From Saccharopolyspora ipomoeae (GTDB lineage: Bacteria > Actinomycetota > Actinomycetes > Mycobacteriales > Pseudonocardiaceae): a stretch of 64,000 nt of DNA. The notes under the pieces were generated by a model. It saw only the letters and a program-made list of their open reading frames with translations, searched no databases and was not told the origin of the DNA. Location: contig NZ_JASAOF010000009.1 of NCBI RefSeq assembly GCF_029952525.1, positions 62,001 through 126,000 on the forward strand, given 5' to 3'. This document shows positions 1 to 64,000 of the stretch, piece after piece. The number at the start of each line of letters is the position of its first letter. Position 1 is the first letter of the stretch. Made by a program: the position numbers and the translations under genes.

Positions 1-303
1 GCGCTCCACGGAGTAGGAGTCGTGGGCGGTGGTGGCCCGCACCCCGGCGACCTTGTTGGCCGACAGCGCCATGCCGATGCCGGTGCCGCAGATCAGCACC
101 GCCCGGTCGGCGCGCCCGTCGCGGATCGCCTCGCCCGCCGCGAGCCCGATCTCCGGGTAGGGGCGGTGCACGTCCTCGGCGCCCCGGTGCACGCCGAGGT
201 CGATGACCTCGCCGACCCGGGGGTCGGCGCGCAGGTCCTCGGCGATGCGCTCCTTGTAGTCGAGTCCGGCGTCGTCGCAGCCGACCACGATCCGGTAGGT
301 CAT
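1..303 (-). CDS. RpiB/LacAB-type sugar-phosphate isomerase, partial
   Basis: Only the first 101 residues are in the window; the gene runs off the left edge. The N-terminus MTYRIVVGCDDAG, the block LICGTGIGMALSANK with its catalytic-type Cys, and the following VAGVRATTAHDSYS are the ribose-5-phosphate isomerase B fold. The ATG overlaps the stop codon of the kinase gene (ATGA), so the two are translationally coupled. Linked to a DhaK/DhaL-type kinase, RpiB homologues usually isomerise tetrulose phosphates (erythrulose phosphate to erythrose 4-phosphate) in erythritol/threitol breakdown, as described for mycobacteria. That role is inferred here from context; true ribose-5-phosphate isomerase remains possible. 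Confidence 0.85.
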   Translation of the reverse strand, partial: MTYRIVVGCDDAGLDYKERIAEDLRADPRVGEVIDLGVHRGAEDVHRPYPEIGLAAGEAIRDGRADRAVLICGTGIGMALSANKVAGVRATTAHDSYSVER

Positions 304-2009
304 GTGCTCGCTCCCGTCAGGTAGTCGCCGATCACCTTCGTGATCAGCGCGAAGGACACCGCCCCCGGGTCGGGGGTTCCGACGCTGCGCTCGGCCAGCG
401 GCCGCGCCCGGCCCTTGCGGGGCACCAGCCGTGCGCTGTCCCGAGCGGCCCGGTCGGCGGCGGTCGCCGCCTCGCCCCAGGCCTCGACCAGCGAGGACGT
501 GGTCGCCGAGAGCAGCGCCGCGCGGAACGGTTCGAGCGCGTCGACGAGGGTCTTGTCGCCGACCTCGGCACCGCCCAGCTCGCGGATCCGGGTGGCCAGC
601 GCGTCGACGGCCTTGGCGGCGATCTCGGCGTCCCCGGCGTGCTCGCCGAGCACCTCGCCCGCCGCGCGCAGCCCGGCTCCCCACAGCACGCCGGAGGTGC
701 CGCCCGCGCGGTCGGCCCAGCCGTCCCCGGCCGCGGCCAGGCAGTCGCCCGCCCCGGCCCCGGCGAGCTGCGCGCGCTCGGCCGCCTCGACGGCGGCGGA
801 GACCCCGCGCACCATGCCCCGGCCGTGGTCGCCGTCGCCCGCGACGGTGTCGATCGCGCCCAGCTCGTCCTCGGCGTCGCGCACCGCGGTCTCGACCCGG
901 CGCAGCGCGGCCACGACGTGCTCGGCCAGCCGCCGCGAGGAATCCGCGGCCGGTGCGTAGCCGACGGTCTCGGCCTCCGGTTCGTCGACGGTCTCCTCAC
1001 CGCGGACCTCGGTGATGTGCCCGCGCCGGAACGCCGGGGTCCAGGCCGGTGCGGTCCAGAGGCGTTCGAGCTCGTCGTCCAGCCAGGTCAGGGTGAGCGA
1101 CACCCCGGCCATGTCGAGGCTGGTCACGAGCTCGCCGACCTCCGGCAGCACCGGCACGTGCCCGGAGTCGCGCAGCCGCGCGGCCACGTGCCGCCAGAGC
1201 ACCAGCAGCTCCTCGTGCTTGACCGCGCCGAGACCGTTGAGCAGCACCGCCACCCGGCCCCCGGCGCCGTCGGGTTTCTCGGCCAGCACCCGGGCCACGA
1301 AGTCCTCGGCCAGCTCGGCCGCCGAAGGCAGCGGCACGTCGCGCAAACCCGGCTCGCCGTGGATGCCCAGCCCCAGGCCCATGTGCCCGTCCGGCACCTG
1401 GAAGAGCGGCTCGGCCGCGCCGGGGAACGAGCAGCCCGCGAAGGCGGTGCCGATGGTGCGGGTGCGGCCGTTGGTCTTCCGCCCGATCCGCACCACCTCG
1501 GCCAGCTCCGCGCCCTCCTCGGCGGCCGCGCCCATCAGCTTGAACACGGTGAAGTCGCCCGCGATGCCGCGCCGCCGCTCGGACTCCTCGGCGGGGGCGC
1601 TGGCGATGTCGTCGGTGACCACGACGTGCTCGACCTCGACGCCCTCGGAGCGCAGCCGGTCGGCGGCCAGGCCGAAGTTCATCACGTCACCGGCGTAGTT
1701 GCCGTAGCTGAACACCACCCCGGCACCGGAGTGCGCGGCCCGGGCCACCGAGCACGCGTCCTGGGCGGACGGGGAGGTGAACAGGTTGCCGCTGACCGCG
1801 CCGTCGGCCAGGCCGGGCCCGATCACGCCGTAGAAGGCGGGGTAGTGGCCGGATCCGCCGCCGGGCAGCACCGCGACCTTCGGCCGCTCGGGCCTGCCGC
1901 GCCGGACCGCTCCGCCGGGAACCTGGCGCACGAGGTCGGCGTGCAGCTCGCAGAAGCCGGTCAGCGCGTCGTCGGCGAAGTTCGCCGGGTCGTCCCACAG
2001 GTAGGTCAT
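300..2009 (-). CDS. Dihydroxyacetone-kinase family protein (DhaK+DhaL fused), probable tetrulose kinase
   Basis: This is a 569-residue single-chain kinase. Residues about 1-330 are a DhaK domain: PGGGSGHYPAFYG, the SGNLFTSPSA block, and GLGIHGEPG, whose His is the residue that binds the keto substrate covalently. The C-terminal part, about 365-569, is the ATP-binding DhaL domain with AGDGDHGRGM and GGTSGVLWGAG. I chose the ATG at 2009 (MTYLWDDPANF) because longer versions run into the upstream SDR gene. It phosphorylates a short ketose; next to an RpiB isomerase and an SDR, D- or L-erythrulose is the best guess for the substrate. Dihydroxyacetone is the alternative. Fifteen bases separate it from the SDR and it overlaps the isomerase, so all are one operon. 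Confidence 0.85.
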   Translation of the reverse strand: MTYLWDDPANFADDALTGFCELHADLVRQVPGGAVRRGRPERPKVAVLPGGGSGHYPAFYGVIGPGLADGAVSGNLFTSPSAQDACSVARAAHSGAGVVFSYGNYAGDVMNFGLAADRLRSEGVEVEHVVVTDDIASAPAEESERRRGIAGDFTVFKLMGAAAEEGAELAEVVRIGRKTNGRTRTIGTAFAGCSFPGAAEPLFQVPDGHMGLGLGIHGEPGLRDVPLPSAAELAEDFVARVLAEKPDGAGGRVAVLLNGLGAVKHEELLVLWRHVAARLRDSGHVPVLPEVGELVTSLDMAGVSLTLTWLDDELERLWTAPAWTPAFRRGHITEVRGEETVDEPEAETVGYAPAADSSRRLAEHVVAALRRVETAVRDAEDELGAIDTVAGDGDHGRGMVRGVSAAVEAAERAQLAGAGAGDCLAAAGDGWADRAGGTSGVLWGAGLRAAGEVLGEHAGDAEIAAKAVDALATRIRELGGAEVGDKTLVDALEPFRAALLSATTSSLVEAWGEAATAADRAARDSARLVPRKGRARPLAERSVGTPDPGAVSFALITKVIGDYLTGAST

Positions 2010-2025
2010 GTCATCCCATCCGTCC

Positions 2026-2802
2026 TCAGTGGAGGAACGCGCCGCCGTTGATGTCAATCGTGGTGCCCTGCAGGTAACCGGCGTCCTCAGTGGACAGCCA
2101 GGTGATCACGGCCGCCACGTCCTCGGTCGTGGCCTGCCTGCCGATCGGGATCCCGCTGGTGATGGCCTCTTCGAGCTCGGGGCTGGTGGCCTCGGCGCGG
2201 ATGTCGGTCTCGACCGCGCCCGGTGCCACGGCGTTGACCGTGATCCCGGCGGCGCCGAGCTCCTTGGCCAGCGACTTGGTGAAGCCGAGGATCGCGGCCT
2301 TCGCCGCGCAGTAGGGCGTCTTGCCGAACACGCCGCCGCCCTGCTGGGCCGACACCGAGGACATGTTCACGATGCGGCCCCAGCCGGACTCGATGAGCTC
2401 AGGCAGGAACGCCTTGGTCACCAGGTAGGTGCCGGTGGCGTTGACGGCCATCACCTTGTTCCACAGCTCCAGCGTGGTCTCCAGGAACGGCACCGGGGAG
2501 GTGATGCCGGCGATGTTGGCCAGCGCCCCGACCACCGGCAACCGGCCCGCGGCGACCTCGGCCGCCACGGCCTCGTGGGCCAGGCGGACCGACTCCTCGT
2601 CGGCGACGTCCACGCGGTGGGCGAACACCGGGGCGCCGGTCTGGGACGCGATGTCCTCGGCGGCCTGCTTGGCGGCCTGCTCGTCGAGGTCGAGCACCGC
2701 CACCGCCCAGCCCTGCCGGGCGTAGCGGAGCGCGGTGGCCTTGCCGATGCCGCGCGGAGCTCCCGCCCCGGTCACGACGGCGGTGCGCTGAATGCTGCTC
2801 AT
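2026..2802 (-). CDS. SDR-family dehydrogenase of the tetrose/polyol operon
   Basis: 258 residues, starting MSSIQRTAVVTGAG. The nucleotide-binding motif TGAGAPRGIG, the NIAG motif, a catalytic Ser in SSVSAQQGG and YCAAK (Tyr and Lys) are all present, so this is an intact classical short-chain dehydrogenase/reductase. The C-terminal GTTIDINGGAFL is typical of FabG-like sugar-alcohol dehydrogenases. By position between a TIM-barrel epimerase and a tetrulose-type kinase, it probably oxidises a tetritol such as erythritol or threitol to erythrulose, or interconverts the ketose. The start at 2802 is the first Met that gives a normal SDR N-terminus. The substrate is inferred only from neighbours. 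Confidence 0.85.
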   Translation of the reverse strand: MSSIQRTAVVTGAGAPRGIGKATALRYARQGWAVAVLDLDEQAAKQAAEDIASQTGAPVFAHRVDVADEESVRLAHEAVAAEVAAGRLPVVGALANIAGITSPVPFLETTLELWNKVMAVNATGTYLVTKAFLPELIESGWGRIVNMSSVSAQQGGGVFGKTPYCAAKAAILGFTKSLAKELGAAGITVNAVAPGAVETDIRAEATSPELEEAITSGIPIGRQATTEDVAAVITWLSTEDAGYLQGTTIDINGGAFLH

Positions 2803-2825
2803 GGGGTTCTCCAGGTCCTTCGGTG

Positions 2826-3647
2826 TCAGCGGAGGGAGGCGATGTAGTCCGCGGCCTTGACGGCGGCGGCGGGCCGCTCGGCGTCGGTGACGTCGCGGGT
2901 TTCGAGTTCGAGGGCGCACCCGCCGCGGTAGCCGATCTCGCGCAGCGCCGCGAAGGTCGCGGGGAAGTCGACGATCCCGTTGCCGATGCTGTGGTTGATG
3001 CCGCCGGGCGTGGCGTCGCGGAGGTGGACGTGGGTGATCCGGTCGGCGAACCGCCGGGCGAACGCGGCGGGGGAGGAGCCGGACGCGGCGATGTGGCTGG
3101 TGTCGAGCACGAGCCCGATCGCCGGGTCGAGCCGCTCGACGAGCCGCGCGGCCCGGTCCACGTCACCGCACAGCCGGAAGAAGTGCGGTGCTTCCACCCA
3201 GATCTCCAGGTCGTGCTCGCGTGCTCGCTCGGCGGCGCGGGCGAGTTCGGCGGCGACCCGGTCCAGGTCGGCCTCCAGGCCGGTGACGGGGTCGGGTGAC
3301 TGCGCGCCGCAGGGCAGCACCAGCGCCCGGGCGTCGCAGCCCGCGGTGAGGTCCAGCAGCCGGTCCAGGTGCGCGGCCCGCTGCTCGGTCTCGCGCTCGT
3401 CGAGGACCCGGTTGAGGTCACCGACGTCGCCGTTGACCGAGCGCACCGCCAGGCCGCTCGCGCGCACGGTCGCGACCACCTCGGTCACGGCGGTCTCGGT
3501 CAGCTCGTATTGCACGTGGTCGCACACGCCCGGCAACGCCCCGAGGTCGATCTCGGTGAAGCCGCACTCGGCGATGACGGCCAGGGCCTCGGCCAGGCCG
3601 AGGTGGCGAAAGCTGATGGACGAACATCCCGGCCACCGGTCGGTCAC
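2826..3647 (-). CDS. Sugar isomerase/epimerase, xylose-isomerase-like TIM barrel
   Basis: 273 residues from a GTG start at 3647, chosen because a strong GAGGAGG precedes it by a few bases; the longer upstream reading has no ribosome-binding site and crosses the operator region. The N-terminal pattern SFRHLGLAEALAVIAECGF, the run AGLVLDTSHI equivalent (IGLVLDTSHIAAS) and THVHLRDATPGG carry the metal-ligand acids and histidines of the AP-endonuclease-2/xylose-isomerase superfamily. Such enzymes epimerise or isomerise short ketoses, lactones or inosose. First gene of the leftward operon; divergent from the MFS transporter. Confidence 0.8.
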   Translation of the reverse strand: MTDRWPGCSSISFRHLGLAEALAVIAECGFTEIDLGALPGVCDHVQYELTETAVTEVVATVRASGLAVRSVNGDVGDLNRVLDERETEQRAAHLDRLLDLTAGCDARALVLPCGAQSPDPVTGLEADLDRVAAELARAAERAREHDLEIWVEAPHFFRLCGDVDRAARLVERLDPAIGLVLDTSHIAASGSSPAAFARRFADRITHVHLRDATPGGINHSIGNGIVDFPATFAALREIGYRGGCALELETRDVTDAERPAAAVKAADYIASLR

Positions 3648-3679
3648 GACTTCCTCCTCGAAGCGACGGTCGCCGGAGA

Positions 3680-3816
3680 TGTTAACAGCGAGATGTCGAC
3701 AGGCAAGCCCCAAGTGGCAAGTGGGCGGATAAGCCCCGGTTATAGGCGCAAGTTCGCTGTCAGGTGGGTGTTGACAATGAAGGCGATCAAGCCGAATATC
3801 TCCGGTTGTGTTGACA
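3680..3816. promoter_or_regulatory. Divergent promoter with four TGTTRACA-type palindromes
   Basis: Four 8-bp near-palindromes lie in the 220-bp gap between the leftward catabolic operon and the rightward transporter: TGTTAACA at 3680-3687, TGTCGACA at 3694-3701, TGTTGACA at 3769-3776 and TGTTGACA at 3809-3816. The centres are 14, 75 and 40 bp apart; 75 and 40 are close to whole helical turns. The third one contains TTGACA, a possible -35 box for the transporter (17-bp spacer to GAATAT at 3794). A TTGCCT/TAACAT pair reading leftward overlaps the first two. They look like operators for an unidentified repressor of the polyol locus. Confidence 0.5.
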
Positions 3817-3867
3817 CCGGGAGGCCGGTGTCCCCATCGTTCGACTACCCCAACGAAGAGGTGAGTG

Positions 3868-5214
3868 ATGAGCGCGGAACCCCAGCGCGCGGGCGACCCG
3901 GTGCACGGCACCCCGGACAGACATCGGGTGGCGTGGGGATCGACGGCCGGCGCCGTCATCGAGAGCTACGACTTCATCGGGTTCGGCACCGCCGCGGCCC
4001 TGTACTTCGGCGACGCGTTCTTCCCCAACGCCTCACCGATCGTCGGGACCCTGTCGGCGTTCGCCACGCTCGGCGTCGGGTTCATCGCCCGGCCGCTCGG
4101 CGGCGTCGTGGGCGGTCACCTCGGTGACCGGATCGGCCGCAAGCCGGTGCTGGTGGCCTCGCTCATCGTGATGGGGCTGGCGACCTTCGCCATCGGCCTG
4201 CTGCCCACCTACGCCCAGGCCGGGTTGCTCGCGCCCGCGCTGCTGGTGACGGTGCGGATCATCCAGGGCATCGCCTACGGCGCGGAGTGGGGCGGGGCGA
4301 TCCTCATGACCTACGAGCACGCCCCGCTGCTGCGCAAGGGCGCGTTCACCGGAGTCGTGCAGTCCGGGTTCCCGATCGGTCTGCTGCTGGCGAACCTGGT
4401 GTTCCTGGGGTCGGTGGCGCTGCCGGGCGACTGGGCGTGGCGGGTGCCGTTCCTGGCGAGCCTGCTGCTGGTGATCATCGGCCTGATCGTGCGCTCGAAG
4501 GTGCCGGAGTCACCGGTGTTCGAGGACGTCAAGGAGCGCGGTGAGATCGCCGAGGCGCCGATCGTCGAGGTCATCCGGAACGACTGGCGGAACCTGCTGC
4601 GCGGCATCGGTCTTCGCGTCGCCGAGACCGCGGGCTACGCCGTGGCCATCACCTACATGATCTCCTACCTCAAGGAGGAGGAGCTGGCGACCAGCGGTGA
4701 GACGATCCTCGCCCTGTGCATCGCGTCCGGCATCGGCATCGCGGCCACCATCGCGTGGGGGTGGCTCACCGACCACGTCGGTCGCCGCTCGGTCTACGTC
4801 TGGGTCACGCTGTTCAGCGCGCTGTGGGCGATCCCGATGTTCCTGCTGGTCAACACCGGCACCCTGATCGCGGTGATCATCACGATCGTGATCTCGTACG
4901 TCATCTGCCAGAACGCCCTGGCGGGTTCCCAGGGCGCCTGGTTCCCGGAGCTCTTCCAGGCCAAGACCCGCTCGTCGGGCGCCTCCCTGGCCTACCAGAT
5001 CTCGGCCATGATCTCCGGCCTCACCCCGTTCACCACGACGCTGCTGTTCCTCTGGCTCGGCTGGATGGGCCCGGCGCTCCTCTTCGGCGCCTACGCCCTC
5101 CTCGGCCTCGCGGCAGCCCTCCTCACCCGCGAGACCTGGGGCAAGCCCGAACGCGCAGAAGCCCACCGCCGCACTGCCGAAACCCCCAGCCCCGTCGCAA
5201 CAACAACCCCCTGA
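3868..5214 (+). CDS. MFS transporter, metabolite:H+ symporter (MHS/shikimate-like) type
   Basis: 448 residues with about twelve hydrophobic segments. The loop GGHLGDRIGRKP between segments 2 and 3 and the matching LTDHVGRRSVYV between 8 and 9 are the paired MFS signatures, and the N-terminal SYDFIGFGTAAALYF resembles the metabolite:H+ symporter subfamily that carries small organic acids, osmolytes or polyols. I prefer ATG 3868 (MSAEPQR) with AGAGG six bases upstream over the GTG one codon earlier. Transcribed away from the tetrose operon, it is the likely importer of that substrate. A strong hairpin terminator follows at 5255. Confidence 0.85.
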   Translation: MSAEPQRAGDPVHGTPDRHRVAWGSTAGAVIESYDFIGFGTAAALYFGDAFFPNASPIVGTLSAFATLGVGFIARPLGGVVGGHLGDRIGRKPVLVASLIVMGLATFAIGLLPTYAQAGLLAPALLVTVRIIQGIAYGAEWGGAILMTYEHAPLLRKGAFTGVVQSGFPIGLLLANLVFLGSVALPGDWAWRVPFLASLLLVIIGLIVRSKVPESPVFEDVKERGEIAEAPIVEVIRNDWRNLLRGIGLRVAETAGYAVAITYMISYLKEEELATSGETILALCIASGIGIAATIAWGWLTDHVGRRSVYVWVTLFSALWAIPMFLLVNTGTLIAVIITIVISYVICQNALAGSQGAWFPELFQAKTRSSGASLAYQISAMISGLTPFTTTLLFLWLGWMGPALLFGAYALLGLAAALLTRETWGKPERAEAHRRTAETPSPVATTTP

Positions 5215-5254
5215 CCGAACCCAGCCAATCCCGGAACAACCACCCCGCCGACCC

Positions 5255-5282
5255 GATGGGCGCCGCCTCCGCGGCGCCCATC
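5255..5282. terminator. Hairpin terminator after the MFS gene
   Basis: A perfect 12-bp stem (GATGGGCGCCGC with its complement) and a 4-base loop CTCC lie 40 bases after the transporter stop codon. There is no U-run, which is usual for terminators in high-GC actinomycetes. Confidence 0.7.
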
Positions 5283-5332
5283 GCCATCTCCAGCACCTGG
5301 TTCCTCCGTTGCGAGGAGCGCGGGCGTCACCA

Positions 5333-5406
5333 GGGGACGGTTTTTCCTCGAATTGACCGGACAAAACGGACGTTGATCATGGGTGATTCGAGGGAAAACC
5401 GTCCCC
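5333..5406. repeat. Long interrupted inverted repeat (21-bp arms)
   Basis: The left arm at 5333-5353 begins GGGGACGGTTTT and the right arm at 5386-5406 is its reverse complement with one mismatch in 21 positions; about 32 bases separate them. Arms this long are more than a transcript terminator needs. The outer block GGACGGTTTTC also begins one of the palindromes inside the oxidoreductase gene at 12029. It lies between two convergent genes (MFS transporter and leuD), so it could also serve as a bidirectional terminator. Confidence 0.6.
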
Positions 5407-5447
5407 TCCGCAGCGCTGACACCCTCCGCACCCCCTGGAGGGGGCGG

Positions 5448-6041
5448 TCAGTGGCGAGTGGTGGTGGGGAGCGCTGGGCGGCGGGTGGTTTCGTAGGTGG
5501 CGATGTCGTCGGTGTGTTGGAGGGTGAGGCCGATGTCGTCGAGGCCTTCGAGGAGGCGGTGGCGGACGTCGGGGTCGACGGGGAAGGGTTCGTCCACTCC
5601 CTCGGCGCGGACGCGTTGCTCGACGAGGTCGACCGTGATCGGGGCCGCGGGGTCGGATTCCAGGAGGTGCCACAGGCGCTCGACGACCTGGATCGGGACG
5701 ACCACCGGCAGCAGGCCGTTCTGGTGGGCGTTGCCGGCGAAGATGTCGCCGAAGCGGGGAGCGATGACGGCGCGGAAGCCGTAGTCGGTGAGCGCGTAGA
5801 CCGCGCCCTCGCGGGACGATCCGGTGCCGAAGTTCGGGCCCGCGACCAGGATCGTGGCCGACGAGTACGGCTCGACGTTGAGGACGAACTCCGGGTCCTC
5901 GCGCCAGTCGGCGAACAGGTCCCGGCCGTAACCGGACTTGGTCAACCGGGTCAGGAACCGCACCGGGATGATCTGGTCGGTGTCGACGTCGCCCGCGCGC
6001 AGCGGCGCGGCCTGTCCGGTGTGGACGGTGAACTTCTCCAT
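5448..6041 (-). CDS. leuD: 3-isopropylmalate dehydratase small subunit
   Basis: 197 residues, the usual LeuD size. The swivel-domain hallmarks are present: DVDTDQIIPVRFL near residue 20, GPNFGTGSSREGA (the substrate-recognition Ser/Arg loop) and APRFGDIFAGNAHQNGLLP. With LeuC it converts 2-isopropylmalate to 3-isopropylmalate in cytosolic leucine synthesis. Its ATG shares one base with the leuC stop (TGATG), so subunit synthesis is coupled. The last dozen residues are a basic tail without family conservation. Confidence 0.95.
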   Translation of the reverse strand: MEKFTVHTGQAAPLRAGDVDTDQIIPVRFLTRLTKSGYGRDLFADWREDPEFVLNVEPYSSATILVAGPNFGTGSSREGAVYALTDYGFRAVIAPRFGDIFAGNAHQNGLLPVVVPIQVVERLWHLLESDPAAPITVDLVEQRVRAEGVDEPFPVDPDVRHRLLEGLDDIGLTLQHTDDIATYETTRRPALPTTTRH

Positions 6042-7468
6042 CAGTGCTCCAGATCCGTCGGTGCGGTGAGGCGGCCGGTGACGGCGCTGGCGGCGGCCAC
6101 GGCGGGGGAGACGACGTGGGTGCGCGCGCCCTTGCCCTGGCGGCCCTCGAAGTTGCGGTTGTTGGTGGAGGCGGCCCGCTGCCCGGGCCGCAGCCGGTCC
6201 TCGTTGACCGCCGCGCACAGCGAGCACCCGGAGGTCCGCAGCTGCACCCCGGCGGCGGTGAACACCTCGTCGAGCCCCTCGGCCACGGCCTGCTGCCGCA
6301 CCTTGTCCGAGCCCGGCACGAGGTAGACCTCGACGCCGGGCGCGACGGTGCGCCCGCGCAGCACCTGGGCGGCGGCGCGCAGGTCCTCGATGCGGCCGTT
6401 GGTGCACGAGCCGATGAACGCCGCGTCGATGGCGACCTCGCGCAGCGGCGTGCCCGGGCTCAGATCCATGTAGGCCAGCGCCTTCTCGGCCGCCGCCCGC
6501 TCCTGCGGGTCGGCGAACGATGACGGGTCGGGCACGGTCGCGTCGATCGGCACGCCCTGCGCGGGGTTGGTGCCCCAGGTGACGAACGGGCGGATCGCGT
6601 CCCCGTCGAGCACCACCTCGGAGTCGAAGACGGCGTCGTCGTCGGAGCGCAGCGACCGCCAGTGGGCCACCTCGGCGTCCCAGTCCGCGCCGGTGGGGGC
6701 GTGCGGGCGGTCGCGCAGGTAGGCGATCGTGGTGTCGTCGGGCGCGATCATGCCCGCTCGGGACCCGGCCTCGACGGTCATGTTGCACACCGTCATCCGC
6801 GCCTCCATCGACAGCGCCTCGATCGCCGTGCCCTGGTACTCCACGACGTGCCCCTGGGCTCCCAGGGTCCCGATCTTCGCGATGAGCGCGAGGATCAGGT
6901 CCTTGCCGGTGACGCCCTCGCCCAGACGTCCGGTGACGGTGACGCGCATCGTCTTCGGCCGGGTCAGCGGCAACGTCTGGGTCGCCAGCACGTGCTCGAC
7001 CTGCGAGGTCCCGATGCCCATCGCCAGCGCGCCGAACGCGCCCATCGTGGTCGTGTGCGAGTCGCAGCACACGACGGTCATGCCCGGGTGCACCAGCCCG
7101 AGCTCGGGGCCGATGACGTGGGCGATGCCGCGCTCGGGATCGCCGCGCCGGTAGACCTCGATGCCGAACTCCGCGCAGTTCTCGGCCAGCAGCGCCGCCT
7201 GCCGCCGCATCGCGGGTTCCTCGATGCGCTTGAACAGGTCCTGCGTGGGCACCAGGTGGTCCTCGGTGCCCAGCGTCAGGTCCGGGCGGCGGACGGTGCG
7301 CCCGGCGGCGCGCAGCCCGTCGAAGGCGATCGGCGTGTTGATCTCGTGCAGCAGGTGCAGGTCCGCGTACAGCAGGTCCTGCGCCCCGTCGGAGCGCACC
7401 ACGTGCGCGTCCCAGACCTTCTCGGCCAGCGTGCGGGCCACGGCCCCCTCCTCGTGCTGTTGGTTCAT
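6041..7468 (-). CDS. leuC: 3-isopropylmalate dehydratase large subunit
   Basis: 475 residues, starting MNQQHEEG at 7468. The aconitase-fold motifs [17 protein letters not shown] and [16 protein letters not shown] are intact. The Cys of SCTNG plus the CxxC in SGCSLCAAV provide the three ligands of the [4Fe-4S] cluster. The sequence [14 protein letters not shown] differs somewhat from the more common PGCSMCLGMNPD, so a close relative in the isopropylmalate/homoaconitate/citraconate hydratase group cannot be excluded. Divergent from an Lrp-type regulator 62 bases away, which probably controls it. Confidence 0.92.
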
Positions 7469-7530
7469 CGGGCGACCTCGCGGGTGGACATCTGGTACAA
7501 CGATGGCGATCGCGACCCCGAGGAGTGCGC

Positions 7531-8013
7531 ATGGCATCCCTGTTCGAGCCGCTGGACATGGCGGTGCTCCGGCTCATCGCCGAGGAACCCCGCGCCGGTG
7601 TGCGCGAGTACGCCCGCCGCCTCGGCGTGGCGCGGGCGACCGCGCAGTCCCGGGTGGACAAGCTGCAGCGGCTCGGCGTGCTGATCAGCTGGCGCCCGCA
7701 GTTCGACCCGGCCGCGATGGGCTACTCGGGCCTGGCCTACGTGCGGGTCAACCTCAAGCAGGGCAAGCTCGACGACGCCCTCGACGGGCTGCGCGGCATC
7801 CCCGAGCTCATCGAGGCCAACGCCGTCGCCGGTGATTCCGACCTGCTGTGCCGGGTGGTCGCCAAGGACAACGCGGGCCTGGAGGAAGTCCTGCAGCAGA
7901 TCATCGCCGTGGACGGCGTCGAGCGGATCTCCACCGAGGTCGTGCTCAGCAGGCGGATCATGCCGCGGATCTCGCCGCTGATCCGCAAGATGCACGACGA
8001 GCTCGGGCGCTGA
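7531..8013 (+). CDS. Lrp/AsnC-family transcriptional regulator
   Basis: 160 residues. The N-terminal helix-turn-helix spans roughly residues 10-55 ([20 protein letters not shown], then [13 protein letters not shown]). The C-terminal ligand-sensing domain follows, with the [13 protein letters not shown] block typical of Lrp/RAM domains. ATG 7531 has AGGAG five bases upstream, which is better placed than for the GTG at 7525. Such proteins sense amino acids. Divergent transcription from leuCD suggests leucine or a branched-chain intermediate as effector, although the better-known leuCD regulator in actinobacteria is an IclR-type protein. The 62-bp intergenic gap is the likely binding region. Confidence 0.88.
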
Positions 8014-8018
8014 ACGGC

Positions 8019-9380
8019 TCATCCCAGCGCCATCGACAGCGGGATGATCACCGCGATCGCCACGACCGAGGCCACCGACACCGACCCGGAGAAGGTCTTG
8101 AGCGTGCCGCGCGTGGTCAGCCCGGTCAGCGACTGCAGCAGCCAGAACGTGTTGCTGGTGACGTGGATGGCGAACAGCGAGCCCGCCCCGGCCGCCAGCG
8201 CGATCCACACCGTGTCCAGCCCGATCACCGGCGCCAGCGGCGCGAGGATGCCGGCCGCGGTGATCGCCGAGATCGACACCGAGCCGACCGCGACGTGCAG
8301 GATCGCCGCCACCACCCAGACCATCAGCAGCGGGAAGGCGGTGCTGGCCGAGAAGTGCTGGCCGAGGATCTCGCCGAGGCCGATGTTCTTGATGGTCAGC
8401 GCCAGCGAACCGCCGACGCCGTTGAGGATGAGGATCTGCCCGCTCTCCCGGAAACCGGTGCGCAGCGCCTCGTCCATCGCGGTCTTGCCCACGGCCCGCC
8501 GGGTCACCAGAATCGTGCCGATCAGGCCCACCAGCAGCGCGATGACGGGTTCGCAGACGAACGACAGCGGCGCGATCTCCACCTCGGCGATGTCCAGGAT
8601 CGCGCCGGTCGCGATGAGCGCGAGAGCCACCAGGACCGGCGCGAACAGCAGGATCAGCGCGGGCCGGCCGGTGCGGACCTTCGTCGCGGTCCCGGCGCCG
8701 CCACCGGTCTCCGACGGTTCGGTGTCGACGGGTGCGGGCTGCTCGTCCTTGGTCTCGTCCCACCAGCCGCGGCGGAACACGAACTGCATGATCGCCACCG
8801 AGATGACGGTGGTGGGCACGGCGACGAGCAGACCGAGCAGCAGCATCGTGCCCAGCGGCACGCCGAGCACCCCGGCCAGGGCCAGGGTGGCGATGCCCGG
8901 CACGACCATGACGACGCCGACCTCCATGCCGATGGCCATGGCCGAGATCATCCGGGGCGTGCCGGCCTTGCCGATCCGCGCGCCGAGTCCGCGCGCCAGC
9001 GGCGCGACGATGACCACCAGCACGTCCAGGAAGATCGACTGCAGGATGGTGGCGAGGCTGACCGACAGCGCGTAGGGCATGCGCTTCGGGCCGATTCGGT
9101 GCAGCAGCACCTCGATGAGCCGCTCGATGGCCCCGGAGCGCTGCAGGAGCGAACCCGCGAGCACGCCGAAGGCGATGAGCAGGCCGATCTCCGCCATCAG
9201 GTCGCCGAAGCCCTTGGTGATGGCCTCGATCGTGCCGTCGACCCCGAGGCCGGAGGTCATGCCCAGGTAGGAGGCGCTGAGCAGCAGGGCGATCACGGGA
9301 TTGACCCGGAATCGGATGATCATCAGGACCGCGGCGAGGATCGCGAACGCGGTGTTGAGCAGGATCAGCGTGTCTGTCAT
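8019..9380 (-). CDS. GntP-family gluconate/organic acid permease
   Basis: 453 residues, MTDTLILLNTAF at the start, with a dozen or more hydrophobic segments and a hydrophilic central loop near residues 215-245 rich in Glu, Thr and Gly. The repeated segments LLIAFGVLAGSLLQRSGAIE and the C-terminal GSLFAIHVTSNTFWLLQS match the GntP/ion-transporter superfamily, which imports gluconate, fructuronate, serine or similar acids by H+ symport. ATG 9380 is the first start that begins directly at the first membrane helix. It converges on the Lrp gene with a five-base gap, so a shared terminator is lacking. Confidence 0.85.
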   Translation of the reverse strand: MTDTLILLNTAFAILAAVLMIIRFRVNPVIALLLSASYLGMTSGLGVDGTIEAITKGFGDLMAEIGLLIAFGVLAGSLLQRSGAIERLIEVLLHRIGPKRMPYALSVSLATILQSIFLDVLVVIVAPLARGLGARIGKAGTPRMISAMAIGMEVGVVMVVPGIATLALAGVLGVPLGTMLLLGLLVAVPTTVISVAIMQFVFRRGWWDETKDEQPAPVDTEPSETGGGAGTATKVRTGRPALILLFAPVLVALALIATGAILDIAEVEIAPLSFVCEPVIALLVGLIGTILVTRRAVGKTAMDEALRTGFRESGQILILNGVGGSLALTIKNIGLGEILGQHFSASTAFPLLMVWVVAAILHVAVGSVSISAITAAGILAPLAPVIGLDTVWIALAAGAGSLFAIHVTSNTFWLLQSLTGLTTRGTLKTFSGSVSVASVVAIAVIIPLSMALG

Positions 9381-9760
9381 GTGCGGTACATCCCGTGGTG
9401 GCGCTCGGCGTTGAGCGAGTGGACGTCGTTGTCGGGACGGCTTCGGGTGGGCCGCTGCGGTGCGGAAACGTAACCGGCGGTGTCCAGTGCGTAAATACCG
9501 GCGGCAGATTATGGGCCATGTGTTCAGTCGATCACCGTCCGAGGTGGCCAGCGGGTGCCAGGTGACCAGACGATCAGCGCTCGACTGCCGGTTGTGCACC
9601 AGAAGTACATACGATGTGGCCGATGGCCCATGTGCTGGCGGTGTTTTCGGCGAAACTCCGCACCACTGGACGAGTTTTTCGGCGAACTGTTGAGCAATCG
9701 GGAAACCCTGCCTAACGTGACCGGCGTCTCGTCCACGACGCGCACGAAGGAGTGCCGGCC
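9381..9760. promoter_or_regulatory. Divergent intergenic region with TTTTCGGCGAA direct repeats
   Basis: This 380-bp stretch without a gene separates the permease and the oxidoreductase. The 11-mer TTTTCGGCGAA occurs at 9644-9654 and again at 9676-9686, exactly 32 bp apart (three helical turns), 75-117 bp before the oxidoreductase start; this is the best candidate operator. The stretch 9461-9600 is less GC-rich, as expected for promoters, but I could not pick -35/-10 boxes with confidence. Confidence 0.4.
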
Positions 9761-12700
9761 ATGAGCACGCCCACCCGCGAACCGGTCTCGCTCGACTCCC
9801 GCTACCTGGCCGAGGACGGCGCGGTGTACCTGACCGGGGTGCAGGCGCTGGTGCGCGTGCTGCTCGACCGCAGCCGCCACGACCGGAGCCGCGGCCACGA
9901 CGGCGCGCTGTACGTCAGCGGCTACGAAGGTTCGCCGCTGGCGGGCTACGACCTGGAGATCCAGCGCCGCTCCCGGCTCATGGACGAGCACGGAATCGTG
10001 CACGCGCCCGCCCTCAACGAGGAGCTCGCCGCCACCGCGCTCGCCGGGACGCAGCTGGCCGGGCAGGTCGCCGAGCTGAGCACCGACGGCGTCACCGGCT
10101 TCTGGTACGGCAAGGCGCCCGGGCTGGACCGGGCCACGGACGCGATCCGGCACGCGGCGATGACCGGCACCGCACCGACCGGCGGCGTGGTCGCGCTCGT
10201 CGGCGACGACCCGAGCGCGAAGTCCTCCAGCGTCCCCTGCTCGTCGGAGCCGGCGCTGGCGGACCTGCAGCTGCCGACCTTCTACCCGGCCGACTCGCAG
10301 GAGGTCCTGGAGCACGGCCTGCACGCCGTCGAGCTCTCCCGCGCCTCCGGGTTGTGGACGGCCATGAAGATCGCCACCAACGTCGCCGACGGCGCCTCCA
10401 CCGCCCTTCTCGACCCGCACTGGGCGCCGCCCGGGATGGACGGCTTGCCCGGCGGGCTGCGCGCCTACTCCCACGTCCCGCACGCGCGGCTGCTCGGTGC
10501 CGACCTGGCCGGGCTGGAGCGCAGCTTCCAGCAGGTCAGGCTGCCGATCGCGCTGGAGTACCTGCGGCGCAGCGGCGTCAACCGCCTGCTGGGCGCGCGC
10601 GGCGCGGCGCGGGTCGGCATCGTCGCCGCGGGCAAGACCTACCTCGACGTCCGCCAAGCCCTGGACTCGCTGGGGTTGACCGAATCCGACTGGGAGAGCG
10701 CGGGAATCCGGCTGCTCAAGCTCGGCGCGATCGTGCCGGTGGAACCGGGGGTCGTGCGCGAGTTCGCGCGCGGCCTCGACGAGATCGTGGTGGTCGAGGA
10801 CAAGCGCGCGTTCCTGGAGGTCGCGGTCAAGGACGTGCTCTACGGGGCGCCCGACACCCCGCGCGTCACCGGCAAGCGCGATCCCGAGGGCGCGCGGCTG
10901 TTCAGCGACGTCGGCGAGCTAGACCCGATCGCGGTGGCCACCGGCCTCCGGAAGCGGTTGCAGGACAACGGGTTCGACCACCTCAAGCAGGTCGGCAAGC
11001 GGCCGGAGCGGATCGCGCTGCCGCTCGCCGCCCGCACCCCGTACTTCTGCTCCGGCTGCCCGCACAACTCCTCGACCGCGCCCCCGGAGGGCGCGCTGGT
11101 CGGCGGCGGCATCGGCTGCCACGCTATGGTGCTGCTCATGCCGGAGGAGCAGGTCGGCTCGGTCACCGGGCTCAGCCAGATGGGCGGGGAGGGCGCGCAC
11201 TGGATCGGCATGGCGCCGTTCGTCCGCCACACCCACTACCTGCAGAACCTCGGCGACGGCACCTTCGCCCACTCCGGCAGCCTCGCCATCCGCGCCGCCG
11301 TGGCGGCCGGGGTGTCGATGACGTTCAAGGTCCTGTTCAACTCGACCGTCGCGATGACCGGCGGCCAGGACGCGGTCGGCGGCGGCGGGCTCGCGCAGCT
11401 GGTGCGCACGGTGCTCGCCGAGGGCGTCACCCGCGTGGTCGTGACCGGCGACCAGCCCGACCGCATCCGGAAGGCGTTGCGCCGCGAGGGGATCCGGGTC
11501 GACGTGCGCGACCGGGGCGACCTCGTCGCCGTCCAGACCGAGCTCGCCGGTGAGCGGGGCGTGACCGTGCTGGTGCACGACCAGGAGTGCGCGGCGGAGA
11601 AGCGCCGCAAGCGCAAGCGCGGCACCCTGCCCACGCCGGAGACCAAGGTCGTGATCAACGAGCGGGTCTGCGAGGGCTGCGGCGACTGCGGGCAGAAGTC
11701 CAACTGCCTGTCGGTGCGCCCGGTCGACACCGAGTTCGGCCGCAAGACCCGGATCCACCAGTCCTCCTGCAACCTCGACTACTCCTGCCTCGACGGCGAC
11801 TGCCCGTCGTTCCTCACCGTCGTCCCCGGGAAGAACTCCAGGGGACGGGACAGTTTTCATGAGAACTGCGCGGTCTCAGGGGGTCAATTCCCCGGGGACC
11901 GACGTCCCGTCGGTGATGACAGTTTTCATGAAAACTGTCCCCTTCCAGGTCCACGAGACACCTCCACGAGGTCGCGCGTCCCCACGAGTGGGGAAGTTTT
12001 CATGAAAACTTCCCGGTCTCCGGGGGAGGACGGTTTTCATGAAAACTGTCACCTACCCACAACACCGAGCCCCGTGCCGGAGGTTTCGGAGAAGGACTTC
12101 ACGGTGCGGATTACCGGGGTTGGTGGTACCGGGGTGGTGACGGTGGCGCAGGTGCTGGCCACGGCCGCCTCCCTCGACGGCAGGCACGTGCGCGCCCTGG
12201 ACCAGACCGGGCTGGCGCAGAAGGGCGGTGCGGTGGTCTCCGACGTCAAGATCAGCGACGGCCCGATCGCCCGCGCCGCCAAGCTCGCCGACGGCGAGTG
12301 CGACCTCTACCTGGGCTGCGACTCGCTGGTGGCCACCGACCCCACCCAGCTCAAGGCCACCGACCCCGACCGCACGATCGCCGTGGTGTCCACCGCGGAG
12401 GTCCCCACCGGGCACATGGTCGTCGACCCGTCGGTCACGTTCCCCGAGCAGGACCGGATCCGCTCGGCCGTCGCCGAGCACGTCCGCCGCGCTCACCACG
12501 TCGACGCCGACCGCCTGGCGCTGGAGCTCTTCGACGACGAGCAGTTCGCCAACATGCTGCTGGTCGGCGCCGCGTTCCAAGCCGGGGCGCTGCCGCTGTC
12601 GGCGGAGGCGGTGGAGCGGGCGATCCGCCTCAACGGCGTTCGCGTCGAGGAGAACCTCGCTGCCTTCGCCCACGGCCGCAACGCCGTGGCGGGACCGGTG

Positions 12701-13366
12701 GAGACCGAGAGCGCCCCGCGCGGCCTCGACGAGCTCATCGCGGACCGCACCGCCGAGCTCACCGCCTACCAGAACGCCCGCTACGCCGAGGACTACCGCC
12801 GCTTCGTGCACCACGTCCGCGACCGCGAGCACGCGGCCACCGGGACCGAGGAGCTGACCGAGGCGGTGGCCCGGAACCTGTTCAAGCTCATGGCCTACAA
12901 GGACGAGTACGAGGTGGCGCGCCTGTCGCTGGACCCGGAGGTGCTGGCCGGGGTGCGCGAGCAGTGGGGCGCGGGCGCGCGGGTCAGCTACCGGCTGCAC
13001 CCGCCGCTGCTGCGGGCGCTGGGCATGCGACGCAAGATCGCGCTCGGCCCGTGGTTCCGGCCGGTGTTCCGCGTGCTGCGGGGCATGCGCGGGTTGCGGG
13101 GAACCCCGTTCGACCCGTTCGGCCGCGCCCACGTCCGCAAGGTCGAGCGCGAGCTCATCGGCGAATACCGCCGGGCCGTCGAGGAGGGCCTGCCGAGCCT
13201 CACCGACACGACGCTGCCCGGAGCGGTGGAGCTCGCCGAGCTGCCCGACCTGATCCGCGGCTACGAGCAGATCAAGCTCGACTCCGTGCAGCGCTACCGG
13301 CAGCGCCTCGGCGAACTCCGCGACACCCGAACCCACACCGACCTCACGGCTCAGGCACTACCGTGA
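9761..13366 (+). CDS. Fused indolepyruvate:ferredoxin oxidoreductase
   Basis: 1201 residues. In order: an N-terminal pyrimidine/core domain; a TPP-binding domain (GGIGCHAMVLL, then LGDGTFAHSGSLAIR and GGQDAVGGGGLAQL, about 445-555); an iron-sulphur region near 635-685 (VCEGCGDCGQKSNC and CNLDYSCLDGDC); a gamma/KOR domain from about 780 (ITGVGGTGVVTVAQV); and a C-terminal DUF6537-like part. It oxidatively decarboxylates arylpyruvates or branched 2-oxoacids to acyl-CoA with ferredoxin. Start ATG 9761 has GAAGGAG eight bases upstream. Oddity: between the Fe-S region and the gamma domain, residues about 697-765 are encoded by four palindromic repeats and their flanks (repeated SFHENC-like peptide), an apparent in-frame insertion. 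Confidence 0.9.
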   Translation: MSTPTREPVSLDSRYLAEDGAVYLTGVQALVRVLLDRSRHDRSRGHDGALYVSGYEGSPLAGYDLEIQRRSRLMDEHGIVHAPALNEELAATALAGTQLAGQVAELSTDGVTGFWYGKAPGLDRATDAIRHAAMTGTAPTGGVVALVGDDPSAKSSSVPCSSEPALADLQLPTFYPADSQEVLEHGLHAVELSRASGLWTAMKIATNVADGASTALLDPHWAPPGMDGLPGGLRAYSHVPHARLLGADLAGLERSFQQVRLPIALEYLRRSGVNRLLGARGAARVGIVAAGKTYLDVRQALDSLGLTESDWESAGIRLLKLGAIVPVEPGVVREFARGLDEIVVVEDKRAFLEVAVKDVLYGAPDTPRVTGKRDPEGARLFSDVGELDPIAVATGLRKRLQDNGFDHLKQVGKRPERIALPLAARTPYFCSGCPHNSSTAPPEGALVGGGIGCHAMVLLMPEEQVGSVTGLSQMGGEGAHWIGMAPFVRHTHYLQNLGDGTFAHSGSLAIRAAVAAGVSMTFKVLFNSTVAMTGGQDAVGGGGLAQLVRTVLAEGVTRVVVTGDQPDRIRKALRREGIRVDVRDRGDLVAVQTELAGERGVTVLVHDQECAAEKRRKRKRGTLPTPETKVVINERVCEGCGDCGQKSNCLSVRPVDTEFGRKTRIHQSSCNLDYSCLDGDCPSFLTVVPGKNSRGRDSFHENCAVSGGQFPGDRRPVGDDSFHENCPLPGPRDTSTRSRVPTSGEVFMKTSRSPGEDGFHENCHLPTTPSPVPEVSEKDFTVRITGVGGTGVVTVAQVLATAASLDGRHVRALDQTGLAQKGGAVVSDVKISDGPIARAAKLADGECDLYLGCDSLVATDPTQLKATDPDRTIAVVSTAEVPTGHMVVDPSVTFPEQDRIRSAVAEHVRRAHHVDADRLALELFDDEQFANMLLVGAAFQAGALPLSAEAVERAIRLNGVRVEENLAAFAHGRNAVAGPVETESAPRGLDELIADRTAELTAYQNARYAEDYRRFVHHVRDREHAATGTEELTEAVARNLFKLMAYKDEYEVARLSLDPEVLAGVREQWGAGARVSYRLHPPLLRALGMRRKIALGPWFRPVFRVLRGMRGLRGTPFDPFGRAHVRKVERELIGEYRRAVEEGLPSLTDTTLPGAVELAELPDLIRGYEQIKLDSVQRYRQRLGELRDTRTHTDLTAQALP
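11851..12050. repeat. Cluster of four GTTTTCATGAAAAC palindromes inside a coding sequence
   Basis: Four copies share the core AGTTTTCATGAAAACT: 11851-11868 (one mismatched pair), 11918-11939 (perfect 22-bp palindrome), 11991-12014 (perfect 24-bp palindrome) and 12029-12050 (one mismatched pair). Arms differ outside the core (GAC or GGG ends) but stay self-complementary, so base pairing is conserved rather than sequence. Copies 1, 2 and 4 are read in the same frame as SFHENC or GFHENC and copy 3 as EVFMKTS. The unequal spacing (67, 74 and 37 bp between centres) and lack of a fixed unit argue against CRISPR. Confidence 0.85.
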
Positions 13367-13397
13367 GGAACAGGAGAATTGGGACGGGGGAGCGGCG

Positions 13398-14426
13398 ATG
13401 CGATCACGGCTCGCGGCAGCGGTTCTCGCGCTGCTGATCACGACGACCGCCTGCGCGGGTGAACCGGCCCCGGCGGACGCCGTCGAGCCCGCGGCGGTCG
13501 AAGGTCTGACCACGCCGTGGTCGGTGGTGTTCGCGGGCGACACGCCGATCATCAGCGAGCGCGACACCGGCCGGATCGTCGAGATCGACCCGGCCGGGCG
13601 CGCCCGCGAGGTCGGCGTGATCCCCGGCGTGGTGGCGTCAGGGGAGAGCGGCCTGCTCGGGCTGGCGCTGCGCGACGGGAACCTCTACGCCTACTCCACC
13701 GGCCAGGACGGCAACCGCATCCAGCGCTACCCGCTGCTCGGCCAACCCGGCTCGTTCCGGCTCGGCCCCGAGCGCACGATCCTGGACCGGCTGCCCTCGG
13801 CGAGCTACCACGACGGCGGACGGATCGCGTTCGGCCCGGACGGGATGCTGCACGCCGCCGTCGGCGACGCGGGCAACAGCGCCTCGGCCCAGGACTTGGG
13901 CAGCCTCGGCGGCAAGATCCTGCGCATGACGCCCGACGGCGGCGTCCCGCCGGACAACCCGTTCCCCGGGTCGCTGGTGCTGACCTACGGCCACCGCAAC
14001 GTCCAAGGTCTCGCCTGGGGACCCGACGGCACGCTCTACGCCTCGGAGTTCGGGCAGAACACCTGGGACGAGCTCAACATCATCCGACCCGGCTCCAACT
14101 ACGGCTGGCCCACCGTCGAAGGGATCGGCGGGCGACCGGGCCTCACCGACCCGGTGCAGCAGTGGGCCACCGACGTGGCCAGCCCCAGCGGGATCGCGGT
14201 GCACGGGGATGCGCTCTACCTGGCGAACCTGCGCGGCGAACGGCTCCGCGAGGTCCCGCTGCGCGAGCCGGGCACCTCCACCGAGCACTTCGTCGGCGGG
14301 TTCGGGCGGCTGCGCGACGTCGCCGTCGCGCCCGACGGCACGCTGCGCGTGCTCACCAGCAACACCGACGGTCGCGGCGATCCCGCACCGGGAGACGACC
14401 GGATGCTCGCCTTCCCCGCGCCCTGA
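13398..14426 (+). CDS. PQQ-dependent glucose/sorbosone dehydrogenase-like lipoprotein
   Basis: 342 residues. A signal peptide (MRSRLAAAVLALLITTTACAG) ends in a Cys that is probably lipidated, though TTAC is a weak lipobox. The rest is a six-bladed beta-propeller of the glucose/sorbosone dehydrogenase family: GESGLLGLALR, YHDGGRIAFGPDGMLHAAVG with a catalytic-type His, and GHRNVQGLAWGPDGTLYASE, followed by GSNYGWP. Family members oxidise aldoses outside the membrane with PQQ, but many actinobacterial ones have no proven cofactor. GGGGGAG precedes the ATG. It starts 31 bases after the oxidoreductase but is functionally closer to the sugar genes downstream. Confidence 0.82.
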   Translation: MRSRLAAAVLALLITTTACAGEPAPADAVEPAAVEGLTTPWSVVFAGDTPIISERDTGRIVEIDPAGRAREVGVIPGVVASGESGLLGLALRDGNLYAYSTGQDGNRIQRYPLLGQPGSFRLGPERTILDRLPSASYHDGGRIAFGPDGMLHAAVGDAGNSASAQDLGSLGGKILRMTPDGGVPPDNPFPGSLVLTYGHRNVQGLAWGPDGTLYASEFGQNTWDELNIIRPGSNYGWPTVEGIGGRPGLTDPVQQWATDVASPSGIAVHGDALYLANLRGERLREVPLREPGTSTEHFVGGFGRLRDVAVAPDGTLRVLTSNTDGRGDPAPGDDRMLAFPAP

Positions 14427-14592
14427 CCCGGAAGATGTGAAACCCCTCGCCCGCCGAACCGCGCCGCGCGTGGCTTCGCCGGTTGTGAGACCCGAGACGA
14501 TCAGCTGCCCCGCGTCGTCCGAAGTGGTTGCATGAGCCTGCGACGGCCGGACGCATCCGGCCGAAACCGGCAGAGCGGAGGAAAGGGAACCG

Positions 14593-15624
14593 ATGGGCCA
14601 CGGGGCGTTCGAGAAGACCTACGCGGCGGCCGACGACCGCTACGAGCACATGCAGTACCGCCGCGCGGGCGCGTCCGGGCTGGACCTGCCCGCGTTCTCC
14701 TTCGGCCTGTGGCAGAAGTTCGGCACCGACTACGCCTTCGAGACGCAGCGCGAGATCGTGCTGCACGCCTTCGACCTGGGCATCACGCACTTCGACAACG
14801 CCGACCGCTACGGCCCGCCGCACCGCGCCGCGCAGAAGTTCTTCGGCCGGGTGCTCGCCAAGGACCTGGCACCGCACCGCGACGAGCTGATCCTGTCGAC
14901 CAAGGCCGGCAACCCCATCGGACCCGGCCCGTACCAGAAGGGCGGCTCCCGCAAGTCGCTGCTGTCCTCGCTGGACCACAGCCTGCGGGACCTCGGCACC
15001 GACTACGTCGACGTGTTCTACAGCCACAGCCCCGACGAGTCCACGCCGCTGGAGGAGACGGTGGGAGCGCTGGTCAGCGCCGTGCAGCAGGGCAAGGCGC
15101 TCTACGTCGGCATCTCCAACTACCAGCCCGACCGCGCCCACCGCACCGCCGAGCTGCTGCGCGAGGCCGGGGTGCCGCTGCTGGTCCACCAGCCCCGCTA
15201 CTCGATGTTCGACCGCACGCCGGAGAACAACGGGCTGCTCGACCTCGCCGCCGACGACGGCTTCGGCCTCGTCGTGTACTCGCCGCTGGCCCAGGGGCTG
15301 CTCACCGGCAAGTACCTCCAGGGCGTCCCGTCCGGTGCGCGCGCCGAGAACAGCGCGTTCCTGTCGCCCGACGTCATCGACGACACCTACCGCACCCGCG
15401 CGGCCGCCCTCAACGACCTCGCCCGGCAGCGCGGCCAGTCGCTGGCCCAGCTGGCGCTGCAGTGGGTGCTGCGCCGCCCGGAGGTCACCTCGGCGCTCAT
15501 CGGCGCGAGCTCGGTGTGGCAGCTCGACCACAACGTCGAGGCCCTGCGCTTCCCGGAGCTCACCGACGACGAGCTGGCCGTGATCGAGCAGCACGCCGTC
15601 CACGGCACCGGGCTCAAGCAGTAG
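14593..15624 (+). CDS. Aldo/keto reductase, YghZ (glyceraldehyde-3-phosphate reductase)-like
   Basis: 343 residues, TIM-barrel NADPH-dependent reductase. The catalytic tetrad is visible: Asp and Tyr in HFDNADRYG, Lys in LSTKAGN and His in VFYSHSPD. The N-terminal MQYRRAGASGLDLPAFSFGLW and the long insert GPGPYQKGGSRKSL are features of the AKR14/YghZ group, which reduces L-glyceraldehyde 3-phosphate, methylglyoxal and other aldehydes. ATG 14593 follows GGAGGAAAGGGAACCG. It ends inside the tail of the convergent lacI-family gene (11-base overlap). A role in detoxifying or reducing sugar-derived aldehydes fits its neighbours. Confidence 0.87.
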   Translation: MGHGAFEKTYAAADDRYEHMQYRRAGASGLDLPAFSFGLWQKFGTDYAFETQREIVLHAFDLGITHFDNADRYGPPHRAAQKFFGRVLAKDLAPHRDELILSTKAGNPIGPGPYQKGGSRKSLLSSLDHSLRDLGTDYVDVFYSHSPDESTPLEETVGALVSAVQQGKALYVGISNYQPDRAHRTAELLREAGVPLLVHQPRYSMFDRTPENNGLLDLAADDGFGLVVYSPLAQGLLTGKYLQGVPSGARAENSAFLSPDVIDDTYRTRAAALNDLARQRGQSLAQLALQWVLRRPEVTSALIGASSVWQLDHNVEALRFPELTDDELAVIEQHAVHGTGLKQ

Positions 15625-16618
15625 CAGCGCAGCCGCAGGAATCCCGGTGCACGAACCGGGATTCCAGCCGCACCTCGACCGGGTCGCGGCCGGGATCGTC
15701 CAGCCTGTCCAGCAGCAGCCGCAGGGCCTCGGCGCCGACCTCGCGGCTGGGCTGGGCGATCGCGGTCAGCCGCGGTGCGAACAGGTCGGCCCACGGGAAG
15801 TCGTCGAAGGCCACCAGCGCCACGTCGTCCGGCACGCTCAGCGACAGGTCCCGCACGGCCCGCATGGCGCCGATCGTCATCGCGTTGTTCGCCGCGATGA
15901 TCGCGGTGGCCGGGCGTGAGCCGGTGAGCAGTTCGGAGGCGGCGCGCCGCGCGGCCTCGGACTCCGACGAACCCTCCCGGCACAGCTCCGGGTCGTCGTC
16001 GATGTCGTTGCGGCGCAATCCTTCCCGGTAACCGGCCAGCCGCTCGTCGGTGGTGCTCAACCCGGCGAGCCCGGCCACGAACCCGATCCGCCGGTGGCCC
16101 AGCGCGGCGAGGTGGTCGACCAGCGAGGCCGTCGACTCGGTGTTGTCGGTGCTGACCTGGTCGTAGCCGCCCGCGATGACGCGGTCGGCCAGCACGGTGG
16201 GAACGTCGTGGTCGGCGAGGTAGCGCATCGTCCTCGACGGGTCGGGGGAGGGCGCCAGCACGATCCCGTCGATGCGTCGCTGGTGCAGGTGGGAGACGAC
16301 GCGCAGCTCGTGATCGGGGTCGTCGCGCGGGTCGGCCACCAGCAGGCTGTAGCCGCGGTCGACGGCCTCGGCCTCGATTCCCTGCAGGATCTCGGTGAAG
16401 TACGGGTTGCTCGCCGAGGAGATCGCCACCCCGATCGACAGGGTCCGCGCGGTGGCCAGCGAGCGGGCCAGGGTGTTCTGGATGTAGCCGACCTCCTCGA
16501 CGGCCGCGCGCACGGCGCGTTCCGTCTCCGGCCGCACCTTCCGGGTTCCGTTGAGCACGTAGGACACCGTCGCCGACGACACCCCGGCGACTCGTGCGAC
16601 ATCTGCGAGCGTGGCCAC
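15614..16618 (-). CDS. LacI-family transcriptional repressor
   Basis: 334 residues from a GTG at 16618. The product begins VATLADVARVAGVSSATVSY, the classical LacI helix-turn-helix, followed by the hinge VLNGTRKVRPETE and a periplasmic-binding-protein-like sensor domain ending RLESRFVHRDSCGCAA. I chose the GTG because AGGGAG lies six bases upstream; an ATG 42 bases earlier has no ribosome-binding site and abuts the operator. It most likely represses itself and the divergent dehydrogenase/sugar-porter pair by binding the palindrome at 16663-16690, with a sugar or polyol as inducer. Confidence 0.9.
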   Translation of the reverse strand: MATLADVARVAGVSSATVSYVLNGTRKVRPETERAVRAAVEEVGYIQNTLARSLATARTLSIGVAISSASNPYFTEILQGIEAEAVDRGYSLLVADPRDDPDHELRVVSHLHQRRIDGIVLAPSPDPSRTMRYLADHDVPTVLADRVIAGGYDQVSTDNTESTASLVDHLAALGHRRIGFVAGLAGLSTTDERLAGYREGLRRNDIDDDPELCREGSSESEAARRAASELLTGSRPATAIIAANNAMTIGAMRAVRDLSLSVPDDVALVAFDDFPWADLFAPRLTAIAQPSREVGAEALRLLLDRLDDPGRDPVEVRLESRFVHRDSCGCAATA

Positions 16619-16662
16619 GCGCAACTCCCTCGTTCCCGTTTCCGGCTGGGAATTTACCATCA

Positions 16663-16690
16663 GGTTAAGCGCTTGCCTAAGCGCTTAACC
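16663..16690. promoter_or_regulatory. LacI-type double operator
   Basis: Two copies of the 12-mer GGTTAAGCGCTT face each other around a 4-base centre (GCCT), giving a perfect 28-bp inverted repeat. Each arm also contains the symmetric hexamer AAGCGCTT typical of LacI/GalR operators. It lies 45 bases from the repressor GTG and about 85 bases before the dehydrogenase, so one bound repressor would block both directions. Confidence 0.8.
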
Positions 16691-16774
16691 GAAAACTAGT
16701 TTGTGCGGCACACCGCGCCGGGGCGGCCTGTTCGGCGATCCCCCGCAGCGGTGCGAGCCAGCGTGACGGGATGA

Positions 16775-17776
16775 GTGATCGTGCAAGCCGTAGTGATCGA
16801 AGGACCAGGTCAGGTCGTCGTGAAGGACGTCGCAGACCCCGAACCGGCCGCCGGGCAGGTGCTCGTGCGGGTGCACGCCAGCGGGCTGTGCGGGACGGAT
16901 CTGCACCTGGTCGACGGGGTGCTGCCCACCGACCACCCGTTGACCCCCGGGCACGAGTTCGCCGGCGAGGTCGTCGAACTCGGCGAGGGCGTCAGCGGGA
17001 TCGCGGTCGGCGACCGCGTCGCGGTGGACCCCAACCTGCCGTGCGGCACCTGCCGCTGGTGCCGGGCCGGGCGCGGGAACCTGTGCACGGTCTGGGACGC
17101 CATCGGCGTGAGCAAGGCGGGGTCGGCGGCCGAGCTGGTGGCCGTGCCGGCGGGGATCTGCTTCGCCCTGCCCTCGACGGTGTCCTACACCGCCGGGGCG
17201 ATGGTGGAGCCGCTGTCCTGCGCGGTGCACGGCCTGAGCCGGCTGCCGCGGCTGCCCGGCTCGCACTACCTCATCTACGGCGCGGGCACGATGGGCCTGC
17301 TCATGGCGTCGCTGGTGCGCCGGGCCGGGGCGGCGTCGGTGTCCACCGTGGACCTCAACGCGTCCCGGTTGGACTTCGCGCTGTCCTACGCCTCCGACCG
17401 CGCCACCACCGACGCCGACGCGCTGGAGCAGCCCGACGGCTACGACGTGGTCATCGACGCCACCGGCGCGGTCCCGGCCATCGAGGACGGTCTCGGCCGG
17501 GTCCGCAAGGGCGGCACGTTCCTGCAGTTCGGCGTCGCCGACCCGAATGCGCGGGCCAGCTTCTCGCCGTTCCGGGTCTACCACGAGGAGATCGACATCC
17601 TCGGATCGATGGCCGTGCACCGGGGTTTCCAGCCCGCGATCGAGCTGGTGGCCTCCGGCACGGTCGACGTCGAGTCACTGGTGTCGGCGACCCTGCCGCT
17701 GGCCGACTACGACGAGGCGATCGCCCGCTTCCGGTCCGGTGACGGCCACAAGATCCACGTGGCCCCGGCCCGGTAA
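16775..17776 (+). CDS. Zinc-dependent alcohol/polyol dehydrogenase (sorbitol dehydrogenase-like MDR)
   Basis: 333 residues. The catalytic zinc site is formed by SGLCGTDLHL and GHEFAGEVVELG. Four cysteines in LPCGTCRWCRAGRGNLC bind the structural zinc, and YGAGTMGLL is the NAD-binding turn. Overall it resembles sorbitol/L-threonine/galactitol dehydrogenases, so it probably oxidises a polyol to a ketose in the cytosol. The GTG at 16775 gives the usual N-terminus; a second GTG two codons later is equally possible. The upstream LacI operator and the downstream sugar porter suggest an inducible polyol or sugar uptake-and-oxidation unit. Confidence 0.85.
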   Translation: MIVQAVVIEGPGQVVVKDVADPEPAAGQVLVRVHASGLCGTDLHLVDGVLPTDHPLTPGHEFAGEVVELGEGVSGIAVGDRVAVDPNLPCGTCRWCRAGRGNLCTVWDAIGVSKAGSAAELVAVPAGICFALPSTVSYTAGAMVEPLSCAVHGLSRLPRLPGSHYLIYGAGTMGLLMASLVRRAGAASVSTVDLNASRLDFALSYASDRATTDADALEQPDGYDVVIDATGAVPAIEDGLGRVRKGGTFLQFGVADPNARASFSPFRVYHEEIDILGSMAVHRGFQPAIELVASGTVDVESLVSATLPLADYDEAIARFRSGDGHKIHVAPAR

Positions 17777-17801
17777 CGAGCAACCGGGGTTCCGCCGCGA
17801 T

Positions 17802-17837
17802 GGGGTGGGGAAGTTTTCATGAAAACCTCCCCACCCC
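17802..17837. repeat. Fifth GTTTTCATGAAAAC palindrome, intergenic
   Basis: A 36-bp palindrome with 17-base arms (one mismatch) around the same TTTTCATGAAAA centre as the copies in the oxidoreductase gene. The outer arms GGGGTGGGG and CCCCACCCC extend further than in the other copies. It sits 26 bases after the dehydrogenase stop and 49 before the sugar porter, where it could weaken read-through between the two genes. Confidence 0.8.
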
Positions 17838-17885
17838 CATCACCGGGACTCCCCAACTTCTGAGTCCGACGAAGGGTTTCGAGCA

Positions 17886-19298
17886 ATGACGCCAACCACC
17901 CCCGCGACGGAGCGTTCGCGCACGCGCAACGCCCTGATCTGGATATTCGGGGCGCTGGGCGGAATTCTGTGGGGTTATGACACCGGTGTGATCTCCGGTG
18001 CCATGCTGTTCATCAAGCAGGACATCCCGTTGTCCCCGTTCCAGCAGGGGCTCGTGGTCAGCGGCCTGCTGGTGGGCGCGATGGCGGGTGCCGGCGCGTC
18101 CGGCCGCCTCGCCGACGCGTGGGGGCGGCGGAAGCTGATCCTGTGGGCCGCCGTGGTGTTCACCCTGGGCACGGTCGGCGCGATGCTGGCGACCACCGCG
18201 TGGACGCTGGTGGCCTTCCGGTTCGTCATCGGCATCGGTGTCGGCATCGCCTCGGTGGTCGTGCCGCTGTACCTGACCGAGCTGGCGCCGAAGCAGTCGC
18301 GCGGCGGCCTGACCTCGCTGATGCAGCTGCTGGTGACCGTGGGCATCCTGGTCGCCTACATCACCGACTACGCGCTGGCCGACAGCGGGGCCTGGCGCTG
18401 GATGCTGGGCCTGGGAGCGGTTCCGGCGGTGCTGCTGGGCATCGGCATCTACTTCCAACCGGAGAGCCCCCGCTGGCTGGTCAAGCACGGCCGGGCCGAT
18501 CAGGCCCGCGAGGTGCTGACGAAGCTGCGCGGCGTCCGCGCCGAGGAGATCGAGGAAGAGCTCGACGAGATCCGCGCCGCCGACAAGGAGAAGGAAGCCG
18601 AGAACGCCGTCGGCATCCGCGAGCTGCTGACCCCGAGGCTGCGCCGCGTCGTGCTGCTGGGCCTGGGACTGGTGTTCTTCCAGAACTTCATCGGCATCAA
18701 CACGATCATCTACTACGCCCCGACGCTGCTGACCACGCTCGGTTTCGGCACTTCCGGCGCGATCCTGGCCAACGTCGGCATCGGCCTGGTCAACGTGCTC
18801 ATGACGCTGCCCGCGTTGCGGCTGATCGACCGCGCGGGCCGCAAGTCGCTGCTGGCGGTGGGCAGCATCGGCATGCTGGTGTCGATGCTGGCGCTGGGCA
18901 TCGCCAACGTCGCCGGTCTGTCCTACGGTCCGCTGCTGGTGGCGGTCACGCTGGGCAGCATCGTGGTCTACATCGCCTCGTTCGCGGTGTCCTGGGGTCC
19001 GGTGCAGTGGGTGATGCTGCCCGAGCTGTTCCCGCTGCGGATGCGCGGTTCGGCGGTGGGCATCTGCCTGGTGTTCAACTGGCTGTTCAACATGGCCGTG
19101 GCCCTGGTGTTCCCGGTGCTGCTCGACATCACCGGCCCGGGCGCGATGTTCCTGTTCTTCGCCCTGATGGCGGTCCTGTCGTTCTGGTTCGTCCAGCGCG
19201 GCCTCATCGAGACCAAGGGCAAGAGCCTGGAAGCCATCGAGCAGGAGGTCCTGGGCACCGACCCGGAGCCCGCTGCCGAGCAGCCGGTCAACGCCTGA
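17886..19298 (+). CDS. Sugar porter (MFS, XylE/GalP/GLUT type)
   Basis: 470 residues with twelve predicted membrane helices. Diagnostic motifs of the sugar porter family are present: GYDTGVISGAML in helix 1, GRLADAWGRRK in the 2-3 loop, PESPRWLVKHGR before the central loop, QNFIGINTIIYYAP in helix 7, RAGRKSLL in the 8-9 loop, and ETKGKSLEAIE (usually PETKG; here I replaces P) at the C-terminus. It imports a hexose, pentose or polyol with protons. Under the LacI operator together with the dehydrogenase; the substrate is probably the one that dehydrogenase oxidises. Confidence 0.92.
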   Translation: MTPTTPATERSRTRNALIWIFGALGGILWGYDTGVISGAMLFIKQDIPLSPFQQGLVVSGLLVGAMAGAGASGRLADAWGRRKLILWAAVVFTLGTVGAMLATTAWTLVAFRFVIGIGVGIASVVVPLYLTELAPKQSRGGLTSLMQLLVTVGILVAYITDYALADSGAWRWMLGLGAVPAVLLGIGIYFQPESPRWLVKHGRADQAREVLTKLRGVRAEEIEEELDEIRAADKEKEAENAVGIRELLTPRLRRVVLLGLGLVFFQNFIGINTIIYYAPTLLTTLGFGTSGAILANVGIGLVNVLMTLPALRLIDRAGRKSLLAVGSIGMLVSMLALGIANVAGLSYGPLLVAVTLGSIVVYIASFAVSWGPVQWVMLPELFPLRMRGSAVGICLVFNWLFNMAVALVFPVLLDITGPGAMFLFFALMAVLSFWFVQRGLIETKGKSLEAIEQEVLGTDPEPAAEQPVNA

Positions 19299-20094
19299 TC
19301 CGACCGCGACCAGTGGCCCCGTCCGCCCCTCGGACGGGGCCACTCGCGCGTTCCAGGGCCACGAGCGCTTCGGCGACGGCGTCCGGAGTCTCGTAGGTGG
19401 GGCTGTGACCGGCGTCGACGATCCGCAGGGAGGCGTTCGGGATCGCCGCGGCCATGCCCTCGGCGACGTCGACGGTCCGGACCGGGTCGAACCGCCCGTG
19501 CACGATCGAGACCGGCATCGGCAGGTCCGGCAGAACCGGTTCGAGATCGGTGGCGTGCTGACTGCGCAACGCCTGCAACGCCGCGATCAGCGGAACCGAA
19601 TCGCCGTAGTCGAGCAGGCGCCTGCGGTCCTCGTCGGAGGGGGAGTGGTGGAAGGAGCGCTCGATGACGGCCCGCACGACCTGCTCGGTCCCGTCGCGTT
19701 CCATCCCGTCGATCAGGGACGTGACGTCCCCGTGCCGGTGCATGTTCGGACCGGTGTTGACCAGCATCAACCCCTCGACGAGCTCCGGCCGCTCCGCCGC
19801 CAGCCGCAACGCGACAGCACCTCCGGTCGAATGTCCGACGACGATCGCCGATCCGCTCGCGCTGCTGGAGATCATCCCGGCGACCCACTCGGCGACCTCG
19901 TCGATCCCGCACTCCGGCGCTTCGGTCATCCACGGCAGAGCCCGCACGTCGAACCGGGGCTCCACCAGCTCCCGGAGCGGGTCGAAGACCATCGGCGCGC
20001 AGAACGTCCCGGGCAGAGCCACCACGCTCCGCACCCGGTCGCTCAGGCGGCCAATGCCCTCCGGTTCGTCCGACCGGCCCACGACCTCGCTCAA
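19288..20094 (-). CDS. Alpha/beta hydrolase
   Basis: 268 residues. Nucleophile elbow GHSTGG, a catalytic Asp in VHGRFDPVRT and a catalytic His in DAGHSPTYE form a complete triad; the cap region lies between. It hydrolyses an ester, lactone or C-C bond, but the substrate is unknown. The start is a TTG at 20094 with GAGGGG seven bases upstream; a GTG at 20082 would also serve. The last 17 residues, starting GPVRGADGATG, are encoded by the terminator hairpin shared with the convergent sugar porter and are unlikely to matter for catalysis. Confidence 0.8.
   Translation of the reverse strand: MSEVVGRSDEPEGIGRLSDRVRSVVALPGTFCAPMVFDPLRELVEPRFDVRALPWMTEAPECGIDEVAEWVAGMISSSASGSAIVVGHSTGGAVALRLAAERPELVEGLMLVNTGPNMHRHGDVTSLIDGMERDGTEQVVRAVIERSFHHSPSDEDRRRLLDYGDSVPLIAALQALRSQHATDLEPVLPDLPMPVSIVHGRFDPVRTVDVAEGMAAAIPNASLRIVDAGHSPTYETPDAVAEALVALERASGPVRGADGATGRGRIRR
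19312..19344. terminator. Hairpin terminator within the 3' end of the hydrolase gene
   Basis: A perfect 14-bp stem (AGTGGCCCCGTCCG and complement) around CCCCT begins 14 bases after the sugar porter stop. It also encodes the C-terminal tail of the oppositely oriented hydrolase. Confidence 0.75.
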
Positions 20095-20224
20095 CGCTCC
20101 ACCCCTCGCACCACGGACGCCAACAGCTGGACTCTACGAACAGACCGGAACAACGACCAACCCGATCCAGGCCGCACGCCGCACCGCCGGGTGGAAACCC
20201 TGACGACGCAACGGGTTTCCGCTG

Positions 20225-21259
20225 TCAGCAGCCCGCCGCGTAGACGTAGCAGCGCAGCTGCGGTTCCCGGTCGGTCGACGGCGTGCCCACCAGGTTCACC
20301 CCGGGCAGCGCCGTGCTGAGCAGGCCGGGAACCGCCGACAGCGGCTGCAGGAAGGTGTTCACCGACATCGGGTCGACGTGCGGCATCAACGGCTGCCCGC
20401 ACACCGAGGCGTCGACCCGAGCCGGATCGGCCGGGCCCGGGTGGTCGAGCGCGTCGACGACCAGCGCGTAGGTGACCGGGTCGACGGTGCCGACCAGCAG
20501 GTGCGTCGACACGTCGGTGGGGCACACGTCCTGCACGGCGACGTTGCCGATCATCCCGTCACCGGTGTGCAGCTCGGAGGACTCCGGCGGCGTCACGACC
20601 TCGTCGAGCCGGGTGTAGATCACGCTGTAGCTGATGCCCGGGAACGTCTCGGCCCGGCTGTTGAGCGCCCGCGTGAAGTCCGAACCCGCCTGCTGCTGCC
20701 ACACCGCCGGTTCGCACTCGGCCGGAGCGGGCCCGCACCCGGGCATCGACTCGGTGCCGTGGTTGGAGGGAGCCATGCCGATCACGTCGTCGACCAGGCC
20801 GCGCACGTCGGGCCAGAAGCGCAGCGCCCACCGCGGGTTCATGCCGCCCTGGGAGTGCCCGAGCACGGCGATGCGCTTGCCGGTGAGCCGGTGCATCTCG
20901 CGGATCCCGTGCACCAGGTACTCGCCCGCGACCTGGATATCGCCGAGGGTGTGATCGGGCATCGTCACCGCGCACGAGAACCGGTCCTGAGCGGCGAAGG
21001 CCCGCTCGTAGGTCCAGGAGTAGTTCTCCTGCGGCGTGACGCTGGTGGCGGGGCTCAGCAGCACCGGCTGCGGATCGCTCCCGGGATCGCCGTGGCAGGT
21101 CAGCGACGCCCGCAATTGCTCCGGCGGCACGCTCAACGCGGGACCGGGCCGGTCCACCGGCGCGAACCCCGACTCCGCCTGCGCTGGCACCGGTACCAGT
21201 ACCAGCAGCAGGACCATCCCCAACGAGAACACGACGCTGTGCACCCAACGGCTGATCAT
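20225..21259 (-). CDS. Secreted lipase/esterase (alpha/beta fold)
   Basis: 344 residues. A signal peptide of about 28 residues (MISRWVHSVVFSLGMVLLL then VLVPVPAQA) shows export. The mature part has the lipase elbow GHSQGG (nucleophile Ser). A likely catalytic Asp lies in YTRLDEVVTP and a His in DVSTHLLVG. Cysteines spread through the chain (TCHGDPG, GCGPAPAEC, DVCPTD, SVCGQP, RCYVYAAGC) suggest disulphides, as in extracellular triacylglycerol lipases such as the CalB-like group. The start at 21259 is chosen for the signal peptide; TTG and GTG codons further upstream are possible. No operon partner. Confidence 0.83.
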   Translation of the reverse strand: MISRWVHSVVFSLGMVLLLVLVPVPAQAESGFAPVDRPGPALSVPPEQLRASLTCHGDPGSDPQPVLLSPATSVTPQENYSWTYERAFAAQDRFSCAVTMPDHTLGDIQVAGEYLVHGIREMHRLTGKRIAVLGHSQGGMNPRWALRFWPDVRGLVDDVIGMAPSNHGTESMPGCGPAPAECEPAVWQQQAGSDFTRALNSRAETFPGISYSVIYTRLDEVVTPPESSELHTGDGMIGNVAVQDVCPTDVSTHLLVGTVDPVTYALVVDALDHPGPADPARVDASVCGQPLMPHVDPMSVNTFLQPLSAVPGLLSTALPGVNLVGTPSTDREPQLRCYVYAAGC

Positions 21260-21316
21260 GCCGCGTACAACGACGCGCCCCGCCGGAGGTTGCGGCCCCG
21301 TGTTCCTCAACAGCCC

Positions 21317-22210
21317 CTAGGCGGACTTCTCGCCGATGGCGAACCAGGCGTACGGGCGCATCTTCTCCGACTCGGCGACGTCCTCCGGGCAGGTGATCAT
21401 GTCCGGGCGGTACTCGGGCAGCTGCGCCACACCAGGCCCGAGCAGCCGCCAGTCCTCGCCGAGCCCGTCGAACCAGGAGGTGAGCGTGGGGCGGTCCCGC
21501 AGCCACAGCGGGTTCGGCGTCACGTCGCACTCGGTCCGGAACCGCTCCATCGCCGCCCGCGCCTCCGGGTCGGGCACGTCGGAGGCGAAGTGGGTGACGA
21601 CGATCCGCGACCCCGCGGAGAGCTTGCCGGCGTAGCGGCGCAGCACCCCGGGGATGTCGCCGTTGGGGCCGATGAACTGCAGCACCGAGATGGCCAGCAG
21701 GCACACCGGTTCGCTCAGGTTCAGCAACCGCTGGGTGGAGCAGTCGTCGAGCACCTCGCGCCAGTTCAGCAGGTCCTCCTGCACGACCCCGGCCCACTCG
21801 ACGTCCTGCAGCTTCACCCGCGTGTGCGCGGCCGCGACCGGCTCGCAGTCGACGTAGACCACGCGCACCGGCTCGTCGGCGTGGTCCTGGAGGATCTCGT
21901 GCACGTTGCCCATGGTCGGGATGCCCGAGCCCAGGTCGAGGAACTGCCGGACCCCGGCGTCGTAGGCGTCGAGCACGGCCCGCCGCAGGAACGCCCGGTT
22001 CTGCCGAGCCACGCCCGCGATCTGCGGCCACATGCCCAGCAGCCGCTCCCCGAAGACCCGGTCGATCGCCCAGTGCGCGGTCCCGCCCAGGAACCAGTCG
22101 TAGATCCGCCCGGGGTTCGGACGGTTCACGTCCAACCCGGCCGCATCACGTGACTGCTCGACCACCGGCAACCCCCTGCCCTCGAATCCGTACCCCACAG
22201 ATGATCGCAT
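21317..22210 (-). CDS. SAM-dependent methyltransferase, DUF574 (Methyltransf_19) family
   Basis: 297 residues. The family opening NRPNPGRIYDWFLGGTAHWA, the SAM-binding loop QFLDLGSGIPTMGNVHE, the acidic turn VVYVDCEPVA and ISVLQFIGPNGDIPGVL are characteristic of the S-adenosylmethionine methyltransferases found in many copies in Streptomyces and relatives. Their substrates are mostly unknown; some sit next to regulators or secondary metabolism genes. It stands alone here, transcribed away from the tRNA gene. Confidence 0.85.
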   Translation of the reverse strand: MRSSVGYGFEGRGLPVVEQSRDAAGLDVNRPNPGRIYDWFLGGTAHWAIDRVFGERLLGMWPQIAGVARQNRAFLRRAVLDAYDAGVRQFLDLGSGIPTMGNVHEILQDHADEPVRVVYVDCEPVAAAHTRVKLQDVEWAGVVQEDLLNWREVLDDCSTQRLLNLSEPVCLLAISVLQFIGPNGDIPGVLRRYAGKLSAGSRIVVTHFASDVPDPEARAAMERFRTECDVTPNPLWLRDRPTLTSWFDGLGEDWRLLGPGVAQLPEYRPDMITCPEDVAESEKMRPYAWFAIGEKSA

Positions 22211-22420
22211 CCCCAGGCCTTCAACAGGAGAAGGGACAGGCCGGAAAAGGACGACGACCCAAAATCAGGACCAAGCGGAGCGCGATCATCCACACGCCCC
22301 GGCGCGGAAGCTCCAGGTTGACTCCCGATGGCCGATGAACTGCGCAAACCAACTTAGGTAGACCCCCATGATCAGCCCCAAATCCGTGGGGTAAGCTATT
22401 GGCACACCCCACGGGGTGGC

Positions 22421-22494
<74 letters not shown>

Positions 22495-22500
22495 CTGGCA

Positions 22501-22542
22501 AGAGGGTTTCCGCAGGTCAGAGCCTGTGGGAACCCTCTTTTT
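22501..22542 (+). terminator. Rho-independent terminator of the tRNA
   Basis: Eleven-base arms AGAGGGTTTCC (22501-22511) and GGGAACCCTCT (22528-22538) pair, with an inner CGCAGG/CCTGTG extension, followed by TTTTT. This is one of few terminators in the window with a real U-run. Confidence 0.85.
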
Positions 22543-22883
22543 GTGTTCTTGCACAGCCTCCCGGAGTCAAGCACGCCGCTCATGGACACCTTGACTGCGG
22601 AGCTTTGGAATGCCCTCGGTGATCTTGGAAAGATCACCGAGGGTCTCTCGGCGGTGTGGTCCGGATGCCTCCGGGACTGGGGCCGCAGCCTGCGTTCGAC
22701 GGCGGTGAACAAGCACAAGGCGTTGCGGGTGTTCTTCGGCTCGCTGCTCAACGACGAGCGCATTTCATTGCGCCGAGTGAAGCCCGTTCGAGCGGGGCTC
22801 ACGACGTAGTGGAACCTCGCTCGTAAGCGAACAGGTGCTCGTTCGGATGCGTTTTGAACTGGTGTGGACCGAAAAAATGATGC
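22543..22883. other. Gene-free stretch downstream of tRNA-Pro, with a 14-bp hairpin
   Basis: No recognisable gene. A possible 88-codon reading frame (22543-22809) has no ribosome-binding site and no family resemblance. At 22613-22643 there is a perfect 14-bp hairpin (CCCTCGGTGATCTT, loop GGA), possibly a second terminator insulating the catabolic region. I saw no second copy of the tRNA 3' end that would mark an integrated element. Confidence 0.45.
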
Positions 22884-22912
22884 TAGACGAGCGGTCGCAC
22901 GTTCGTTAGGCT
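22884..22912 (+). promoter_or_regulatory. Promoter with regulon operator in the spacer (site 1)
   Basis: TAGACG (22884-22889) and TAGGCT (22907-22912) are spaced by 17 bp, and positions 22891-22906 hold GCGGTCGCACGTTCGT, a copy of the 16-bp dyad with a perfect right half. The arrangement is repeated at 36027-36055 and on the other strand at 53074-53103. It drives the cupin/acyl-CoA dehydrogenase operon. Confidence 0.65.
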
Positions 22913-22944
22913 TCGGGCGTTCGAGTTGATGAGGAGGAGCTGAG

Positions 22945-23370
22945 ATGGCCAAGGACGACGTTCCCGTTGTGACCCGGAGCGGGCAGGAGGACACCGGGAC
23001 CGGACAGTCGGGTGGGGCCGTGCGCATCTCGGGTGTCGGTCCGCAGCACACGCCCGCCACCAGGATCTGGTACGGCAAGGTCAGCAACGAGCCGGGGTAC
23101 CGGTCGCTCCCGCACCACCACGGCGAGGCCGAGACCGGCGGTTACGTCCTCAAGGGCAAGGGGCGGATCTGGTTCGGCTCGAACTACGCCCAGTACGTGG
23201 ACCTGGCCGAGGGTGACTTCGTGTTCGTGCCGCCGTTCATGCCGCACGTCGAGGGCAACATGAGCACCACTGAGGAGCTGGTCTGGCTGACCTGCCGGAC
23301 GCCGGACAACATCGTGGTCAACCTCGACGAGGTCGACGACAGCGCCCTCGAGGGCTATCGGCGCGCCTGA
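22945..23370 (+). CDS. Small cupin-domain protein
   Basis: 141 residues with one cupin barrel. Metal-ligand-type residues are seen in LPHHHGEAETGGYVLKGKG (HxH and Glu, first motif) and in PPFMPHVEGN (His, second motif). Single-domain cupins act as dioxygenases, isomerases or ligand sensors, so no reaction can be assigned. GAGGAGGAG precedes the ATG. It is the first gene of an operon with an acyl-CoA dehydrogenase and an FAH-family protein, directly behind operator site 1, so it belongs to the catabolic regulon. Confidence 0.8.
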   Translation: MAKDDVPVVTRSGQEDTGTGQSGGAVRISGVGPQHTPATRIWYGKVSNEPGYRSLPHHHGEAETGGYVLKGKGRIWFGSNYAQYVDLAEGDFVFVPPFMPHVEGNMSTTEELVWLTCRTPDNIVVNLDEVDDSALEGYRRA

Positions 23371-23433
23371 TCAGGCCCCTTCGAACACCGACGTTGAACG
23401 CCGCGCGGCGGGAGGCGGCAGAAAGGCTCGAAC

Positions 23434-24648
23434 ATGCAGAGCGGCACGGCAGGCGGGCGGGATCGTCCCGCGGGATGGAAGGTCGAGGCGGTCGGGACGG
23501 ATTCGTCGGATCAGGCCGAGCTCCGCGAGCTGGTGCGGTCGATCCTCGCCGATCACGCTCCGGACGAGCGCGTCGCCCGGCTCGACGAGTCGGAGACCTT
23601 CGACGAGGAGTTCTACGGTCATCTCGGCGCCGCCGGGCTCATCGGCTTGGGCGCCGACCCGGCGACCGGTGAGGACGCGGATCCCCGGCACGAGATCGTC
23701 GTGCTGGAGGAACTCGGTGCTGGCCACACGTCGATGGCCGTCTGCTTGGTCGTGCAGTACATGGCGCTGCGCCTGCTTAGCCATTACGGCGATGACGAGC
23801 AGCGCAAGCGGGTTCTCGTGCCGCTCGCGGAGGGGAGCGGGCGGTGCGCGTTCGCGCTCTCCGAGGAGGACGGCGGGACCGACATCGCCCGCGCCATGCG
23901 CACGAAGGCTGTCCAGGACGGTTCGGGGTGGGTTCTGTCCGGCCGGAAGACGTGGATCTCGGGTGCGGCGACGTCCGGGTACGCCATCGTGCTGGCCCGC
24001 ACGTCGGAGGACGCGGGCTCGGCGATCGATGGCATCACGATGTTCTTGGTGCCGCTGGACGCCGCCGGGGTCTCCGTGCGGGTGCTCGACACGGCCGGCA
24101 TCCACGGCCTCGACACCTGCGAGGTCACCTTCGACGACGTCCGGCTCGACGGTTCAACGGTGCTGGGCCGGGTGGGGGCGGGCTTCCGGCAGGTCATCGG
24201 CACGCTCAACGGCGAGCGGCTCAACGCCGCTGCTGTGGCGCTGGGAATCGCGCGCGGTGCTCTGCGGAGCGCGGTCGAGTACGCCTCGCAGCGGCAGGCG
24301 TTCGGCCGGAGCATCGGTGGTTTCCAGGCCCTGCAGCACGCTCTGGTCGACGGGGCGGTGCGGGTCGAATCGGCTCGGGGGCTGCTGATCAGGGCCGCTG
24401 ACGCCGCGGGAGCGGGTGAGGCGCAGTCGGACACCTTCTCCGCTATGGCCAAGATCGCGGCCGCTGATGCGGCCACCGACATCACCGACGCGGGGATGCG
24501 GGTCATGGGCGGCGCGGGCTACAGCCGCGAATACCCCATGCAGCGCTACTTCCGCGATGCGCGCCTCTACACGTTCGCGCCGCTGACCAACGAGATGCTG
24601 CGCAACTTCGTCGGCGAGCGTTGGCTCGGCCTGCCTCGCTCTTACTGA
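23434..24648 (+). CDS. Acyl-CoA dehydrogenase (isovaleryl-CoA dehydrogenase-like active site)
   Basis: 404 residues. FAD/substrate motifs CAFALSEEDGGTDIA and SGRKTWISGA, and the C-terminal signature GGAGYSREYPMQRYFRDAR, are intact. The position that carries the catalytic Glu in medium-chain enzymes (IYEGT) reads TFAPLTNE here, with Pro383. A Glu is present at residue 261 in LNGERLNAAA, where isovaleryl- and long-chain acyl-CoA dehydrogenases hold their base. It should therefore be active on branched or bulky acyl-CoAs, producing a 2-enoyl-CoA and passing electrons to ETF. Second gene of the operon driven from operator site 1. Confidence 0.88.
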   Translation: MQSGTAGGRDRPAGWKVEAVGTDSSDQAELRELVRSILADHAPDERVARLDESETFDEEFYGHLGAAGLIGLGADPATGEDADPRHEIVVLEELGAGHTSMAVCLVVQYMALRLLSHYGDDEQRKRVLVPLAEGSGRCAFALSEEDGGTDIARAMRTKAVQDGSGWVLSGRKTWISGAATSGYAIVLARTSEDAGSAIDGITMFLVPLDAAGVSVRVLDTAGIHGLDTCEVTFDDVRLDGSTVLGRVGAGFRQVIGTLNGERLNAAAVALGIARGALRSAVEYASQRQAFGRSIGGFQALQHALVDGAVRVESARGLLIRAADAAGAGEAQSDTFSAMAKIAAADAATDITDAGMRVMGGAGYSREYPMQRYFRDARLYTFAPLTNEMLRNFVGERWLGLPRSY

Positions 24649-24666
24649 ACCGGAGTCGTTGAGACC

Positions 24667-25521
24667 ATGAAGCTGCTGTCCTACCGAAGTGCCGACCGGT
24701 GTTCCTGGGGTGCGCTCGTCGACGACCAGATCGTCGACCTGGCCGCCGTGAACCCGGGTTGGTCGACCTTGGCCCGTGCGCTCGGCGAGGCGGGAACCGA
24801 CGGCATCCGGCACGCGGTCGCTGCATCGGGCACCGCGCACCGGGTCGCGCCGGGCGCCGCGGAGCTCCTGCCGGTGGTCCCGGACCCGGGTAAGATCTTG
24901 TGCGTCGGGCTGAACTTCGAGAAGCACCGCATCGAAACCGGGCGCGAGCGCACCCAACACCCGGTGATCTTCACCCGGTTCCCGGACACCTTCGTCGGTC
25001 ACGGCGCACCGCTCGTCCGCCCGGCTGAGAGCGAGAGCTTCGACTTCGAAGGTGAGCTGGCGCTGGTCATCGGGCGGGGCGGTCGCCGCATCGCGCCGGA
25101 GAACGCGCTGGACCACATCGCGGGGGTCACCTGCCTCAACGACGGTTCGATCCGGGACTTCCAGTCGCACACCCACCAGTTCACGCCGGGCAAGAACTTC
25201 CCGGCGACCGGCGCGATGGGGCCCTGGATGGTCACCCTCGACGAGATCGCGGACCTGTCCGACCTGGAGCTGACGACCCGGCTCAACGGTGTCGAGGTCC
25301 AGCGGGCGCCGCTGTCGGACCTGACCTACTCGATCCCGGAGATCGTCGCCTACTGCTCGTCGTGGACGGAGCTGCGACCGGGCGACGTCATCGCCACCGG
25401 AACGCCGGGTGGCATCGGCGCCCGGCGGGAACCTCCGCTGTGGATGAAGCCCGGGGACGTCTGCGAGGTCGAGGTGTCCGGGATCGGCGTGCTGCGCAAC
25501 GCGATCACCGCCGACGCCTGA
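24667..25521 (+). CDS. Fumarylacetoacetate hydrolase (FAH)-family protein
   Basis: 284 residues. The C-terminal FAH fold begins near residue 75 (KILCVGLNFEKHRIETG). Metal ligands lie in SESFDFEGELALVIGRGGR (E-x-E) and in HIAGVTCLNDGSIRDFQ (Asp), followed by FTPGKNFPATGAMGPW and ATGTPGGIGARREPP. Such enzymes hydrolyse acylpyruvates, decarboxylate oxaloacetate or isomerise ring-cleavage products. Which of these applies is open. It follows the acyl-CoA dehydrogenase by 18 bases in one operon, suggesting a diketo-acid intermediate in the pathway. Confidence 0.85.
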   Translation: MKLLSYRSADRCSWGALVDDQIVDLAAVNPGWSTLARALGEAGTDGIRHAVAASGTAHRVAPGAAELLPVVPDPGKILCVGLNFEKHRIETGRERTQHPVIFTRFPDTFVGHGAPLVRPAESESFDFEGELALVIGRGGRRIAPENALDHIAGVTCLNDGSIRDFQSHTHQFTPGKNFPATGAMGPWMVTLDEIADLSDLELTTRLNGVEVQRAPLSDLTYSIPEIVAYCSSWTELRPGDVIATGTPGGIGARREPPLWMKPGDVCEVEVSGIGVLRNAITADA

Positions 25522-25561
25522 GCCGTAGACCTCAGCAGGACCGGGGTGCGGCCTGTGAAAA

Positions 25562-25577
25562 ACGTACGCACGTTCGT
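25562..25577. promoter_or_regulatory. Regulon operator (site 2)
   Basis: ACGTACGCACGTTCGT matches the shared dyad at nearly every symmetric position. It lies ten bases before the start of the small leader-type reading frame, where it would overlap the 5' end of the transcript to the MFS gene. Confidence 0.65.
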
Positions 25578-25587
25578 GGAGGTGAAC

Positions 25588-25686
25588 ATGAACAGCCCGC
25601 TCGTCAGCGTTGCCGAGACGGGAGCGGCTCGACCTCTCCTGGAGATCGAGTTCTTCCTCGGAGGGCGCCACCTCCGGTGGCGCTGA
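25588..25686 (+). CDS. Candidate 32-residue leader peptide upstream of the MFS gene
   Basis: GGAGG sits five bases before an ATG that opens a 32-codon frame (MNSPLVSVAETG, ending GGRHLRWR). This is a better ribosome-binding site than that of the transporter gene itself. It is followed by a 7-bp hairpin at 25741-25760 (GCGGACG/CGTCCGC). No homologous family is recognised. It could be a true small protein, a translated leader that affects transporter expression, or chance. The 301-bp gap between the FAH gene and the transporter otherwise holds only the operator. Confidence 0.4.
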   Translation: MNSPLVSVAETGAARPLLEIEFFLGGRHLRWR

Positions 25687-25822
25687 GCTTCCCCGCTGCG
25701 CGACCTGTTGCGAATCGGGTGGCACGCCCTTCCGCAAGAAGCGGACGGATCTTCGTCCGCTCCCACGTGACACCGGCAATCGCCGTGGTCGGCCCTTCGA
25801 GTCCGAACAGAAGAGATCTCCC

Positions 25823-27175
25823 ATGTCTGAATCCATCGAATCAACACCGAAGACGGCTCCTCCCATGACGACATCACCCGAGAACGAGCGAGCCGCGCGA
25901 CGGGCCGTGGCCAGCGGTACCTTCGGCACCGCCATGGAGTGGTTCGACTTCGCCGTCTACGGCACGTTGTCCGCCACCCTGTTCCCGACCTTGTTCTTCC
26001 CGAGCTTCGACGACAACACCGCCGTGCTGGCCTCGTTCGCCACCTTCGGCGCGGGCATGCTGGCCCGGCCGCTGGGCGGGATCGTCTTCGGCGTCCTCGG
26101 AGACCGGATCGGCCGGCGCAACGTGCTCATGTTCACGCTCGTGCTCATGGGCATGGCCTCGGTCCTGATCGGACTGCTGCCGACCTACGCCGTCGCCGGG
26201 CTCCTGGCACCGACCCTGCTGGTGATCCTGCGTTTCCTGCAGGGCTTCGCGCTCGGCGGTGAGGCCAGCGGCGCGCAGATCCTCGTCGTCGAACACGCAC
26301 CCGATGACCGCCGGGGAATGATGGGGGGAATCCTGGCCATCGGCTCACCTCTCGCGCAGACGATGGCGTCGGTCGTCCTCGCGGGACTTGCGGCTCTGCT
26401 TTCCGAGGAGGCCTTCGCCTCGTGGGGCTGGCGAGTGCCGTTCCTGCTGGGTGTGCTGCTCCTCGGCGTAGGCATGTTCATCCGCCGTCGCATCGAGGAG
26501 TCGAGCGCCTTCCGGGAGAGCCAGCAGCAGGCCGAGGTCTCTGAGGCCCCTCAGGAACGCGCGCTGGCCGTGCTGCGGCGTCGCCCGGGTACGGTCGTCA
26601 AGCTGGTCCTGTCTTGGGCCGCATCGGCGGGGCTGTTCTGGATCTGCGTCACCTACGCGGTGAACTACATGACCAAGGAACTGGGCTACGCCAACTCCGT
26701 GACCTTCTCGCTGCTGGTGATGGCCAACCTCATCTCGGTGCCCGCCGCGATCTACGGTGGCAGGCTCAGCGACCGGGTGGGCCGCAAGAAGATGTTCATC
26801 GTCGGGCTAACGATGCAGGGGATCGCCGCGGGGACCATGTTCCCGATCTTGCACAGCATGAATTTCCCGGCCAGCGTCGCCGTGGTCGCGTTGGCGCTGT
26901 GCGGGATCCAGATCACCGCTGGCACTCAGGCGGCGTTCTTCTCGGAGTCGCTGCCGACGACGATGCGCTACACCGGGTCGGCGCTGGGCATGACCTTCGC
27001 CGGGCTCATCTTCGGTGCGCCCATGCCGTTCGTGGCCGCGTGGATCTTCCAGAACACGGAGAACGGGGTCGCTGCGCTGACCGGGATCGGTGTCGGGCTG
27101 GTGCTGGTGTCGGTCGTGGCGACGCTGCTGCTGCCGGAGCGCTACAAGCGGGGTCTGGACGACGCGGAGCTCTGA
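25823..27175 (+). CDS. MFS transporter, MHS (metabolite:H+ symporter) type
   Basis: 450 residues, about twelve membrane segments. The opening FGTAMEWFDFAVYGTLSATL, the loop FGVLGDRIGRRNVLM, LRFLQGFALGGEASGAQILV and GRLSDRVGRKKMFI are typical of the alpha-ketoglutarate/shikimate/proline-betaine permease group. ATG 25823 follows GAAGAGATCTCCC; an ATG at 25865 is an alternative. It probably imports an organic acid used by the surrounding acyl-CoA pathway. Behind operator site 2 and ended by a strong hairpin at 27182. Confidence 0.88.
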   Translation: MSESIESTPKTAPPMTTSPENERAARRAVASGTFGTAMEWFDFAVYGTLSATLFPTLFFPSFDDNTAVLASFATFGAGMLARPLGGIVFGVLGDRIGRRNVLMFTLVLMGMASVLIGLLPTYAVAGLLAPTLLVILRFLQGFALGGEASGAQILVVEHAPDDRRGMMGGILAIGSPLAQTMASVVLAGLAALLSEEAFASWGWRVPFLLGVLLLGVGMFIRRRIEESSAFRESQQQAEVSEAPQERALAVLRRRPGTVVKLVLSWAASAGLFWICVTYAVNYMTKELGYANSVTFSLLVMANLISVPAAIYGGRLSDRVGRKKMFIVGLTMQGIAAGTMFPILHSMNFPASVAVVALALCGIQITAGTQAAFFSESLPTTMRYTGSALGMTFAGLIFGAPMPFVAAWIFQNTENGVAALTGIGVGLVLVSVVATLLLPERYKRGLDDAEL

Positions 27176-27181
27176 TCGCGG

Positions 27182-27216
27182 GCCTGGTCGGGAGCGGTCG
27201 TCGTTCCCGACCAGGC
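27182..27216. terminator. Hairpin terminator after the MFS gene
   Basis: Perfect 12-bp stem GCCTGGTCGGGA with its complement and an 11-base loop, six bases after the stop codon. Confidence 0.75.
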
Positions 27217-27223
27217 TTCAGAT

Positions 27224-27317
27224 GCGAACGAGCGTTCGTCTCTGAGGGTGATGTGACCTGCAGTTCTTGACCAGAAGTCGTCCACGAGTCTAGTTTGGCA
27301 AACGAGCGCACGTTCGT
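27224..27317 (+). promoter_or_regulatory. Promoter of the carboxylase operon with two operators (sites 3 and 4)
   Basis: TTGACC (27267-27272) and TAGTTT (27291-27296) with an 18-bp spacer form the promoter. Site 4, ACGAGCGCACGTTCGT at 27302-27317, is the best match to the dyad and covers the expected transcription start. Site 3, GCGAACGAGCGTTCGT at 27224-27239, lies 78 bp upstream. Two sites could allow cooperative or looped repression. Confidence 0.75.
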
Positions 27318-27334
27318 TAATGAGGGAGAGATCG

Positions 27335-29145
<1,811 letters not shown>

Positions 29146-29149
<4 letters not shown>

Positions 29150-29895
29150 GCACCGGAACCTCTCTGATCACCGGAGCCGCAGGCGGTTTGGGATCGGCCA
29201 TCGCGCGTCGGCTGGCATCGCAGGGACGTTACGTGGTGTGCCTCGACCTCGAGCAGGACGCGGCGCGCACGAACGCGGAGGAGATCGCGGAGAACGGCGG
29301 CAGCGCCGTCGGGTTCGGCGTGGACATCACCGACGAGGCCTCGGTGCACGAGCTGCGCGAGACCCTGCTCGCGCGGGACATGCTGCCGCAGCACGTGATC
29401 AACGCGGCGGGCATCATGTTCCGCGGGCAGCTCGACACCACTGACACCGCGACCTTCCGCAAGGTGCTCGACGTCAACGTGACCGGTGCCTACACGGTGA
29501 CCCGCGAGTTCGCCGGTGACCTGGCCGCCAGCGGTGCGGGACGGGTGGTCAACATCGGGTCGATCGCAGGGATGAACGGCTACGAGTTCACCGCCTACGC
29601 CACGTCCAAGGGCGCGGTGGTCAACTTGACCAGGGCGCTGGTGCTCGACTTCTGGGGCAAGGGCGTGACCGTGAACGCGGTCTGCCCGGGGCCGATGCGC
29701 ACGCCGATGCTCAACACGGCCGCCATGGAGGCATTTCTCCGCAAGACGCCGACCCGGCACATCTCAAGCGCCGACGAGGTCGCCGGCGTGTGCGCGTTCC
29801 TGCTGTCCGAGGATGCCGCGAACATCAACGGCCAGACCCTCGTCGTCGACGGCGGTGCGACGGCGGTCTTCCGCTTCACCGACGAGGAGGCGTGA
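29146..29895 (+). CDS. SDR-family oxidoreductase
   Basis: 249 residues with [16 protein letters not shown] (NAD binding), NAAG, a catalytic Ser in [10 protein letters not shown] and YATSK. The C-terminal [16 protein letters not shown] is the usual FabG-like end. It lacks the GQGRSHA-type loop of mycofactocin-coupled SDRs, so ordinary NAD(P) use is expected, perhaps on a 3-hydroxyacyl-CoA. Its ATG overlaps the carboxylase stop by four bases and its stop overlaps the next start, so it is translated as part of the operon. Confidence 0.85.
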
Positions 29896-30776
29896 TGAAG
29901 CCCTACCGATCCCTGCTGTTCGTGCCTGGCCACAAACCCGACTGGGCCGACAAGGGAATCCGCGCCGGAGCGCACGCGCTCATCCTGGACCTCGAGGACG
30001 CGGTTCCCGCCGAGGCGAAGGACGAGGCCCGCACGGCAACCGCCGCCACGATCGACCGCCTCGCCGGTGGCCGGACCGGTCTGGTGGTCCGGGTCAACCC
30101 GCTGGAGACCGACCTGTTCGGCAAGGACGTCGCGGCCGTCGTTCGCCCCGGTCTGACCGCATTGCTGCTGCCCAAGGTCTACGGGCGCGACGACGTCCTG
30201 GCCTACGACGCGCTGGTCACCGCGGCCGAGATCGAACGCGGGCTGCCGCGCGGGTCCGTGGGCCTGATCCCGTCGCTGGAGACGGCGCGGTCTTTGACCA
30301 ATGTGGACGAGATCGCCTCGGCTCCTCGCGTGGTCAGCTTGATGGCCGCCGCGGCGAAGGACGCCGACATCTCCCGCGAGGTCGGCTTCACCTGGAGCCC
30401 CGGCGGCCTGGAAACCCTGTACCTGCGCAGCAAGGTCGTGCTTGCGGCGCGATCGGCCGGGCTGGCGCACGTCGTGCTCGGGTTGTGGCAAGACCTGCGC
30501 GATCTCGACGGGCTGCGTGCCTTCGCCCGCGCCAACCACGACCTCGGCTTCGGCGGTCAGGTCGTCATCCACCCGTCGCACGTCGGGCCGGTCAACGAGA
30601 CTTACACGCCCGGCGCGGCGGAGCTCGATCGGCTGCGACGGCTGGTCGAGGCATACGAGGCGGGTGCCCGCGAAGGTCAGGGGGCGGTGATGTTCGAGGG
30701 CGAGCACATCGACCTCGCCCACGCCCAGAACGCCCGATCCGCCCTGGCTCTGGCCGGGCACAACGAGGAGGAATGA
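29895..30776 (+). CDS. HpcH/HpaI aldolase / citrate lyase beta (CitE-like) family lyase
   Basis: 293 residues. The opening [38 protein letters not shown] (acidic metal/substrate loop), [14 protein letters not shown] and [10 protein letters not shown] are the CitE-like hallmarks, and [19 protein letters not shown] closes the barrel. Stand-alone CitE-like proteins cleave malyl-, citramalyl- or 3-hydroxy-3-methylglutaryl-type CoA esters into acetyl-CoA or acetoacetate and a second product. Placed with two MaoC hydratases and a biotin carboxylase, it probably performs the C-C cleavage that ends the pathway. The ATG overlaps the preceding stop. Confidence 0.87.
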
Positions 30777-30778
30777 CC

Positions 30779-31243
30779 ATGGCAGGCCTGTACTTCGAGG
30801 AGTTCGTGGTCGGCGAGGTCCACCGGCACGCCGTGACCCGCACGGTCACCGAGACCGACAACCTGCTGTTCACGACGCTGACGATGAACCCGCAGCCGCT
30901 GCACCTCGACGAGGAGTTCGCCAAGGGATCGATGTTCGGCACGCGGATCGTGAATTCGGTGTTCACCCTCGGTCTGGTCGCGGGCATCCACGTCAACGAC
31001 CTGACGCTGGGCACCACCGCGGGCAATCTGGGCTTCGAGGACGTGCAGTTCCCGAAACCGGTGCTGATCGGTGACACCCTCCGCGTCGAGAGCGAGGTGC
31101 TGGAGGTCCGCGAATCGAAGAGCCGTCCGGACACCGGCATCGTGAAGCTGGAGCACCGCGCGCTCAACCAGCGCGACGAGCTGGTCTGCCGCCTGCGTCG
31201 CTCCGCCCTGATGCACCGCCGTCCCACCGAGGTGAGCGCATGA
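30779..31243 (+). CDS. MaoC-like hydratase (1)
   Basis: 154 residues, hot-dog fold. The sequence [34 protein letters not shown] holds the hydratase-2 type Asp and His ([13 protein letters not shown]), as in mesaconyl-/itaconyl-CoA hydratases. A GAGGAGG seven bases upstream supports ATG 30779 over the ATG two codons before. It likely adds water to an unsaturated carboxylated CoA ester made by the carboxylase, giving the lyase its substrate. The next MaoC gene overlaps it by four bases; the two may form a heteromer or act on different substrates. Confidence 0.85.
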
Positions 31244-31722
31244 GCGCGGTGACCGGTCAGGGGCGCGTGTTCTGGGAGGATCTGACGGTCGGCGACGAGC
31301 TGCGCGGCCCGGGTGTGACGGTCACGGACTCGCACCTGGTTCAGTGGGCGGGTCTGACCGGGGACTGGGTTTCCCTGCACCTGGACGAGGACCATGCCAG
31401 GGAAGCGGGTTTCGCGGGCCGGATCGCCCACGGGCCGCTGTCGTTGTCGCTGTCGCTCGGTCTGCTCACGCAGACGGGCATCTTCGGCAACGTGCAGGCG
31501 TGGCTCGGCCTCGACGAGGTCCGCGCGTCGGCTCCCGTGCTCATCGGGGACACGGTCCACCCGGAGGCCGAGATCGTCGGCGCGCGCGCGACGAGCAAAC
31601 CCGACCGCGGGATCTGGACGCTGGGCTATCGGACCGTCAACCAGCGCGGCGAGACCGTGATGACCTTCTCGAGCAGCTTCATGGTCCGCCGACGTCCGGA
31701 GGCGGCCGGCGATGAGGCCTGA
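31240..31722 (+). CDS. MaoC-like hydratase (2)
   Basis: 160 residues. It begins with [20 protein letters not shown] and carries the motif [20 protein letters not shown] followed by [12 protein letters not shown], a hot-dog hydratase active-site region (Asp and His). It is only distantly similar to the preceding MaoC protein, which keeps the NPQPLH form. In paired MaoC systems, such as actinobacterial steroid hydratases, two different subunits make one active site; whether that applies here is not known. ATG overlaps the previous stop (ATGA). Confidence 0.83.
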
Positions 31723-32446
31723 TCTGGTCGGTGTCGTGACGGGAGCAGGCTCGGGTCTGGGCCGCGCGACCGCGGAGCTGTTGCTGGAGCGCGGCGCGCG
31801 CGTGGCGGGCTGGGACGTCAGCGAGGACGGGGTGAAGTGGCTCTCCGATACCGGGTCCGGGCTCGCCGCGGTCGTCGACGTCACCGATCCCGACCAGGTC
31901 GCCGCGGCCGCGCAGGAGGTGCGGGAGGCCTGGGGCCCGGTGGACTTCCTGGTCAACTCGGCGGGCGTGTTCGTGCTCGGTTCGCTGGCCGAGATCGAGC
32001 CTGCAGAGGTGCGCAGGCTGTTCGACATCAACGTCATCGGCACGACTCTGGTGACCCAGGCGCTGCTGCCGGACCTGATCGCGACCGGGGGAGCGGTGAT
32101 CAACCTCTCCAGCACGGTGGCGCTCAAACCGTCGGTCTCCAACGCCCACTACGCGGCCTCGAAGGCGGCGATCGCCCAGCTCACCCGCTGCTGGGCCCTC
32201 GAACTCGCGCCGCGCGGAGTCCGGGTCAACGCCGTCGCTCCGGGCCCGACCAACACGCCCCTGTTCGCTGCGGCCGGCATGGACCCCGCGGCGGCCGAGG
32301 AGTTCTTGGCCCAGCGCGCCTCCACCATTCCGCTGGGGCGCACCGGGGAACCGGCCGAAGTGGCGAGGTGGATCACCCGCTTCATCGACGACGAGTGGGT
32401 CACCGGGCACGTGCTGCCCGTTGATGGCGGCACGTCGATCTCCTGA
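31712..32446 (+). CDS. SDR-family oxidoreductase
   Basis: 244 residues: GVVTGAGSGLGRATAELL, NSAG, SSTVALKPSV and YAASK are complete, with the terminal GHVLPVDGGTSIS. It starts inside the end of the second MaoC gene (11-base overlap), making it the last gene of the operon. It lacks the mycofactocin-coupled SDR loop. It probably reduces or oxidises a keto/hydroxy intermediate of the pathway; the substrate is unknown. Confidence 0.85.
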   Translation: MRPDLVGVVTGAGSGLGRATAELLLERGARVAGWDVSEDGVKWLSDTGSGLAAVVDVTDPDQVAAAAQEVREAWGPVDFLVNSAGVFVLGSLAEIEPAEVRRLFDINVIGTTLVTQALLPDLIATGGAVINLSSTVALKPSVSNAHYAASKAAIAQLTRCWALELAPRGVRVNAVAPGPTNTPLFAAAGMDPAAAEEFLAQRASTIPLGRTGEPAEVARWITRFIDDEWVTGHVLPVDGGTSIS

Positions 32447-32460
32447 GCGCGACACGACCC

Positions 32461-32490
32461 GGATGGCGAACGGCTGCTTGTTCGCCATCC
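32461..32490. terminator. Hairpin between the carboxylase operon and the TetR gene
   Basis: Perfect 11-bp arms GGATGGCGAAC and complement, loop GGCTGCTT, fifteen bases after the SDR stop. The centre (GCGAAC...GTTCGC) resembles the symmetric operator at 53149 but with four extra bases, so a double role as autoregulatory site for the TetR gene is conceivable though weaker. Confidence 0.65.
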
Positions 32491-32557
32491 GCTAGACTGG
32501 CGGTCGAGGTACACAACCGGTGAGGCCCTGGCCTCCCACGACGGATCGGAGAATCGC

Positions 32558-33175
32558 ATGCCGCGCCCCACGAACGGCGTTCGCACGCCTGACGCCATCC
32601 GTGAGGCGGCGATCGCCCTCTTCTACGAGCACGGCTACGAAGCGACCTCCTTGCGCGAGGTGGCGGCCAAGGTCGGGATCCGTGTCGGCAGCCTGTACAA
32701 CCACATCAGCGGCAAGGACGAGCTGCTCAGCTCGATCATGATCGGAATCATGGATGATCTGCTGGCGGCGCTGCGCGGCGTGCTGCGCGAGCACGAGGAC
32801 GATCCGGTCGCGGCCCTGCGCGCCTGCGTGGACACCCACATCCGGTTCCACGCCCAGCGGGCCCGCGAGGTCTTCATCGGCAACTCCGAGCTGCGCGCCC
32901 TGCCCGCCAAGGAGCACCGACGGGTGGTCGGCAAGCGCGACCAGTACGAGAAGCTCATCCGCGGTGTCATCGAGGAGATCTCCGCGCAGGGCAAGGCCGA
33001 GGTCGTCGACGCGCGGCTGCAGACGTACGCGATCGTCGCGATGGGAACCCACGTGGCGTCCTGGTACAAGCCGCGCGGCGGGATGTCCCTCGAAGCGATC
33101 GTCCAGACCTACACCGAGCTGATCCTCCGCCAGGTCGGGGTGTCCTCCGCGGCCGTTGCCTCGACCGGCAGCTGA
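32558..33175 (+). CDS. TetR-family repressor, candidate master regulator of the catabolic region
   Basis: 205 residues. N-terminal DNA-binding part: RTPDAIREAAIALFYEHGYE, then TSLREVAAKVGIRVGSLYNH (helix-turn-helix), then GKDELL. The remaining helical domain should bind a small ligand, probably an acyl-CoA, as in FadR/PaaR-type TetR proteins. A GGAG-type site precedes ATG 32558. It is the only TetR gene in the window and lies at the heart of the region where the 16-bp dyad recurs. The assignment of protein to operator is by inference; no binding is shown by the sequence. Confidence 0.88.
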   Translation: MPRPTNGVRTPDAIREAAIALFYEHGYEATSLREVAAKVGIRVGSLYNHISGKDELLSSIMIGIMDDLLAALRGVLREHEDDPVAALRACVDTHIRFHAQRAREVFIGNSELRALPAKEHRRVVGKRDQYEKLIRGVIEEISAQGKAEVVDARLQTYAIVAMGTHVASWYKPRGGMSLEAIVQTYTELILRQVGVSSAAVASTGS

Positions 33176-33183
33176 CAGCGTCC

Positions 33184-33232
33184 AACGCCGAGCGGGGGTG
33201 ACCAGGTATCCGGGTCACCCCCGCTCGGCGTT
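33184..33232. terminator. Bidirectional terminator between TetR and OYE genes
   Basis: Perfect 19-bp arms (33184-33202 and 33214-33232, beginning AACGCCGAGCGGGGG) with an 11-base loop between two convergent genes. Confidence 0.85.
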
Positions 33233-33238
33233 CGCGTT

Positions 33239-34357
33239 CTAGGAGCTGACGGCTCCGTCGAGCGTCGGGTAATCGATGTAGCCCGCGTCGCCGCCGCCGT
33301 AGTAGGTGGCGCGGTCGGATTCGACCAGCGGAGCACCGGCCGCGACGCGGTCGGGCAGGTCGGGGTTGGCGATGTAGGGCCGCCCGAACGCCACGGCGTC
33401 CACGTGCCCATTGCGCACCGCCCGTTCCGCCGAGGAGGCCTCGTAGCCGCCCGCGGCCACGATCTTGCCGGCGTAGCGCTCGCGCGCCCAGGCCGAACCG
33501 AGCGCGCGACGCGCCTCCGCCTGGCGGGTCGCGACAGTCTGGGAACCGTCGATGCCGGGTTCGACGAGGTGCAGGTAGGCGATCCCGGCCTCGCCGAGCA
33601 CGTCGAGGACGTGGCCGAACAGGGCGGCGGGGTCGGAGTCGGCCATGTCCTGGAAGGCGCTGGCTGGGGAGATGCGCACTCCGACCCGGTCAGCACCGAT
33701 CTCGGCGCTGACCTCGGCCACGACCTCGGAGAGGAACCGGGTGCGGTTCTCGACGGACCCGCCGTAGCGGTCGGTGCGGGCGTTGGCGTTGTCCTGCAGG
33801 AACTGGTCGATGAGGTAGCCGTTGGCCGCGTGGATCTCCACGCCGTCCAGTCCGGCCGCGATCGCGTTGCGCGCAGCGCGCCGGTACTGGGCGACGATGA
33901 CCGGGATCTCGAGGCTTTCCAGGGCGCGCGGCGTCACGTGCGGTGTGCGCCCGCCCTTGGCGAAGGTGGAGCCGTCGATCGCGATCGCCGACGGGCCCAC
34001 CTGCGGCTGGTTGCCGGGCTGCAGCGAGGGGTGCGAAGCGCGGCCGGTGTGCCAGAGCTGGGCGACGATCGCCCCACCGGCCGCGTGCACCGCCGAGGCG
34101 ACCTCGGCCCAGGAGGCCGTCTGGTCGTCGGTCCAGAGGCCCGGCACCTTCGGGTTGCCGACGGCGATGGGGGAGATGCAGACCCCTTCGGACACGATCA
34201 GCCCGGCCGTGGCGCGCTGGGCGTAGTAGGTGGGCGCCGACTCCGGCAGGGTTCCGTCCGGGTGGGCTCTGCTGCGGGTCATGGGAGCCATCACGAAGCG
34301 GTTGCGCAGCCGCAGCGCTCCCAGATCGACGGGTTCGAACAACGAGCTGAACGCCAT
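33239..34357 (-). CDS. Old yellow enzyme-family ene-reductase (NemA/OPR-like)
   Basis: 372 residues, FMN-dependent TIM barrel. LFEPVDLGALRLRNRFVMAP, QLWHTGRASHPSLQPG, EIHAANGYLIDQFLQD and NARTDRYGGSVENRTRF are the classical OYE motifs; the HAAN pair binds the substrate's carbonyl (His/Asn). It reduces activated C=C bonds of enones or enals with NAD(P)H. AGGAGG lies upstream of ATG 34357. It follows the carboxyltransferase gene by 26 bases and shares its operator, so it may saturate an alpha,beta-unsaturated ketone in the pathway. Confidence 0.9.
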   Translation of the reverse strand: MAFSSLFEPVDLGALRLRNRFVMAPMTRSRAHPDGTLPESAPTYYAQRATAGLIVSEGVCISPIAVGNPKVPGLWTDDQTASWAEVASAVHAAGGAIVAQLWHTGRASHPSLQPGNQPQVGPSAIAIDGSTFAKGGRTPHVTPRALESLEIPVIVAQYRRAARNAIAAGLDGVEIHAANGYLIDQFLQDNANARTDRYGGSVENRTRFLSEVVAEVSAEIGADRVGVRISPASAFQDMADSDPAALFGHVLDVLGEAGIAYLHLVEPGIDGSQTVATRQAEARRALGSAWARERYAGKIVAAGGYEASSAERAVRNGHVDAVAFGRPYIANPDLPDRVAAGAPLVESDRATYYGGGDAGYIDYPTLDGAVSS

Positions 34358-34383
34358 GTGCGTGTTCCTCCTGGGCTCGGGGT

Positions 34384-35946
34384 TCAGACGGGTGTGACGG
34401 CCTGGCGGCGCGCGGCGGGCGGGGTGGCGCGGCGCCGGTAGACCGACAAGCGGCGGTGCAGCTCGCCGCGCAGGTCGTTGGCCGGGACGACGGCTTCGAC
34501 GGCGTTCTCGTTGGCGATCTTGAACACGTCGATGCCCTCGGCGTATTCGGCCTGCTTCTCGGCCACGAAGCGCTTGCGCTCCTCGGGGTCGGCGATGGCC
34601 TGGATGCGGTTGTAGTGGATGCCGTTGACGGCGGCGTCCGGGCCCATCAGCGCCGGCTTGGCGGTGGGCAGCGCGATCACGGCGTCGGGCTTCATCGGCG
34701 CGCCGGACATGGCGAGGTACCCGCCGCCGTAGGCCTTGCGCACGAGTACGGCGATGCGCGGAACCCGGCTCTCGGCGACGGCGAAGAGCATCTTGGCTCC
34801 GTGCCGGATGATGCCCTGCTTCTCGACCTCCGAGCCGATCATGTACCCGGCGATGTCGACCAGGAAGATGATCGGGATGTTGTAGGCGTTGCAGGTCCAG
34901 ATGAACCGGGCGGCCTTGTCGGAGGAGTCCGGGAACAGCACGCCGCCGCGCTGGATCGGCTGGTTGGCGATCAGGCCGACGCTGTGGCCCTCGATCCGGG
35001 CGTAGCCGGTAACCAGTTCGGGGGCGAAGAGGTCCTTGTAGGGGAGGAACGAGTCCTCGTCGACCAGGGCGTCGATGAGCTCGTGCACGTCGTAGACCTC
35101 GGACTCGCGCTCCGGCACGACCTCCTGGACGGTTCGAGCCGACGCCGGTTCCGCGGCTGGGGCCACCGGTGGCTTCTCCTCCCAGTTCGACGGGAGGAAC
35201 GACAGCCACACGCGGATCGCGGCGATGGCCTCGGCGTCGTCCTCCACGAGGCAGTCACCGAGGCCGGAGGTGCGGCAGTGCATCTCGGCGCCGCCCATCT
35301 CCTCCAGCGTCACCTGCTCGCCGGTGACCATCTCGGCCAGTCGGGGCGAGCCGAGGTAGGCCGTGGCGTGACCGCGCACCATGATCGTGAAGTCGCACAG
35401 GGCCGGGACGTAGGCCGATCCGGCGGGGGAGGGGCCGAACAGCGCGCACACCTGCGGGACGCGTCCGGAGATCTGCACCTGGTTGTAGAAGATGTTGCCC
35501 CAGGCGCGCCGACCGGCGTAGCTTTCGAACTGCTCGTCGATCCGGGCGCCGGCGGAGTCGAACAGGTACACCAGCGGGATGCCGGTCTCGTCGGCGATCT
35601 CCTGGGTCCGGGTGATCTTCTCGAACGTCCGCTTGCCCCAGGTGCCGGCCTTGACGGTGAAGTCGTTGGCGATCACGGCCACCTCGCGCCCGTCGACCTT
35701 GCCGATGCAGGTCACCACGGCGTCGCCGGGCAGGCCCTCCTCGTAGCGGGCGAGCAGGCCGTCCTCGAATGACCAGCCGTCGTCGAACAGCAGCTCCAGG
35801 CGTTGCCGGACGAGCATCTTGCCGGAGTCGAGGACCTTCGCGCGGTTCTTCTCCGATCCGCCGAGCCGGGCCTGCTCCAGCTTGCGCGCGAGCTCGTCGT
35901 GCACGTCCTCGGCGCTGGTCGCGGGGGCGTCCTGGGTGTCGGTCAT
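34384..35946 (-). CDS. Acyl-CoA carboxylase beta subunit (carboxyltransferase)
   Basis: 520 residues. Two crotonase-like halves: the N-terminal half has LVYLFDSAGARIDEQFESYAG and GPSPAGSAYVPALCD. The C-terminal half has FLVDIAGYMIGSEVEKQG, IIRHGAKMLFAVAE and VLVRKAYGGGYLAMSG. These glycine-rich oxyanion loops bind acyl-CoA and carboxybiotin. RKAYGGGY resembles propionyl-CoA carboxylases, while the companion genes resemble the methylcrotonyl-CoA set, so the substrate is uncertain. It is transcribed leftward from the divergent promoter at 36.0 kb, apart from its alpha-subunit gene at 27.3 kb; common operators would keep the two in step. Confidence 0.9.
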   Translation of the reverse strand: MTDTQDAPATSAEDVHDELARKLEQARLGGSEKNRAKVLDSGKMLVRQRLELLFDDGWSFEDGLLARYEEGLPGDAVVTCIGKVDGREVAVIANDFTVKAGTWGKRTFEKITRTQEIADETGIPLVYLFDSAGARIDEQFESYAGRRAWGNIFYNQVQISGRVPQVCALFGPSPAGSAYVPALCDFTIMVRGHATAYLGSPRLAEMVTGEQVTLEEMGGAEMHCRTSGLGDCLVEDDAEAIAAIRVWLSFLPSNWEEKPPVAPAAEPASARTVQEVVPERESEVYDVHELIDALVDEDSFLPYKDLFAPELVTGYARIEGHSVGLIANQPIQRGGVLFPDSSDKAARFIWTCNAYNIPIIFLVDIAGYMIGSEVEKQGIIRHGAKMLFAVAESRVPRIAVLVRKAYGGGYLAMSGAPMKPDAVIALPTAKPALMGPDAAVNGIHYNRIQAIADPEERKRFVAEKQAEYAEGIDVFKIANENAVEAVVPANDLRGELHRRLSVYRRRATPPAARRQAVTPV

Positions 35947-35976
35947 CAGTACTCCTGGTTCCGCATCTCAAAACGA

Positions 35977-36055
35977 ACGAACGACCGTATGTTAGCGCGC
36001 CTGTCTGGGAATACAAGAAGTCGAGATAGACAAACGTGCATTCGTTTCCTAGGCT
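35977..36055. promoter_or_regulatory. Divergent promoter with two regulon operators (sites 6 and 7)
   Basis: Rightward: TAGACA (36027-36032) and TAGGCT (36050-36055), 17-bp spacer, with site 7 ACAAACGTGCATTCGT at 36030-36045 within it. Leftward: TAACAT as -10 (reverse strand) with site 6 at 35977-35992 (ACGAACGACCGTATGT) at the start of the carboxyltransferase transcript. The two operators are 53 bp apart centre to centre, five turns. Confidence 0.7.
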
Positions 36056-36090
36056 CTCGGGCAAGCTCGGAGTGTGTGGAGGAGACAACG

Positions 36091-37620
36091 ATGTGGACCC
36101 TTGCCGACTGTGTGCGCCTCAACGCCCGCAGGCACCCCGACCGGGACGCGCTGGTCGACGACACCGGCCGGCTGACCCACCGCGAGCTCAGCGCTCGGGC
36201 CGAAGGGATCGCCCGCGGCTTGCGGGCCTCCGGGGTCGAGCGCGGTGATCACGTCGGGATCCTGGCCGGGAACTCGATCTTCTGCGTCGAGGCGTTCCTC
36301 GGCGTCATCGCCGCCGGTGCGGTGGCCGTGATGTACAACTGGCGCTGGGCCACCACCGAGCTCGTGCAGGGAATCGCCTCGACCGACGCCCGCGTCGTGC
36401 TGGTCGAGTCGCAGTTCGAGGACGCGCTGGACGCCGCAGTGGCCACCGGCGACCTCGACCCGGCGCTCGCGATCGTCCGGCAGGGTGCGGAGTTCGAGTC
36501 TCTCGCCGCAACGCCCGGGCGTGCCCTCGAACCCGGTGTCGGCCCTGAAGATCCGATGTGCGTGCTGTTCACCGGTGGGACCACGGGGTTCTCGAAGGGC
36601 GTTGTGCTGGCCCACCGCTCCGGGATCACGAACTCGGTCAACGAGCGGCTCGACGTGGGGATGGCCAGCGCCGCGGAGAACGTCGCGCTGAACGTGACGC
36701 CGATGTTCCACTCGGCGGCGCTGCTGTGCGTGTTCGCTCCGCACTACATGAGCGGCGGCACCAACGTGATGCTGCACCGCTTCGACGAGCAGCAGATCGG
36801 CGAGCTCGTCGAGCGCGAGCGGATCACCACGTCGTTCATGATCCCCAACATGGTGCGGAGGCTGCTGCAGGCCGGGATCTTCGAGACCTCCGGATTCCAG
36901 AACCACCTCCGGCAGCTGCACAGCGGCGGCGGCCTGTTGCGGATGCCGGACAAGCGAGCCGTGCGCGAGCTGACGCCGCAGGTGCACATGTACTTCCGGT
37001 ACGGGCTCACCGAGGCGGGGCCGATGGTGACCCGGCTGCTCGATCGCGACATCATGCGGCCCGAGCTCGACGGTTCGATCGGCCAGGAGTACTCGATGGT
37101 CGAGGCGCGCGTCGTCGACCCGGTGACGGGCGAGCCGCTCGGGCCGGGTGAGCTGGGCGAGATCGCGGTGCGCGGTCCGGCGGTGATGCTCGGCTACTAC
37201 GGCAACCCCGAGGCCACGGCCGCCGCGCTGCGTGAGGGGTGGCTGCACACCGGCGATCTTGTGACCCGGGACGAGCAGGGCTACTTCTACTTCCGCGACC
37301 GGGCGAAAGACCTGATCAAGTCGGGCGGCGAGAACGTCTACGCCTCGGAGATCGAGCAAGTCCTCTACACCCACCCCGCCGTCATGGAGTGCGGGGTGCT
37401 GGGCGTGTCCAGCACCGAGTGGGACGAGGAGGTCCGGGCGGTGGTGGCGCTGCGGCCCGGTCAACGCGTCTCCGAGGGCGAGCTGCGCGAACACCTGCGC
37501 TCGTCCTTGGCCGGCTACAAGATCCCGAAGAAGTTCGTGTTCCTCGAACCGGGGGCAATGCCGGTCAATCCCAGCGGAAAGATCGTCAAGAGCAACCTGC
37601 GCCAGCTCGTCGGCTGGTAG
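36091..37620 (+). CDS. Acyl-CoA ligase / AMP-forming CoA synthetase (FadD-like)
   Basis: 509 residues. AMP-binding core motif LFTGGTTGFSKGVVLAH (about 160), the aromatic/Thr motif YFRYGLTEAGPMV, the hinge region WLHTGDLVTRDEQGYFYFRD and the catalytic Lys in MPVNPSGKIVKSN are all in place. It activates a carboxylic acid with ATP and CoA, and thus feeds the acyl-CoA steps encoded nearby. GGAGGAG precedes ATG 36091. The chain length and motifs fit short- to medium-chain or cyclic acid ligases; no finer assignment is possible. Directly behind operator site 7. Confidence 0.9.
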   Translation: MWTLADCVRLNARRHPDRDALVDDTGRLTHRELSARAEGIARGLRASGVERGDHVGILAGNSIFCVEAFLGVIAAGAVAVMYNWRWATTELVQGIASTDARVVLVESQFEDALDAAVATGDLDPALAIVRQGAEFESLAATPGRALEPGVGPEDPMCVLFTGGTTGFSKGVVLAHRSGITNSVNERLDVGMASAAENVALNVTPMFHSAALLCVFAPHYMSGGTNVMLHRFDEQQIGELVERERITTSFMIPNMVRRLLQAGIFETSGFQNHLRQLHSGGGLLRMPDKRAVRELTPQVHMYFRYGLTEAGPMVTRLLDRDIMRPELDGSIGQEYSMVEARVVDPVTGEPLGPGELGEIAVRGPAVMLGYYGNPEATAAALREGWLHTGDLVTRDEQGYFYFRDRAKDLIKSGGENVYASEIEQVLYTHPAVMECGVLGVSSTEWDEEVRAVVALRPGQRVSEGELREHLRSSLAGYKIPKKFVFLEPGAMPVNPSGKIVKSNLRQLVGW

Positions 37621-37637
37621 CGGAAAGGAATCCAGCG

Positions 37638-37973
37638 ATGTCGGTCAAGATCGTCGCGATGCTCAAGGCGCTGCCCGGACTGTCGCGGGACGAGTTCCTC
37701 CACTACTGGCAGCGAGAACACCCTGCTCTCGTCTGGCAGCTACCGGGGCTGCGCGGCTACCGGCAGAACCCGGCCATCGAGCACCGCAAGTCGTGGCCCT
37801 ACGACGGAATGGCCGAGCTGTACTTCGACACCGTCGACGACGTGCGCACCGCCTTCGCCTCCCCGCAGGCCGAACCGCTGCACGAGCACGAGACGCACTT
37901 CCTCGACACCATCGACTGGTTCATCGCCACCGAAACCACCGTCGAGCCGGTGGGTGAAACCCACACGTCATGA
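37638..37973 (+). CDS. EthD-family small protein
   Basis: 111 residues, ferredoxin-like dimeric alpha+beta barrel fold. VKIVAMLKALPGLSRDEFLH, YWQREHPALVWQLPGLRGY and the closing HETHFLDTIDWFI match the EthD domain first seen beside the ethyl tert-butyl ether monooxygenase. Its biochemical role is unsettled; members occur next to many oxygenase and dehydrogenase operons. It lies 17 bases after the ligase gene in the same operon. A second family member lies at 50046-50393. Confidence 0.82.
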   Translation: MSVKIVAMLKALPGLSRDEFLHYWQREHPALVWQLPGLRGYRQNPAIEHRKSWPYDGMAELYFDTVDDVRTAFASPQAEPLHEHETHFLDTIDWFIATETTVEPVGETHTS

Positions 37974-38016
37974 CCCTGAGACCGGGCGGCACCGGTCGCG
38001 GTCTCTTTGACCCCGA

Positions 38017-38048
38017 GCGCCGCGGGAGGCGTCAGTTCCCCGCGGCGC
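38017..38048. terminator. Hairpin upstream of the mycofactocin operon
   Basis: GCGCCGCGGG (38017-38026) pairs with CCCGCGGCGC (38039-38048). It ends the ligase/EthD transcript and separates it from mftA, which must then have its own promoter between 38050 and 38180. I see no copy of the regulon dyad there. Confidence 0.6.
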
Positions 38049-38182
38049 CCGGTCCCACAGAACTGCAACGCGGTGGTGGATCGCCTCGTGCAGGGGCACA
38101 TATGCCGGTTGTTGGTCCGAGGAACTCGATAAGGGGCGGGTGGGGCGTACTGACCCTCTCGTTCCCGTGGAAAGGAACAGTC

Positions 38183-38284
38183 ATGGCATCTGCAGATGAT
38201 CAGCAGAGGGACGTCAGCTCCGAGCTGGTGGTGGAGGAGCTCATCGAGGAGGTCTCCATCGACGGCATGTGCGGCGTCTACTGA
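38183..38284 (+). CDS. mftA: Mycofactocin precursor peptide
   Basis: 33 residues, ending in the invariant mycofactocin core IDGMCGVY: the last Val-Tyr pair is what MftC modifies and MftE releases. The acidic leader VVEELIEEVSIDGM is the usual recognition region bound by MftB. AAGGA lies upstream of the ATG. Order and spacing to mftB, mftC, mftD and mftE confirm the assignment. The peptide yields the redox cofactor premycofactocin, used by certain NAD-retaining dehydrogenases in actinobacteria. Confidence 0.97.
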   Translation: MASADDQQRDVSSELVVEELIEEVSIDGMCGVY

Positions 38285-38285
38285 G

Positions 38286-38591
38286 ATGACCGAGATGCTC
38301 GACGAGCCCTGGACGTTGTCGCCGGCGGTGGCTCTGCGCCCCGAGCCTTTCGGTGCCCTGGCCTACCACTTCGGCAACCGCAAGCTGACGTTCCTCAAGC
38401 GGCCTGAGCTGGTGGAGGTCGTTCGTGGGCTCGCCGAGCACCCGGATGTCCGATGTGCCCTGGCAGCCGCCGGTATCCCGGAGCGACATCACCCGGCGTA
38501 CGCCGCGGCGCTGCGCGGCCTCGCCACGGCCGACATGATTCGCCGCCGGACCATGGAGAACGGAGAGGAGCAGCATGACCCTCGCCCCTGA
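38286..38591 (+). CDS. mftB: Mycofactocin system peptide-binding chaperone
   Basis: 101 residues starting one base after the mftA stop. The sequence LSPAVALRPEPFGALAYHFG, then RKLTFLKRPELVEVVRGLA, is the PqqD-like RiPP-recognition domain of MftB. It binds the MftA leader and presents it to the radical SAM enzyme MftC. The C-terminal 17 bases overlap mftC. A start three codons later (Met at 38295) would also work. Confidence 0.93.
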   Translation: MTEMLDEPWTLSPAVALRPEPFGALAYHFGNRKLTFLKRPELVEVVRGLAEHPDVRCALAAAGIPERHHPAYAAALRGLATADMIRRRTMENGEEQHDPRP

Positions 38592-39840
38592 GAGCGCCGT
38601 TGAGGCTTCGGACCGCCCGGTCGGCGGCCCCCTGATCAACCAGTTCGAGCTCGGCCTCGATGCCCCGATCTGCTTGACGTGGGAGCTGACCTACGCCTGC
38701 AACCTGGAGTGCGCGCACTGCCTGTCGTCCAGCGGTCGCCGGGATCCGCGTGAGCTCACCACTGAGCAGTGCAAGGCGGTCATCGACGAGTTGGCGCGGA
38801 TGCAGGTGTTCTACGTCAACATCGGTGGTGGCGAGCCGACGATCCGCCCGGACTTCTGGGAGCTGCTGCAGTACGCGGTCGACCACTACGTCGGAGTGAA
38901 GTTCTCCACCAACGGCGTCCGGATCACACCCGAGCGTGCGCGCTTCCTGGCGTCGACCGATTACGTCGACGTCCAGGTCTCCCTCGATGGCGCCACCGCG
39001 GAGGTCAATGACTACGTCCGTGGTCCCGGCTCGTTCGACACCGCGATCGGCGCGCTGGAGAACTTGCAGGCTGCCGGTTTCCGGGACGCGAAGATCTCGG
39101 TGGTCTGCACGCGCGAGAACATCGGCCAGCTAGACGAGTTCAAGGCGATCGCTGACCGGTACGGCGCGACGCTGCGGCTCACCCGGCTTCGCCCGTCTGG
39201 CCGTGGAGCCGACGTGTGGGACGAGCTGCACCCCTTGCCGGAGCAGCAGCGGGTTCTCTACGACTGGCTGATGGCGCACGGCGAAAACGTTCTGACCGGT
39301 GACTCGTTCTTCCACCTCGCTGCCTTCGGTGAGTCGCTGCCGGGATTGAACCTGTGTGGTGCAGGCCGGGTGGTGTGCTTGATCGACCCGATCGGCGATG
39401 TCTACGCGTGTCCGTTCGCCATCCACGACGAGTTCCACGCCGGAAACCTGCTGGCCGACGGCGGGTTCCAGCGGGTGTGGCAGACGTCCCCGCTCTTCAC
39501 CGAACTGCGGTCGCCGCAGACCGGGGGTGCGTGCAGCAGCTGCGAGTTCTTCGATTCCTGCCGTGGCGGTTGCATGGCGGCGAAGTTCTTCACCGGGCTG
39601 CCGCTGGACGGCCCGGACCCGGAGTGCGTGCGGGGCCACGGCGAAGCCGCGCTCGCGCAGGACCGAGCCGTCCCGGCCGCCAGCCAGGATCACTCGAAGA
39701 AAGCCCCGACCCGCAACCAGCCGGTGATGCTGCAGCTGGGGCGGCGGCCTGACGACCTTGAGGCCGCGATCGTCCCGCCATCGCCACCGATGTCCGCCTG
39801 CGCGGAGAACCCGCTGGCCGGCTTCAACCCGAACAACTGA
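38575..39840 (+). CDS. mftC: Mycofactocin maturase, radical SAM/SPASM
   Basis: 421 residues. The radical SAM cluster motif CxxxCxxC is in TYACNLECAHCLSS (about 42-49). The SPASM region has Cys residues in LNLCGAGRVVCLIDPIGDVY, then ACPFAI, then GACSSCEFFDSCRGGC and DPECVRG for two auxiliary [4Fe-4S] clusters. It oxidatively decarboxylates the C-terminal Tyr of MftA and links it to the neighbouring Val. GGAGAGGAGCAGC precedes the ATG. The C-terminus after residue 370 is a long low-complexity tail as in other MftC proteins. Confidence 0.96.
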   Translation: MTLAPESAVEASDRPVGGPLINQFELGLDAPICLTWELTYACNLECAHCLSSSGRRDPRELTTEQCKAVIDELARMQVFYVNIGGGEPTIRPDFWELLQYAVDHYVGVKFSTNGVRITPERARFLASTDYVDVQVSLDGATAEVNDYVRGPGSFDTAIGALENLQAAGFRDAKISVVCTRENIGQLDEFKAIADRYGATLRLTRLRPSGRGADVWDELHPLPEQQRVLYDWLMAHGENVLTGDSFFHLAAFGESLPGLNLCGAGRVVCLIDPIGDVYACPFAIHDEFHAGNLLADGGFQRVWQTSPLFTELRSPQTGGACSSCEFFDSCRGGCMAAKFFTGLPLDGPDPECVRGHGEAALAQDRAVPAASQDHSKKAPTRNQPVMLQLGRRPDDLEAAIVPPSPPMSACAENPLAGFNPNN

Positions 39841-39871
39841 TTCGCAGTTCGCAGACGTAGGGAAGAGAACC

Positions 39872-41131
39872 GTGTCCATGAAACCAGCGTGGCTGTCGAA
39901 GTTGGAAAACCCCTGGAAGCAGAACCCCTGGTTCGAGTCTGTGGCGGTGGCGCAGGAGCGTGCCCGCAGGCGGTTGCCCGCTCCGGTGTACGGCGCGTTG
40001 GTGGCGGGCAGCGAGCGCGGTCAGACGATCGAGGACAACCAGGCTGCGTTCGCTGAAATCGGGATGGCGCCGCACGTGGTCGGCCAGGTTTCGGAACGGG
40101 ACATGGCCACGCGTGTGTTCGGCCAGGACGTCTCGTTTCCGGTGCTGATCAGTCCGACGGGCGTGCAGGCGGTGCACCCTGACGGTGAGGTGGCGGTAGC
40201 CCGGGCGGCGGCTGCCCGTGGCACGGTCATGGGTCTGTCGAACTTCGCGTCGAAGTCGGTGGAGGAAGTGACTGCGACGGGTGCGAACACCTTCTTCCAG
40301 ATGTACTGGACCGGCGACCGCGCCACCATGATTCAGCGCATGACCCGGGCCCACGATGCCGGTGTCAAGGGATTGATCGCCACGTTGGACTGGTCGTTCT
40401 CGATGGGGCGTGACTGGGGCAGCCCGGAGATCCCGGAGAAGGTGGACCTCAAGACCATGGTGCGCTTGGCTCCCAAGGTGGCGCCAAAGCTGCGCTGGTT
40501 GTGGCAGTTCGGCCGTACGGGCGAGCTCCCCGACCTCACCGCTCCCAACCTCGCTCCTCCAGGCGGTCAGGCCCCGACGTTCTTCGGTGCCTACTACGAG
40601 TGGATGACCACTCCGCCGCCCACCTGGGACGACGTGGCGTGGATGTGCGAGCAGTGGCGACAGATCTCCGGCACCCCGTTCGTGCTCAAAGGAGTCTGCC
40701 GGGTCGATGACGCGCTGCGGGCGGTCGACTCCGGTGTGGACGGCATCTCGGTGTCCAACCACGGCGGCAACAATCTCGATGGCACACCGGCAGCAATCCG
40801 GATGGTCAAGCCGATCGCCGACCACGTGGGTCACCAGATCGACGTCGTCATGGACGGCGGAGTCCGTCGCGGCTCCGACGTGGTCAAAGCACTCGCTCTC
40901 GGTGCCAAGGCCATCCTCATCGGCCGGGCCTACCTGTGGGGGCTGGCGGCCAACGGACAGGCCGGAGTTGAGAACGTCCTCGACGCACTCCGCGGCGGTG
41001 TCGACTCCGCGTTGCGAGGCTTGGCGGTCGGGTCCGTCCATGAGCTTTCCCCGGAGCACCTGCTGGTGCCGGACGGTTTCCACCACGAGCTCGGCCTCCC
41101 CGCGAAAGCCCACCTGGCCGCCCAACAGTGA
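39872..41131 (+). CDS. mftD: Mycofactocin system FMN alpha-hydroxy-acid oxidase-like protein
   Basis: 419 residues, lactate/glycolate oxidase fold. FPVLISPTGVQAVHPDGEVA, GLSNFASKSVEEV, DGISVSNHGGNNLDGTPA (catalytic His and FMN contacts) and VMDGGVRRGSDVVKALALGA are present. MftD oxidatively deaminates the released Val-Tyr-derived product AHDP to premycofactocin, the active quinone-like carrier. I chose GTG 39872, with AGGGA eight bases before it; ATG 39878 is an alternative. The stop overlaps mftE. Confidence 0.94.
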   Translation: MSMKPAWLSKLENPWKQNPWFESVAVAQERARRRLPAPVYGALVAGSERGQTIEDNQAAFAEIGMAPHVVGQVSERDMATRVFGQDVSFPVLISPTGVQAVHPDGEVAVARAAAARGTVMGLSNFASKSVEEVTATGANTFFQMYWTGDRATMIQRMTRAHDAGVKGLIATLDWSFSMGRDWGSPEIPEKVDLKTMVRLAPKVAPKLRWLWQFGRTGELPDLTAPNLAPPGGQAPTFFGAYYEWMTTPPPTWDDVAWMCEQWRQISGTPFVLKGVCRVDDALRAVDSGVDGISVSNHGGNNLDGTPAAIRMVKPIADHVGHQIDVVMDGGVRRGSDVVKALALGAKAILIGRAYLWGLAANGQAGVENVLDALRGGVDSALRGLAVGSVHELSPEHLLVPDGFHHELGLPAKAHLAAQQ

Positions 41132-41841
41132 CCGGCACGACGTTGGCCGACGCGACCTGGCAGCAAGCCGGGGGCGACCTGTTGCTGGTTCCGGTCGGCT
41201 CGCTCGAACAGCACGGTCCGCACCTGCCGCTGGACACCGACACCGCGATCGCGGTCGCAGTCGCCAACGGCACGGCGGCCCGGCTCGCCGAGCACGGTGT
41301 CACCACCTGGGTCGCACCCGCTCTCACGCTGGGATCCAGCGGCGAGCACCAGCACTTTGCGGGCACGCTCTCGATCGGTACCGAGGTGCTGCAGCACATG
41401 GTGGTCGAGCTGGTCCGCTCCGCCCGCACCTGGGTGCCGCGTGTGGTGCTGGTGAACGCCCACGGCGGCAACGCCCGCGCGCTCACCCTCGCGGTCACGC
41501 AACTCGTCCGCGAGGGGCATGAGGTGGCGTGGTTGCCGTGCCGGACCGAGGAGGTCGATCTGCACGCCGGCTGCACGGAAACCTCGTTGATGCTTCATCT
41601 GCACCCCAACTCGGTGCGCGTCGAACTCGCCGAAGCGGGAAACACCGGCCCGCTCGCCGAGATCCTCCCCGCGATGATCGACGGCGGCGTGATCGCGGTT
41701 TCGCCCAACGGTGTGCTCGGCGACCCCGCGGGCGCCACCGCCGAGCAGGGGAGGGACCTGCTGGAAATGATGATCGCCGATACCGTGCAGGCTGTGCTCG
41801 CGTCCGAGGACGGCCCGCCGCGCAAAGACGCACCCGGATGA
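41128..41841 (+). CDS. mftE: Mycofactocin precursor peptidase, creatininase family
   Basis: 237 residues. VPVGSLEQHGPHLPLDTDTA (metal ligands Glu/His/Asp) and VNAHGGNARALTLA define the creatininase-type metallopeptidase that cuts the modified dipeptide AHDP from MftA. The GTG start overlaps the mftD stop (GTGA). It is the last recognisable mft gene; the glycosyltransferase gene mftF that usually follows is not found within the next 650 bases, and no mftF candidate occurs elsewhere in the window. Confidence 0.94.
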   Translation: MTGTTLADATWQQAGGDLLLVPVGSLEQHGPHLPLDTDTAIAVAVANGTAARLAEHGVTTWVAPALTLGSSGEHQHFAGTLSIGTEVLQHMVVELVRSARTWVPRVVLVNAHGGNARALTLAVTQLVREGHEVAWLPCRTEEVDLHAGCTETSLMLHLHPNSVRVELAEAGNTGPLAEILPAMIDGGVIAVSPNGVLGDPAGATAEQGRDLLEMMIADTVQAVLASEDGPPRKDAPG

Positions 41842-42400
41842 GCAGGGGACCGGCGGATCACGTCTCACGGATGACGGACCGATTCCCACACGGCTTTGAC
41901 ATCCGCGTCCGCCACGATGTGCGGCGCCTCGACGGAGACGACTGCTCCTCGGTGGGGCACCTCCGCGCGTGGTGCGACTGACTCCGCCGGTCAACTACGG
42001 CCTGTCAGGCTGCGGTGGGGTGCCTCAGCACGTGGATCCGCTGTACCTTGCACCGACCCGCATTCTCCGGTTTTGCATCGGTGATGCCGTCCGCCGTCCG
42101 CGCGACTCCGTTTCATGTGCGGGGATCTCCGCATGGCCTTTTTTGATTGCGACCGCAGCGAGTAACCAATTCATGTGCTGGCGGGTCTATTGTGGAGCCG
42201 CGAAGGCTTGGCGGTAGCGGCGGCACCGTGAGATGGCCATGAAACCGACGGCGAAGAAGACAGCGGGCTTTCGTCTCACGAGCGTTCACGGCTGTGGGCA
42301 CTGACGGTGCTTGGTCGAGGGTCTCGGGCGAGGTGATCGGTAAAGAACTCGGTCGCCTTCATGGTTCCGCGTGCCTGTGGGATCGACGCCTCGCCGAGCA
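41842..42400. other. Gene-poor, less GC-rich stretch after mftE
   Basis: About 560 bases with no gene I can support. The part from about 42060 to 42200 is clearly richer in A and T than its surroundings (runs such as CCTTTTTTGATTG). It sits exactly where mftF is found in canonical clusters, so it may be a decayed insertion or remnant; no transposase or glycosyltransferase motif is readable in any frame. Confidence 0.35.
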
Positions 42401-42483
42401 TTGACAGACGTACGCTCGTTCGCTTTTACTTCTCCTGCCGCGGCGCCAGTGAGATGGCAGTCACAAAACAAACGCTCGTACTC
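42401..42483 (+). promoter_or_regulatory. Promoter of the ABC transporter operon with operators (sites 8 and 9)
   Basis: TTGACA (42401-42406) and TTTACT (42425-42430) frame an 18-bp spacer that contains site 8, ACGTACGCTCGTTCGC (42408-42423). A weaker copy, ACAAACGCTCGTACTC at 42468-42483, lies 60 bp downstream, 17 bases before the lipoprotein start. Confidence 0.72.
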
Positions 42484-42500
42484 TCCCGAAAGAGGCAGCA

Positions 42501-43607
42501 ATGGTGCTGACACGTCACGTGCTCGGAGGACTCGCTCTACTGGCCGCTTCAGGGCTAGCGGTCTCCTCGTGCGCGTCAACTACCACGAACTCGCCGGGTG
42601 CCGGTCAACCGGCGCAGTCCGACGCGCGTGCCGTGTCGGGCACCGACGGCGACATCATGCCGTTCTGCCCGAAGCAGCCGATGAAGGTCGGCTATGCGAA
42701 GGGGACCTCCAACACCTGGACCAAGATCACTCTGGCGGAGATCAAGGCGGAGGCATCTAAGTGCCCCACGATCACCGACGTGGTGTTCACCGACGCGCAG
42801 GGCAACCAGCAGAAGGCGATCTCCGACCTCAACGGCTTGGTCGCCCAAGGGGTCAAAGCCATCGTCGTCCAGCCGGAATTCGGTGCGGCACAGCTACCGT
42901 CGATGCGCGCCGCGATGCGTGCGGGTGTCGCGATCGTCCCGCTGATCTCCAACCCCGGTGGAACGCAGGGCACGGATTATCAGGACTTTGCCTTCGAGGA
43001 CACCAAGCACGTCGGGGCCGTCCAGGCCGAATGGCTGGCGAAGACGGTGGGCAAGGGGAAGGTCGTCTTCCTCGGGGGCTCTCCTGGTGCGGCCTCGAGC
43101 CAGCAGTTCTTCTCCGGGCTGAAGGAGGCCCTGCGGAAGTACCCGGATCTCCAACTGGTCTCCGACCAAGTGGTCGACACCAACTGGGACACCGGGCAGA
43201 AGAAGCGTGTGATGGCGGGGCTGCTGGCGCAGCACGGCCGGATCGAAGCGGTGGTGTCCGACTACGGACTGACCGATACCGGCGTGCTGGACGCCTACGC
43301 GGAGGCGAATCTTCCGATGCCGGCGCTGGCGACCAACGCGAGTGGAAACATCAACGGATGTCAGTGGGAGAAGGGCAATTTCCCGTTCCTGTCATTGGAC
43401 GGCACGACGTCCATCGGGCGGATCGCGCTGCGCAAGGCTGTTGCTGTGGCCGGAGGTTCGGCTGATCCGGAACCGGGATGGGTGAACATCCCCGTTGTCG
43501 TCGACACGGTGAACGGGAAACCGCCCAAGTGCGATCCGTCGTTGCCTCCGGATGTCGATCTCTCGTCGTCGCTTCCTCTCGAGCAGCTGCGCGCGGCAGC
43601 GCAGTAG
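42501..43607 (+). CDS. ABC transporter substrate-binding lipoprotein (ribose/RbsB type)
   Basis: 368 residues. The signal peptide with lipobox VSSC (Cys24) anchors it to the membrane. The mature domain is a Peripla_BP_4 fold (MKVGYAKGTSNTWTKITLAE, VAQGVKAIVVQPEFG, GKVVFLGGSPGAASSQQFF, AVVSDYGLTDTGVLDAY). This class usually binds pentoses, hexoses, inositol, autoinducer-2 or other cyclic polyols. The setting among acyl-CoA and mycofactocin genes suggests an unusual ligand, possibly a hydroxylated cyclic compound. First gene of a three-gene transporter operon behind operator site 8. Confidence 0.9.
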   Translation: MVLTRHVLGGLALLAASGLAVSSCASTTTNSPGAGQPAQSDARAVSGTDGDIMPFCPKQPMKVGYAKGTSNTWTKITLAEIKAEASKCPTITDVVFTDAQGNQQKAISDLNGLVAQGVKAIVVQPEFGAAQLPSMRAAMRAGVAIVPLISNPGGTQGTDYQDFAFEDTKHVGAVQAEWLAKTVGKGKVVFLGGSPGAASSQQFFSGLKEALRKYPDLQLVSDQVVDTNWDTGQKKRVMAGLLAQHGRIEAVVSDYGLTDTGVLDAYAEANLPMPALATNASGNINGCQWEKGNFPFLSLDGTTSIGRIALRKAVAVAGGSADPEPGWVNIPVVVDTVNGKPPKCDPSLPPDVDLSSSLPLEQLRAAAQ

Positions 43608-43622
43608 AGGGGAGACGAGATC

Positions 43623-46115
43623 ATGGCAGATCGTGGCAAATGGGTTCTCGAAGCGGACAGCGTCACCAAGACCTACCCCGGTGTGACCGCATTGGACGCG
43701 GTTGACCTGACCGTCGCGCCGGGCGAGGTTCACGGAATCGTCGGGGAGAACGGTGCGGGCAAATCCACGCTGATGGGGATCGTCTCCGGTGCGCGCGCCG
43801 CGGACAGCGGCACCGTTCGCATCTGTGGTGAGGCGCTCTCGTCGGCATCACCGCAGCTCGCTCGGCGTCTCGGACTGGCGATCGTGCACCAGGAGCCGGC
43901 GTTGCTCCCTGACCTCACCGTGGCCGAGAACATGTACTTCGGCGTCTCCGAAGCGCAGCGTCCCAAGATCGCGAATCTCACGAGTTGGGCTGCCAGGCAT
44001 TTGGCTGTCTGGCATGGCGAACCGACGATCGACCCGACGGTTCGCGTCGAGCAGCTCCTTCCGGAGCAGCGGTTCGTGGTCGAGATCTGTCGGGCCCTTG
44101 CGGCCGAGCCACGAGTGCTGGTCCTTGATGAGCCGACCGAGCACCTGGGTGGTGCGGACGTCGAGCGGTTGTTCGCGACCATCGCTGAACGGGTCGCGGC
44201 GGGTTGTTCCGTCGTCTACATCTCGCACCGGATCAGGGAGATCAGGCGGATAGCGGATCGGATCACCGTTCTGCGGGACGGTCGCTGTCAGGGAACTCAC
44301 GAGGCTGCGGAGCTGTCCGAAGCAGACATCGTGAACCTCATTGTCGGACGTGATCTGAAGACGACGTTTCCGGAGAAGGGCTCGGTTCTCGATGCGGGCT
44401 CGAAGAGGCTGTCCGTGCAGGGCCTTTCGGGAGCGAACTTCGTCGCGACGGATCTGCGCGTCGCGGCGGGTGAGGTCGTTGGCCTCGCCGGCATCGAGGG
44501 AAACGGTCAGCGCGAGTTCCTGCGAGCGATCGCGGGCTTCGGCCGAACCGCCGGCGTGATCGAGGTGGACGGAGAGCCCGTCAGCGCTGGGTCGACCTCG
44601 AGGACGGCGCGATCAGGGATCTGCTTGGTGCCCGGAGACCGCCACCGTGAAGGGGTTATCACCGGTCTCGGTGTGCGGGAGAACCTCGCACTGCGGAGCC
44701 TGCGCCGGTTCAGCCGGGCAGGGTTCGTCTCGGGCCGGCGGGAACGGCAGTTCGTCGGCCGGACGATCGATGAGTTCGCCGTCAAGACCGCGGACCAGGA
44801 TACGCCCATCGACGCCCTGTCGGGTGGAAACCAGCAGAAGACGGTCCTGGCGAGCGCGTTGAGCAGCGAGCCGGCGGTCTTGCTCGTCGACGAACCCACG
44901 CAGGGAGTCGATGTCGGTGCTCGAGCCGAGATCTACCAGTTGCTCCGGGACAGGGCGCGGGACACCGGCATGGCCACCGTGGTGCTCTCCTCGGATGCCA
45001 CCGAGCTCGCGGGCCTGTGCGATCGCGTGGTGGTCTTCTCCCGTGGCCAGCTCGTCGAAGAGCTGTCCGGTGCCGAGGTCACGGAGGAGAACATCACGCA
45101 AGGGCTCCTCACCGCGACGAGCGAGCGCGAAAGCCGCAAGCGGTCGTCGGCGCCCGTGTGGAACTGGTTGGCCGCCGACACCGCACCTGTCGTGCTGGTC
45201 GCGCTCGCGCTCGTCGGGCTGGCGACCTACGCCCAGATGCTGAACGACCTGTTCCTGGCGCCGTTGAACGTCTCGAGTTCACTGGCGCTGGTGGCGACGT
45301 TGTGCCTGGTCGCGCTCGCACAGGCGACAGTGATGCTCACGGGTGGTATCGATCTGTCCGTCGGTCCGCTCATGGGATTCCTGGTCGTGGTCGAATCGTT
45401 CTTCCTCGTCGATGGAACACCGGTCGTCGGTCAGCTGACGGGTTGGCTGCTGCTCATCGCGATACCCGTCGCGGTGGGCGTGGTGAACTGGGCGCTGGTG
45501 GACATGGTCCGACTGCATCCCATGGTCGCGACCCTGGTGACGTACATGGCGTTGCAGGCGCTGTCGCTGTTGTTGCGCCCGGTACCGGGCGGGCTGATCA
45601 GCGCACAGATCACCGATCCCCTGAGCGCTCTGGTTGGGCCGGTGCCGGTGACCTTCCTGGTCGCGGTCGTGCTCAGCGGCACACTGGCCTGGCTGCTGGT
45701 GCGCAGCAAGCCCGGCATCGCGTTGCGGGCCGCCGGCTCGGACGCGGAGCGGGCACGGATCAACGGCATCCGGCCCACGCACGTCCGTTTGGCGGCCTAC
45801 GTCGGATCCTCCCTGCTGGTTGGTGTTGCGTCGGTGACGTTGCTGGCCCAGGTCGGGTCGGGAGATCCGTCGGCCGGAACCAGCTACACGCTGGCCAGTA
45901 TCAGTGCGGTGGTCATCGGTGGCGTCAGCCTCTACGGCGGTCGTGGCTCGTTCGCAGGTGTGCTGCTGGGGGCATTGCTGGTGCAGGAAGCGGCGTCGGT
46001 GACGACGTTCTTGAACCTGTCCACGGCGTGGCAGTACTACCTGCAGGGCCTGCTCACGATCGTTGCGGTCGCCGCCTACTCGAAGAGCCGACAGCGGGTC
46101 GTGGTGAAGGGATGA
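43623..46115 (+). CDS. Fused ABC ATPase-permease (RbsA+RbsC)
   Basis: 830 residues. Residues 1-500 are a complete double ATPase like RbsA/MglA: first Walker A GIVGENGAGKSTL and Walker B VLVLDEPTEHLG, and a degenerate first signature (LLPEQRFVVE). The second domain has GIEGNGQREFL, LSGGNQQKTVLASAL and LLVDEPTQGVDVGARAEI. From about residue 515 the chain continues into a RbsC-type permease with around eight to ten membrane segments (TVMLTGGIDLSVGPLMG, GVVNWALVDMVRLHPMVATL, SAVVIGGVSLYGGRGSFAG). Normally these are separate proteins. No frameshift is needed, and another permease gene follows, so the importer may use one fused and one free membrane subunit. Confidence 0.9.
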   Translation: MADRGKWVLEADSVTKTYPGVTALDAVDLTVAPGEVHGIVGENGAGKSTLMGIVSGARAADSGTVRICGEALSSASPQLARRLGLAIVHQEPALLPDLTVAENMYFGVSEAQRPKIANLTSWAARHLAVWHGEPTIDPTVRVEQLLPEQRFVVEICRALAAEPRVLVLDEPTEHLGGADVERLFATIAERVAAGCSVVYISHRIREIRRIADRITVLRDGRCQGTHEAAELSEADIVNLIVGRDLKTTFPEKGSVLDAGSKRLSVQGLSGANFVATDLRVAAGEVVGLAGIEGNGQREFLRAIAGFGRTAGVIEVDGEPVSAGSTSRTARSGICLVPGDRHREGVITGLGVRENLALRSLRRFSRAGFVSGRRERQFVGRTIDEFAVKTADQDTPIDALSGGNQQKTVLASALSSEPAVLLVDEPTQGVDVGARAEIYQLLRDRARDTGMATVVLSSDATELAGLCDRVVVFSRGQLVEELSGAEVTEENITQGLLTATSERESRKRSSAPVWNWLAADTAPVVLVALALVGLATYAQMLNDLFLAPLNVSSSLALVATLCLVALAQATVMLTGGIDLSVGPLMGFLVVVESFFLVDGTPVVGQLTGWLLLIAIPVAVGVVNWALVDMVRLHPMVATLVTYMALQALSLLLRPVPGGLISAQITDPLSALVGPVPVTFLVAVVLSGTLAWLLVRSKPGIALRAAGSDAERARINGIRPTHVRLAAYVGSSLLVGVASVTLLAQVGSGDPSAGTSYTLASISAVVIGGVSLYGGRGSFAGVLLGALLVQEAASVTTFLNLSTAWQYYLQGLLTIVAVAAYSKSRQRVVVKG

Positions 46116-46117
46116 CG

Positions 46118-47167
46118 ATGCAGAGAAATTCCGATGCCGTCCGCGCGCCCGACTCCACCGACCTGGCGGACGCGTCTGCACCAACGCAGAAAGGGACCCT
46201 CGCACGGGCGAGGTGGGGCGGTCCGGTTCGCTCCATCCTGATCGTCACCGGACTTCTGTTCGCGGTGAGCGGTCTGGTCGCTCCGCAGACGCTGTCACCG
46301 ACCTCGCTGCTGTCCATGGTGCCGTTCGCCGCGGTGCTCGCCATCGCCGCCGCAGGTCAGACACTCGTGATCCAACAACGAGGCCTGGATCTCTCCGTTC
46401 CGGGTAACATCAGCCTGGCGGCCGTCACGCTCGGCGTCTTCCACGCCCGAAACGGGACTTCGCTGGCCGTCACGCTGGGCGTGGTGGCAGCCGTCGCGGT
46501 GGTGGTCGGATTGGCCAACGGCTTGCTCGTGGCCAAGCTCGCCATCACGCCGCTGATCAGCACGTTGGCTGTCAACGCGTTGTTGCTCGGTGCGTTGCAG
46601 GCCTATTCTGGCGGGTCACCGGCCACAGCACCGCCCGCGTTGAGCGAGTTCGTCTCTACCAAGTTCCTCGGGCAGCAGGTCGTGGTGTGGGTGGCGCTCC
46701 TGGTCGTGGTGGTGCTGGCGGTCTTGGCGCGCAAGACCGTCGCCGGGCGGCGGTTCGTCGCAGTGGGCGCCAATCCCTCCGCCGCGCGGGCCGCCGGTGT
46801 CGCGGTGAACCGCTACGTCGTCGGCGCCTACGTCGTCGGCTCGCTGTGCATGGCCTTGGCCGGTGTGCTGCTCGCGGGCTACCTGAAGACCACCGCCACC
46901 ACGGTCGGTGATCCCTACCTGCTTCCGGTCATCGCCGCCGTGATCATCGGCGGCACACCGCTGACCGGGGGGCGCGGCAGTGTGGTCGCCAGTGCCGTCG
47001 CCGCCCTGTTCCTCTCGCAGCTGGGCCAGCTCGTTCTCACGCTCGGGGCACCATCCTCGATCCAGATCCTCATCCAGGCGGTGGCGATCGCGGTCGCCGC
47101 GGTCCTCCGCGGGATTGGAGATGGTGGTGCGAGGGTGCCATGGCTGCGGCGTGTGCGAGGAACTTGA
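46118..47167 (+). CDS. ABC transporter permease (RbsC type)
   Basis: 349 residues with about nine or ten hydrophobic segments. LVIQQRGLDLSVPGNISLAA, VGLANGLLVAKLAITPLIST, ANPSAARAAGVAVNRY and AAVIIGGTPLTGGRGSVVAS are the family's repeated motifs, matching those in the fused partner (residues 515-830). Start ATG 46118 has GAAGGG six bases upstream; ATG 46112 overlaps the preceding stop codon and is possible too. It probably pairs with the permease half of the fusion protein to form the membrane channel. Confidence 0.9.
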   Translation: MQRNSDAVRAPDSTDLADASAPTQKGTLARARWGGPVRSILIVTGLLFAVSGLVAPQTLSPTSLLSMVPFAAVLAIAAAGQTLVIQQRGLDLSVPGNISLAAVTLGVFHARNGTSLAVTLGVVAAVAVVVGLANGLLVAKLAITPLISTLAVNALLLGALQAYSGGSPATAPPALSEFVSTKFLGQQVVVWVALLVVVVLAVLARKTVAGRRFVAVGANPSAARAAGVAVNRYVVGAYVVGSLCMALAGVLLAGYLKTTATTVGDPYLLPVIAAVIIGGTPLTGGRGSVVASAVAALFLSQLGQLVLTLGAPSSIQILIQAVAIAVAAVLRGIGDGGARVPWLRRVRGT

Positions 47168-47209
47168 CGACGTGATCCTGCCACCAGCGGCGATGTGCCC
47201 GGTTGTTGG

Positions 47210-47242
47210 CTGTGGGCGTTCGGCGACGTCGGACGCCCACAG
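47210..47242. terminator. Hairpin terminator of the ABC operon
   Basis: CTGTGGGCGT (47210-47219) pairs perfectly with ACGCCCACAG (47233-47242), 42 bases after the permease stop. Confidence 0.7.
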
Positions 47243-47289
47243 TCCTGTTCGTTCAGTCCAATGGTCCAGTTGAGCCGGATCTCGCGGGA

Positions 47290-47338
47290 TTGACGAGAAG
47301 AGCAGCCTGACCTTAGGGTCAAGCGAACGGTCGTTTGT
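47290..47338 (+). promoter_or_regulatory. Promoter of the aldehyde dehydrogenase gene with operator (site 10)
   Basis: TTGACG (47290-47295) and TAGGGT (47314-47319), 18-bp spacer. The dyad copy GCGAACGGTCGTTTGT at 47323-47338 covers the expected transcription start, as at the carboxylase promoter. Confidence 0.65.
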
Positions 47339-47419
47339 TTTTCTGTTTTCAGAAAGCTCGTCTGAGCGGCCCTTTTCATTGTCACAGCCGGACTTTGGCA
47401 TCCGTGAGGGGACATCATC

Positions 47420-48874
47420 ATGAGTACGAGGCAGGACGTGGGGTTGAGGAGCTTCTCCAAGCTGTTCATCGGAGGGCGGTGGGTCGACCCCGTGAGCGAG
47501 GAGACGCTGTCGGTCGTCTCGCCGAGCTCCGAGGAAGTGATCGCGACCGTGCCGTCGGCGTCTCCTGCGGACGTCGACGCCGCCGTGGCGGCCGCGCGGC
47601 GGGCCTTCGACGACGGTCCGTGGCCGAGGATGAGCGCGGCGGAACGGGCGGGATACCTCTCGCGCATCCGGGACGAGGTCGCCGCTCGCGTCGAGGACAT
47701 GGAGCACGCGTTCAGCGCCGAGGTCGGCGCTCCTGCTGGGGTGAGCAAGGCGTTCCACCAGAACGCGCTGGCCGCGTGGGACGACGCGATCACCGTGCAC
47801 CAGCGAGCCGCGTTCGAGGAGAAGCGGAGCTGGGGAGACGGTGAGGGGGTCCTGGTCAGGGAGCCTGTGGGCGTCGTGGCCGCGATCATCCCGTGGAACG
47901 GCCCGGTGGCGCAGGCGTCGATGAAGTACGCCCCCGCGCTCGCCGCCGGCTGCACTGTCGTGCTCAAGCCCTCTCCCGAGGCTCCGCTGAGCACGCTGAT
48001 CCTCGCGGAAGCCATCGAAGCCGCCGGGCTTCCCGAGGGTGTGGTCAGCATGGTGCCCGCCGGGCGGGAGGTGGGCGAACACCTCGTCCGGCACCCCGAC
48101 GTGGACAAGGTCTCCTTCACCGGCAGCACCGCCGCGGGCAAGCGGATCATGAGCATCTGCGGTGAGCGCATCGCCCGGGTTTCCCTGGAACTCGGTGGAA
48201 AATCGGCCGCCATCGTCGCTGATGACGTTCCCGTCGGCGACGTGGTGCCCTCGCTCGTGCAGGCCGGGGTCATCAACTCCGGTCAGGTGTGCGCTGCTCT
48301 GACGCGAGTCCTGGTGCCGCGGCACCGCCAGCAGGAGTTCGCCGAGGCGATCGCCGGGGAGATGGAGTCCTACTCCGTCGGCAGTCCGTTCGAGGAGGGG
48401 ACCGACCTCGGGCCGCTGGTGAGCGAGCAGCAGCGGGAGCGGGTGGAGAGCTATGTCCGCCTCGGCGTCGAGGAAGGCGCCAGGTTGATCACCGGCGGTG
48501 CGCGGCCGGAAGGCCTGGAGCGCGGCTGGTACGTGGCGCCGACGCTGTTCGCCGACGTGCGCAACGACATGCGCATCGCCCGGGAGGAGATCTTCGGGCC
48601 GGTCATGTGCCTCATCCCCTTCGACGGGATCGACGAGGCCGTGGCCATCGCCAACGACTCCGACTACGGGCTCTCCGGCGCGGTCTACGCCGAGGACACC
48701 GCGCTCGCCGAGCGCGTCGCGCGCCAGGTGCGCACTGGCCAGATCTGCATCAACGGCTGGGCCATGCGGATCGACCAGCCCTTCGGCGGCTACAAACAGT
48801 CCGGCCTCGGCAGGGAGGGAAACCTCGAGGGGCTGGGGGCGTTCCTGGAGTACAAGCTCATCCAGCACTCCTGA
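47420..48874 (+). CDS. NAD(P)-dependent aldehyde dehydrogenase
   Basis: 484 residues. KLFIGGRWVDP opens the fold; VVAAIIPWNGPVAQASMKYA, SFTGSTAAGKRI, the base Glu in SLELGGKSAAI and the nucleophile Cys in NSGQVCAALTRV are intact, with EEIFGPVMC and FGGYKQSGLGREG at the C-terminus. It oxidises an aldehyde to its acid, the natural next step after the alcohol dehydrogenases around it and before CoA ligation. It lies alone behind operator site 10, with a strong hairpin before the next gene. Confidence 0.92.
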   Translation: MSTRQDVGLRSFSKLFIGGRWVDPVSEETLSVVSPSSEEVIATVPSASPADVDAAVAAARRAFDDGPWPRMSAAERAGYLSRIRDEVAARVEDMEHAFSAEVGAPAGVSKAFHQNALAAWDDAITVHQRAAFEEKRSWGDGEGVLVREPVGVVAAIIPWNGPVAQASMKYAPALAAGCTVVLKPSPEAPLSTLILAEAIEAAGLPEGVVSMVPAGREVGEHLVRHPDVDKVSFTGSTAAGKRIMSICGERIARVSLELGGKSAAIVADDVPVGDVVPSLVQAGVINSGQVCAALTRVLVPRHRQQEFAEAIAGEMESYSVGSPFEEGTDLGPLVSEQQRERVESYVRLGVEEGARLITGGARPEGLERGWYVAPTLFADVRNDMRIAREEIFGPVMCLIPFDGIDEAVAIANDSDYGLSGAVYAEDTALAERVARQVRTGQICINGWAMRIDQPFGGYKQSGLGREGNLEGLGAFLEYKLIQHS

Positions 48875-48900
48875 GGCCGAGGAACGTCAAGACCGGTCGT

Positions 48901-48940
48901 TGCGCTGCCCGGCTGCCCTTCGAGGTGGCCGGGCAGCGCA
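48901..48940. terminator. Hairpin between aldehyde and alcohol dehydrogenase genes
   Basis: Perfect 13-bp arms TGCGCTGCCCGGC (48901-48913) and GCCGGGCAGCGCA (48928-48940). A half-site of the regulon dyad (AACGAACGATTCGG) follows at 48947-48960, too weak to call an operator. Confidence 0.7.
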
Positions 48941-48970
48941 GCGATGAACGAACGATTCGGAAGGATGTCG

Positions 48971-49999
48971 ATGAAGGGCTACGCATTTCCCGGTGGCAGG
49001 GAGGTCGCGGTCGTGGAACGGCCCACGCCGTCGCCCGGGCCGGGAGAGGTGCTCATCAAGTCGGGCACGTCGTCGGTGTGCGGATCGGACCTGCACGGCT
49101 ACCGGGCCCCGAAGCAGGACCGCGCGCCGTTCGCCGCGGTCGTCAGCGGGCACGAGCCCGTCGGTGAGGTGGTCGCCGTCGGCGACGGCGTCGCGTGGCC
49201 GACGGTCGGCGAGCGCGTCGTCGTCTACCACGTGGGCGGGTGCGGCGAGTGCGGCTCGTGCCACGAGCGCGACTACAAGGCGTGCCCCGGGGCGACCGAA
49301 CCCGACAACAGCATGACCTTCGGCCGAGACGGTTCGAACGCCGATCACGTCCTCGTCCCCGCAGGCCAGGTGCTGCCGCTGCCCGAGGACTTCTCCTACC
49401 CGGAGGGATCGGTCCTGAGCTGCAACTTCGGGACGGCGTGGGGCGCGGTTCGCAACGCCTTCAGCTTCCCCGGGGGCACGCTCGCGGTGTGGGGGCTCGG
49501 TCCCGTCGGACTCAACTGCGTGCTCATCGCCCGCGCGCTCGGCATGAAGGTCATCGGGGTGGACATCTCCGAGGGCCGGCGCGAGGTCGCCGAGGGGGTC
49601 GGAGCGACGGTCGTCGACGGCGCGCGCTCCGACGTGGTCGAGGCGGTCCGGAGCGTGACCGGCGGCGACGGGCCCGACGCGATCATCGACACCACCGGGG
49701 TCGGTGCCGTGCACGCGATCCTGGTCTCGGCCGTCAAGCCCAGGGGAACGGTCGTCCTCGTGGGACTGGGGCACGAGACGTCGGTGGGGCCGGTGCCCGA
49801 GGTCGTGCTCAAGCAGGTGACCATCAAGGGATCCTGGCTCTACGACGTCGCCGACTGGCCCGAGATGCTCGACTTCGTGCGGCAGCACGAGATCGACCTC
49901 ATGACCACTGTGGACAAGGTGGTCCCGATCGCCGAGTTCGAGACGATGCTCAAGGAGGCGGACGCGGCTTCCGCGGGGAAGATCGTGTTCACCTGGTGA
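48971..49999 (+). CDS. Zinc-dependent alcohol dehydrogenase (MDR superfamily)
   Basis: 342 residues. Catalytic zinc ligands: Cys in SSVCGSDLHGY and His/Glu in SGHEPVGEVVAVG. The structural zinc site GGCGECGSCHERDYKACPG has the four cysteines. NAD fold: LAVWGLGPVGLNCVLIA. Three Met codons are available; 48971 has GGAAGG six bases upstream and gives the normal MKGYAFPGG start. It likely oxidises a secondary or polyhydroxy alcohol. It is distinct from the NDMA-dependent enzyme at 51876-52985 and from the LacI-controlled enzyme at 16775. Confidence 0.88.
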   Translation: MKGYAFPGGREVAVVERPTPSPGPGEVLIKSGTSSVCGSDLHGYRAPKQDRAPFAAVVSGHEPVGEVVAVGDGVAWPTVGERVVVYHVGGCGECGSCHERDYKACPGATEPDNSMTFGRDGSNADHVLVPAGQVLPLPEDFSYPEGSVLSCNFGTAWGAVRNAFSFPGGTLAVWGLGPVGLNCVLIARALGMKVIGVDISEGRREVAEGVGATVVDGARSDVVEAVRSVTGGDGPDAIIDTTGVGAVHAILVSAVKPRGTVVLVGLGHETSVGPVPEVVLKQVTIKGSWLYDVADWPEMLDFVRQHEIDLMTTVDKVVPIAEFETMLKEADAASAGKIVFTW

Positions 50000-50005
50000 A
50001 CCCCG

Positions 50006-50038
50006 GTGCCGGGGTCGTGAAGGCCACGACCCCGGCAC
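50006..50038. terminator. Bidirectional terminator between convergent operons
   Basis: Perfect 14-bp stem GTGCCGGGGTCGTG and complement, loop AAGGC, six bases after the dehydrogenase stop and just before the converging EthD gene. Confidence 0.85.
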
Positions 50039-50045
50039 GCGGTCT

Positions 50046-50393
50046 TCAGTCTCCGACGACGACGTGGTCTTCGAGCACGACGACGTGGTGATCTCCGATG
50101 AAGTTCTCGATGTCGGCGAGCGCGCGCTGACCGGCCTCGGACGCCCACCCGGCTTCCATCGCCTCGGGGCTCTCGTAGTCGAGGACGGCGATCCCGTCGA
50201 CGCCGAAGGAGTTGTCGGGCTCGGAGAGGTCGCCCTGCGGAACGATGTGGCGTTGGACGTACCGGGTCACGCCCGGCACTTCGGCGGCGAGCGGAGCGTG
50301 CTGCTCCCGCCAGTAGTCGCAGAACTCGGCGAAGGACATGCCGGGCTTGCGGCTGAACAAGGCGATGGTGCGCACGGGTCTGGTGTCTGACAT
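50046..50393 (-). CDS. EthD-family small protein
   Basis: 115 residues. VRTIALFSRKPGMSFAEFCD, YWREQHAPLAAEVPGVTRYV and a long closing helix plus HHVVVLEDHVVV fit the EthD/dimeric alpha+beta barrel domain. GAGGAACCACC precedes the ATG. It is the last gene of the leftward operon with the NDMA-dependent alcohol dehydrogenase and a mycofactocin-coupled SDR. The role is unknown; possibly stabilising or handling a reactive ketone or aldehyde. Confidence 0.82.
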   Translation of the reverse strand: MSDTRPVRTIALFSRKPGMSFAEFCDYWREQHAPLAAEVPGVTRYVQRHIVPQGDLSEPDNSFGVDGIAVLDYESPEAMEAGWASEAGQRALADIENFIGDHHVVVLEDHVVVGD

Positions 50394-50446
50394 GGTGGTT
50401 CCTCGCATTCGCCGGAGAGCGGCTGGGATGTGCGGTGGCCGGATGC

Positions 50447-51301
50447 TCAACCGGCGTACTTGCTGAGCATCCCGGCGTCGACCGGGAGCGCGGTGCCGGT
50501 GATGTAGCGCGACTCGTCGGAGGCGAGCCACAGCACGGCCTGCGAGACGTCGTTCATCTCCACCCACGGCTGCGGCAGCATGTTGATGCGGCGCAGCACG
50601 TCGGCACCGTCGTCGAGGGTGGGTTGGTCGAGATCGGGCCGGAAGATCTTGGCCGAAACCGGGTTGTCGATCATCGGTGTTCGCACGTTGGTGGGGTGGA
50701 TGGTGTTGACGCGGATGCCGTGCTCGGCGACCTCGTTGGCCAGCGCGGTCGCAAGGCCGACGACGCCGTGCTTGGCGGCGCAGTACTGGGCGACGTTGGG
50801 GATGCCGCGCAGTCCCGCGATCGAGCTGATCGCGATGACCGATCCGCCGCGGCCACCGGCGATCAGGTGCGGGACGGTGGCCTTGGTCGTCTGCCACACC
50901 CCGCTGAGGTTGATGTCGATGACGGTGGACCACTCGTCGCGGGTCAGCTCCCAGGACGGCTTAGGGGAGCCGAGCACGCCGGCGTTGGCCACGACCACGT
51001 CGAGACCGCCGAGCCGTTCCACCGCGTCGTCGACCGCGGGGGCGAGCTCCTCGTCGCGGACATCGGCCTCCACGACCACCGCGCGGCGGCCCAGAGCCTC
51101 GACGGCCTGGGCCGCCGCCTTCAGCTCGGAGGACGAGGGCAGCGGGTAGCCGACCCCGTCGATCGGTCGGACGGCGTCGACGAGGACGACATCGGCGCCG
51201 TGCTCGGCGAGGGTGACCGCGTGCGAGCGTCCTTGGCCGCGGGCCGCTCCGGTGATGAGCGCGACCTTGCCCGCGAGCCGGCCGTGTTCGGGTGTGGTCA
51301 T
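50447..51301 (-). CDS. Mycofactocin-coupled SDR-family oxidoreductase
   Basis: 284 residues. [20 protein letters not shown], then VTLAEHGADVVLVDAVRP, is the signature of the mycofactocin-coupled SDR subfamily: [10 protein letters not shown] plus a longer insert after the second strand (residues about 42-60) that traps the nicotinamide cofactor. NAGV, SSIAGLRG and [12 protein letters not shown] complete the active site; the end is YITGTALPVDAGMLS. Members keep NAD(H) bound and pass electrons to mycofactocin instead of releasing NADH. Third gene of the leftward operon controlled at 53.08 kb. Confidence 0.92.
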   Translation of the reverse strand: MTTPEHGRLAGKVALITGAARGQGRSHAVTLAEHGADVVLVDAVRPIDGVGYPLPSSSELKAAAQAVEALGRRAVVVEADVRDEELAPAVDDAVERLGGLDVVVANAGVLGSPKPSWELTRDEWSTVIDINLSGVWQTTKATVPHLIAGGRGGSVIAISSIAGLRGIPNVAQYCAAKHGVVGLATALANEVAEHGIRVNTIHPTNVRTPMIDNPVSAKIFRPDLDQPTLDDGADVLRRINMLPQPWVEMNDVSQAVLWLASDESRYITGTALPVDAGMLSKYAG

Positions 51302-51364
51302 GGAACTCCTTCCGCTGGACTGGTTCGACCGTGCTGGGGACCTCGTGGTGCGGACCGCTCCGGA

Positions 51365-51865
51365 TCACCCGCGCAGCGGCTGCTTGACCCAGCCCTGGTC
51401 CCAGTTGGAGACCTGGTGGGTCTTGCCGAGGAGTTCCTGGAAGTACCAGCGACCGTCGCGCTTCACGAACTGGTCGGTGTAGTGGATCGTGATGAGGACG
51501 GGGTCCTTCTCCGTCGGGTCGTCGAGGCTCTCGATCGTGCACAGGCACAGCAGGTAGAAGTGCCCGGTGGCGGTGCGGCCGTCCTCGTCGAGCTCGACCT
51601 GTGGGTTGAGCACGTGGTGCAGCGCCCAGCTGATCTTCTTCGACAGGGCGCGGAAGTGGGCCTTGATCTCCTCGTGGCCCACCATCGATCCGCCCTCGCC
51701 GTCGACGACCCAACGTCCGTCGTCGGCGAAGCAGCTCGCGATGCCGTCGGGGTCGTAACCGTCGTCGCAGAAGGCGGCGTAGCGGAACTTCAGTTGTTCG
51801 ATCGCCCGGACGTCTTCGAGCCGGGTAATCCGGCGCGTCAGGTCGGCGAGATCGGTGTCGGTCAT
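51365..51865 (-). CDS. SnoaL-like (NTF2-fold) protein
   Basis: 166 residues: ITRLEDVRAIEQLKFRYAAF, DDGYDPDGIASCFADDGRWV, MVGHEEIKAHFRAL and YFQELLGKTHQVSNWDQGW outline an NTF2-like cone as in SnoaL/ring-hydroxylating dioxygenase beta/steroid isomerase relatives. Such proteins act as isomerases, dehydratases or non-catalytic binders. ATG 51865 is supported by GAGGTGG five bases upstream. It follows the NDMA-dependent dehydrogenase by ten bases and likely acts on the same ketone product. Confidence 0.8.
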   Translation of the reverse strand: MTDTDLADLTRRITRLEDVRAIEQLKFRYAAFCDDGYDPDGIASCFADDGRWVVDGEGGSMVGHEEIKAHFRALSKKISWALHHVLNPQVELDEDGRTATGHFYLLCLCTIESLDDPTEKDPVLITIHYTDQFVKRDGRWYFQELLGKTHQVSNWDQGWVKQPLRG

Positions 51866-51875
51866 GCTGTCCACC

Positions 51876-52985
51876 TCAGTGTTCGATGTCGAGGACTCCG
51901 CGGATGTTCTTGTCGGCGAGAAGATCGTCGTAGCCCTGGTTGACGCCTTCGAGCGGGTAGCGGCTGGTGATCAGCTCGTCGAGCTTGAGCTGGCCCTTCT
52001 GGTAGAGCTGGACGATCTTCTTGATGTCGACGTGCGGTGCGCCGGAGCCGAAGAGGCTGCCCACGAGCCGCTTCTCGTAGAGGGTGAGCTCCAGGCTCGG
52101 GATCTCCAGCTTGGTCTCGGGATTGGCCAGCGCGGTCACCACGACCGTGCCCGCTTTGCGGACCAGCGCGAAGGCGTCCGAGACGACCTGCGGTTCGACG
52201 AGCCCGACGGTGACGATGCAGGAATCGGCGCCCTGTCCGCGCGTCTCGCTCCACACGAACTCGTGAGCCTCAGCGGCGTCGGCGAAGGCGTGGGTGGCTC
52301 CCAGCTTGAGCGCCATCTCCCGCTTGAACGGTGCCGGGTCGACCGCCACGACCATCTCCGCACCTGCGTGGGCGGCTCCCTGCACGGCGTTGATGCCGAT
52401 CCCGCCGACCCCGTAGACGACGGTGGTGTCGCCGGGACGGGTGTCGGCCGCGTAGACCGCCGAGCCCCAGCCGGTCGGGACGCCGCAGGCCGCGATCGCC
52501 AGCACGTCGAGCGGCACGTCGGGCTCGACGACGACCAGCGACGAGTCTGGGATGACGTTCCACTGCGAGAACGTGCCCAGCACGTCGACCCCGCCCATGC
52601 CCTTGCCGCGGCCGTGCAGGCGCTGGGTGCCGTCGAGCATCGTGCCCTGCATGAGGAACGCACCGTTGTCGCACAAATTCGACTTGCCCATCAGGCAGAA
52701 CCGGCATCGCCCGCACTGCGGCATCCACGAGCTGATGAAGTGGTCGCCCGGCTTGACGTGGGTGACGCCCGGGCCCACCTCCTCGACGACACCGGCACCT
52801 TCGTGGCCGCCCACCATGGGAGGTTCGATCACCAGGTCTCCGTGCCGGAGGTGCTCGTCCGAGTGGCACAACCCCGCGTGGTCGTAGCGGACGAGGACCT
52901 CGCCGGCCTTGGGCGGGTCCAGCTCCAGTTCGGTGATCTCGAAGTTCCCGGTGCTCTGCCACATCACGGCGGCTTTGGTCTTCAC
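51876..52985 (-). CDS. NDMA-dependent alcohol dehydrogenase (Rxyl_3153 type, mycofactocin-associated)
   Basis: 369 residues from the GTG at 52985 (VKTKAAVMWQSTGNF), with GAAGGAG eight bases upstream; the N-terminus KTKAAV is the family standard. Zinc ligands lie in AGLCHSDEHL and GGHEGAGVVEEVG; structural zinc cysteines in PQCGRCRFCLMGKSNLC; NAD fold GVGGIGINAVQGA. This class holds NAD tightly, needs an artificial acceptor such as NDMA in vitro, and in vivo depends on mycofactocin for electron removal. The mftA-E operon 10 kb away supplies that. First gene of the leftward operon with SnoaL-like, SDR and EthD genes. Confidence 0.92.
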   Translation of the reverse strand: MKTKAAVMWQSTGNFEITELELDPPKAGEVLVRYDHAGLCHSDEHLRHGDLVIEPPMVGGHEGAGVVEEVGPGVTHVKPGDHFISSWMPQCGRCRFCLMGKSNLCDNGAFLMQGTMLDGTQRLHGRGKGMGGVDVLGTFSQWNVIPDSSLVVVEPDVPLDVLAIAACGVPTGWGSAVYAADTRPGDTTVVYGVGGIGINAVQGAAHAGAEMVVAVDPAPFKREMALKLGATHAFADAAEAHEFVWSETRGQGADSCIVTVGLVEPQVVSDAFALVRKAGTVVVTALANPETKLEIPSLELTLYEKRLVGSLFGSGAPHVDIKKIVQLYQKGQLKLDELITSRYPLEGVNQGYDDLLADKNIRGVLDIEH

Positions 52986-53073
52986 AGGTCCCACTCCTTC
53001 CGGTTCTCCACGCTGAGTCCCGGGCCCCCGGGGCCCGGCGTAGCGGGCGCGTACGGGCGGGCCGAGTAGCTCG

Positions 53074-53103
53074 AAGCTAGACGAACGGGCGCTCGTTTTT
53101 CAA
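53074..53103 (-). promoter_or_regulatory. Promoter of the NDMA-dehydrogenase operon with operator in the spacer (site 12)
   Basis: Read on the reverse strand: TTGAAA (53103-53098), then 18 bp, then TAGCTT (53079-53074). The spacer contains the dyad ACGAACGGGCGCTCGT (53081-53096), which departs from the consensus at one position. Confidence 0.75.
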
Positions 53104-53148
53104 GGGAATCGTCGGATGGTGTCTCGGTGCAACCGAATCGGGTCGCGT

Positions 53149-53164
53149 GCGAACGATTGTTCGC
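53149..53164. promoter_or_regulatory. Regulon operator (site 13)
   Basis: GCGAACGATTGTTCGC, a near-perfect palindrome with GCGAAC/GTTCGC arms, halfway between the divergent promoters of the NDMA-dehydrogenase and LLM operons. It may bridge repression of the two. Confidence 0.6.
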
Positions 53165-53187
53165 CTAAGTGGCGTCGGGCGGAAATC

Positions 53188-53236
53188 TTGACGGGGCCGG
53201 GCAGCGACCTTAAGTTCCGAACGAGCGACCGTTCTC
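53188..53236 (+). promoter_or_regulatory. Promoter of the LLM/SDR operon with operator at the start (site 14)
   Basis: TTGACG (53188-53193), 17-bp spacer, TAAGTT (53211-53216), then the dyad copy ACGAGCGACCGTTCTC (53221-53236) over the expected transcription start. Confidence 0.68.
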
Positions 53237-53351
53237 TGGTTCCCCTCATCCACCCGGTAGCGGGTCCTCGCGTCCTGGTACGCGGACCGAGCCGGGGTTC
53301 ACGCGTGCACGTATTCCGCAATCGACATCGAACGCTCGGAAGGTGACGATC

Positions 53352-54215
53352 ATGAAGCTCGGCGGTGTCTACTTCTTCACCGACGACGGGCCCGATCCCG
53401 TCGAATTCGCGCAAGCGGCTGAGGACCGGGGATTCGACTCGCTGTTCCTGCCGGAGCACACCCACTTCCCGGTATCCCGCGAGTCGGCCTACCCGGTCGC
53501 CTACGGCGGTGGCGAGCTGCCGTCGTTCTACCTGCACACGCTCGACCAGATCGTGACGCTGTCGATGATCGCCGGGGCGACCCGGAACCTGACCCTGGGC
53601 ACCGGGATCTGCCTGCTCGCTCAGCACGACCCGATCGCCAAGGCCAAGGAGCTGGCCACTCTCGATCTCCTCTCGAAGGGCAGGCTGGTCTGCGGTGTGG
53701 GGTTCGGCTGGAACCGCGAGGAGGCGGAGGCCCACGGCGTGGTGTGGAAGAAGCGGTTCAGCATCATCCGGGACAAGGTCAAGGTGATGCAGGCGCTCTG
53801 GACCCAGGAGGTGGCCAGTTACGACGGGGCCGAAGCCTCGCTCGCCCCGAGCTGGTCGTGGCCGAAGCCCGCGCAGCCGCGCGGCCCCAAGATCTACCTG
53901 GGAGGAGCGGGGCCGACCACGATGCGGCACGCCGCCCAGTGGGCCGACACCTGGTACGTGGTGCCGCCGCCGCACGACCCGACCCTGGAGGAGTCGATTC
54001 CGCAGTTCTGGAAGATCGTCGACGAGGTCGGCCGCGATCGCGATTCGATCAGCATCGCCGTGGCCTCCGCGCCGCCGGACCCGGTCGTGCTCGAGAAGTA
54101 CGCGGCCCAGGGCGTCGAGCGCGCCGCGCTCTGGATCGACCCGGCCACCAGCCCGTCGCAGGGCATGGCCAACCTCGCCGCCGTCGGCGACGTGGTCGCG
54201 GCCTACAAGGGCTGA
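53352..54215 (+). CDS. LLM-class F420-dependent oxidoreductase
   Basis: 287 residues, luciferase-like TIM barrel. [53 protein letters not shown] and [19 protein letters not shown] match actinobacterial LLM proteins annotated as F420-dependent (TIGR03619-type). ATG 53352 follows GGAAGGTGACGATC. It would oxidise or reduce a ketone/alcohol or C=C bond using coenzyme F420; FMN use cannot be ruled out. Transcribed divergently from the NDMA-dehydrogenase operon and followed by a mycofactocin-coupled SDR. Confidence 0.87.
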
Positions 54216-54282
54216 ACCACTCACAGCTGGAGTGGAAGGAAACGCGCGGGTTCACCGTTCGTCACGCGAAGGGAATGCGGCA

Positions 54283-55107
54283 ATGGGTGGCAAGCTCGAA
54301 GGCAAGGTCGCCTTCATCACCGGAGCGGCACGAGGGCAGGGGCGCAGTCACGCGATCCGGCTCGCCGAGGAGGGCGCCGACATCATCGCACTCGACCTGG
54401 TCGAGCAGATGCCGCGCGTACCCTACGACATGGCCACACCCGAGGACTTCGAGAAGACCGTTGCGGCGGTCGAAGGCCTCGGCAGGCGGATCGTCACGGG
54501 CGTCGCGGACGTGCGGGACCGCGCGGCCGTGCGTGCCGTCGTTGACGACGGGGTCGCCGAGTTCGGGCGGATCGACGTGGTGCTCGCGAACGCGGGCATC
54601 GCGCCGCACTCGGCGGAGGAGCGCGATGCCGCCGCGGTCTTCGACGACGTCATTGCCGTGAACCTCGCCGGTGTGTACAACACGGTTCACGCCGCGGTGC
54701 CGACGATGATCGAGCGGGGAGAGGGCGGCTCGGTCGTGCTCACGAGCTCGATCCAGGGACTCTCGGGGCGAGCGGGCACGGGCACGGGTTCCTGGGACGG
54801 CTACGCGGCCGCGAAGCACGGCGTCGTCGGGCTCATGCGGTCATGGGCGAACTGGCTGGCGCAGTACTCGATCCGCGTGAACTCGGTGCACCCGACCGGC
54901 GTCAATACGCCGATGATCGTCAACGAGTCGCTGCCCGCGTTCTTCGAGAAGTTCCCGGACAGCGCCGTGTCGCTGACCAATCTCCTGCCGGTGGAGATGG
55001 TCGAACCGGTCGACGTCAGCAACGCGATCGCGTGGCTGGTATCGGACGAGGCCCGCTACGTCACCGGCGTGACGCTGCCCGTCGACGCCGGCTTCACCGT
55101 TAAGTAG
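54283..55107 (+). CDS. Mycofactocin-coupled SDR-family oxidoreductase
   Basis: 274 residues. [20 protein letters not shown], then [20 protein letters not shown] and the insert up to about residue 60, is the mycofactocin-coupled SDR signature. [17 protein letters not shown] and [12 protein letters not shown] complete the catalytic set, and the chain ends [13 protein letters not shown]. It should oxidise a carveol-like or other cyclic secondary alcohol with non-exchangeable NAD, giving electrons to mycofactocin. ATG 54283 follows GAAGGGA. In operon with the LLM gene. Confidence 0.93.
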
Positions 55108-55146
55108 CGGACTCGGCCGCGTTCATCACCTCTGCCCATTCAGCGA

Positions 55147-55197
55147 AGAATGAAACGAATGCGTGGGTGGCGCCGCCGGAGCGTCTCACTTTGAGAC
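55147..55197. promoter_or_regulatory. Candidate sites upstream of the activator gene
   Basis: AGAATGAAAC at 55147-55156 recurs inverted at 57219-57228, upstream of the ring-opening operon. GTCTCACTTTGAGAC at 55183-55197 is a 6-bp inverted repeat (GTCTCA/TGAGAC) with a 3-base centre. These are the only conserved non-coding signals around the regulator, so they may be its binding sites. Confidence 0.35.
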
Positions 55198-55334
55198 AGT
55201 CGGGTTCGCCACATCTGTGCTGGTCGGGTCGCGACGCGTATCTTGCGGTCAACGACAGCGCAGTCGCCGGGCCGGGCGGATGACGGTGACCGGACGGATC
55301 TCGGCGGCGCGTTCGACGTGACGAGGAGCTGCCA

Positions 55335-57059
55335 GTGCCGGACAACGCTGAGTACGACCGCATCGAGAAGGCGAAGGAACTGGTGCTCTCGGCGCAGGCG
55401 GCGTCGGTGGCCGGGCAGAGCGCGCAGCTGGTGGAGTCGTGGCGGCGTTCGGGGAGCGCGCTGGGCAGGCCGGAGAACGTCGCGGACGTGCCGCGCGTCA
55501 GCGAGGAAGTGCTGGACGCGCACCTGCTGGACCTCTTCCGCGACCCGCTGACCAGGTTCGCCGAAGGGGTCTCCGGCACCGGGCTGGCCGTCCTGCTGGC
55601 CGACTCTCGCGGACGGATCCTGCACCGCTGGTGCGGGGACCGCGCCGCGTCGGCCCACCTCGACCGGATCGGTACGGTGCGGGGTGCGGTGCTTGCCGAG
55701 GACGCCGTCGGCACCAACGGGGTGGGCACCGTGGCGGCCTCCGGGCGCGAAGTGCAGATCCAGGGCGTCGAGCACTTCGCCGACATCTACCGCAACGCGA
55801 TCTGCACCGGGGCTCCGGTCCGGCACCCGATGACCGGGAACCTGCTGGCGGTGGTCACGTTGTCCTGCGACGTCACGCCCAGGGCCGATTTGCTGCGACC
55901 GCTGCTGAGCACCGTGACCCAGCAGCTCGAGCAGCACGTCTTGGAGATGCAGGAACCGGCCGCCCGGCGGGCGTTCAACACGTTCCTGGAGATCACGCGG
56001 GCCCGGCCCGAGCCGGTGGTGGCGTTCGGACCTGCCGGCCTGCTGATCCAGAACCCGCAGGCGGGGCGTCTGGCGGGGGAGGACCTGCGCCAGCTGCACC
56101 GGCTGTGCGCGGACGGCATCGGTACCGGCAAGTACTCGGTGGAGCTGTCGACCGGGCTCGCGCACGTGCACGTCACCGCGGTCGACTCGGGTAACCGCGT
56201 CGCGGTCGTTCAGGAGCCGCAGGCAGGACGGCTGTTGACCGGGTCGGCGCGGAGCAGTGGCGGCGTGCTGCGCCAGCTGGTCGGCCGGGCACCGGAGTGG
56301 CTGGACGCCCGGCGCGCCGTCGAGCGGTACCGGTCGTCGGGCGAACCGCTGATCATCGCAGGCGAACCGGGGGCGGGGAAGCTCTCGCTGGCACTGGGAC
56401 ACCCGTCGGAACCTGACGCTCCGGTTCGGCGCGAGGTCGTCGACGCCGCGCAGCGCCACGTCGTGGGCGGTCGGCAGTGGCTGCAGGACCTCGCCGCGCG
56501 CCTGGAGAACGGGCGGGACCTGGTGGTCCGAGGGGTGCAGACCCTGGAACCGCGGATCCTCGACGGCATGCGGACCGTGCTGCGGGACTCGCCCCACCGA
56601 CGCTCGGTCCTGGTGACGCTGACGACCGAAGCGCGCGAGGACGCGGACGCATTCGGGCTGAAGTACGACGTCCCGGTCGTGTGGGTGCCTCCGCTGCGGG
56701 ACCGGGTCTCGGATCTGCCTGCGTTGTGGAAGCACTTCGCGCCGTTTCCGGCGGTGACGCCGGACGGGGAGGCCCTGGGGCTGCTGGGCGCCTACCAGTG
56801 GCCCGGCAACGTCAAGGAGCTGCGCACGGTCGTCGGTCAGGTCGCCGACGCGGGAAAGTCGGGCACGGTGGTTCCGGGTGATCTTCCCGCTGCGGTGCGC
56901 AACGCGCCGTCGTTGACGATGATCGAGCGGGTGGAGCTCGAGGCGATCCGCAAGGCGCTGCGGGAGACCGAGGGCAATCGCGCGAAAGCGGCGCAGATCC
57001 TCGGTCTCTCCCGCGCCACCGTCTACCGCAAGATGAAGGCATACAGGCTGATCAGCTAG
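55335..57059 (+). CDS. AcoR/MimR-like activator: GAF + degenerate AAA+ + Fis-type HTH
   Basis: 574 residues. N-terminal sensor of the AcoR type (GAF domain, about 60-200) with EDAVGTNGVGT and GVEHFADIYRNAICTG. The central part keeps a Walker A (IIAGEPGAGKLSLAL) and the WPGNVKELR motif of enhancer-binding proteins. The GAFTGA loop that contacts sigma-54 is missing and the region between is short, consistent with actinobacteria lacking sigma-54. C-terminal Fis helix-turn-helix: GNRAKAAQILGLSRATVYRK. Relatives such as MimR activate monooxygenase operons for propane, acetone or cyclic ketones. It probably senses the ketone and activates the operon directly downstream. Confidence 0.88.
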   Translation: MPDNAEYDRIEKAKELVLSAQAASVAGQSAQLVESWRRSGSALGRPENVADVPRVSEEVLDAHLLDLFRDPLTRFAEGVSGTGLAVLLADSRGRILHRWCGDRAASAHLDRIGTVRGAVLAEDAVGTNGVGTVAASGREVQIQGVEHFADIYRNAICTGAPVRHPMTGNLLAVVTLSCDVTPRADLLRPLLSTVTQQLEQHVLEMQEPAARRAFNTFLEITRARPEPVVAFGPAGLLIQNPQAGRLAGEDLRQLHRLCADGIGTGKYSVELSTGLAHVHVTAVDSGNRVAVVQEPQAGRLLTGSARSSGGVLRQLVGRAPEWLDARRAVERYRSSGEPLIIAGEPGAGKLSLALGHPSEPDAPVRREVVDAAQRHVVGGRQWLQDLAARLENGRDLVVRGVQTLEPRILDGMRTVLRDSPHRRSVLVTLTTEAREDADAFGLKYDVPVVWVPPLRDRVSDLPALWKHFAPFPAVTPDGEALGLLGAYQWPGNVKELRTVVGQVADAGKSGTVVPGDLPAAVRNAPSLTMIERVELEAIRKALRETEGNRAKAAQILGLSRATVYRKMKAYRLIS

Positions 57060-57218
57060 CCGCTCACCAGGTCGGGAAGTCCTGTCGACGGCGGTCCGTT
57101 CGGGCCGTCGCGCTTCTGTGCGTCGTGACGGTCCTTCGCGCGCGAAACTCCTCCGCATCGCCCTCCCGGTTCGGGTGACCAGGCGTCGCCGAGCGGTGAA
57201 TCACCTTGAGAATGCGGT

Positions 57219-57228
57219 GTTTCATTCT
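57219..57228. promoter_or_regulatory. Inverted copy of the AGAATGAAAC motif before the ring-opening operon
   Basis: GTTTCATTCT, the exact reverse complement of 55147-55156, lies 76 bases before the esterase start. AGAATG at 57209 and CATTCT here also form a 6-bp inverted repeat with an 8-base spacer. Confidence 0.35.
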
Positions 57229-57303
57229 GCGACGGTTCGCCCAACTCCCTTCCGATTCGCGTGAGAGTGCTCCGTGGAAAGCGGAACTGCGGAGGAGGAG
57301 ACG

Positions 57304-58209
57304 ATGACGTCGATTCGCCCGACCGATGTGCTCGGGGAGCTCTACGCCAAGTGGGCGGTGGAGATGACCCGCGACCCGGAGATGTCCGTCGAGCTGCTGC
57401 GGATGGTCTTCGACGACTGGCACAACGCCACCGCAGAACCCCCGGACGTGACCTACCGCGAGACCGAGGTCGGCGGCGTGCCGGGCATCGAGGTCCTTCC
57501 CGAGGGTTGCGACGTCGAGCAGGTGCTGGTGTTCATGCACGGCGGCGGGTTCGCGCTGGGGTCGCCGTCGAGCCACCGGAAACTTGCAGGCCACCTCGCC
57601 CGCGAGTGCGGGACGAGAGCGTTCGTGGCCGACTTCCGGCTGGCGCCCGAGCACCCGTTCCCCACGGGATTGCAGGACGGCGTGGCCGTCGTCGACGGGC
57701 TGCTCGGGAAGGGGCACCGCATCGAGGACATTACGCCGGTGGGTGACAGCGCGGGCGGCAACCTCGCGATCGCGATCGTCCTATCCCTGCGGGAGGAGGG
57801 CCGAGATCTGCCGACTCAGGTGATCACCATGTCGCCCTGGCTGAACATGGAGAACACCGGTCGCACGCTGGAGTCGAACGACGCCACCGACTTCCTCATC
57901 ACGCGCGAGGGGTTGCAGGCCAACATCGACCGCTATCTGGGCGGTTCCACCGCGGCGACGAACCCGTTGGCCAACCCGCTTCACGCCGATCTCACCGGAT
58001 TCCCCCGCCTCTACATCGACGCGGGCTCGGCGGAGTCGCTGTTCGACGACGCCGTGCAGCTGCACGCGCTCGCCGAGAAGCACGGCGTGGACGTGACCTT
58101 CACCGTCGGCGACGGGATGCAGCACGTCTACCCGTTCATGGCCGGACGCGACCCGAGAGCCGACGTCGAGATCCGCAGGATCGCGGACTGGTACCGCGCA
58201 GGCCGCTGA
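57304..58209 (+). CDS. HSL-family esterase, probable lactone hydrolase (ChnC-like)
   Basis: 301 residues. Oxyanion motif FMHGGGFALGSPSSHR, nucleophile elbow GDSAGGNLA, and the Asp/His of the triad in IDAGSAESLFDD and GMQHVYPFM define a hormone-sensitive-lipase-type esterase. Epsilon-caprolactone hydrolases of cyclohexanol degraders belong to this family and have this length. GGAGGAGGAGACG precedes the ATG. As first gene before a Baeyer-Villiger monooxygenase, it should open the lactone (or ester) that enzyme makes to a hydroxy acid. Confidence 0.88.
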   Translation: MTSIRPTDVLGELYAKWAVEMTRDPEMSVELLRMVFDDWHNATAEPPDVTYRETEVGGVPGIEVLPEGCDVEQVLVFMHGGGFALGSPSSHRKLAGHLARECGTRAFVADFRLAPEHPFPTGLQDGVAVVDGLLGKGHRIEDITPVGDSAGGNLAIAIVLSLREEGRDLPTQVITMSPWLNMENTGRTLESNDATDFLITREGLQANIDRYLGGSTAATNPLANPLHADLTGFPRLYIDAGSAESLFDDAVQLHALAEKHGVDVTFTVGDGMQHVYPFMAGRDPRADVEIRRIADWYRAGR

Positions 58210-58231
58210 ACTCGACTCGAAAGGAACCACG

Positions 58232-59845
58232 ATGAAGAACAACGCGGACTACGACGCGATCGTGATCGGGGCCGGTTTCTCCGGCCTGGCCATGCTGCAC
58301 CACTGCCGCGAGATCGGGCTGCGGGCCGTCGTGCTCGACTCCGCCGACGGGGTCGGCGGGACCTGGCACTGGAACACCTACCCGGGTGCGCGCACCGACA
58401 GCGAGTTCTACTACTACTCGTTCTCCTTCTCCGAGGAGGTCCGCAACGAGTGGACGTGGTCGGAGCGCTACCCGGCCCAGCCCGAGGTGAAGGCCTACCT
58501 GGAATTCCTCGCGGAACGCCTCGACCTCCACCGGGACATTCGGCTACGCACCCGGGTCGAACGCGCCGAGCACGACGAGGCGCGCAACGTCTGGGACGTC
58601 ACCACCGACGCTGGCCAGACGCTCACCGCGACCTACCTGATCAGCGGCATGGGCGTGCTGGCCGAGCCGAACCTGCCGGACATCCCCGGCGCTGCCTCGT
58701 TCGCGGGGGAGAGCTACCACACGGCCCGCTGGCCGCAGGACCGCGAGGTCGACCTGTCCGGCAAGCGCGTGGGCGTCATCGGCCTGGGCGCGTCCGGTGT
58801 GCAGATCGTCCCGGTGGTCGCCGAGATGGCCGGCGAGCTGCTGGTCTTCCAGCGCACCCCCAACTACGTCGTCGCCAGCTCGAACTACGAGGTCGACGAC
58901 GAGTGGATGGCCCAGGTCCGCGAGAACTACCCGGAGAACTTCAAGCGCGCGCGGGAGCACATCTTCGCGGTGCCGTTCGAGAACCCGGCCCACGGCGCCA
59001 AGGACGTCAGCGCCGCTGAGCGCGAGCGGATCTTCGAGGAGAAGTGGCGCGAGGGCGGCTTCCACTTCATGTTGGAGACCTTCAACGACCTCGCGCTCGA
59101 CGAAGAGTCGAACCACTACGCCTCGGAGTTCATCCGCAAGAAGATCCGGGAGACCGTGCACGACCCGGCGACCGCGGAACTGCTGTGCCCGAAGGACTAC
59201 CCCTTCAACGGCAAGCGCCCGCCGGGCGGCCACGGCTACTACGAGACCTACAACCGCGACAACGTTCACCTGATCGACATCCGCGAGAACGGCATCGAGG
59301 AGATCACCGCCCAGGGCGTGCGGGTCGACGGCCGGCTCCACGAGCTTGACGTGCTGATCTTCGCCACCGGTTTCGACGCGATGACCGGTACGCTCACCGC
59401 CGTCGACATCGTCGGCCGGGACGGTGTGGTGCTGAGGGAGAAGTGGGCCGACGGGCTGAAGACGAACCTGGGGCTCGGGGTCCACGGGTTCCCGAACTTC
59501 TTCATGATCCTCGGACCTCAGACCCCGTACGCGAACCTGCCGGTGGCGATCGAAGCAGGCGTCGAGTGGATCACCGCTGCCCTGAAGTTCGCCGCGGACA
59601 ACGGTATCGAGCGCCTGGAGTCCACCAAGGACGCCGAGGAGGAGTGGGCCGAGGAGGTCTCGCGCGCGGGCTCGTCCACGATCATGGCCCAGGGCGTGAA
59701 CGCCAACGCCTGGTTCATCGGGGCCAACATCCCCGGCAAACCTGTCGAGTTCAACGTCTACATGGGCGGCGCGGACGCCTACTTCAAGCGCTGCGACGAG
59801 GTCGCCGCCGGCGGCTACCGCGAGTTCCAGGGAGGTGAGCGCTGA
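58232..59845 (+). CDS. Baeyer-Villiger monooxygenase, cyclohexanone-monooxygenase-like
   Basis: 537 residues. FAD-binding VIGAGFSGLAMLHHC, NADP-binding VIGLGASGVQIVPVVAE, and between them the type I Baeyer-Villiger fingerprint FAGESYHTARWP (F-x-G-x-x-x-H-x-x-x-W-P). The late segments MILGPQTPYANLPVAIEAGV and WFIGANIPGKP, with length near 540, resemble cyclohexanone and related cyclic-ketone monooxygenases more than steroid or acetone enzymes. It inserts one oxygen from O2 next to a carbonyl, turning a cyclic ketone into a lactone at the cost of NADPH. Its stop overlaps the next start by one base. Confidence 0.93.
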   Translation: MKNNADYDAIVIGAGFSGLAMLHHCREIGLRAVVLDSADGVGGTWHWNTYPGARTDSEFYYYSFSFSEEVRNEWTWSERYPAQPEVKAYLEFLAERLDLHRDIRLRTRVERAEHDEARNVWDVTTDAGQTLTATYLISGMGVLAEPNLPDIPGAASFAGESYHTARWPQDREVDLSGKRVGVIGLGASGVQIVPVVAEMAGELLVFQRTPNYVVASSNYEVDDEWMAQVRENYPENFKRAREHIFAVPFENPAHGAKDVSAAERERIFEEKWREGGFHFMLETFNDLALDEESNHYASEFIRKKIRETVHDPATAELLCPKDYPFNGKRPPGGHGYYETYNRDNVHLIDIRENGIEEITAQGVRVDGRLHELDVLIFATGFDAMTGTLTAVDIVGRDGVVLREKWADGLKTNLGLGVHGFPNFFMILGPQTPYANLPVAIEAGVEWITAALKFAADNGIERLESTKDAEEEWAEEVSRAGSSTIMAQGVNANAWFIGANIPGKPVEFNVYMGGADAYFKRCDEVAAGGYREFQGGER

Positions 59846-61329
59846 TGAGCCGCCTGGACGACCACGTGACGTTGCGCGGGCACCGGGTGCCGGTCGGCGC
59901 CTACCTCGACGGCCGGTGGACCACCACCGATGCCGCCTTCGCCGTGATCAACCCCAGCGATGCCGACCCTCTGGCCGAGGTGGCCGAGTGCGGACCCGCC
60001 GAGGCGCTGCGCGGGCTCGACGCGGCGGCCGCGAGTCAGGAAGCCTGGCGGTCGGTACCGCCACGGCAACGCGCCGAGCTGTTCCACCACGCGCACTCCC
60101 TGATGCTGGAGCGCGTTGACGCCTTCACCGATGTCATGGTGCTGGAGTCCGGGAAACCGCGAGCCGAAGCCGAGGGGGAGTTCGGGCTGTCGGCCGGGTT
60201 CTTCCGCTGGTACGCAGAGCAGATCGCCCACCTGCACGGTACCTACTCCGACGCCACCACCGGCGGCTATCGGGTGGTGACGACCCACCAGCCGGTGGGG
60301 CCCAGCTTCCTGGTGACGCCTTGGAACTTCCCGCTGCTGATGGCCGCGCGCAAGGCCGGCGCCGCCCTGGCCGCCGGCTGCACCGTGCTGATGAAATCGG
60401 CGAAGGAAACGCCGCTGACCGCAGCGCTGTTCACCCAGGTCCTGCACGACGCCGGATTTCCGGCCGGGGTGGTCAACCTCGTGCACACCACCGATTCGGC
60501 TGCCGTGTCCGAGGCGGTCCTGCCGGACCCGCGGCTCCGCAAGATCAGCTTCACCGGATCGACGGGAGTTGGGAGCACGCTGCTGAGCGCAGCCGCACGC
60601 AACATCGTCAACTCGTCGATGGAACTGGGTGGCGACGGGCCGTTCGTCGTGCTCGACGACGCCGACATCGAGCACGCCGTGGAGCAGGCGGTGGCCTGCA
60701 AGTTCCGCAACGCCGGACAGGCGTGCGTCGCGGCGAACCGAATCATCCTGCATCGCGACATCGCTGAGGAGTTCACCGAGCGTTTCGTCGAGCGGGCCGA
60801 GGCGTTGCGCGTCGGGGACGGATTCGACGGGGTCGACGTTGGCCCGATCATCACGCAATCCCAGCTGGAGCGGGTGGGAGCGCTGGTGACCCGGTTCGTG
60901 GAGGCGGGTGCCGAAGTCCTCACCGGCGGTCGGGAATTGGATGCGAAGGGGTTCTTCTACGAACCCACTGTGCTGCGAGTGTCCGGGCGCGGCGGGGAGT
61001 TCTGCAACGAGGAGCTGTTCGCGCCGGTCGCCGCGCTGTACACGGTGGACAGTGCGGAGGAAGCCGTGGATTTCGCCAACGACACCCGCTACGGACTGGC
61101 CTCGTACGTGTTCACCCGGGACCTCAACGCGGCCTTCGCGATCTCCGAACGCCTGGATTTCGGCATGGTCGGCATCAACCGCGGCATCATGGCTGATCCC
61201 GCCGCCGCGTTCGGCGGGATCAAGGAATCCGGTCTCGGACGGGAAGGCGGGCACGAGGGCATCTACGAGTTCCTCGAACCCAAGTACCTAGCGATCACGG
61301 TCGACGAGAAGCGGGTGATGAACCGATGA
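59845..61329 (+). CDS. Aldehyde dehydrogenase, semialdehyde type (ChnE-like)
   Basis: 494 residues, succinate-semialdehyde-dehydrogenase group: VGPSFLVTPWNFPLLMAARK, ISFTGSTGVGSTLL, the general base Glu in SSMELGGDGPFVVLDD, nucleophile Cys in FRNAGQACVAANRI and FGGIKESGLGREGG. In ring-opening pathways such an enzyme converts the omega-oxo acid (for example 6-oxohexanoate) to the dicarboxylate. It overlaps the monooxygenase and the Fe-dehydrogenase genes, so the three are translationally coupled. Confidence 0.92.
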   Translation: MSRLDDHVTLRGHRVPVGAYLDGRWTTTDAAFAVINPSDADPLAEVAECGPAEALRGLDAAAASQEAWRSVPPRQRAELFHHAHSLMLERVDAFTDVMVLESGKPRAEAEGEFGLSAGFFRWYAEQIAHLHGTYSDATTGGYRVVTTHQPVGPSFLVTPWNFPLLMAARKAGAALAAGCTVLMKSAKETPLTAALFTQVLHDAGFPAGVVNLVHTTDSAAVSEAVLPDPRLRKISFTGSTGVGSTLLSAAARNIVNSSMELGGDGPFVVLDDADIEHAVEQAVACKFRNAGQACVAANRIILHRDIAEEFTERFVERAEALRVGDGFDGVDVGPIITQSQLERVGALVTRFVEAGAEVLTGGRELDAKGFFYEPTVLRVSGRGGEFCNEELFAPVAALYTVDSAEEAVDFANDTRYGLASYVFTRDLNAAFAISERLDFGMVGINRGIMADPAAAFGGIKESGLGREGGHEGIYEFLEPKYLAITVDEKRVMNR

Positions 61330-62570
61330 GCACGCGCACCACCAACGACATCGGGCTCGGACTGTTGCGGCAGCCCAAGCACCTCGCCTTCGGCCCGGGA
61401 CAACGGGCACAGCTGCCGCACCTCGTGCGGGGCATCGGCGGCCGGGCGCTGATCTGCACCGACGAGCGCATGGCGAGCAGCGAGGTGTTCGCCGAGATCG
61501 TCGCTGCCCTTCGCGACAGCGGTGTCGCCGTCGAGGTGTTCGACGGGGTCGAAGCCGAACTGCCCAGGGACAACCTGCTCGGCGTCGTCGACAGGTTCTC
61601 CGGCAGCCCGGTCGACGTCGTCATCGGAGTCGGCGGGGGCAGCTGCCTGGACTTCGCCAAGGTGGCCGCGATCCTGCTCGCCCGCGGTGGTGACGTGCGC
61701 GACCTCTACGGCGAGAACCGCGTCGCCGGCCCCGGGCTGCCGATGATCGCGGTGCCGACCACCGGCGGGACGGGCGCGGAGATCACCTGCATCTCGGTGG
61801 TTTACGACGCCGATCTCGGCATGAAGGTCGGTATCGCCAGCCCGTACCTCGAGGCGCACGCGGCCGTGGTTGACCCCGAACTCACGATCAGCTGTCCTCG
61901 GGGGCTCACCGCCGCCACCGGTGCGGACGCGCTGTCGCACCTCATCGAGTCGTTTACCGCGCGCGCCAAGAACCCCGGTACCGACCACATCGAGCAGCAC
62001 CTCTACGTGGGCAAGAACCTGCTCGCCGATGTCTACGCCCGGCAGGGGCTCGGTCTGCTCAACACCTCGCTGGAACGGCTGGCCGCCGACCTGACCGACC
62101 TCGGTGCCCGCTCGGACACGATGCTGGCGGCGATGAGCGCCGGCATGGCCATCAACACCGCGGGAACCGCCGCGGCCCACGCCATCCAATCGCCAATCGG
62201 AGCCCTCACCCACACCGCGCACGGCTTCGGCGTGGGCGCGCTCCTGCCCTACGTGATGCGCTACAACCTGCCCGCACGGGAACCGGAGTTCGCCGAGATC
62301 GCCGACGTGCTCGGCGTCGGCACCGGCGCAGACCAGGTGGCTCGCGCCCGAGCCGCGATCGTCCGGGTCGAGGAGATCCTCGCCGCACTGGACGTGCCGC
62401 TGAACCTCCGCGACCTCGGGCTGCGACCCGAGCACTTCGAGGTCGTAGCCGAACAGGCGATGAAGGCGACCCGGCTGACGGCGAACAACCCCCGCGAACT
62501 CACCCACGACTCCGTCGTGGAGATCCTCAAGCGCGGCTACGCCGACGATCGAAGCTGGTGGGACCTGTGA
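61326..62570 (+). CDS. Iron-containing alcohol dehydrogenase (hydroxyacid oxidising, CpnD-like)
   Basis: 414 residues. NAD-binding VIGVGGGSCLDFAK and PTTGGTGAEITC. Metal-binding residues lie in ATGADALSHLIESFTA and in AAHAIQSPIGALTHTAHGFG, whose His residues sit where group III dehydrogenases hold their metal. It fits oxidation of the omega-hydroxy acid released from a lactone to the aldehyde acid. A methanol:NDMA-oxidoreductase-like (mycofactocin-using) enzyme is the alternative in view of the nearby mft genes. Overlaps the preceding gene by four bases. Confidence 0.88.
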   Translation: MSTRTTNDIGLGLLRQPKHLAFGPGQRAQLPHLVRGIGGRALICTDERMASSEVFAEIVAALRDSGVAVEVFDGVEAELPRDNLLGVVDRFSGSPVDVVIGVGGGSCLDFAKVAAILLARGGDVRDLYGENRVAGPGLPMIAVPTTGGTGAEITCISVVYDADLGMKVGIASPYLEAHAAVVDPELTISCPRGLTAATGADALSHLIESFTARAKNPGTDHIEQHLYVGKNLLADVYARQGLGLLNTSLERLAADLTDLGARSDTMLAAMSAGMAINTAGTAAAHAIQSPIGALTHTAHGFGVGALLPYVMRYNLPAREPEFAEIADVLGVGTGADQVARARAAIVRVEEILAALDVPLNLRDLGLRPEHFEVVAEQAMKATRLTANNPRELTHDSVVEILKRGYADDRSWWDL

Positions 62571-62599
62571 CAGCGCACGAGCACCAGGAGACGAGCAGC

Positions 62600-63349
62600 A
62601 TGAACCCGCTCAACGGCAAGACCGCAGTAGTGACCGGCGCAGCCCAGGGCATCGGCGCGGCCGTGGCCCGCAAGCTCGCCGCGCAGGGCGCGCGTGTGAT
62701 CATCGCCGACGTCCAGGCCGACGCGGCCCGGGAACGCGCATCGGAACTCGCGTCGGTGACGGGCATGGAGGTCACCGCCGAGCCGCTCGACGTCACCGAC
62801 TCCCGGGCGGTCAGCGGCCTGGCTGAGAAGTCCGGTCCGGTCGACATCGTGATCAACAATGCCGGGATCGCGACCAACGCCCCGACACTCGACATGACTG
62901 ACGAAGCGTGGCAGCGCACTCTGGACATCAACCTCACCGGCACTTTCCTGATGTGCCGCGAGTTCGGCCGGACGATGCGAGGACGTGGTGGCGCCATCGT
63001 CAACATCTCGTCCATCGCCGGGTTCAAGGCCACCAGGCCGGAGGTGCACGTCGGCTACGACGCGACCAAGGCCGCCATCATCGGCCTGACCAGAACCCTG
63101 GCCGCCGAATGGGCGGGCGAGGGGATCCGGGTCAACGCGGTGGCCCCGGGTTACGCCAACACCGACATCCTCAAGGCGGTGGGCGCCGAGAACCCGGAGA
63201 CCCTCGCGCAGTGGAAGTCCCAGGTGCCGCAGGGCAGGCTCATGGAACCCACCGAGATCGCCGAGGTCGTCGCCTTCCTGGCCGCACCGTCGTCCAGCGC
63301 GGTGACCGGCCACGTCCTGGTCGCCGACGGAGGCTACACGGCCTGGTGA
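62600..63349 (+). CDS. SDR-family alcohol dehydrogenase (cyclic alcohol, ChnA/CpnA-like)
   Basis: 249 residues. GKTAVVTGAAQGIGAAVARK, NNAGIATN, SSIAGFKATRP and YDATK are intact; the end is SAVTGHVLVADGGYTAW. It lacks the GQGRSHA loop, so it should use free NAD(P). In cyclopentanol and cyclohexanol clusters the SDR performs the first step, alcohol to cyclic ketone, which supplies the monooxygenase. I prefer ATG 62600 (AGGAG nine bases upstream) over GTG codons at 62558 and 62567, which overlap the preceding gene. Last gene of the operon. Confidence 0.88.
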   Translation: MNPLNGKTAVVTGAAQGIGAAVARKLAAQGARVIIADVQADAARERASELASVTGMEVTAEPLDVTDSRAVSGLAEKSGPVDIVINNAGIATNAPTLDMTDEAWQRTLDINLTGTFLMCREFGRTMRGRGGAIVNISSIAGFKATRPEVHVGYDATKAAIIGLTRTLAAEWAGEGIRVNAVAPGYANTDILKAVGAENPETLAQWKSQVPQGRLMEPTEIAEVVAFLAAPSSSAVTGHVLVADGGYTAW

Positions 63350-63367
63350 CGCCTGGACCCCGGAACA

Positions 63368-63404
63368 GCCGGGTCACGTCACCTGTCCGGTAACGTGACC
63401 CGGC
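63368..63404. terminator. Bidirectional terminator after the ring-opening operon
   Basis: Perfect 12-bp stem GCCGGGTCACGT and complement with a 13-base loop, between the SDR and the converging RpiB gene. Confidence 0.8.
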
Positions 63405-63458
63405 ACGATGCGGTCCGAGTGGTACGGACATCAGTTCGTTGTGGCTGCGCCGGGGCGT

Positions 63459-63950
63459 TCACACCGACTCGTTGGAGCCGTCGCCCTCGGCGAGGAGTTC
63501 CCTCGCTGCAGCCTGTTCCATGTCGCGCAGCTTCCTGACGCGGCGTCGGGTGTCCGCGTCGTCGTCGAAGCGGGCGTTGAGGAAAGCGATGAGGGCTTCG
63601 CGGGCGGTGGCCGGCCCGATCAACCACGCTCCCATCGCGATCGTGTTGGTGTCGTCGTGTTCTACCCCCTGGTGCGCCGAGAACACGTCATGCCCCAGCC
63701 CGGGGCTGATCCCGGGGATCTTGTTGGCGGCGATGACGGCACCGACCCCGGTGCCGCAGAGCAGAACCGCTCGATCGGCCTCTCCGGTGCGAACGAGCTC
63801 GCACGTGGCCCTGGTGATGTCGGGGAAGTCGACGGGCGAGTCGTCGGGCGTGCCGCGGTCGGCGATCGTGTGGCCGAGTTCGCGGAGCACGTCGATGACG
63901 TGGCCCCTGAGCGCGACACCGGCGTGGTCATTTCCGAGGGCGATCTTCAC
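63459..63950 (-). CDS. RpiB/LacAB-type sugar-phosphate isomerase
   Basis: 163 residues from a GTG with GGAGGAAGTCCACC upstream. MKIALGNDHAGVALRGHVID, the catalytic-type Cys in LLCGTGVGAVIAANK, IPGISPGLGHDVFSAHQGVE and HDDTNTIAMGAWLIG are complete RpiB features; the length slightly exceeds typical RpiB (about 150). The residues after the Cys loop differ from the copy at the left window edge, so this is a separate enzyme. Such longer forms occur as erythrulose-phosphate isomerases (EryI/LerI type). Its operon partners lie to the right, outside the window. Confidence 0.88.
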   Translation of the reverse strand: MKIALGNDHAGVALRGHVIDVLRELGHTIADRGTPDDSPVDFPDITRATCELVRTGEADRAVLLCGTGVGAVIAANKIPGISPGLGHDVFSAHQGVEHDDTNTIAMGAWLIGPATAREALIAFLNARFDDDADTRRRVRKLRDMEQAAARELLAEGDGSNESV

Positions 63951-64000
63951 GGTGGACTTCCTCCAGAACGGGGGCGGGCACTTCCGTTGAGGTGAGATGG

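Follow-up and report, generated by a model that had tools for sequence, protein, structure and literature searches.

A 16-bp dyad with a consensus of about RCGAACGnnCGTTCGY recurs ahead of the majority of gene groups in a 30-kb catabolic cluster within the 64,000-nucleotide stretch of DNA analysed here (the window). Judged from sequence, it very probably serves as operator for the local repressor, the TetR-family protein encoded at 32558-33175, because the same dyad accompanies close relatives of this protein in many bacteria. When an acyl-CoA ligand is added to this regulator, operator and repression, the combined reading is still rather probable. The enrichment of the dyad, its noncoding placement, its overlap with promoter-like sequences and its co-inheritance with one TetR clade and a recognition helix were all computed. 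The genes and dyads are given in Table 1.

Clustering of the dyad

All 12 copies listed in a first-pass annotation of this DNA were found in place, and all 12 were, as that annotation had held, noncoding, lying no more than 400 nt upstream of a start according to our own simple gene caller. A symmetric weight matrix was built from these 12 sites and applied, with a cut-off of 15 bits and merging of sites, to the window and to 951,714 bp of the genome outside it; the rest of the genome was scanned with IUPAC patterns. The matrix returned 12 merged sites in the window versus 3 in the 951,714 bp outside. This background of 3 sites was coding throughout (3/3). On leave-one-out, each of the 12 sites reached at least 13.8 bits. 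The 18 top-scoring positions of the window, second registers of the same sites included, all fell within 22.8-53.3 kb, and the next-best position (10800) scored 13.5 bits. Column-permuted symmetric matrices served as controls: the 12 sites of the window compare with a permuted mean of 0.35 and a maximum of 7 (200 permutations), and the 3 sites in the own genome outside it with 4.05 and 31 (60 permutations). The high permutation maxima, here and below, may come from permutations near the original matrix.

With one mismatch allowed, RCRAACGNNCGTTYGY occurred at 29 places genome-wide, 9 of which were inside the 30-kb region; 5 of the 15 off-region matches checked (out of 20) were noncoding, and the regulator may thus have unlinked targets elsewhere in the genome. 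The strict form RCRARCGNNCGYTYGY displayed no genome-wide enrichment (the genome has 9 copies, including 4 in the region, and 21 relatives from the genus have 0-14), so it is the local clustering and the placement of the dyad that count as evidence. A loose IUPAC consensus was dropped as genome-scan evidence, being too loose at 69% G+C; it gave 21 matches in the window at up to 3 mismatches (8.5 expected), and when up to 2 mismatches were allowed across the genome it gave 112, compared with 59 for the reversed pattern.

Table 1. Genes of the cluster and dyads, in order of position; promoter elements and start sites are predictions.
Feature	Position	Strand	Matrix score (bits)	Remarks
Dyad 1	22887..22906		15.9	20-bp string; 16-bp match 22891-22906, left arm poor; spacer of cupin/ACAD/FAH promoter (-35 TAGACG 22884, -10 TAGGCT 22907)
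Cupin	22945..23370	+		Weak cupin-family matches; orthologs beside TetR elsewhere
Acyl-CoA dehydrogenase	23434..24648	+		
Fumarylacetoacetate-hydrolase family protein	24667..25521	+		
Dyad 2	25562..25577		21.9	Upstream of MFS symporter gene
MFS metabolite:H+ symporter	25907..27175	+		Start from gene caller
Dyad 3	27224..27239		22.6	Upstream copy at BC...TetR operon promoter
Dyad 4	27302..27317		21.8	Covers start site, BC...TetR operon
Biotin carboxylase-BCCP subunit, acyl-CoA carboxylase	27320..29149	+		
SDR	29146..29895	+		
HpcH/HpaI lyase, malyl/citramalyl-CoA lyase-like	29895..30776	+		
MaoC-type hydratase 1	30773..31243	+		
MaoC-type hydratase 2	31240..31722	+		
SDR	31712..32446	+		
Extra weak dyad	32466..32481		11.7	Upstream of TetR gene; absent from the earlier 12-site list
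TetR-family repressor (putative)	32558..33175	+		TetR_N + TetR_C_24
OYE-family flavoprotein, NemA-like	33239..34357	-		
Carboxyltransferase (CT) subunit, acyl-CoA carboxylase	34384..35946	-		
Dyad 5	35977..35992		19.6	Alternative register 35973; CT gene promoter
Dyad 6	36030..36045		20.8	End of -35 and spacer, CoA ligase promoter
Acyl-CoA ligase	36091..37620	+		
EthD-domain protein	37617..37973	+		Gene caller start 37638
Second mycofactocin cassette, mftA-B-C-D-E	38183..41841	+		Without own dyad
Dyad 7	42408..42423		19.5	Alternative register 42404; upstream of ABC importer operon
Dyad 8 (weak)	42468..42483		16.2	Upstream of ABC importer operon
Sugar-type ABC importer: SBP, ATPase, permease	42501..47167	+		SBP start may be 42633
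Dyad 9	47323..47338		20.4	Covers start site, ALDH operon
Aldehyde dehydrogenase and Zn alcohol dehydrogenase	47420..49999	+		
EthD	50046-50402	-		Group 50046..52985
Mycofactocin-coupled SDR	50447-51301	-		Same group
Protein without family match	51365-51874	-		Same group
NDMA-dependent alcohol dehydrogenase	51876-52985	-		Same group
Dyad 10	53081..53096		19.5	Spacer of minus-strand NDMA-ADH operon promoter
Dyad 11	53149..53164		18.2	Middle of divergent ADH/LLM region
Dyad 12	53221..53236		16.1	Covers start site, LLM/mft-SDR operon
F420-type LLM oxidoreductase and mycofactocin-coupled SDR	53343..55107	+		

Placement at predicted promoters

Promoter overlap was assessed with rule-based predictions and counted without a random control; a promoter candidate was present in 8 of the 10 target genes, and the best candidate of each was touched by a dyad. 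The first-pass annotation had placed four copies in the spacer between -35 and -10 elements, and this held for three: the dyads at 22884 and 36027 are located in or mostly in the spacer of predicted plus-strand promoters, and that at 53081 lies in a spacer on the minus strand, with a predicted -35 at 53103 and -10 at 53079. The fourth, at 42401, does have a TTGACA, but no TAnnnT follows it at a distance of 16-19 bp, and the claim fell there. Coverage of the start site, proposed for 27302, 47323 and 53221, was borne out by predicted starts inside all three dyads, and dyad 5 overlies the -10 predicted for the carboxyltransferase gene and lies next to the start. No sigma70-like promoter was found for dyad 2 and the MFS gene by the promoter rule used. 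A 32-codon open frame starts directly after dyad 2.

The dyads at 27224, 53149 and 42408 stand away from predicted core promoters, and the 53-78 bp between neighbouring copies would permit looping or upstream action, as might be expected if TetR bound the dyad as an activator or dual regulator instead of a simple repressor. We regard such a mode of action as highly improbable, because for 8 of the 10 target genes the dyad is predicted to occupy the spacer or to cover the -10 or the start site, which is the classic position of a repressor.

The dyads are also conserved site by site in comparison with Amycolatopsis taiwanensis, in which dyads 4 and 6 are identical; the weak dyad at 32466 is largely conserved, the A. 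taiwanensis copy differing at two positions.

The TetR protein and its orthologs

Both the TetR_N helix-turn-helix and the PF17932 C-terminal domain of the protein scored above the gathering cut-off, and its AlphaFold model (pLDDT 89.8) matches TetR structures. Previously described as the only TetR gene of the region, 32558-33175 was indeed the sole TetR_N match in the window among at least 106 in the genome, a tally from scoring 150 of 254 first-look candidates; another match lies on the same contig, at 12.4 kb. The protein scored 68.9 bits against the SACE_7040 family (NF050111; cut-off 250) and 29.5 bits against the MftR family (TIGR03968; cut-off 224.9), below the cut-off in both cases. 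In silico, putative operators are located near the TetR gene and near its targets, the copy nearest the TetR gene being weak.

The dyad follows TetR orthologs into other genera, and none was found around the neighbouring clade; the link between the dyad and the local TetR thus has good comparative support. Among 19 actinobacterial ortholog loci (L137-L155, 47-91% identity), 17 carry 3-9 dyads at 14 bits; L147 and L153 carry none at this threshold, though a site of 12.3 bits precedes the TetR gene of L147. Of the 71 sites in the 16 loci that were tested, 70 were noncoding. At 15 bits or more, 76 sites were found in 361,173 bp of ortholog loci (permuted mean 2.4, maximum 50; 200 permutations) versus 0 in 363,834 bp of 20 homolog loci with 38-44% identity (0.95 and 10; 200 permutations). 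The recognition helix reads VGSLYNHI in the window TetR and in 19/19 orthologs, and RGPSLY[KR]HV in 20/20 of the site-less homologs. In the tree, a 20-row clade (SH-aLRT 98) holds 18 site-positive rows, versus none in a 14-row clade. Independently of the matrix, 16 ortholog loci contained 12 noncoding copies of AACGNNCGTT and a single coding one, and its noncoding-to-coding density ratio (31-fold) was the highest of the 12 palindromes listed. In favour of autoregulation, 8 of the 19 actinobacterial orthologs have a site of at least 15 bits in the 300 nt that precede the TetR gene, as do, for the preceding 350 nt, 15 of 37 proteobacterial or other homologs (from L156-L195); many alphaproteobacterial homologs with the same helix had no such site near the gene. 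The other homologs (L156-L196 without L181 and L188) gave 42 sites in total (permuted mean 4.25, maximum 21; 60 permutations).

These results bear on whether the dyad is instead the operator of a TetR-type regulator encoded elsewhere, the local TetR having another target. The many TetR_N proteins of the genome would supply candidates, Thermus PaaR has been reported to recognise a core of the AACGnnCGTT type as well (PMC6651687), and, among 12 homolog loci outside the clade (L094-L105), L100 has 4 sites and L094, L098 and L104 have one each. Since the helices of L098, L100 and L104 differ from VGSLYNHI, the dyad is not wholly clade-specific. A regulator encoded elsewhere is nevertheless unlikely, given that the dyad co-occurs with the local TetR orthologs and their recognition helix across genera, that a trans-acting protein would need co-inheritance in every case, and that the window offers no second TetR_N match.

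Comparison with known regulators

By sequence, profile and structure comparison, the nearest solved structures to the local TetR are PfmR, 3him, AibR with isovaleryl-CoA and KstR2; PfmR and KstR2 are CoA-linked regulators. PfmR of Thermus thermophilus (PDB 3vpr) is the best solved relative (E 4.7e-23 by sequence, 3.9e-36 by profile), but is about 31% identical. AibR of Myxococcus xanthus (PDB 5k7f, 5k7h, 5k7z) has the same TetR fold and is second best by profile (E 2.5e-30; TM-score about 0.8); its effector is isovaleryl-CoA according to the PDB titles, whereas its identity is 25-29% and its host lineage is another. The acyl-CoA responsiveness proposed in the first-pass annotation is supported at the level of homology to PfmR, AibR and KstR2.

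The same annotation had compared the core to that of PaaR, and the core is indeed shared. PaaR (TTHA0973) of Thermus acts on phenylacetate genes through the operator CNAACGNNCGTTNG, or AACnAACGTTnGTT by selection (PMC6651687), and the core AACGnnCGTT is common to CNAACGNNCGTTNG and the dyad; the core alone does not confer PaaR membership, and nothing in this analysis files the protein as PaaR. No paa operon (ring-epoxidation genes) was identified among the annotated cluster genes, 51365-51874 being without family.

BkaR (Rv2506) of mycobacteria (PMC3920632) and the PccD homolog of Mycolicibacterium (PMC11596240) are TetR repressors that precede acyl-CoA carboxylase and branched-chain genes, and BkaR is autoregulated. 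By eye, the BkaR operator core given in PMC3920632, GTTA(N)T(N4)A(N)TAAC, does not match AACGnnCGTT, and the BkaR structure (6yj2) is a more distant match to our protein. MftR, the TetR regulator of a mycofactocin locus, is reported with a long-chain acyl-CoA effector and the operator T-N2-GGCA-N5-TGCC-N2-A (PMC8728441), which differs from the dyad. LiuQ, reported as unique to betaproteobacteria (PMC5343134), is a TetR regulator of branched-chain amino acid utilization genes. Literature searches bearing on the substrate and the motif turned up no account of this cluster or operator among the open-licence papers listed, judged by title and start of abstract.

Predicted targets and ligand

Among the predicted targets is a pathway with a carboxylase, MaoC, an HpcH-lyase and a CoA ligase, and the cluster is part of a putative island of 47 kb next to tRNA-Pro. 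Propionyl-CoA enzymes are closer to the carboxyltransferase than methylcrotonyl- or geranyl-CoA enzymes are, which makes a simple pathway of the geranyl or leucine type less likely; the substrate is possibly a beta-branched or terpenoid-like compound. Transport, mycofactocin-dependent oxidation and acyl-CoA steps had been proposed to share one signal. The mycofactocin-dependent dehydrogenases have dyads and fit this proposal, but the biosynthesis genes do not, with no dyad upstream of mftA and no matrix site of 15 bits or more from 36046 to 42403. In this cassette, MftC, MftD and MftE were assigned by NCBIfam, while mftA was recognised from the letters at its C-terminal end and mftB from where it lies; the genome has another mycofactocin cassette besides it. 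The 210-nt gap before mftA contains a hairpin that is ordinary for its composition (z -1.37), and upstream of mftA a GGCA-N4-TGCC resembles the MftR operator with a different spacing. Read-through into the cassette from the ligase promoter is possible.

We infer DNA binding, repression and a CoA ligand for the local TetR. By binding dyads that occupy the -35/-10 spacer or cover the start site, a TetR dimer would keep RNA polymerase from eight or nine of the cluster's promoters, including the one that drives its own operon. A CoA thioester from the pathway would bind the C-terminal domain and release the protein from DNA, the ligand most likely being a branched acyl- or enoyl-CoA from the CoA ligase or acyl-CoA dehydrogenase of the cluster. 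Import, mycofactocin- and F420-type oxidation, CoA activation, carboxylation and cleavage would then be turned on together.

TetR ligands vary widely, and the regulon holds importers and alcohol and aldehyde dehydrogenases, which would also suit release by a free substrate, be it the compound taken up or an intermediate at the alcohol or aldehyde stage. We give this a real but minor chance, as three of the nearest solved relatives, AibR (by PDB title), PfmR and KstR2, share the TetR fold and are CoA-linked, and the two alphaproteobacterial homolog loci that were annotated, one from Bradyrhizobium and one from Magnetospirillum, adjoin genes of CoA pathways, namely those for acyl-CoA dehydrogenase, biotin carboxylase and HMG-CoA lyase. 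The best reading is that a branched acyl-CoA releases the repressor, as the structure and sequence neighbours PfmR, AibR and KstR2 suggest.

Tentatively, Actinomycetota and Alphaproteobacteria may both have retained a single TetR family, with an almost unchanging recognition helix and a single type of dyad, to sense beta-branched acyl-CoAs, the family serving leucine-type carboxylase operons in proteobacteria and recruited in actinobacteria to a larger mobile pathway with mycofactocin- and F420-type oxidoreductases, in which a single acyl-CoA signal would control the whole catabolic island. For the catabolic cluster beside this TetR in many actinobacteria, the analysis names an operator, a regulator and a set of targets that can be tested directly, and mycofactocin- and F420-type enzymes would share one switch in this genome. 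Naming the inducer class, acyl-CoA, could lead to the substrate, and, should the ligand be confirmed, the operator-regulator pair may be of use as an expression switch that responds to acyl-CoA.

The dyad is concentrated at predicted promoters of one cluster

All 12 copies of the 16-bp dyad that the first-pass annotation placed between 22.9 and 53.2 kb were found in the sequence, and in leave-one-out scoring with the symmetric matrix built from them none fell below 13.8 bits. The top 18 matrix positions of the 64-kb window, counting second registers, all fell within 22.8-53.3 kb. When 48 stretches of the same genome (951,714 bp) were scanned at 15 bits, the dyad was not equally common elsewhere, with 12 sites in the window versus 3 outside. 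The intergenic placement was likewise upheld by a simple gene caller based on codon usage, which had 29 window genes as its training set and agreed with the family-annotated genes: 12/12 window sites were noncoding and at most 400 nt upstream of a start, in a window with a noncoding share of 9.4%, and the background sites were coding in 3/3 cases at 15 bits and in 6/7 at 13.5 bits. In the complete 6.63-Mb genome, 29 places matched RCRAACGNNCGTTYGY at one mismatch (9 in the 30-kb cluster, 20 elsewhere), against 8 for its reversed control; 15 of the 20 off-cluster matches were classed as 10 coding and 5 noncoding, and one further match, at C47:172009 on the contig carrying the window, was coding.

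A plain -35/-10 rule gave promoter candidates for 8 of the 10 target genes, the best of each touched by a dyad, a raw count without a random baseline; the symporter and TetR genes had no candidate by this rule. The dyad lay in, or mostly in, the spacer of the predicted cupin, CoA-ligase and NDMA-alcohol-dehydrogenase promoters, covered the predicted start of the biotin-carboxylase, aldehyde-dehydrogenase and LLM promoters, and covered the predicted -10 of the carboxyltransferase promoter. The promoter claimed at 42401 had no fitting -10; for the ABC importer the rule selected a weaker promoter, with its -10 covered by the dyad at 42468. Immediately after the second dyad, some 320 nt ahead of the start predicted for the symporter gene, a short open frame begins that has a good ribosome-binding site and is possibly a leader or a decayed start region.

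Coordinates and gene content of the features discussed (plain positions refer to the window; L089 is the contig stretch to its right; operon membership was assigned from gene order)
Feature	Position	Strand	Detail
tRNA-Pro(GGG) gene	22421-22495
43-bp repeat, first copy	22453-22495		last 43 bp (3' end) of the tRNA gene
43-bp repeat, second copy	C47:131326-131368 (L089:5326-5368)		exact direct repeat, about 47 kb on
Open frame after second dyad	25588-25686		32 codons
Window TetR gene	32558-33175	+
mft cassette	38183-41841	+	mftA-B-C-D-E
Other mft cassette	C11, near 271 kb		own TetR gene in mftR position
Predicted ABC importer promoter	42454-42484
Open frame with two matches	L089:3092-4243		MFS transporter match, then enolase C-terminal domain (MR_MLE_C)
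Dyads of L100	2042, 2164, 12517, 17622		L100 = G092:C110:13000-32999
Dyad operon			cupin, acyl-CoA dehydrogenase, FAH protein
Dyad operon			MFS symporter
Dyad operon			biotin carboxylase, SDR, HpcH/HpaI lyase, two MaoC-type hydratases, SDR, TetR
Dyad operon			carboxyltransferase, OYE-family enzyme
Dyad operon			CoA ligase, EthD protein
Dyad operon			sugar-type ABC importer
Dyad operon			aldehyde dehydrogenase, Zn alcohol dehydrogenase
Dyad operon		-	NDMA-dependent alcohol dehydrogenase (TIGR03989), mycofactocin-coupled SDR (TIGR03971), EthD
Dyad operon			LLM enzyme, second TIGR03971 SDR

The dyad accompanies TetR orthologs in other genera

The window holds one of the 106 TetR_N matches found in the genome (150 of the 254 first-look candidates scored), bearing out the view that its TetR gene is the only one of the region. 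Searching genome contigs with an alignment of three TetR sequences gave 63 loci. The window protein shares 91% identity with its counterpart in Amycolatopsis taiwanensis, 78% with that of a Pseudonocardiaceae assembly, 63-67% with Pseudonocardia acaciae, Embleya and Microbispora proteins, and 47-56% with proteins of Rhodococcus, Gordonia, Intrasporangium, Microbacterium and others. Among the 19 actinobacterial ortholog loci, 17 carried 3-9 dyads at 14 bits, and L147 and L153 had none at that threshold; at 15 bits the set held 76 sites in 361,173 bp. The loci of 20 homologs of another clade (38-44% identity) had 0 sites at 15 bits in 363,834 bp. Two more distant actinobacterial homologs, excluded from both sets, had two sites (L181) and one (L188) nearby. 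The gene caller covered 16 of the 19 ortholog loci, where the noncoding share is 20%; of their 71 sites, 70 were noncoding and 67 had a gene start no more than 400 nt downstream. In a matrix-free count over these 16 loci, 12 copies of AACGNNCGTT lay in noncoding DNA and one in coding DNA; the string ranked fifth by number among such palindromes and, among the 12 listed, first by far in density ratio (31-fold). The dyads at 27302 and 36030 recur letter for letter in A. taiwanensis, where the best-matching strings for the 35977 dyad and the dyad upstream of the TetR gene show one and two changes, respectively, and the counterparts of 25562 and 27224 are more diverged.

In a tree of 56 TetRs, rows counted as site-positive if the locus held two sites reaching 15 bits or one close to the start of the TetR gene. 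The window TetR grouped with the 19 orthologs (SH-aLRT 98); 18 of these 20 rows were site-positive, and all 14 rows of another clade were site-negative. The recognition-helix string VGSLYNHI was present in 20/20 members of the ortholog group and was replaced by RGPSLYKHV or RGPSLYRHV in 20/20 of the site-less set; it was also common to nearly all of the homologs L156-L195, of which 37 were neither actinobacterial nor short, 15 with a site of at least 15 bits in the 350 nt preceding the TetR gene and 22 without. Among 12 further homolog loci, four dyads occurred at L100 and a single one at each of L094, L098 and L104, indicating related specificity, or chance, outside the clade; these dyads count against an exclusive link of the dyad to the window TetR clade. 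The L100 cluster encodes a branched-chain-type ABC importer, a CoA ligase, an acyl-CoA dehydrogenase and a more distant TetR (37%).

Extent and genomic setting of the cluster

Many cluster genes were found again within 10 kb either side of TetR orthologs in other genera, and the mft cassette was absent from those same intervals. This cassette is the second in the genome, with no TetR gene adjoining mftA. From 55.3 kb onward no dyad reached 15 bits; the genes there include an AcoR/DhaR-like regulator, an esterase and a Baeyer-Villiger-type monooxygenase.

The repeat of the tRNA-Pro 3' end, together with the absence of a TetR ortholog at E 1e-32 from the 21 other genus genomes searched, places the regulon on a candidate genomic island, and the two 43-bp copies likely mark the limits of an integrated 47-kb island that includes it. 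No complete tRNA was found at the second copy, and no integrase among the cluster genes and the three genes annotated inside the right end of the island, where annotation extended up to L089:4243. Near that end, a single open frame joins MFS and MR_MLE_C matches, an odd combination.

Predicted ligand and relation to known regulators

The nearest solved structures to the window TetR, by sequence and by the fold of a confident model, were PfmR, a Rhodococcus TetR (3him), AibR with isovaleryl-CoA, and KstR2. In the two loci annotated, the Bradyrhizobium and Magnetospirillum homologs have acyl-CoA dehydrogenase, biotin carboxylase and HMG-CoA lyase genes nearby, a leucine-type set. We take Rv2498c of Mycobacterium tuberculosis to be an HpcH/CitE-type lyase. 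It acts as an (R)-HMG-CoA and citramalyl-CoA lyase in leucine and itaconate breakdown (PMC6689899). From these structures, neighbours and lyase role, we infer that the inducer of the window TetR would be a branched acyl-CoA from the cluster pathway. Methylcrotonyl- and geranyl-CoA carboxylases are less close to the carboxyltransferase than propionyl-CoA carboxylases are, which speaks against a simple geranyl- or leucine-type pathway; a beta-branched or terpenoid substrate is our guess. The TetRs of Bradyrhizobium lablabi (L158) and Magnetospirillum molischianum (L180) share the recognition helix, have sites resembling the dyad, and are candidate alphaproteobacterial leucine regulators.

The AACGnnCGTT core is the one reported for Thermus PaaR (PMC6651687), although no phenylacetate operon was recognised among the genes annotated in the window cluster. 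BkaR (PMC3920632) has a similar role but a different operator. An assignment as MftR was ruled out by family score and by the different operator (PMC8728441). No earlier account of the operator or cluster was found in the open-licence literature, judged by title and abstract start of the best matches. We rate the window TetR as a new regulator of the acyl-CoA type with unusually well-marked predicted sites.
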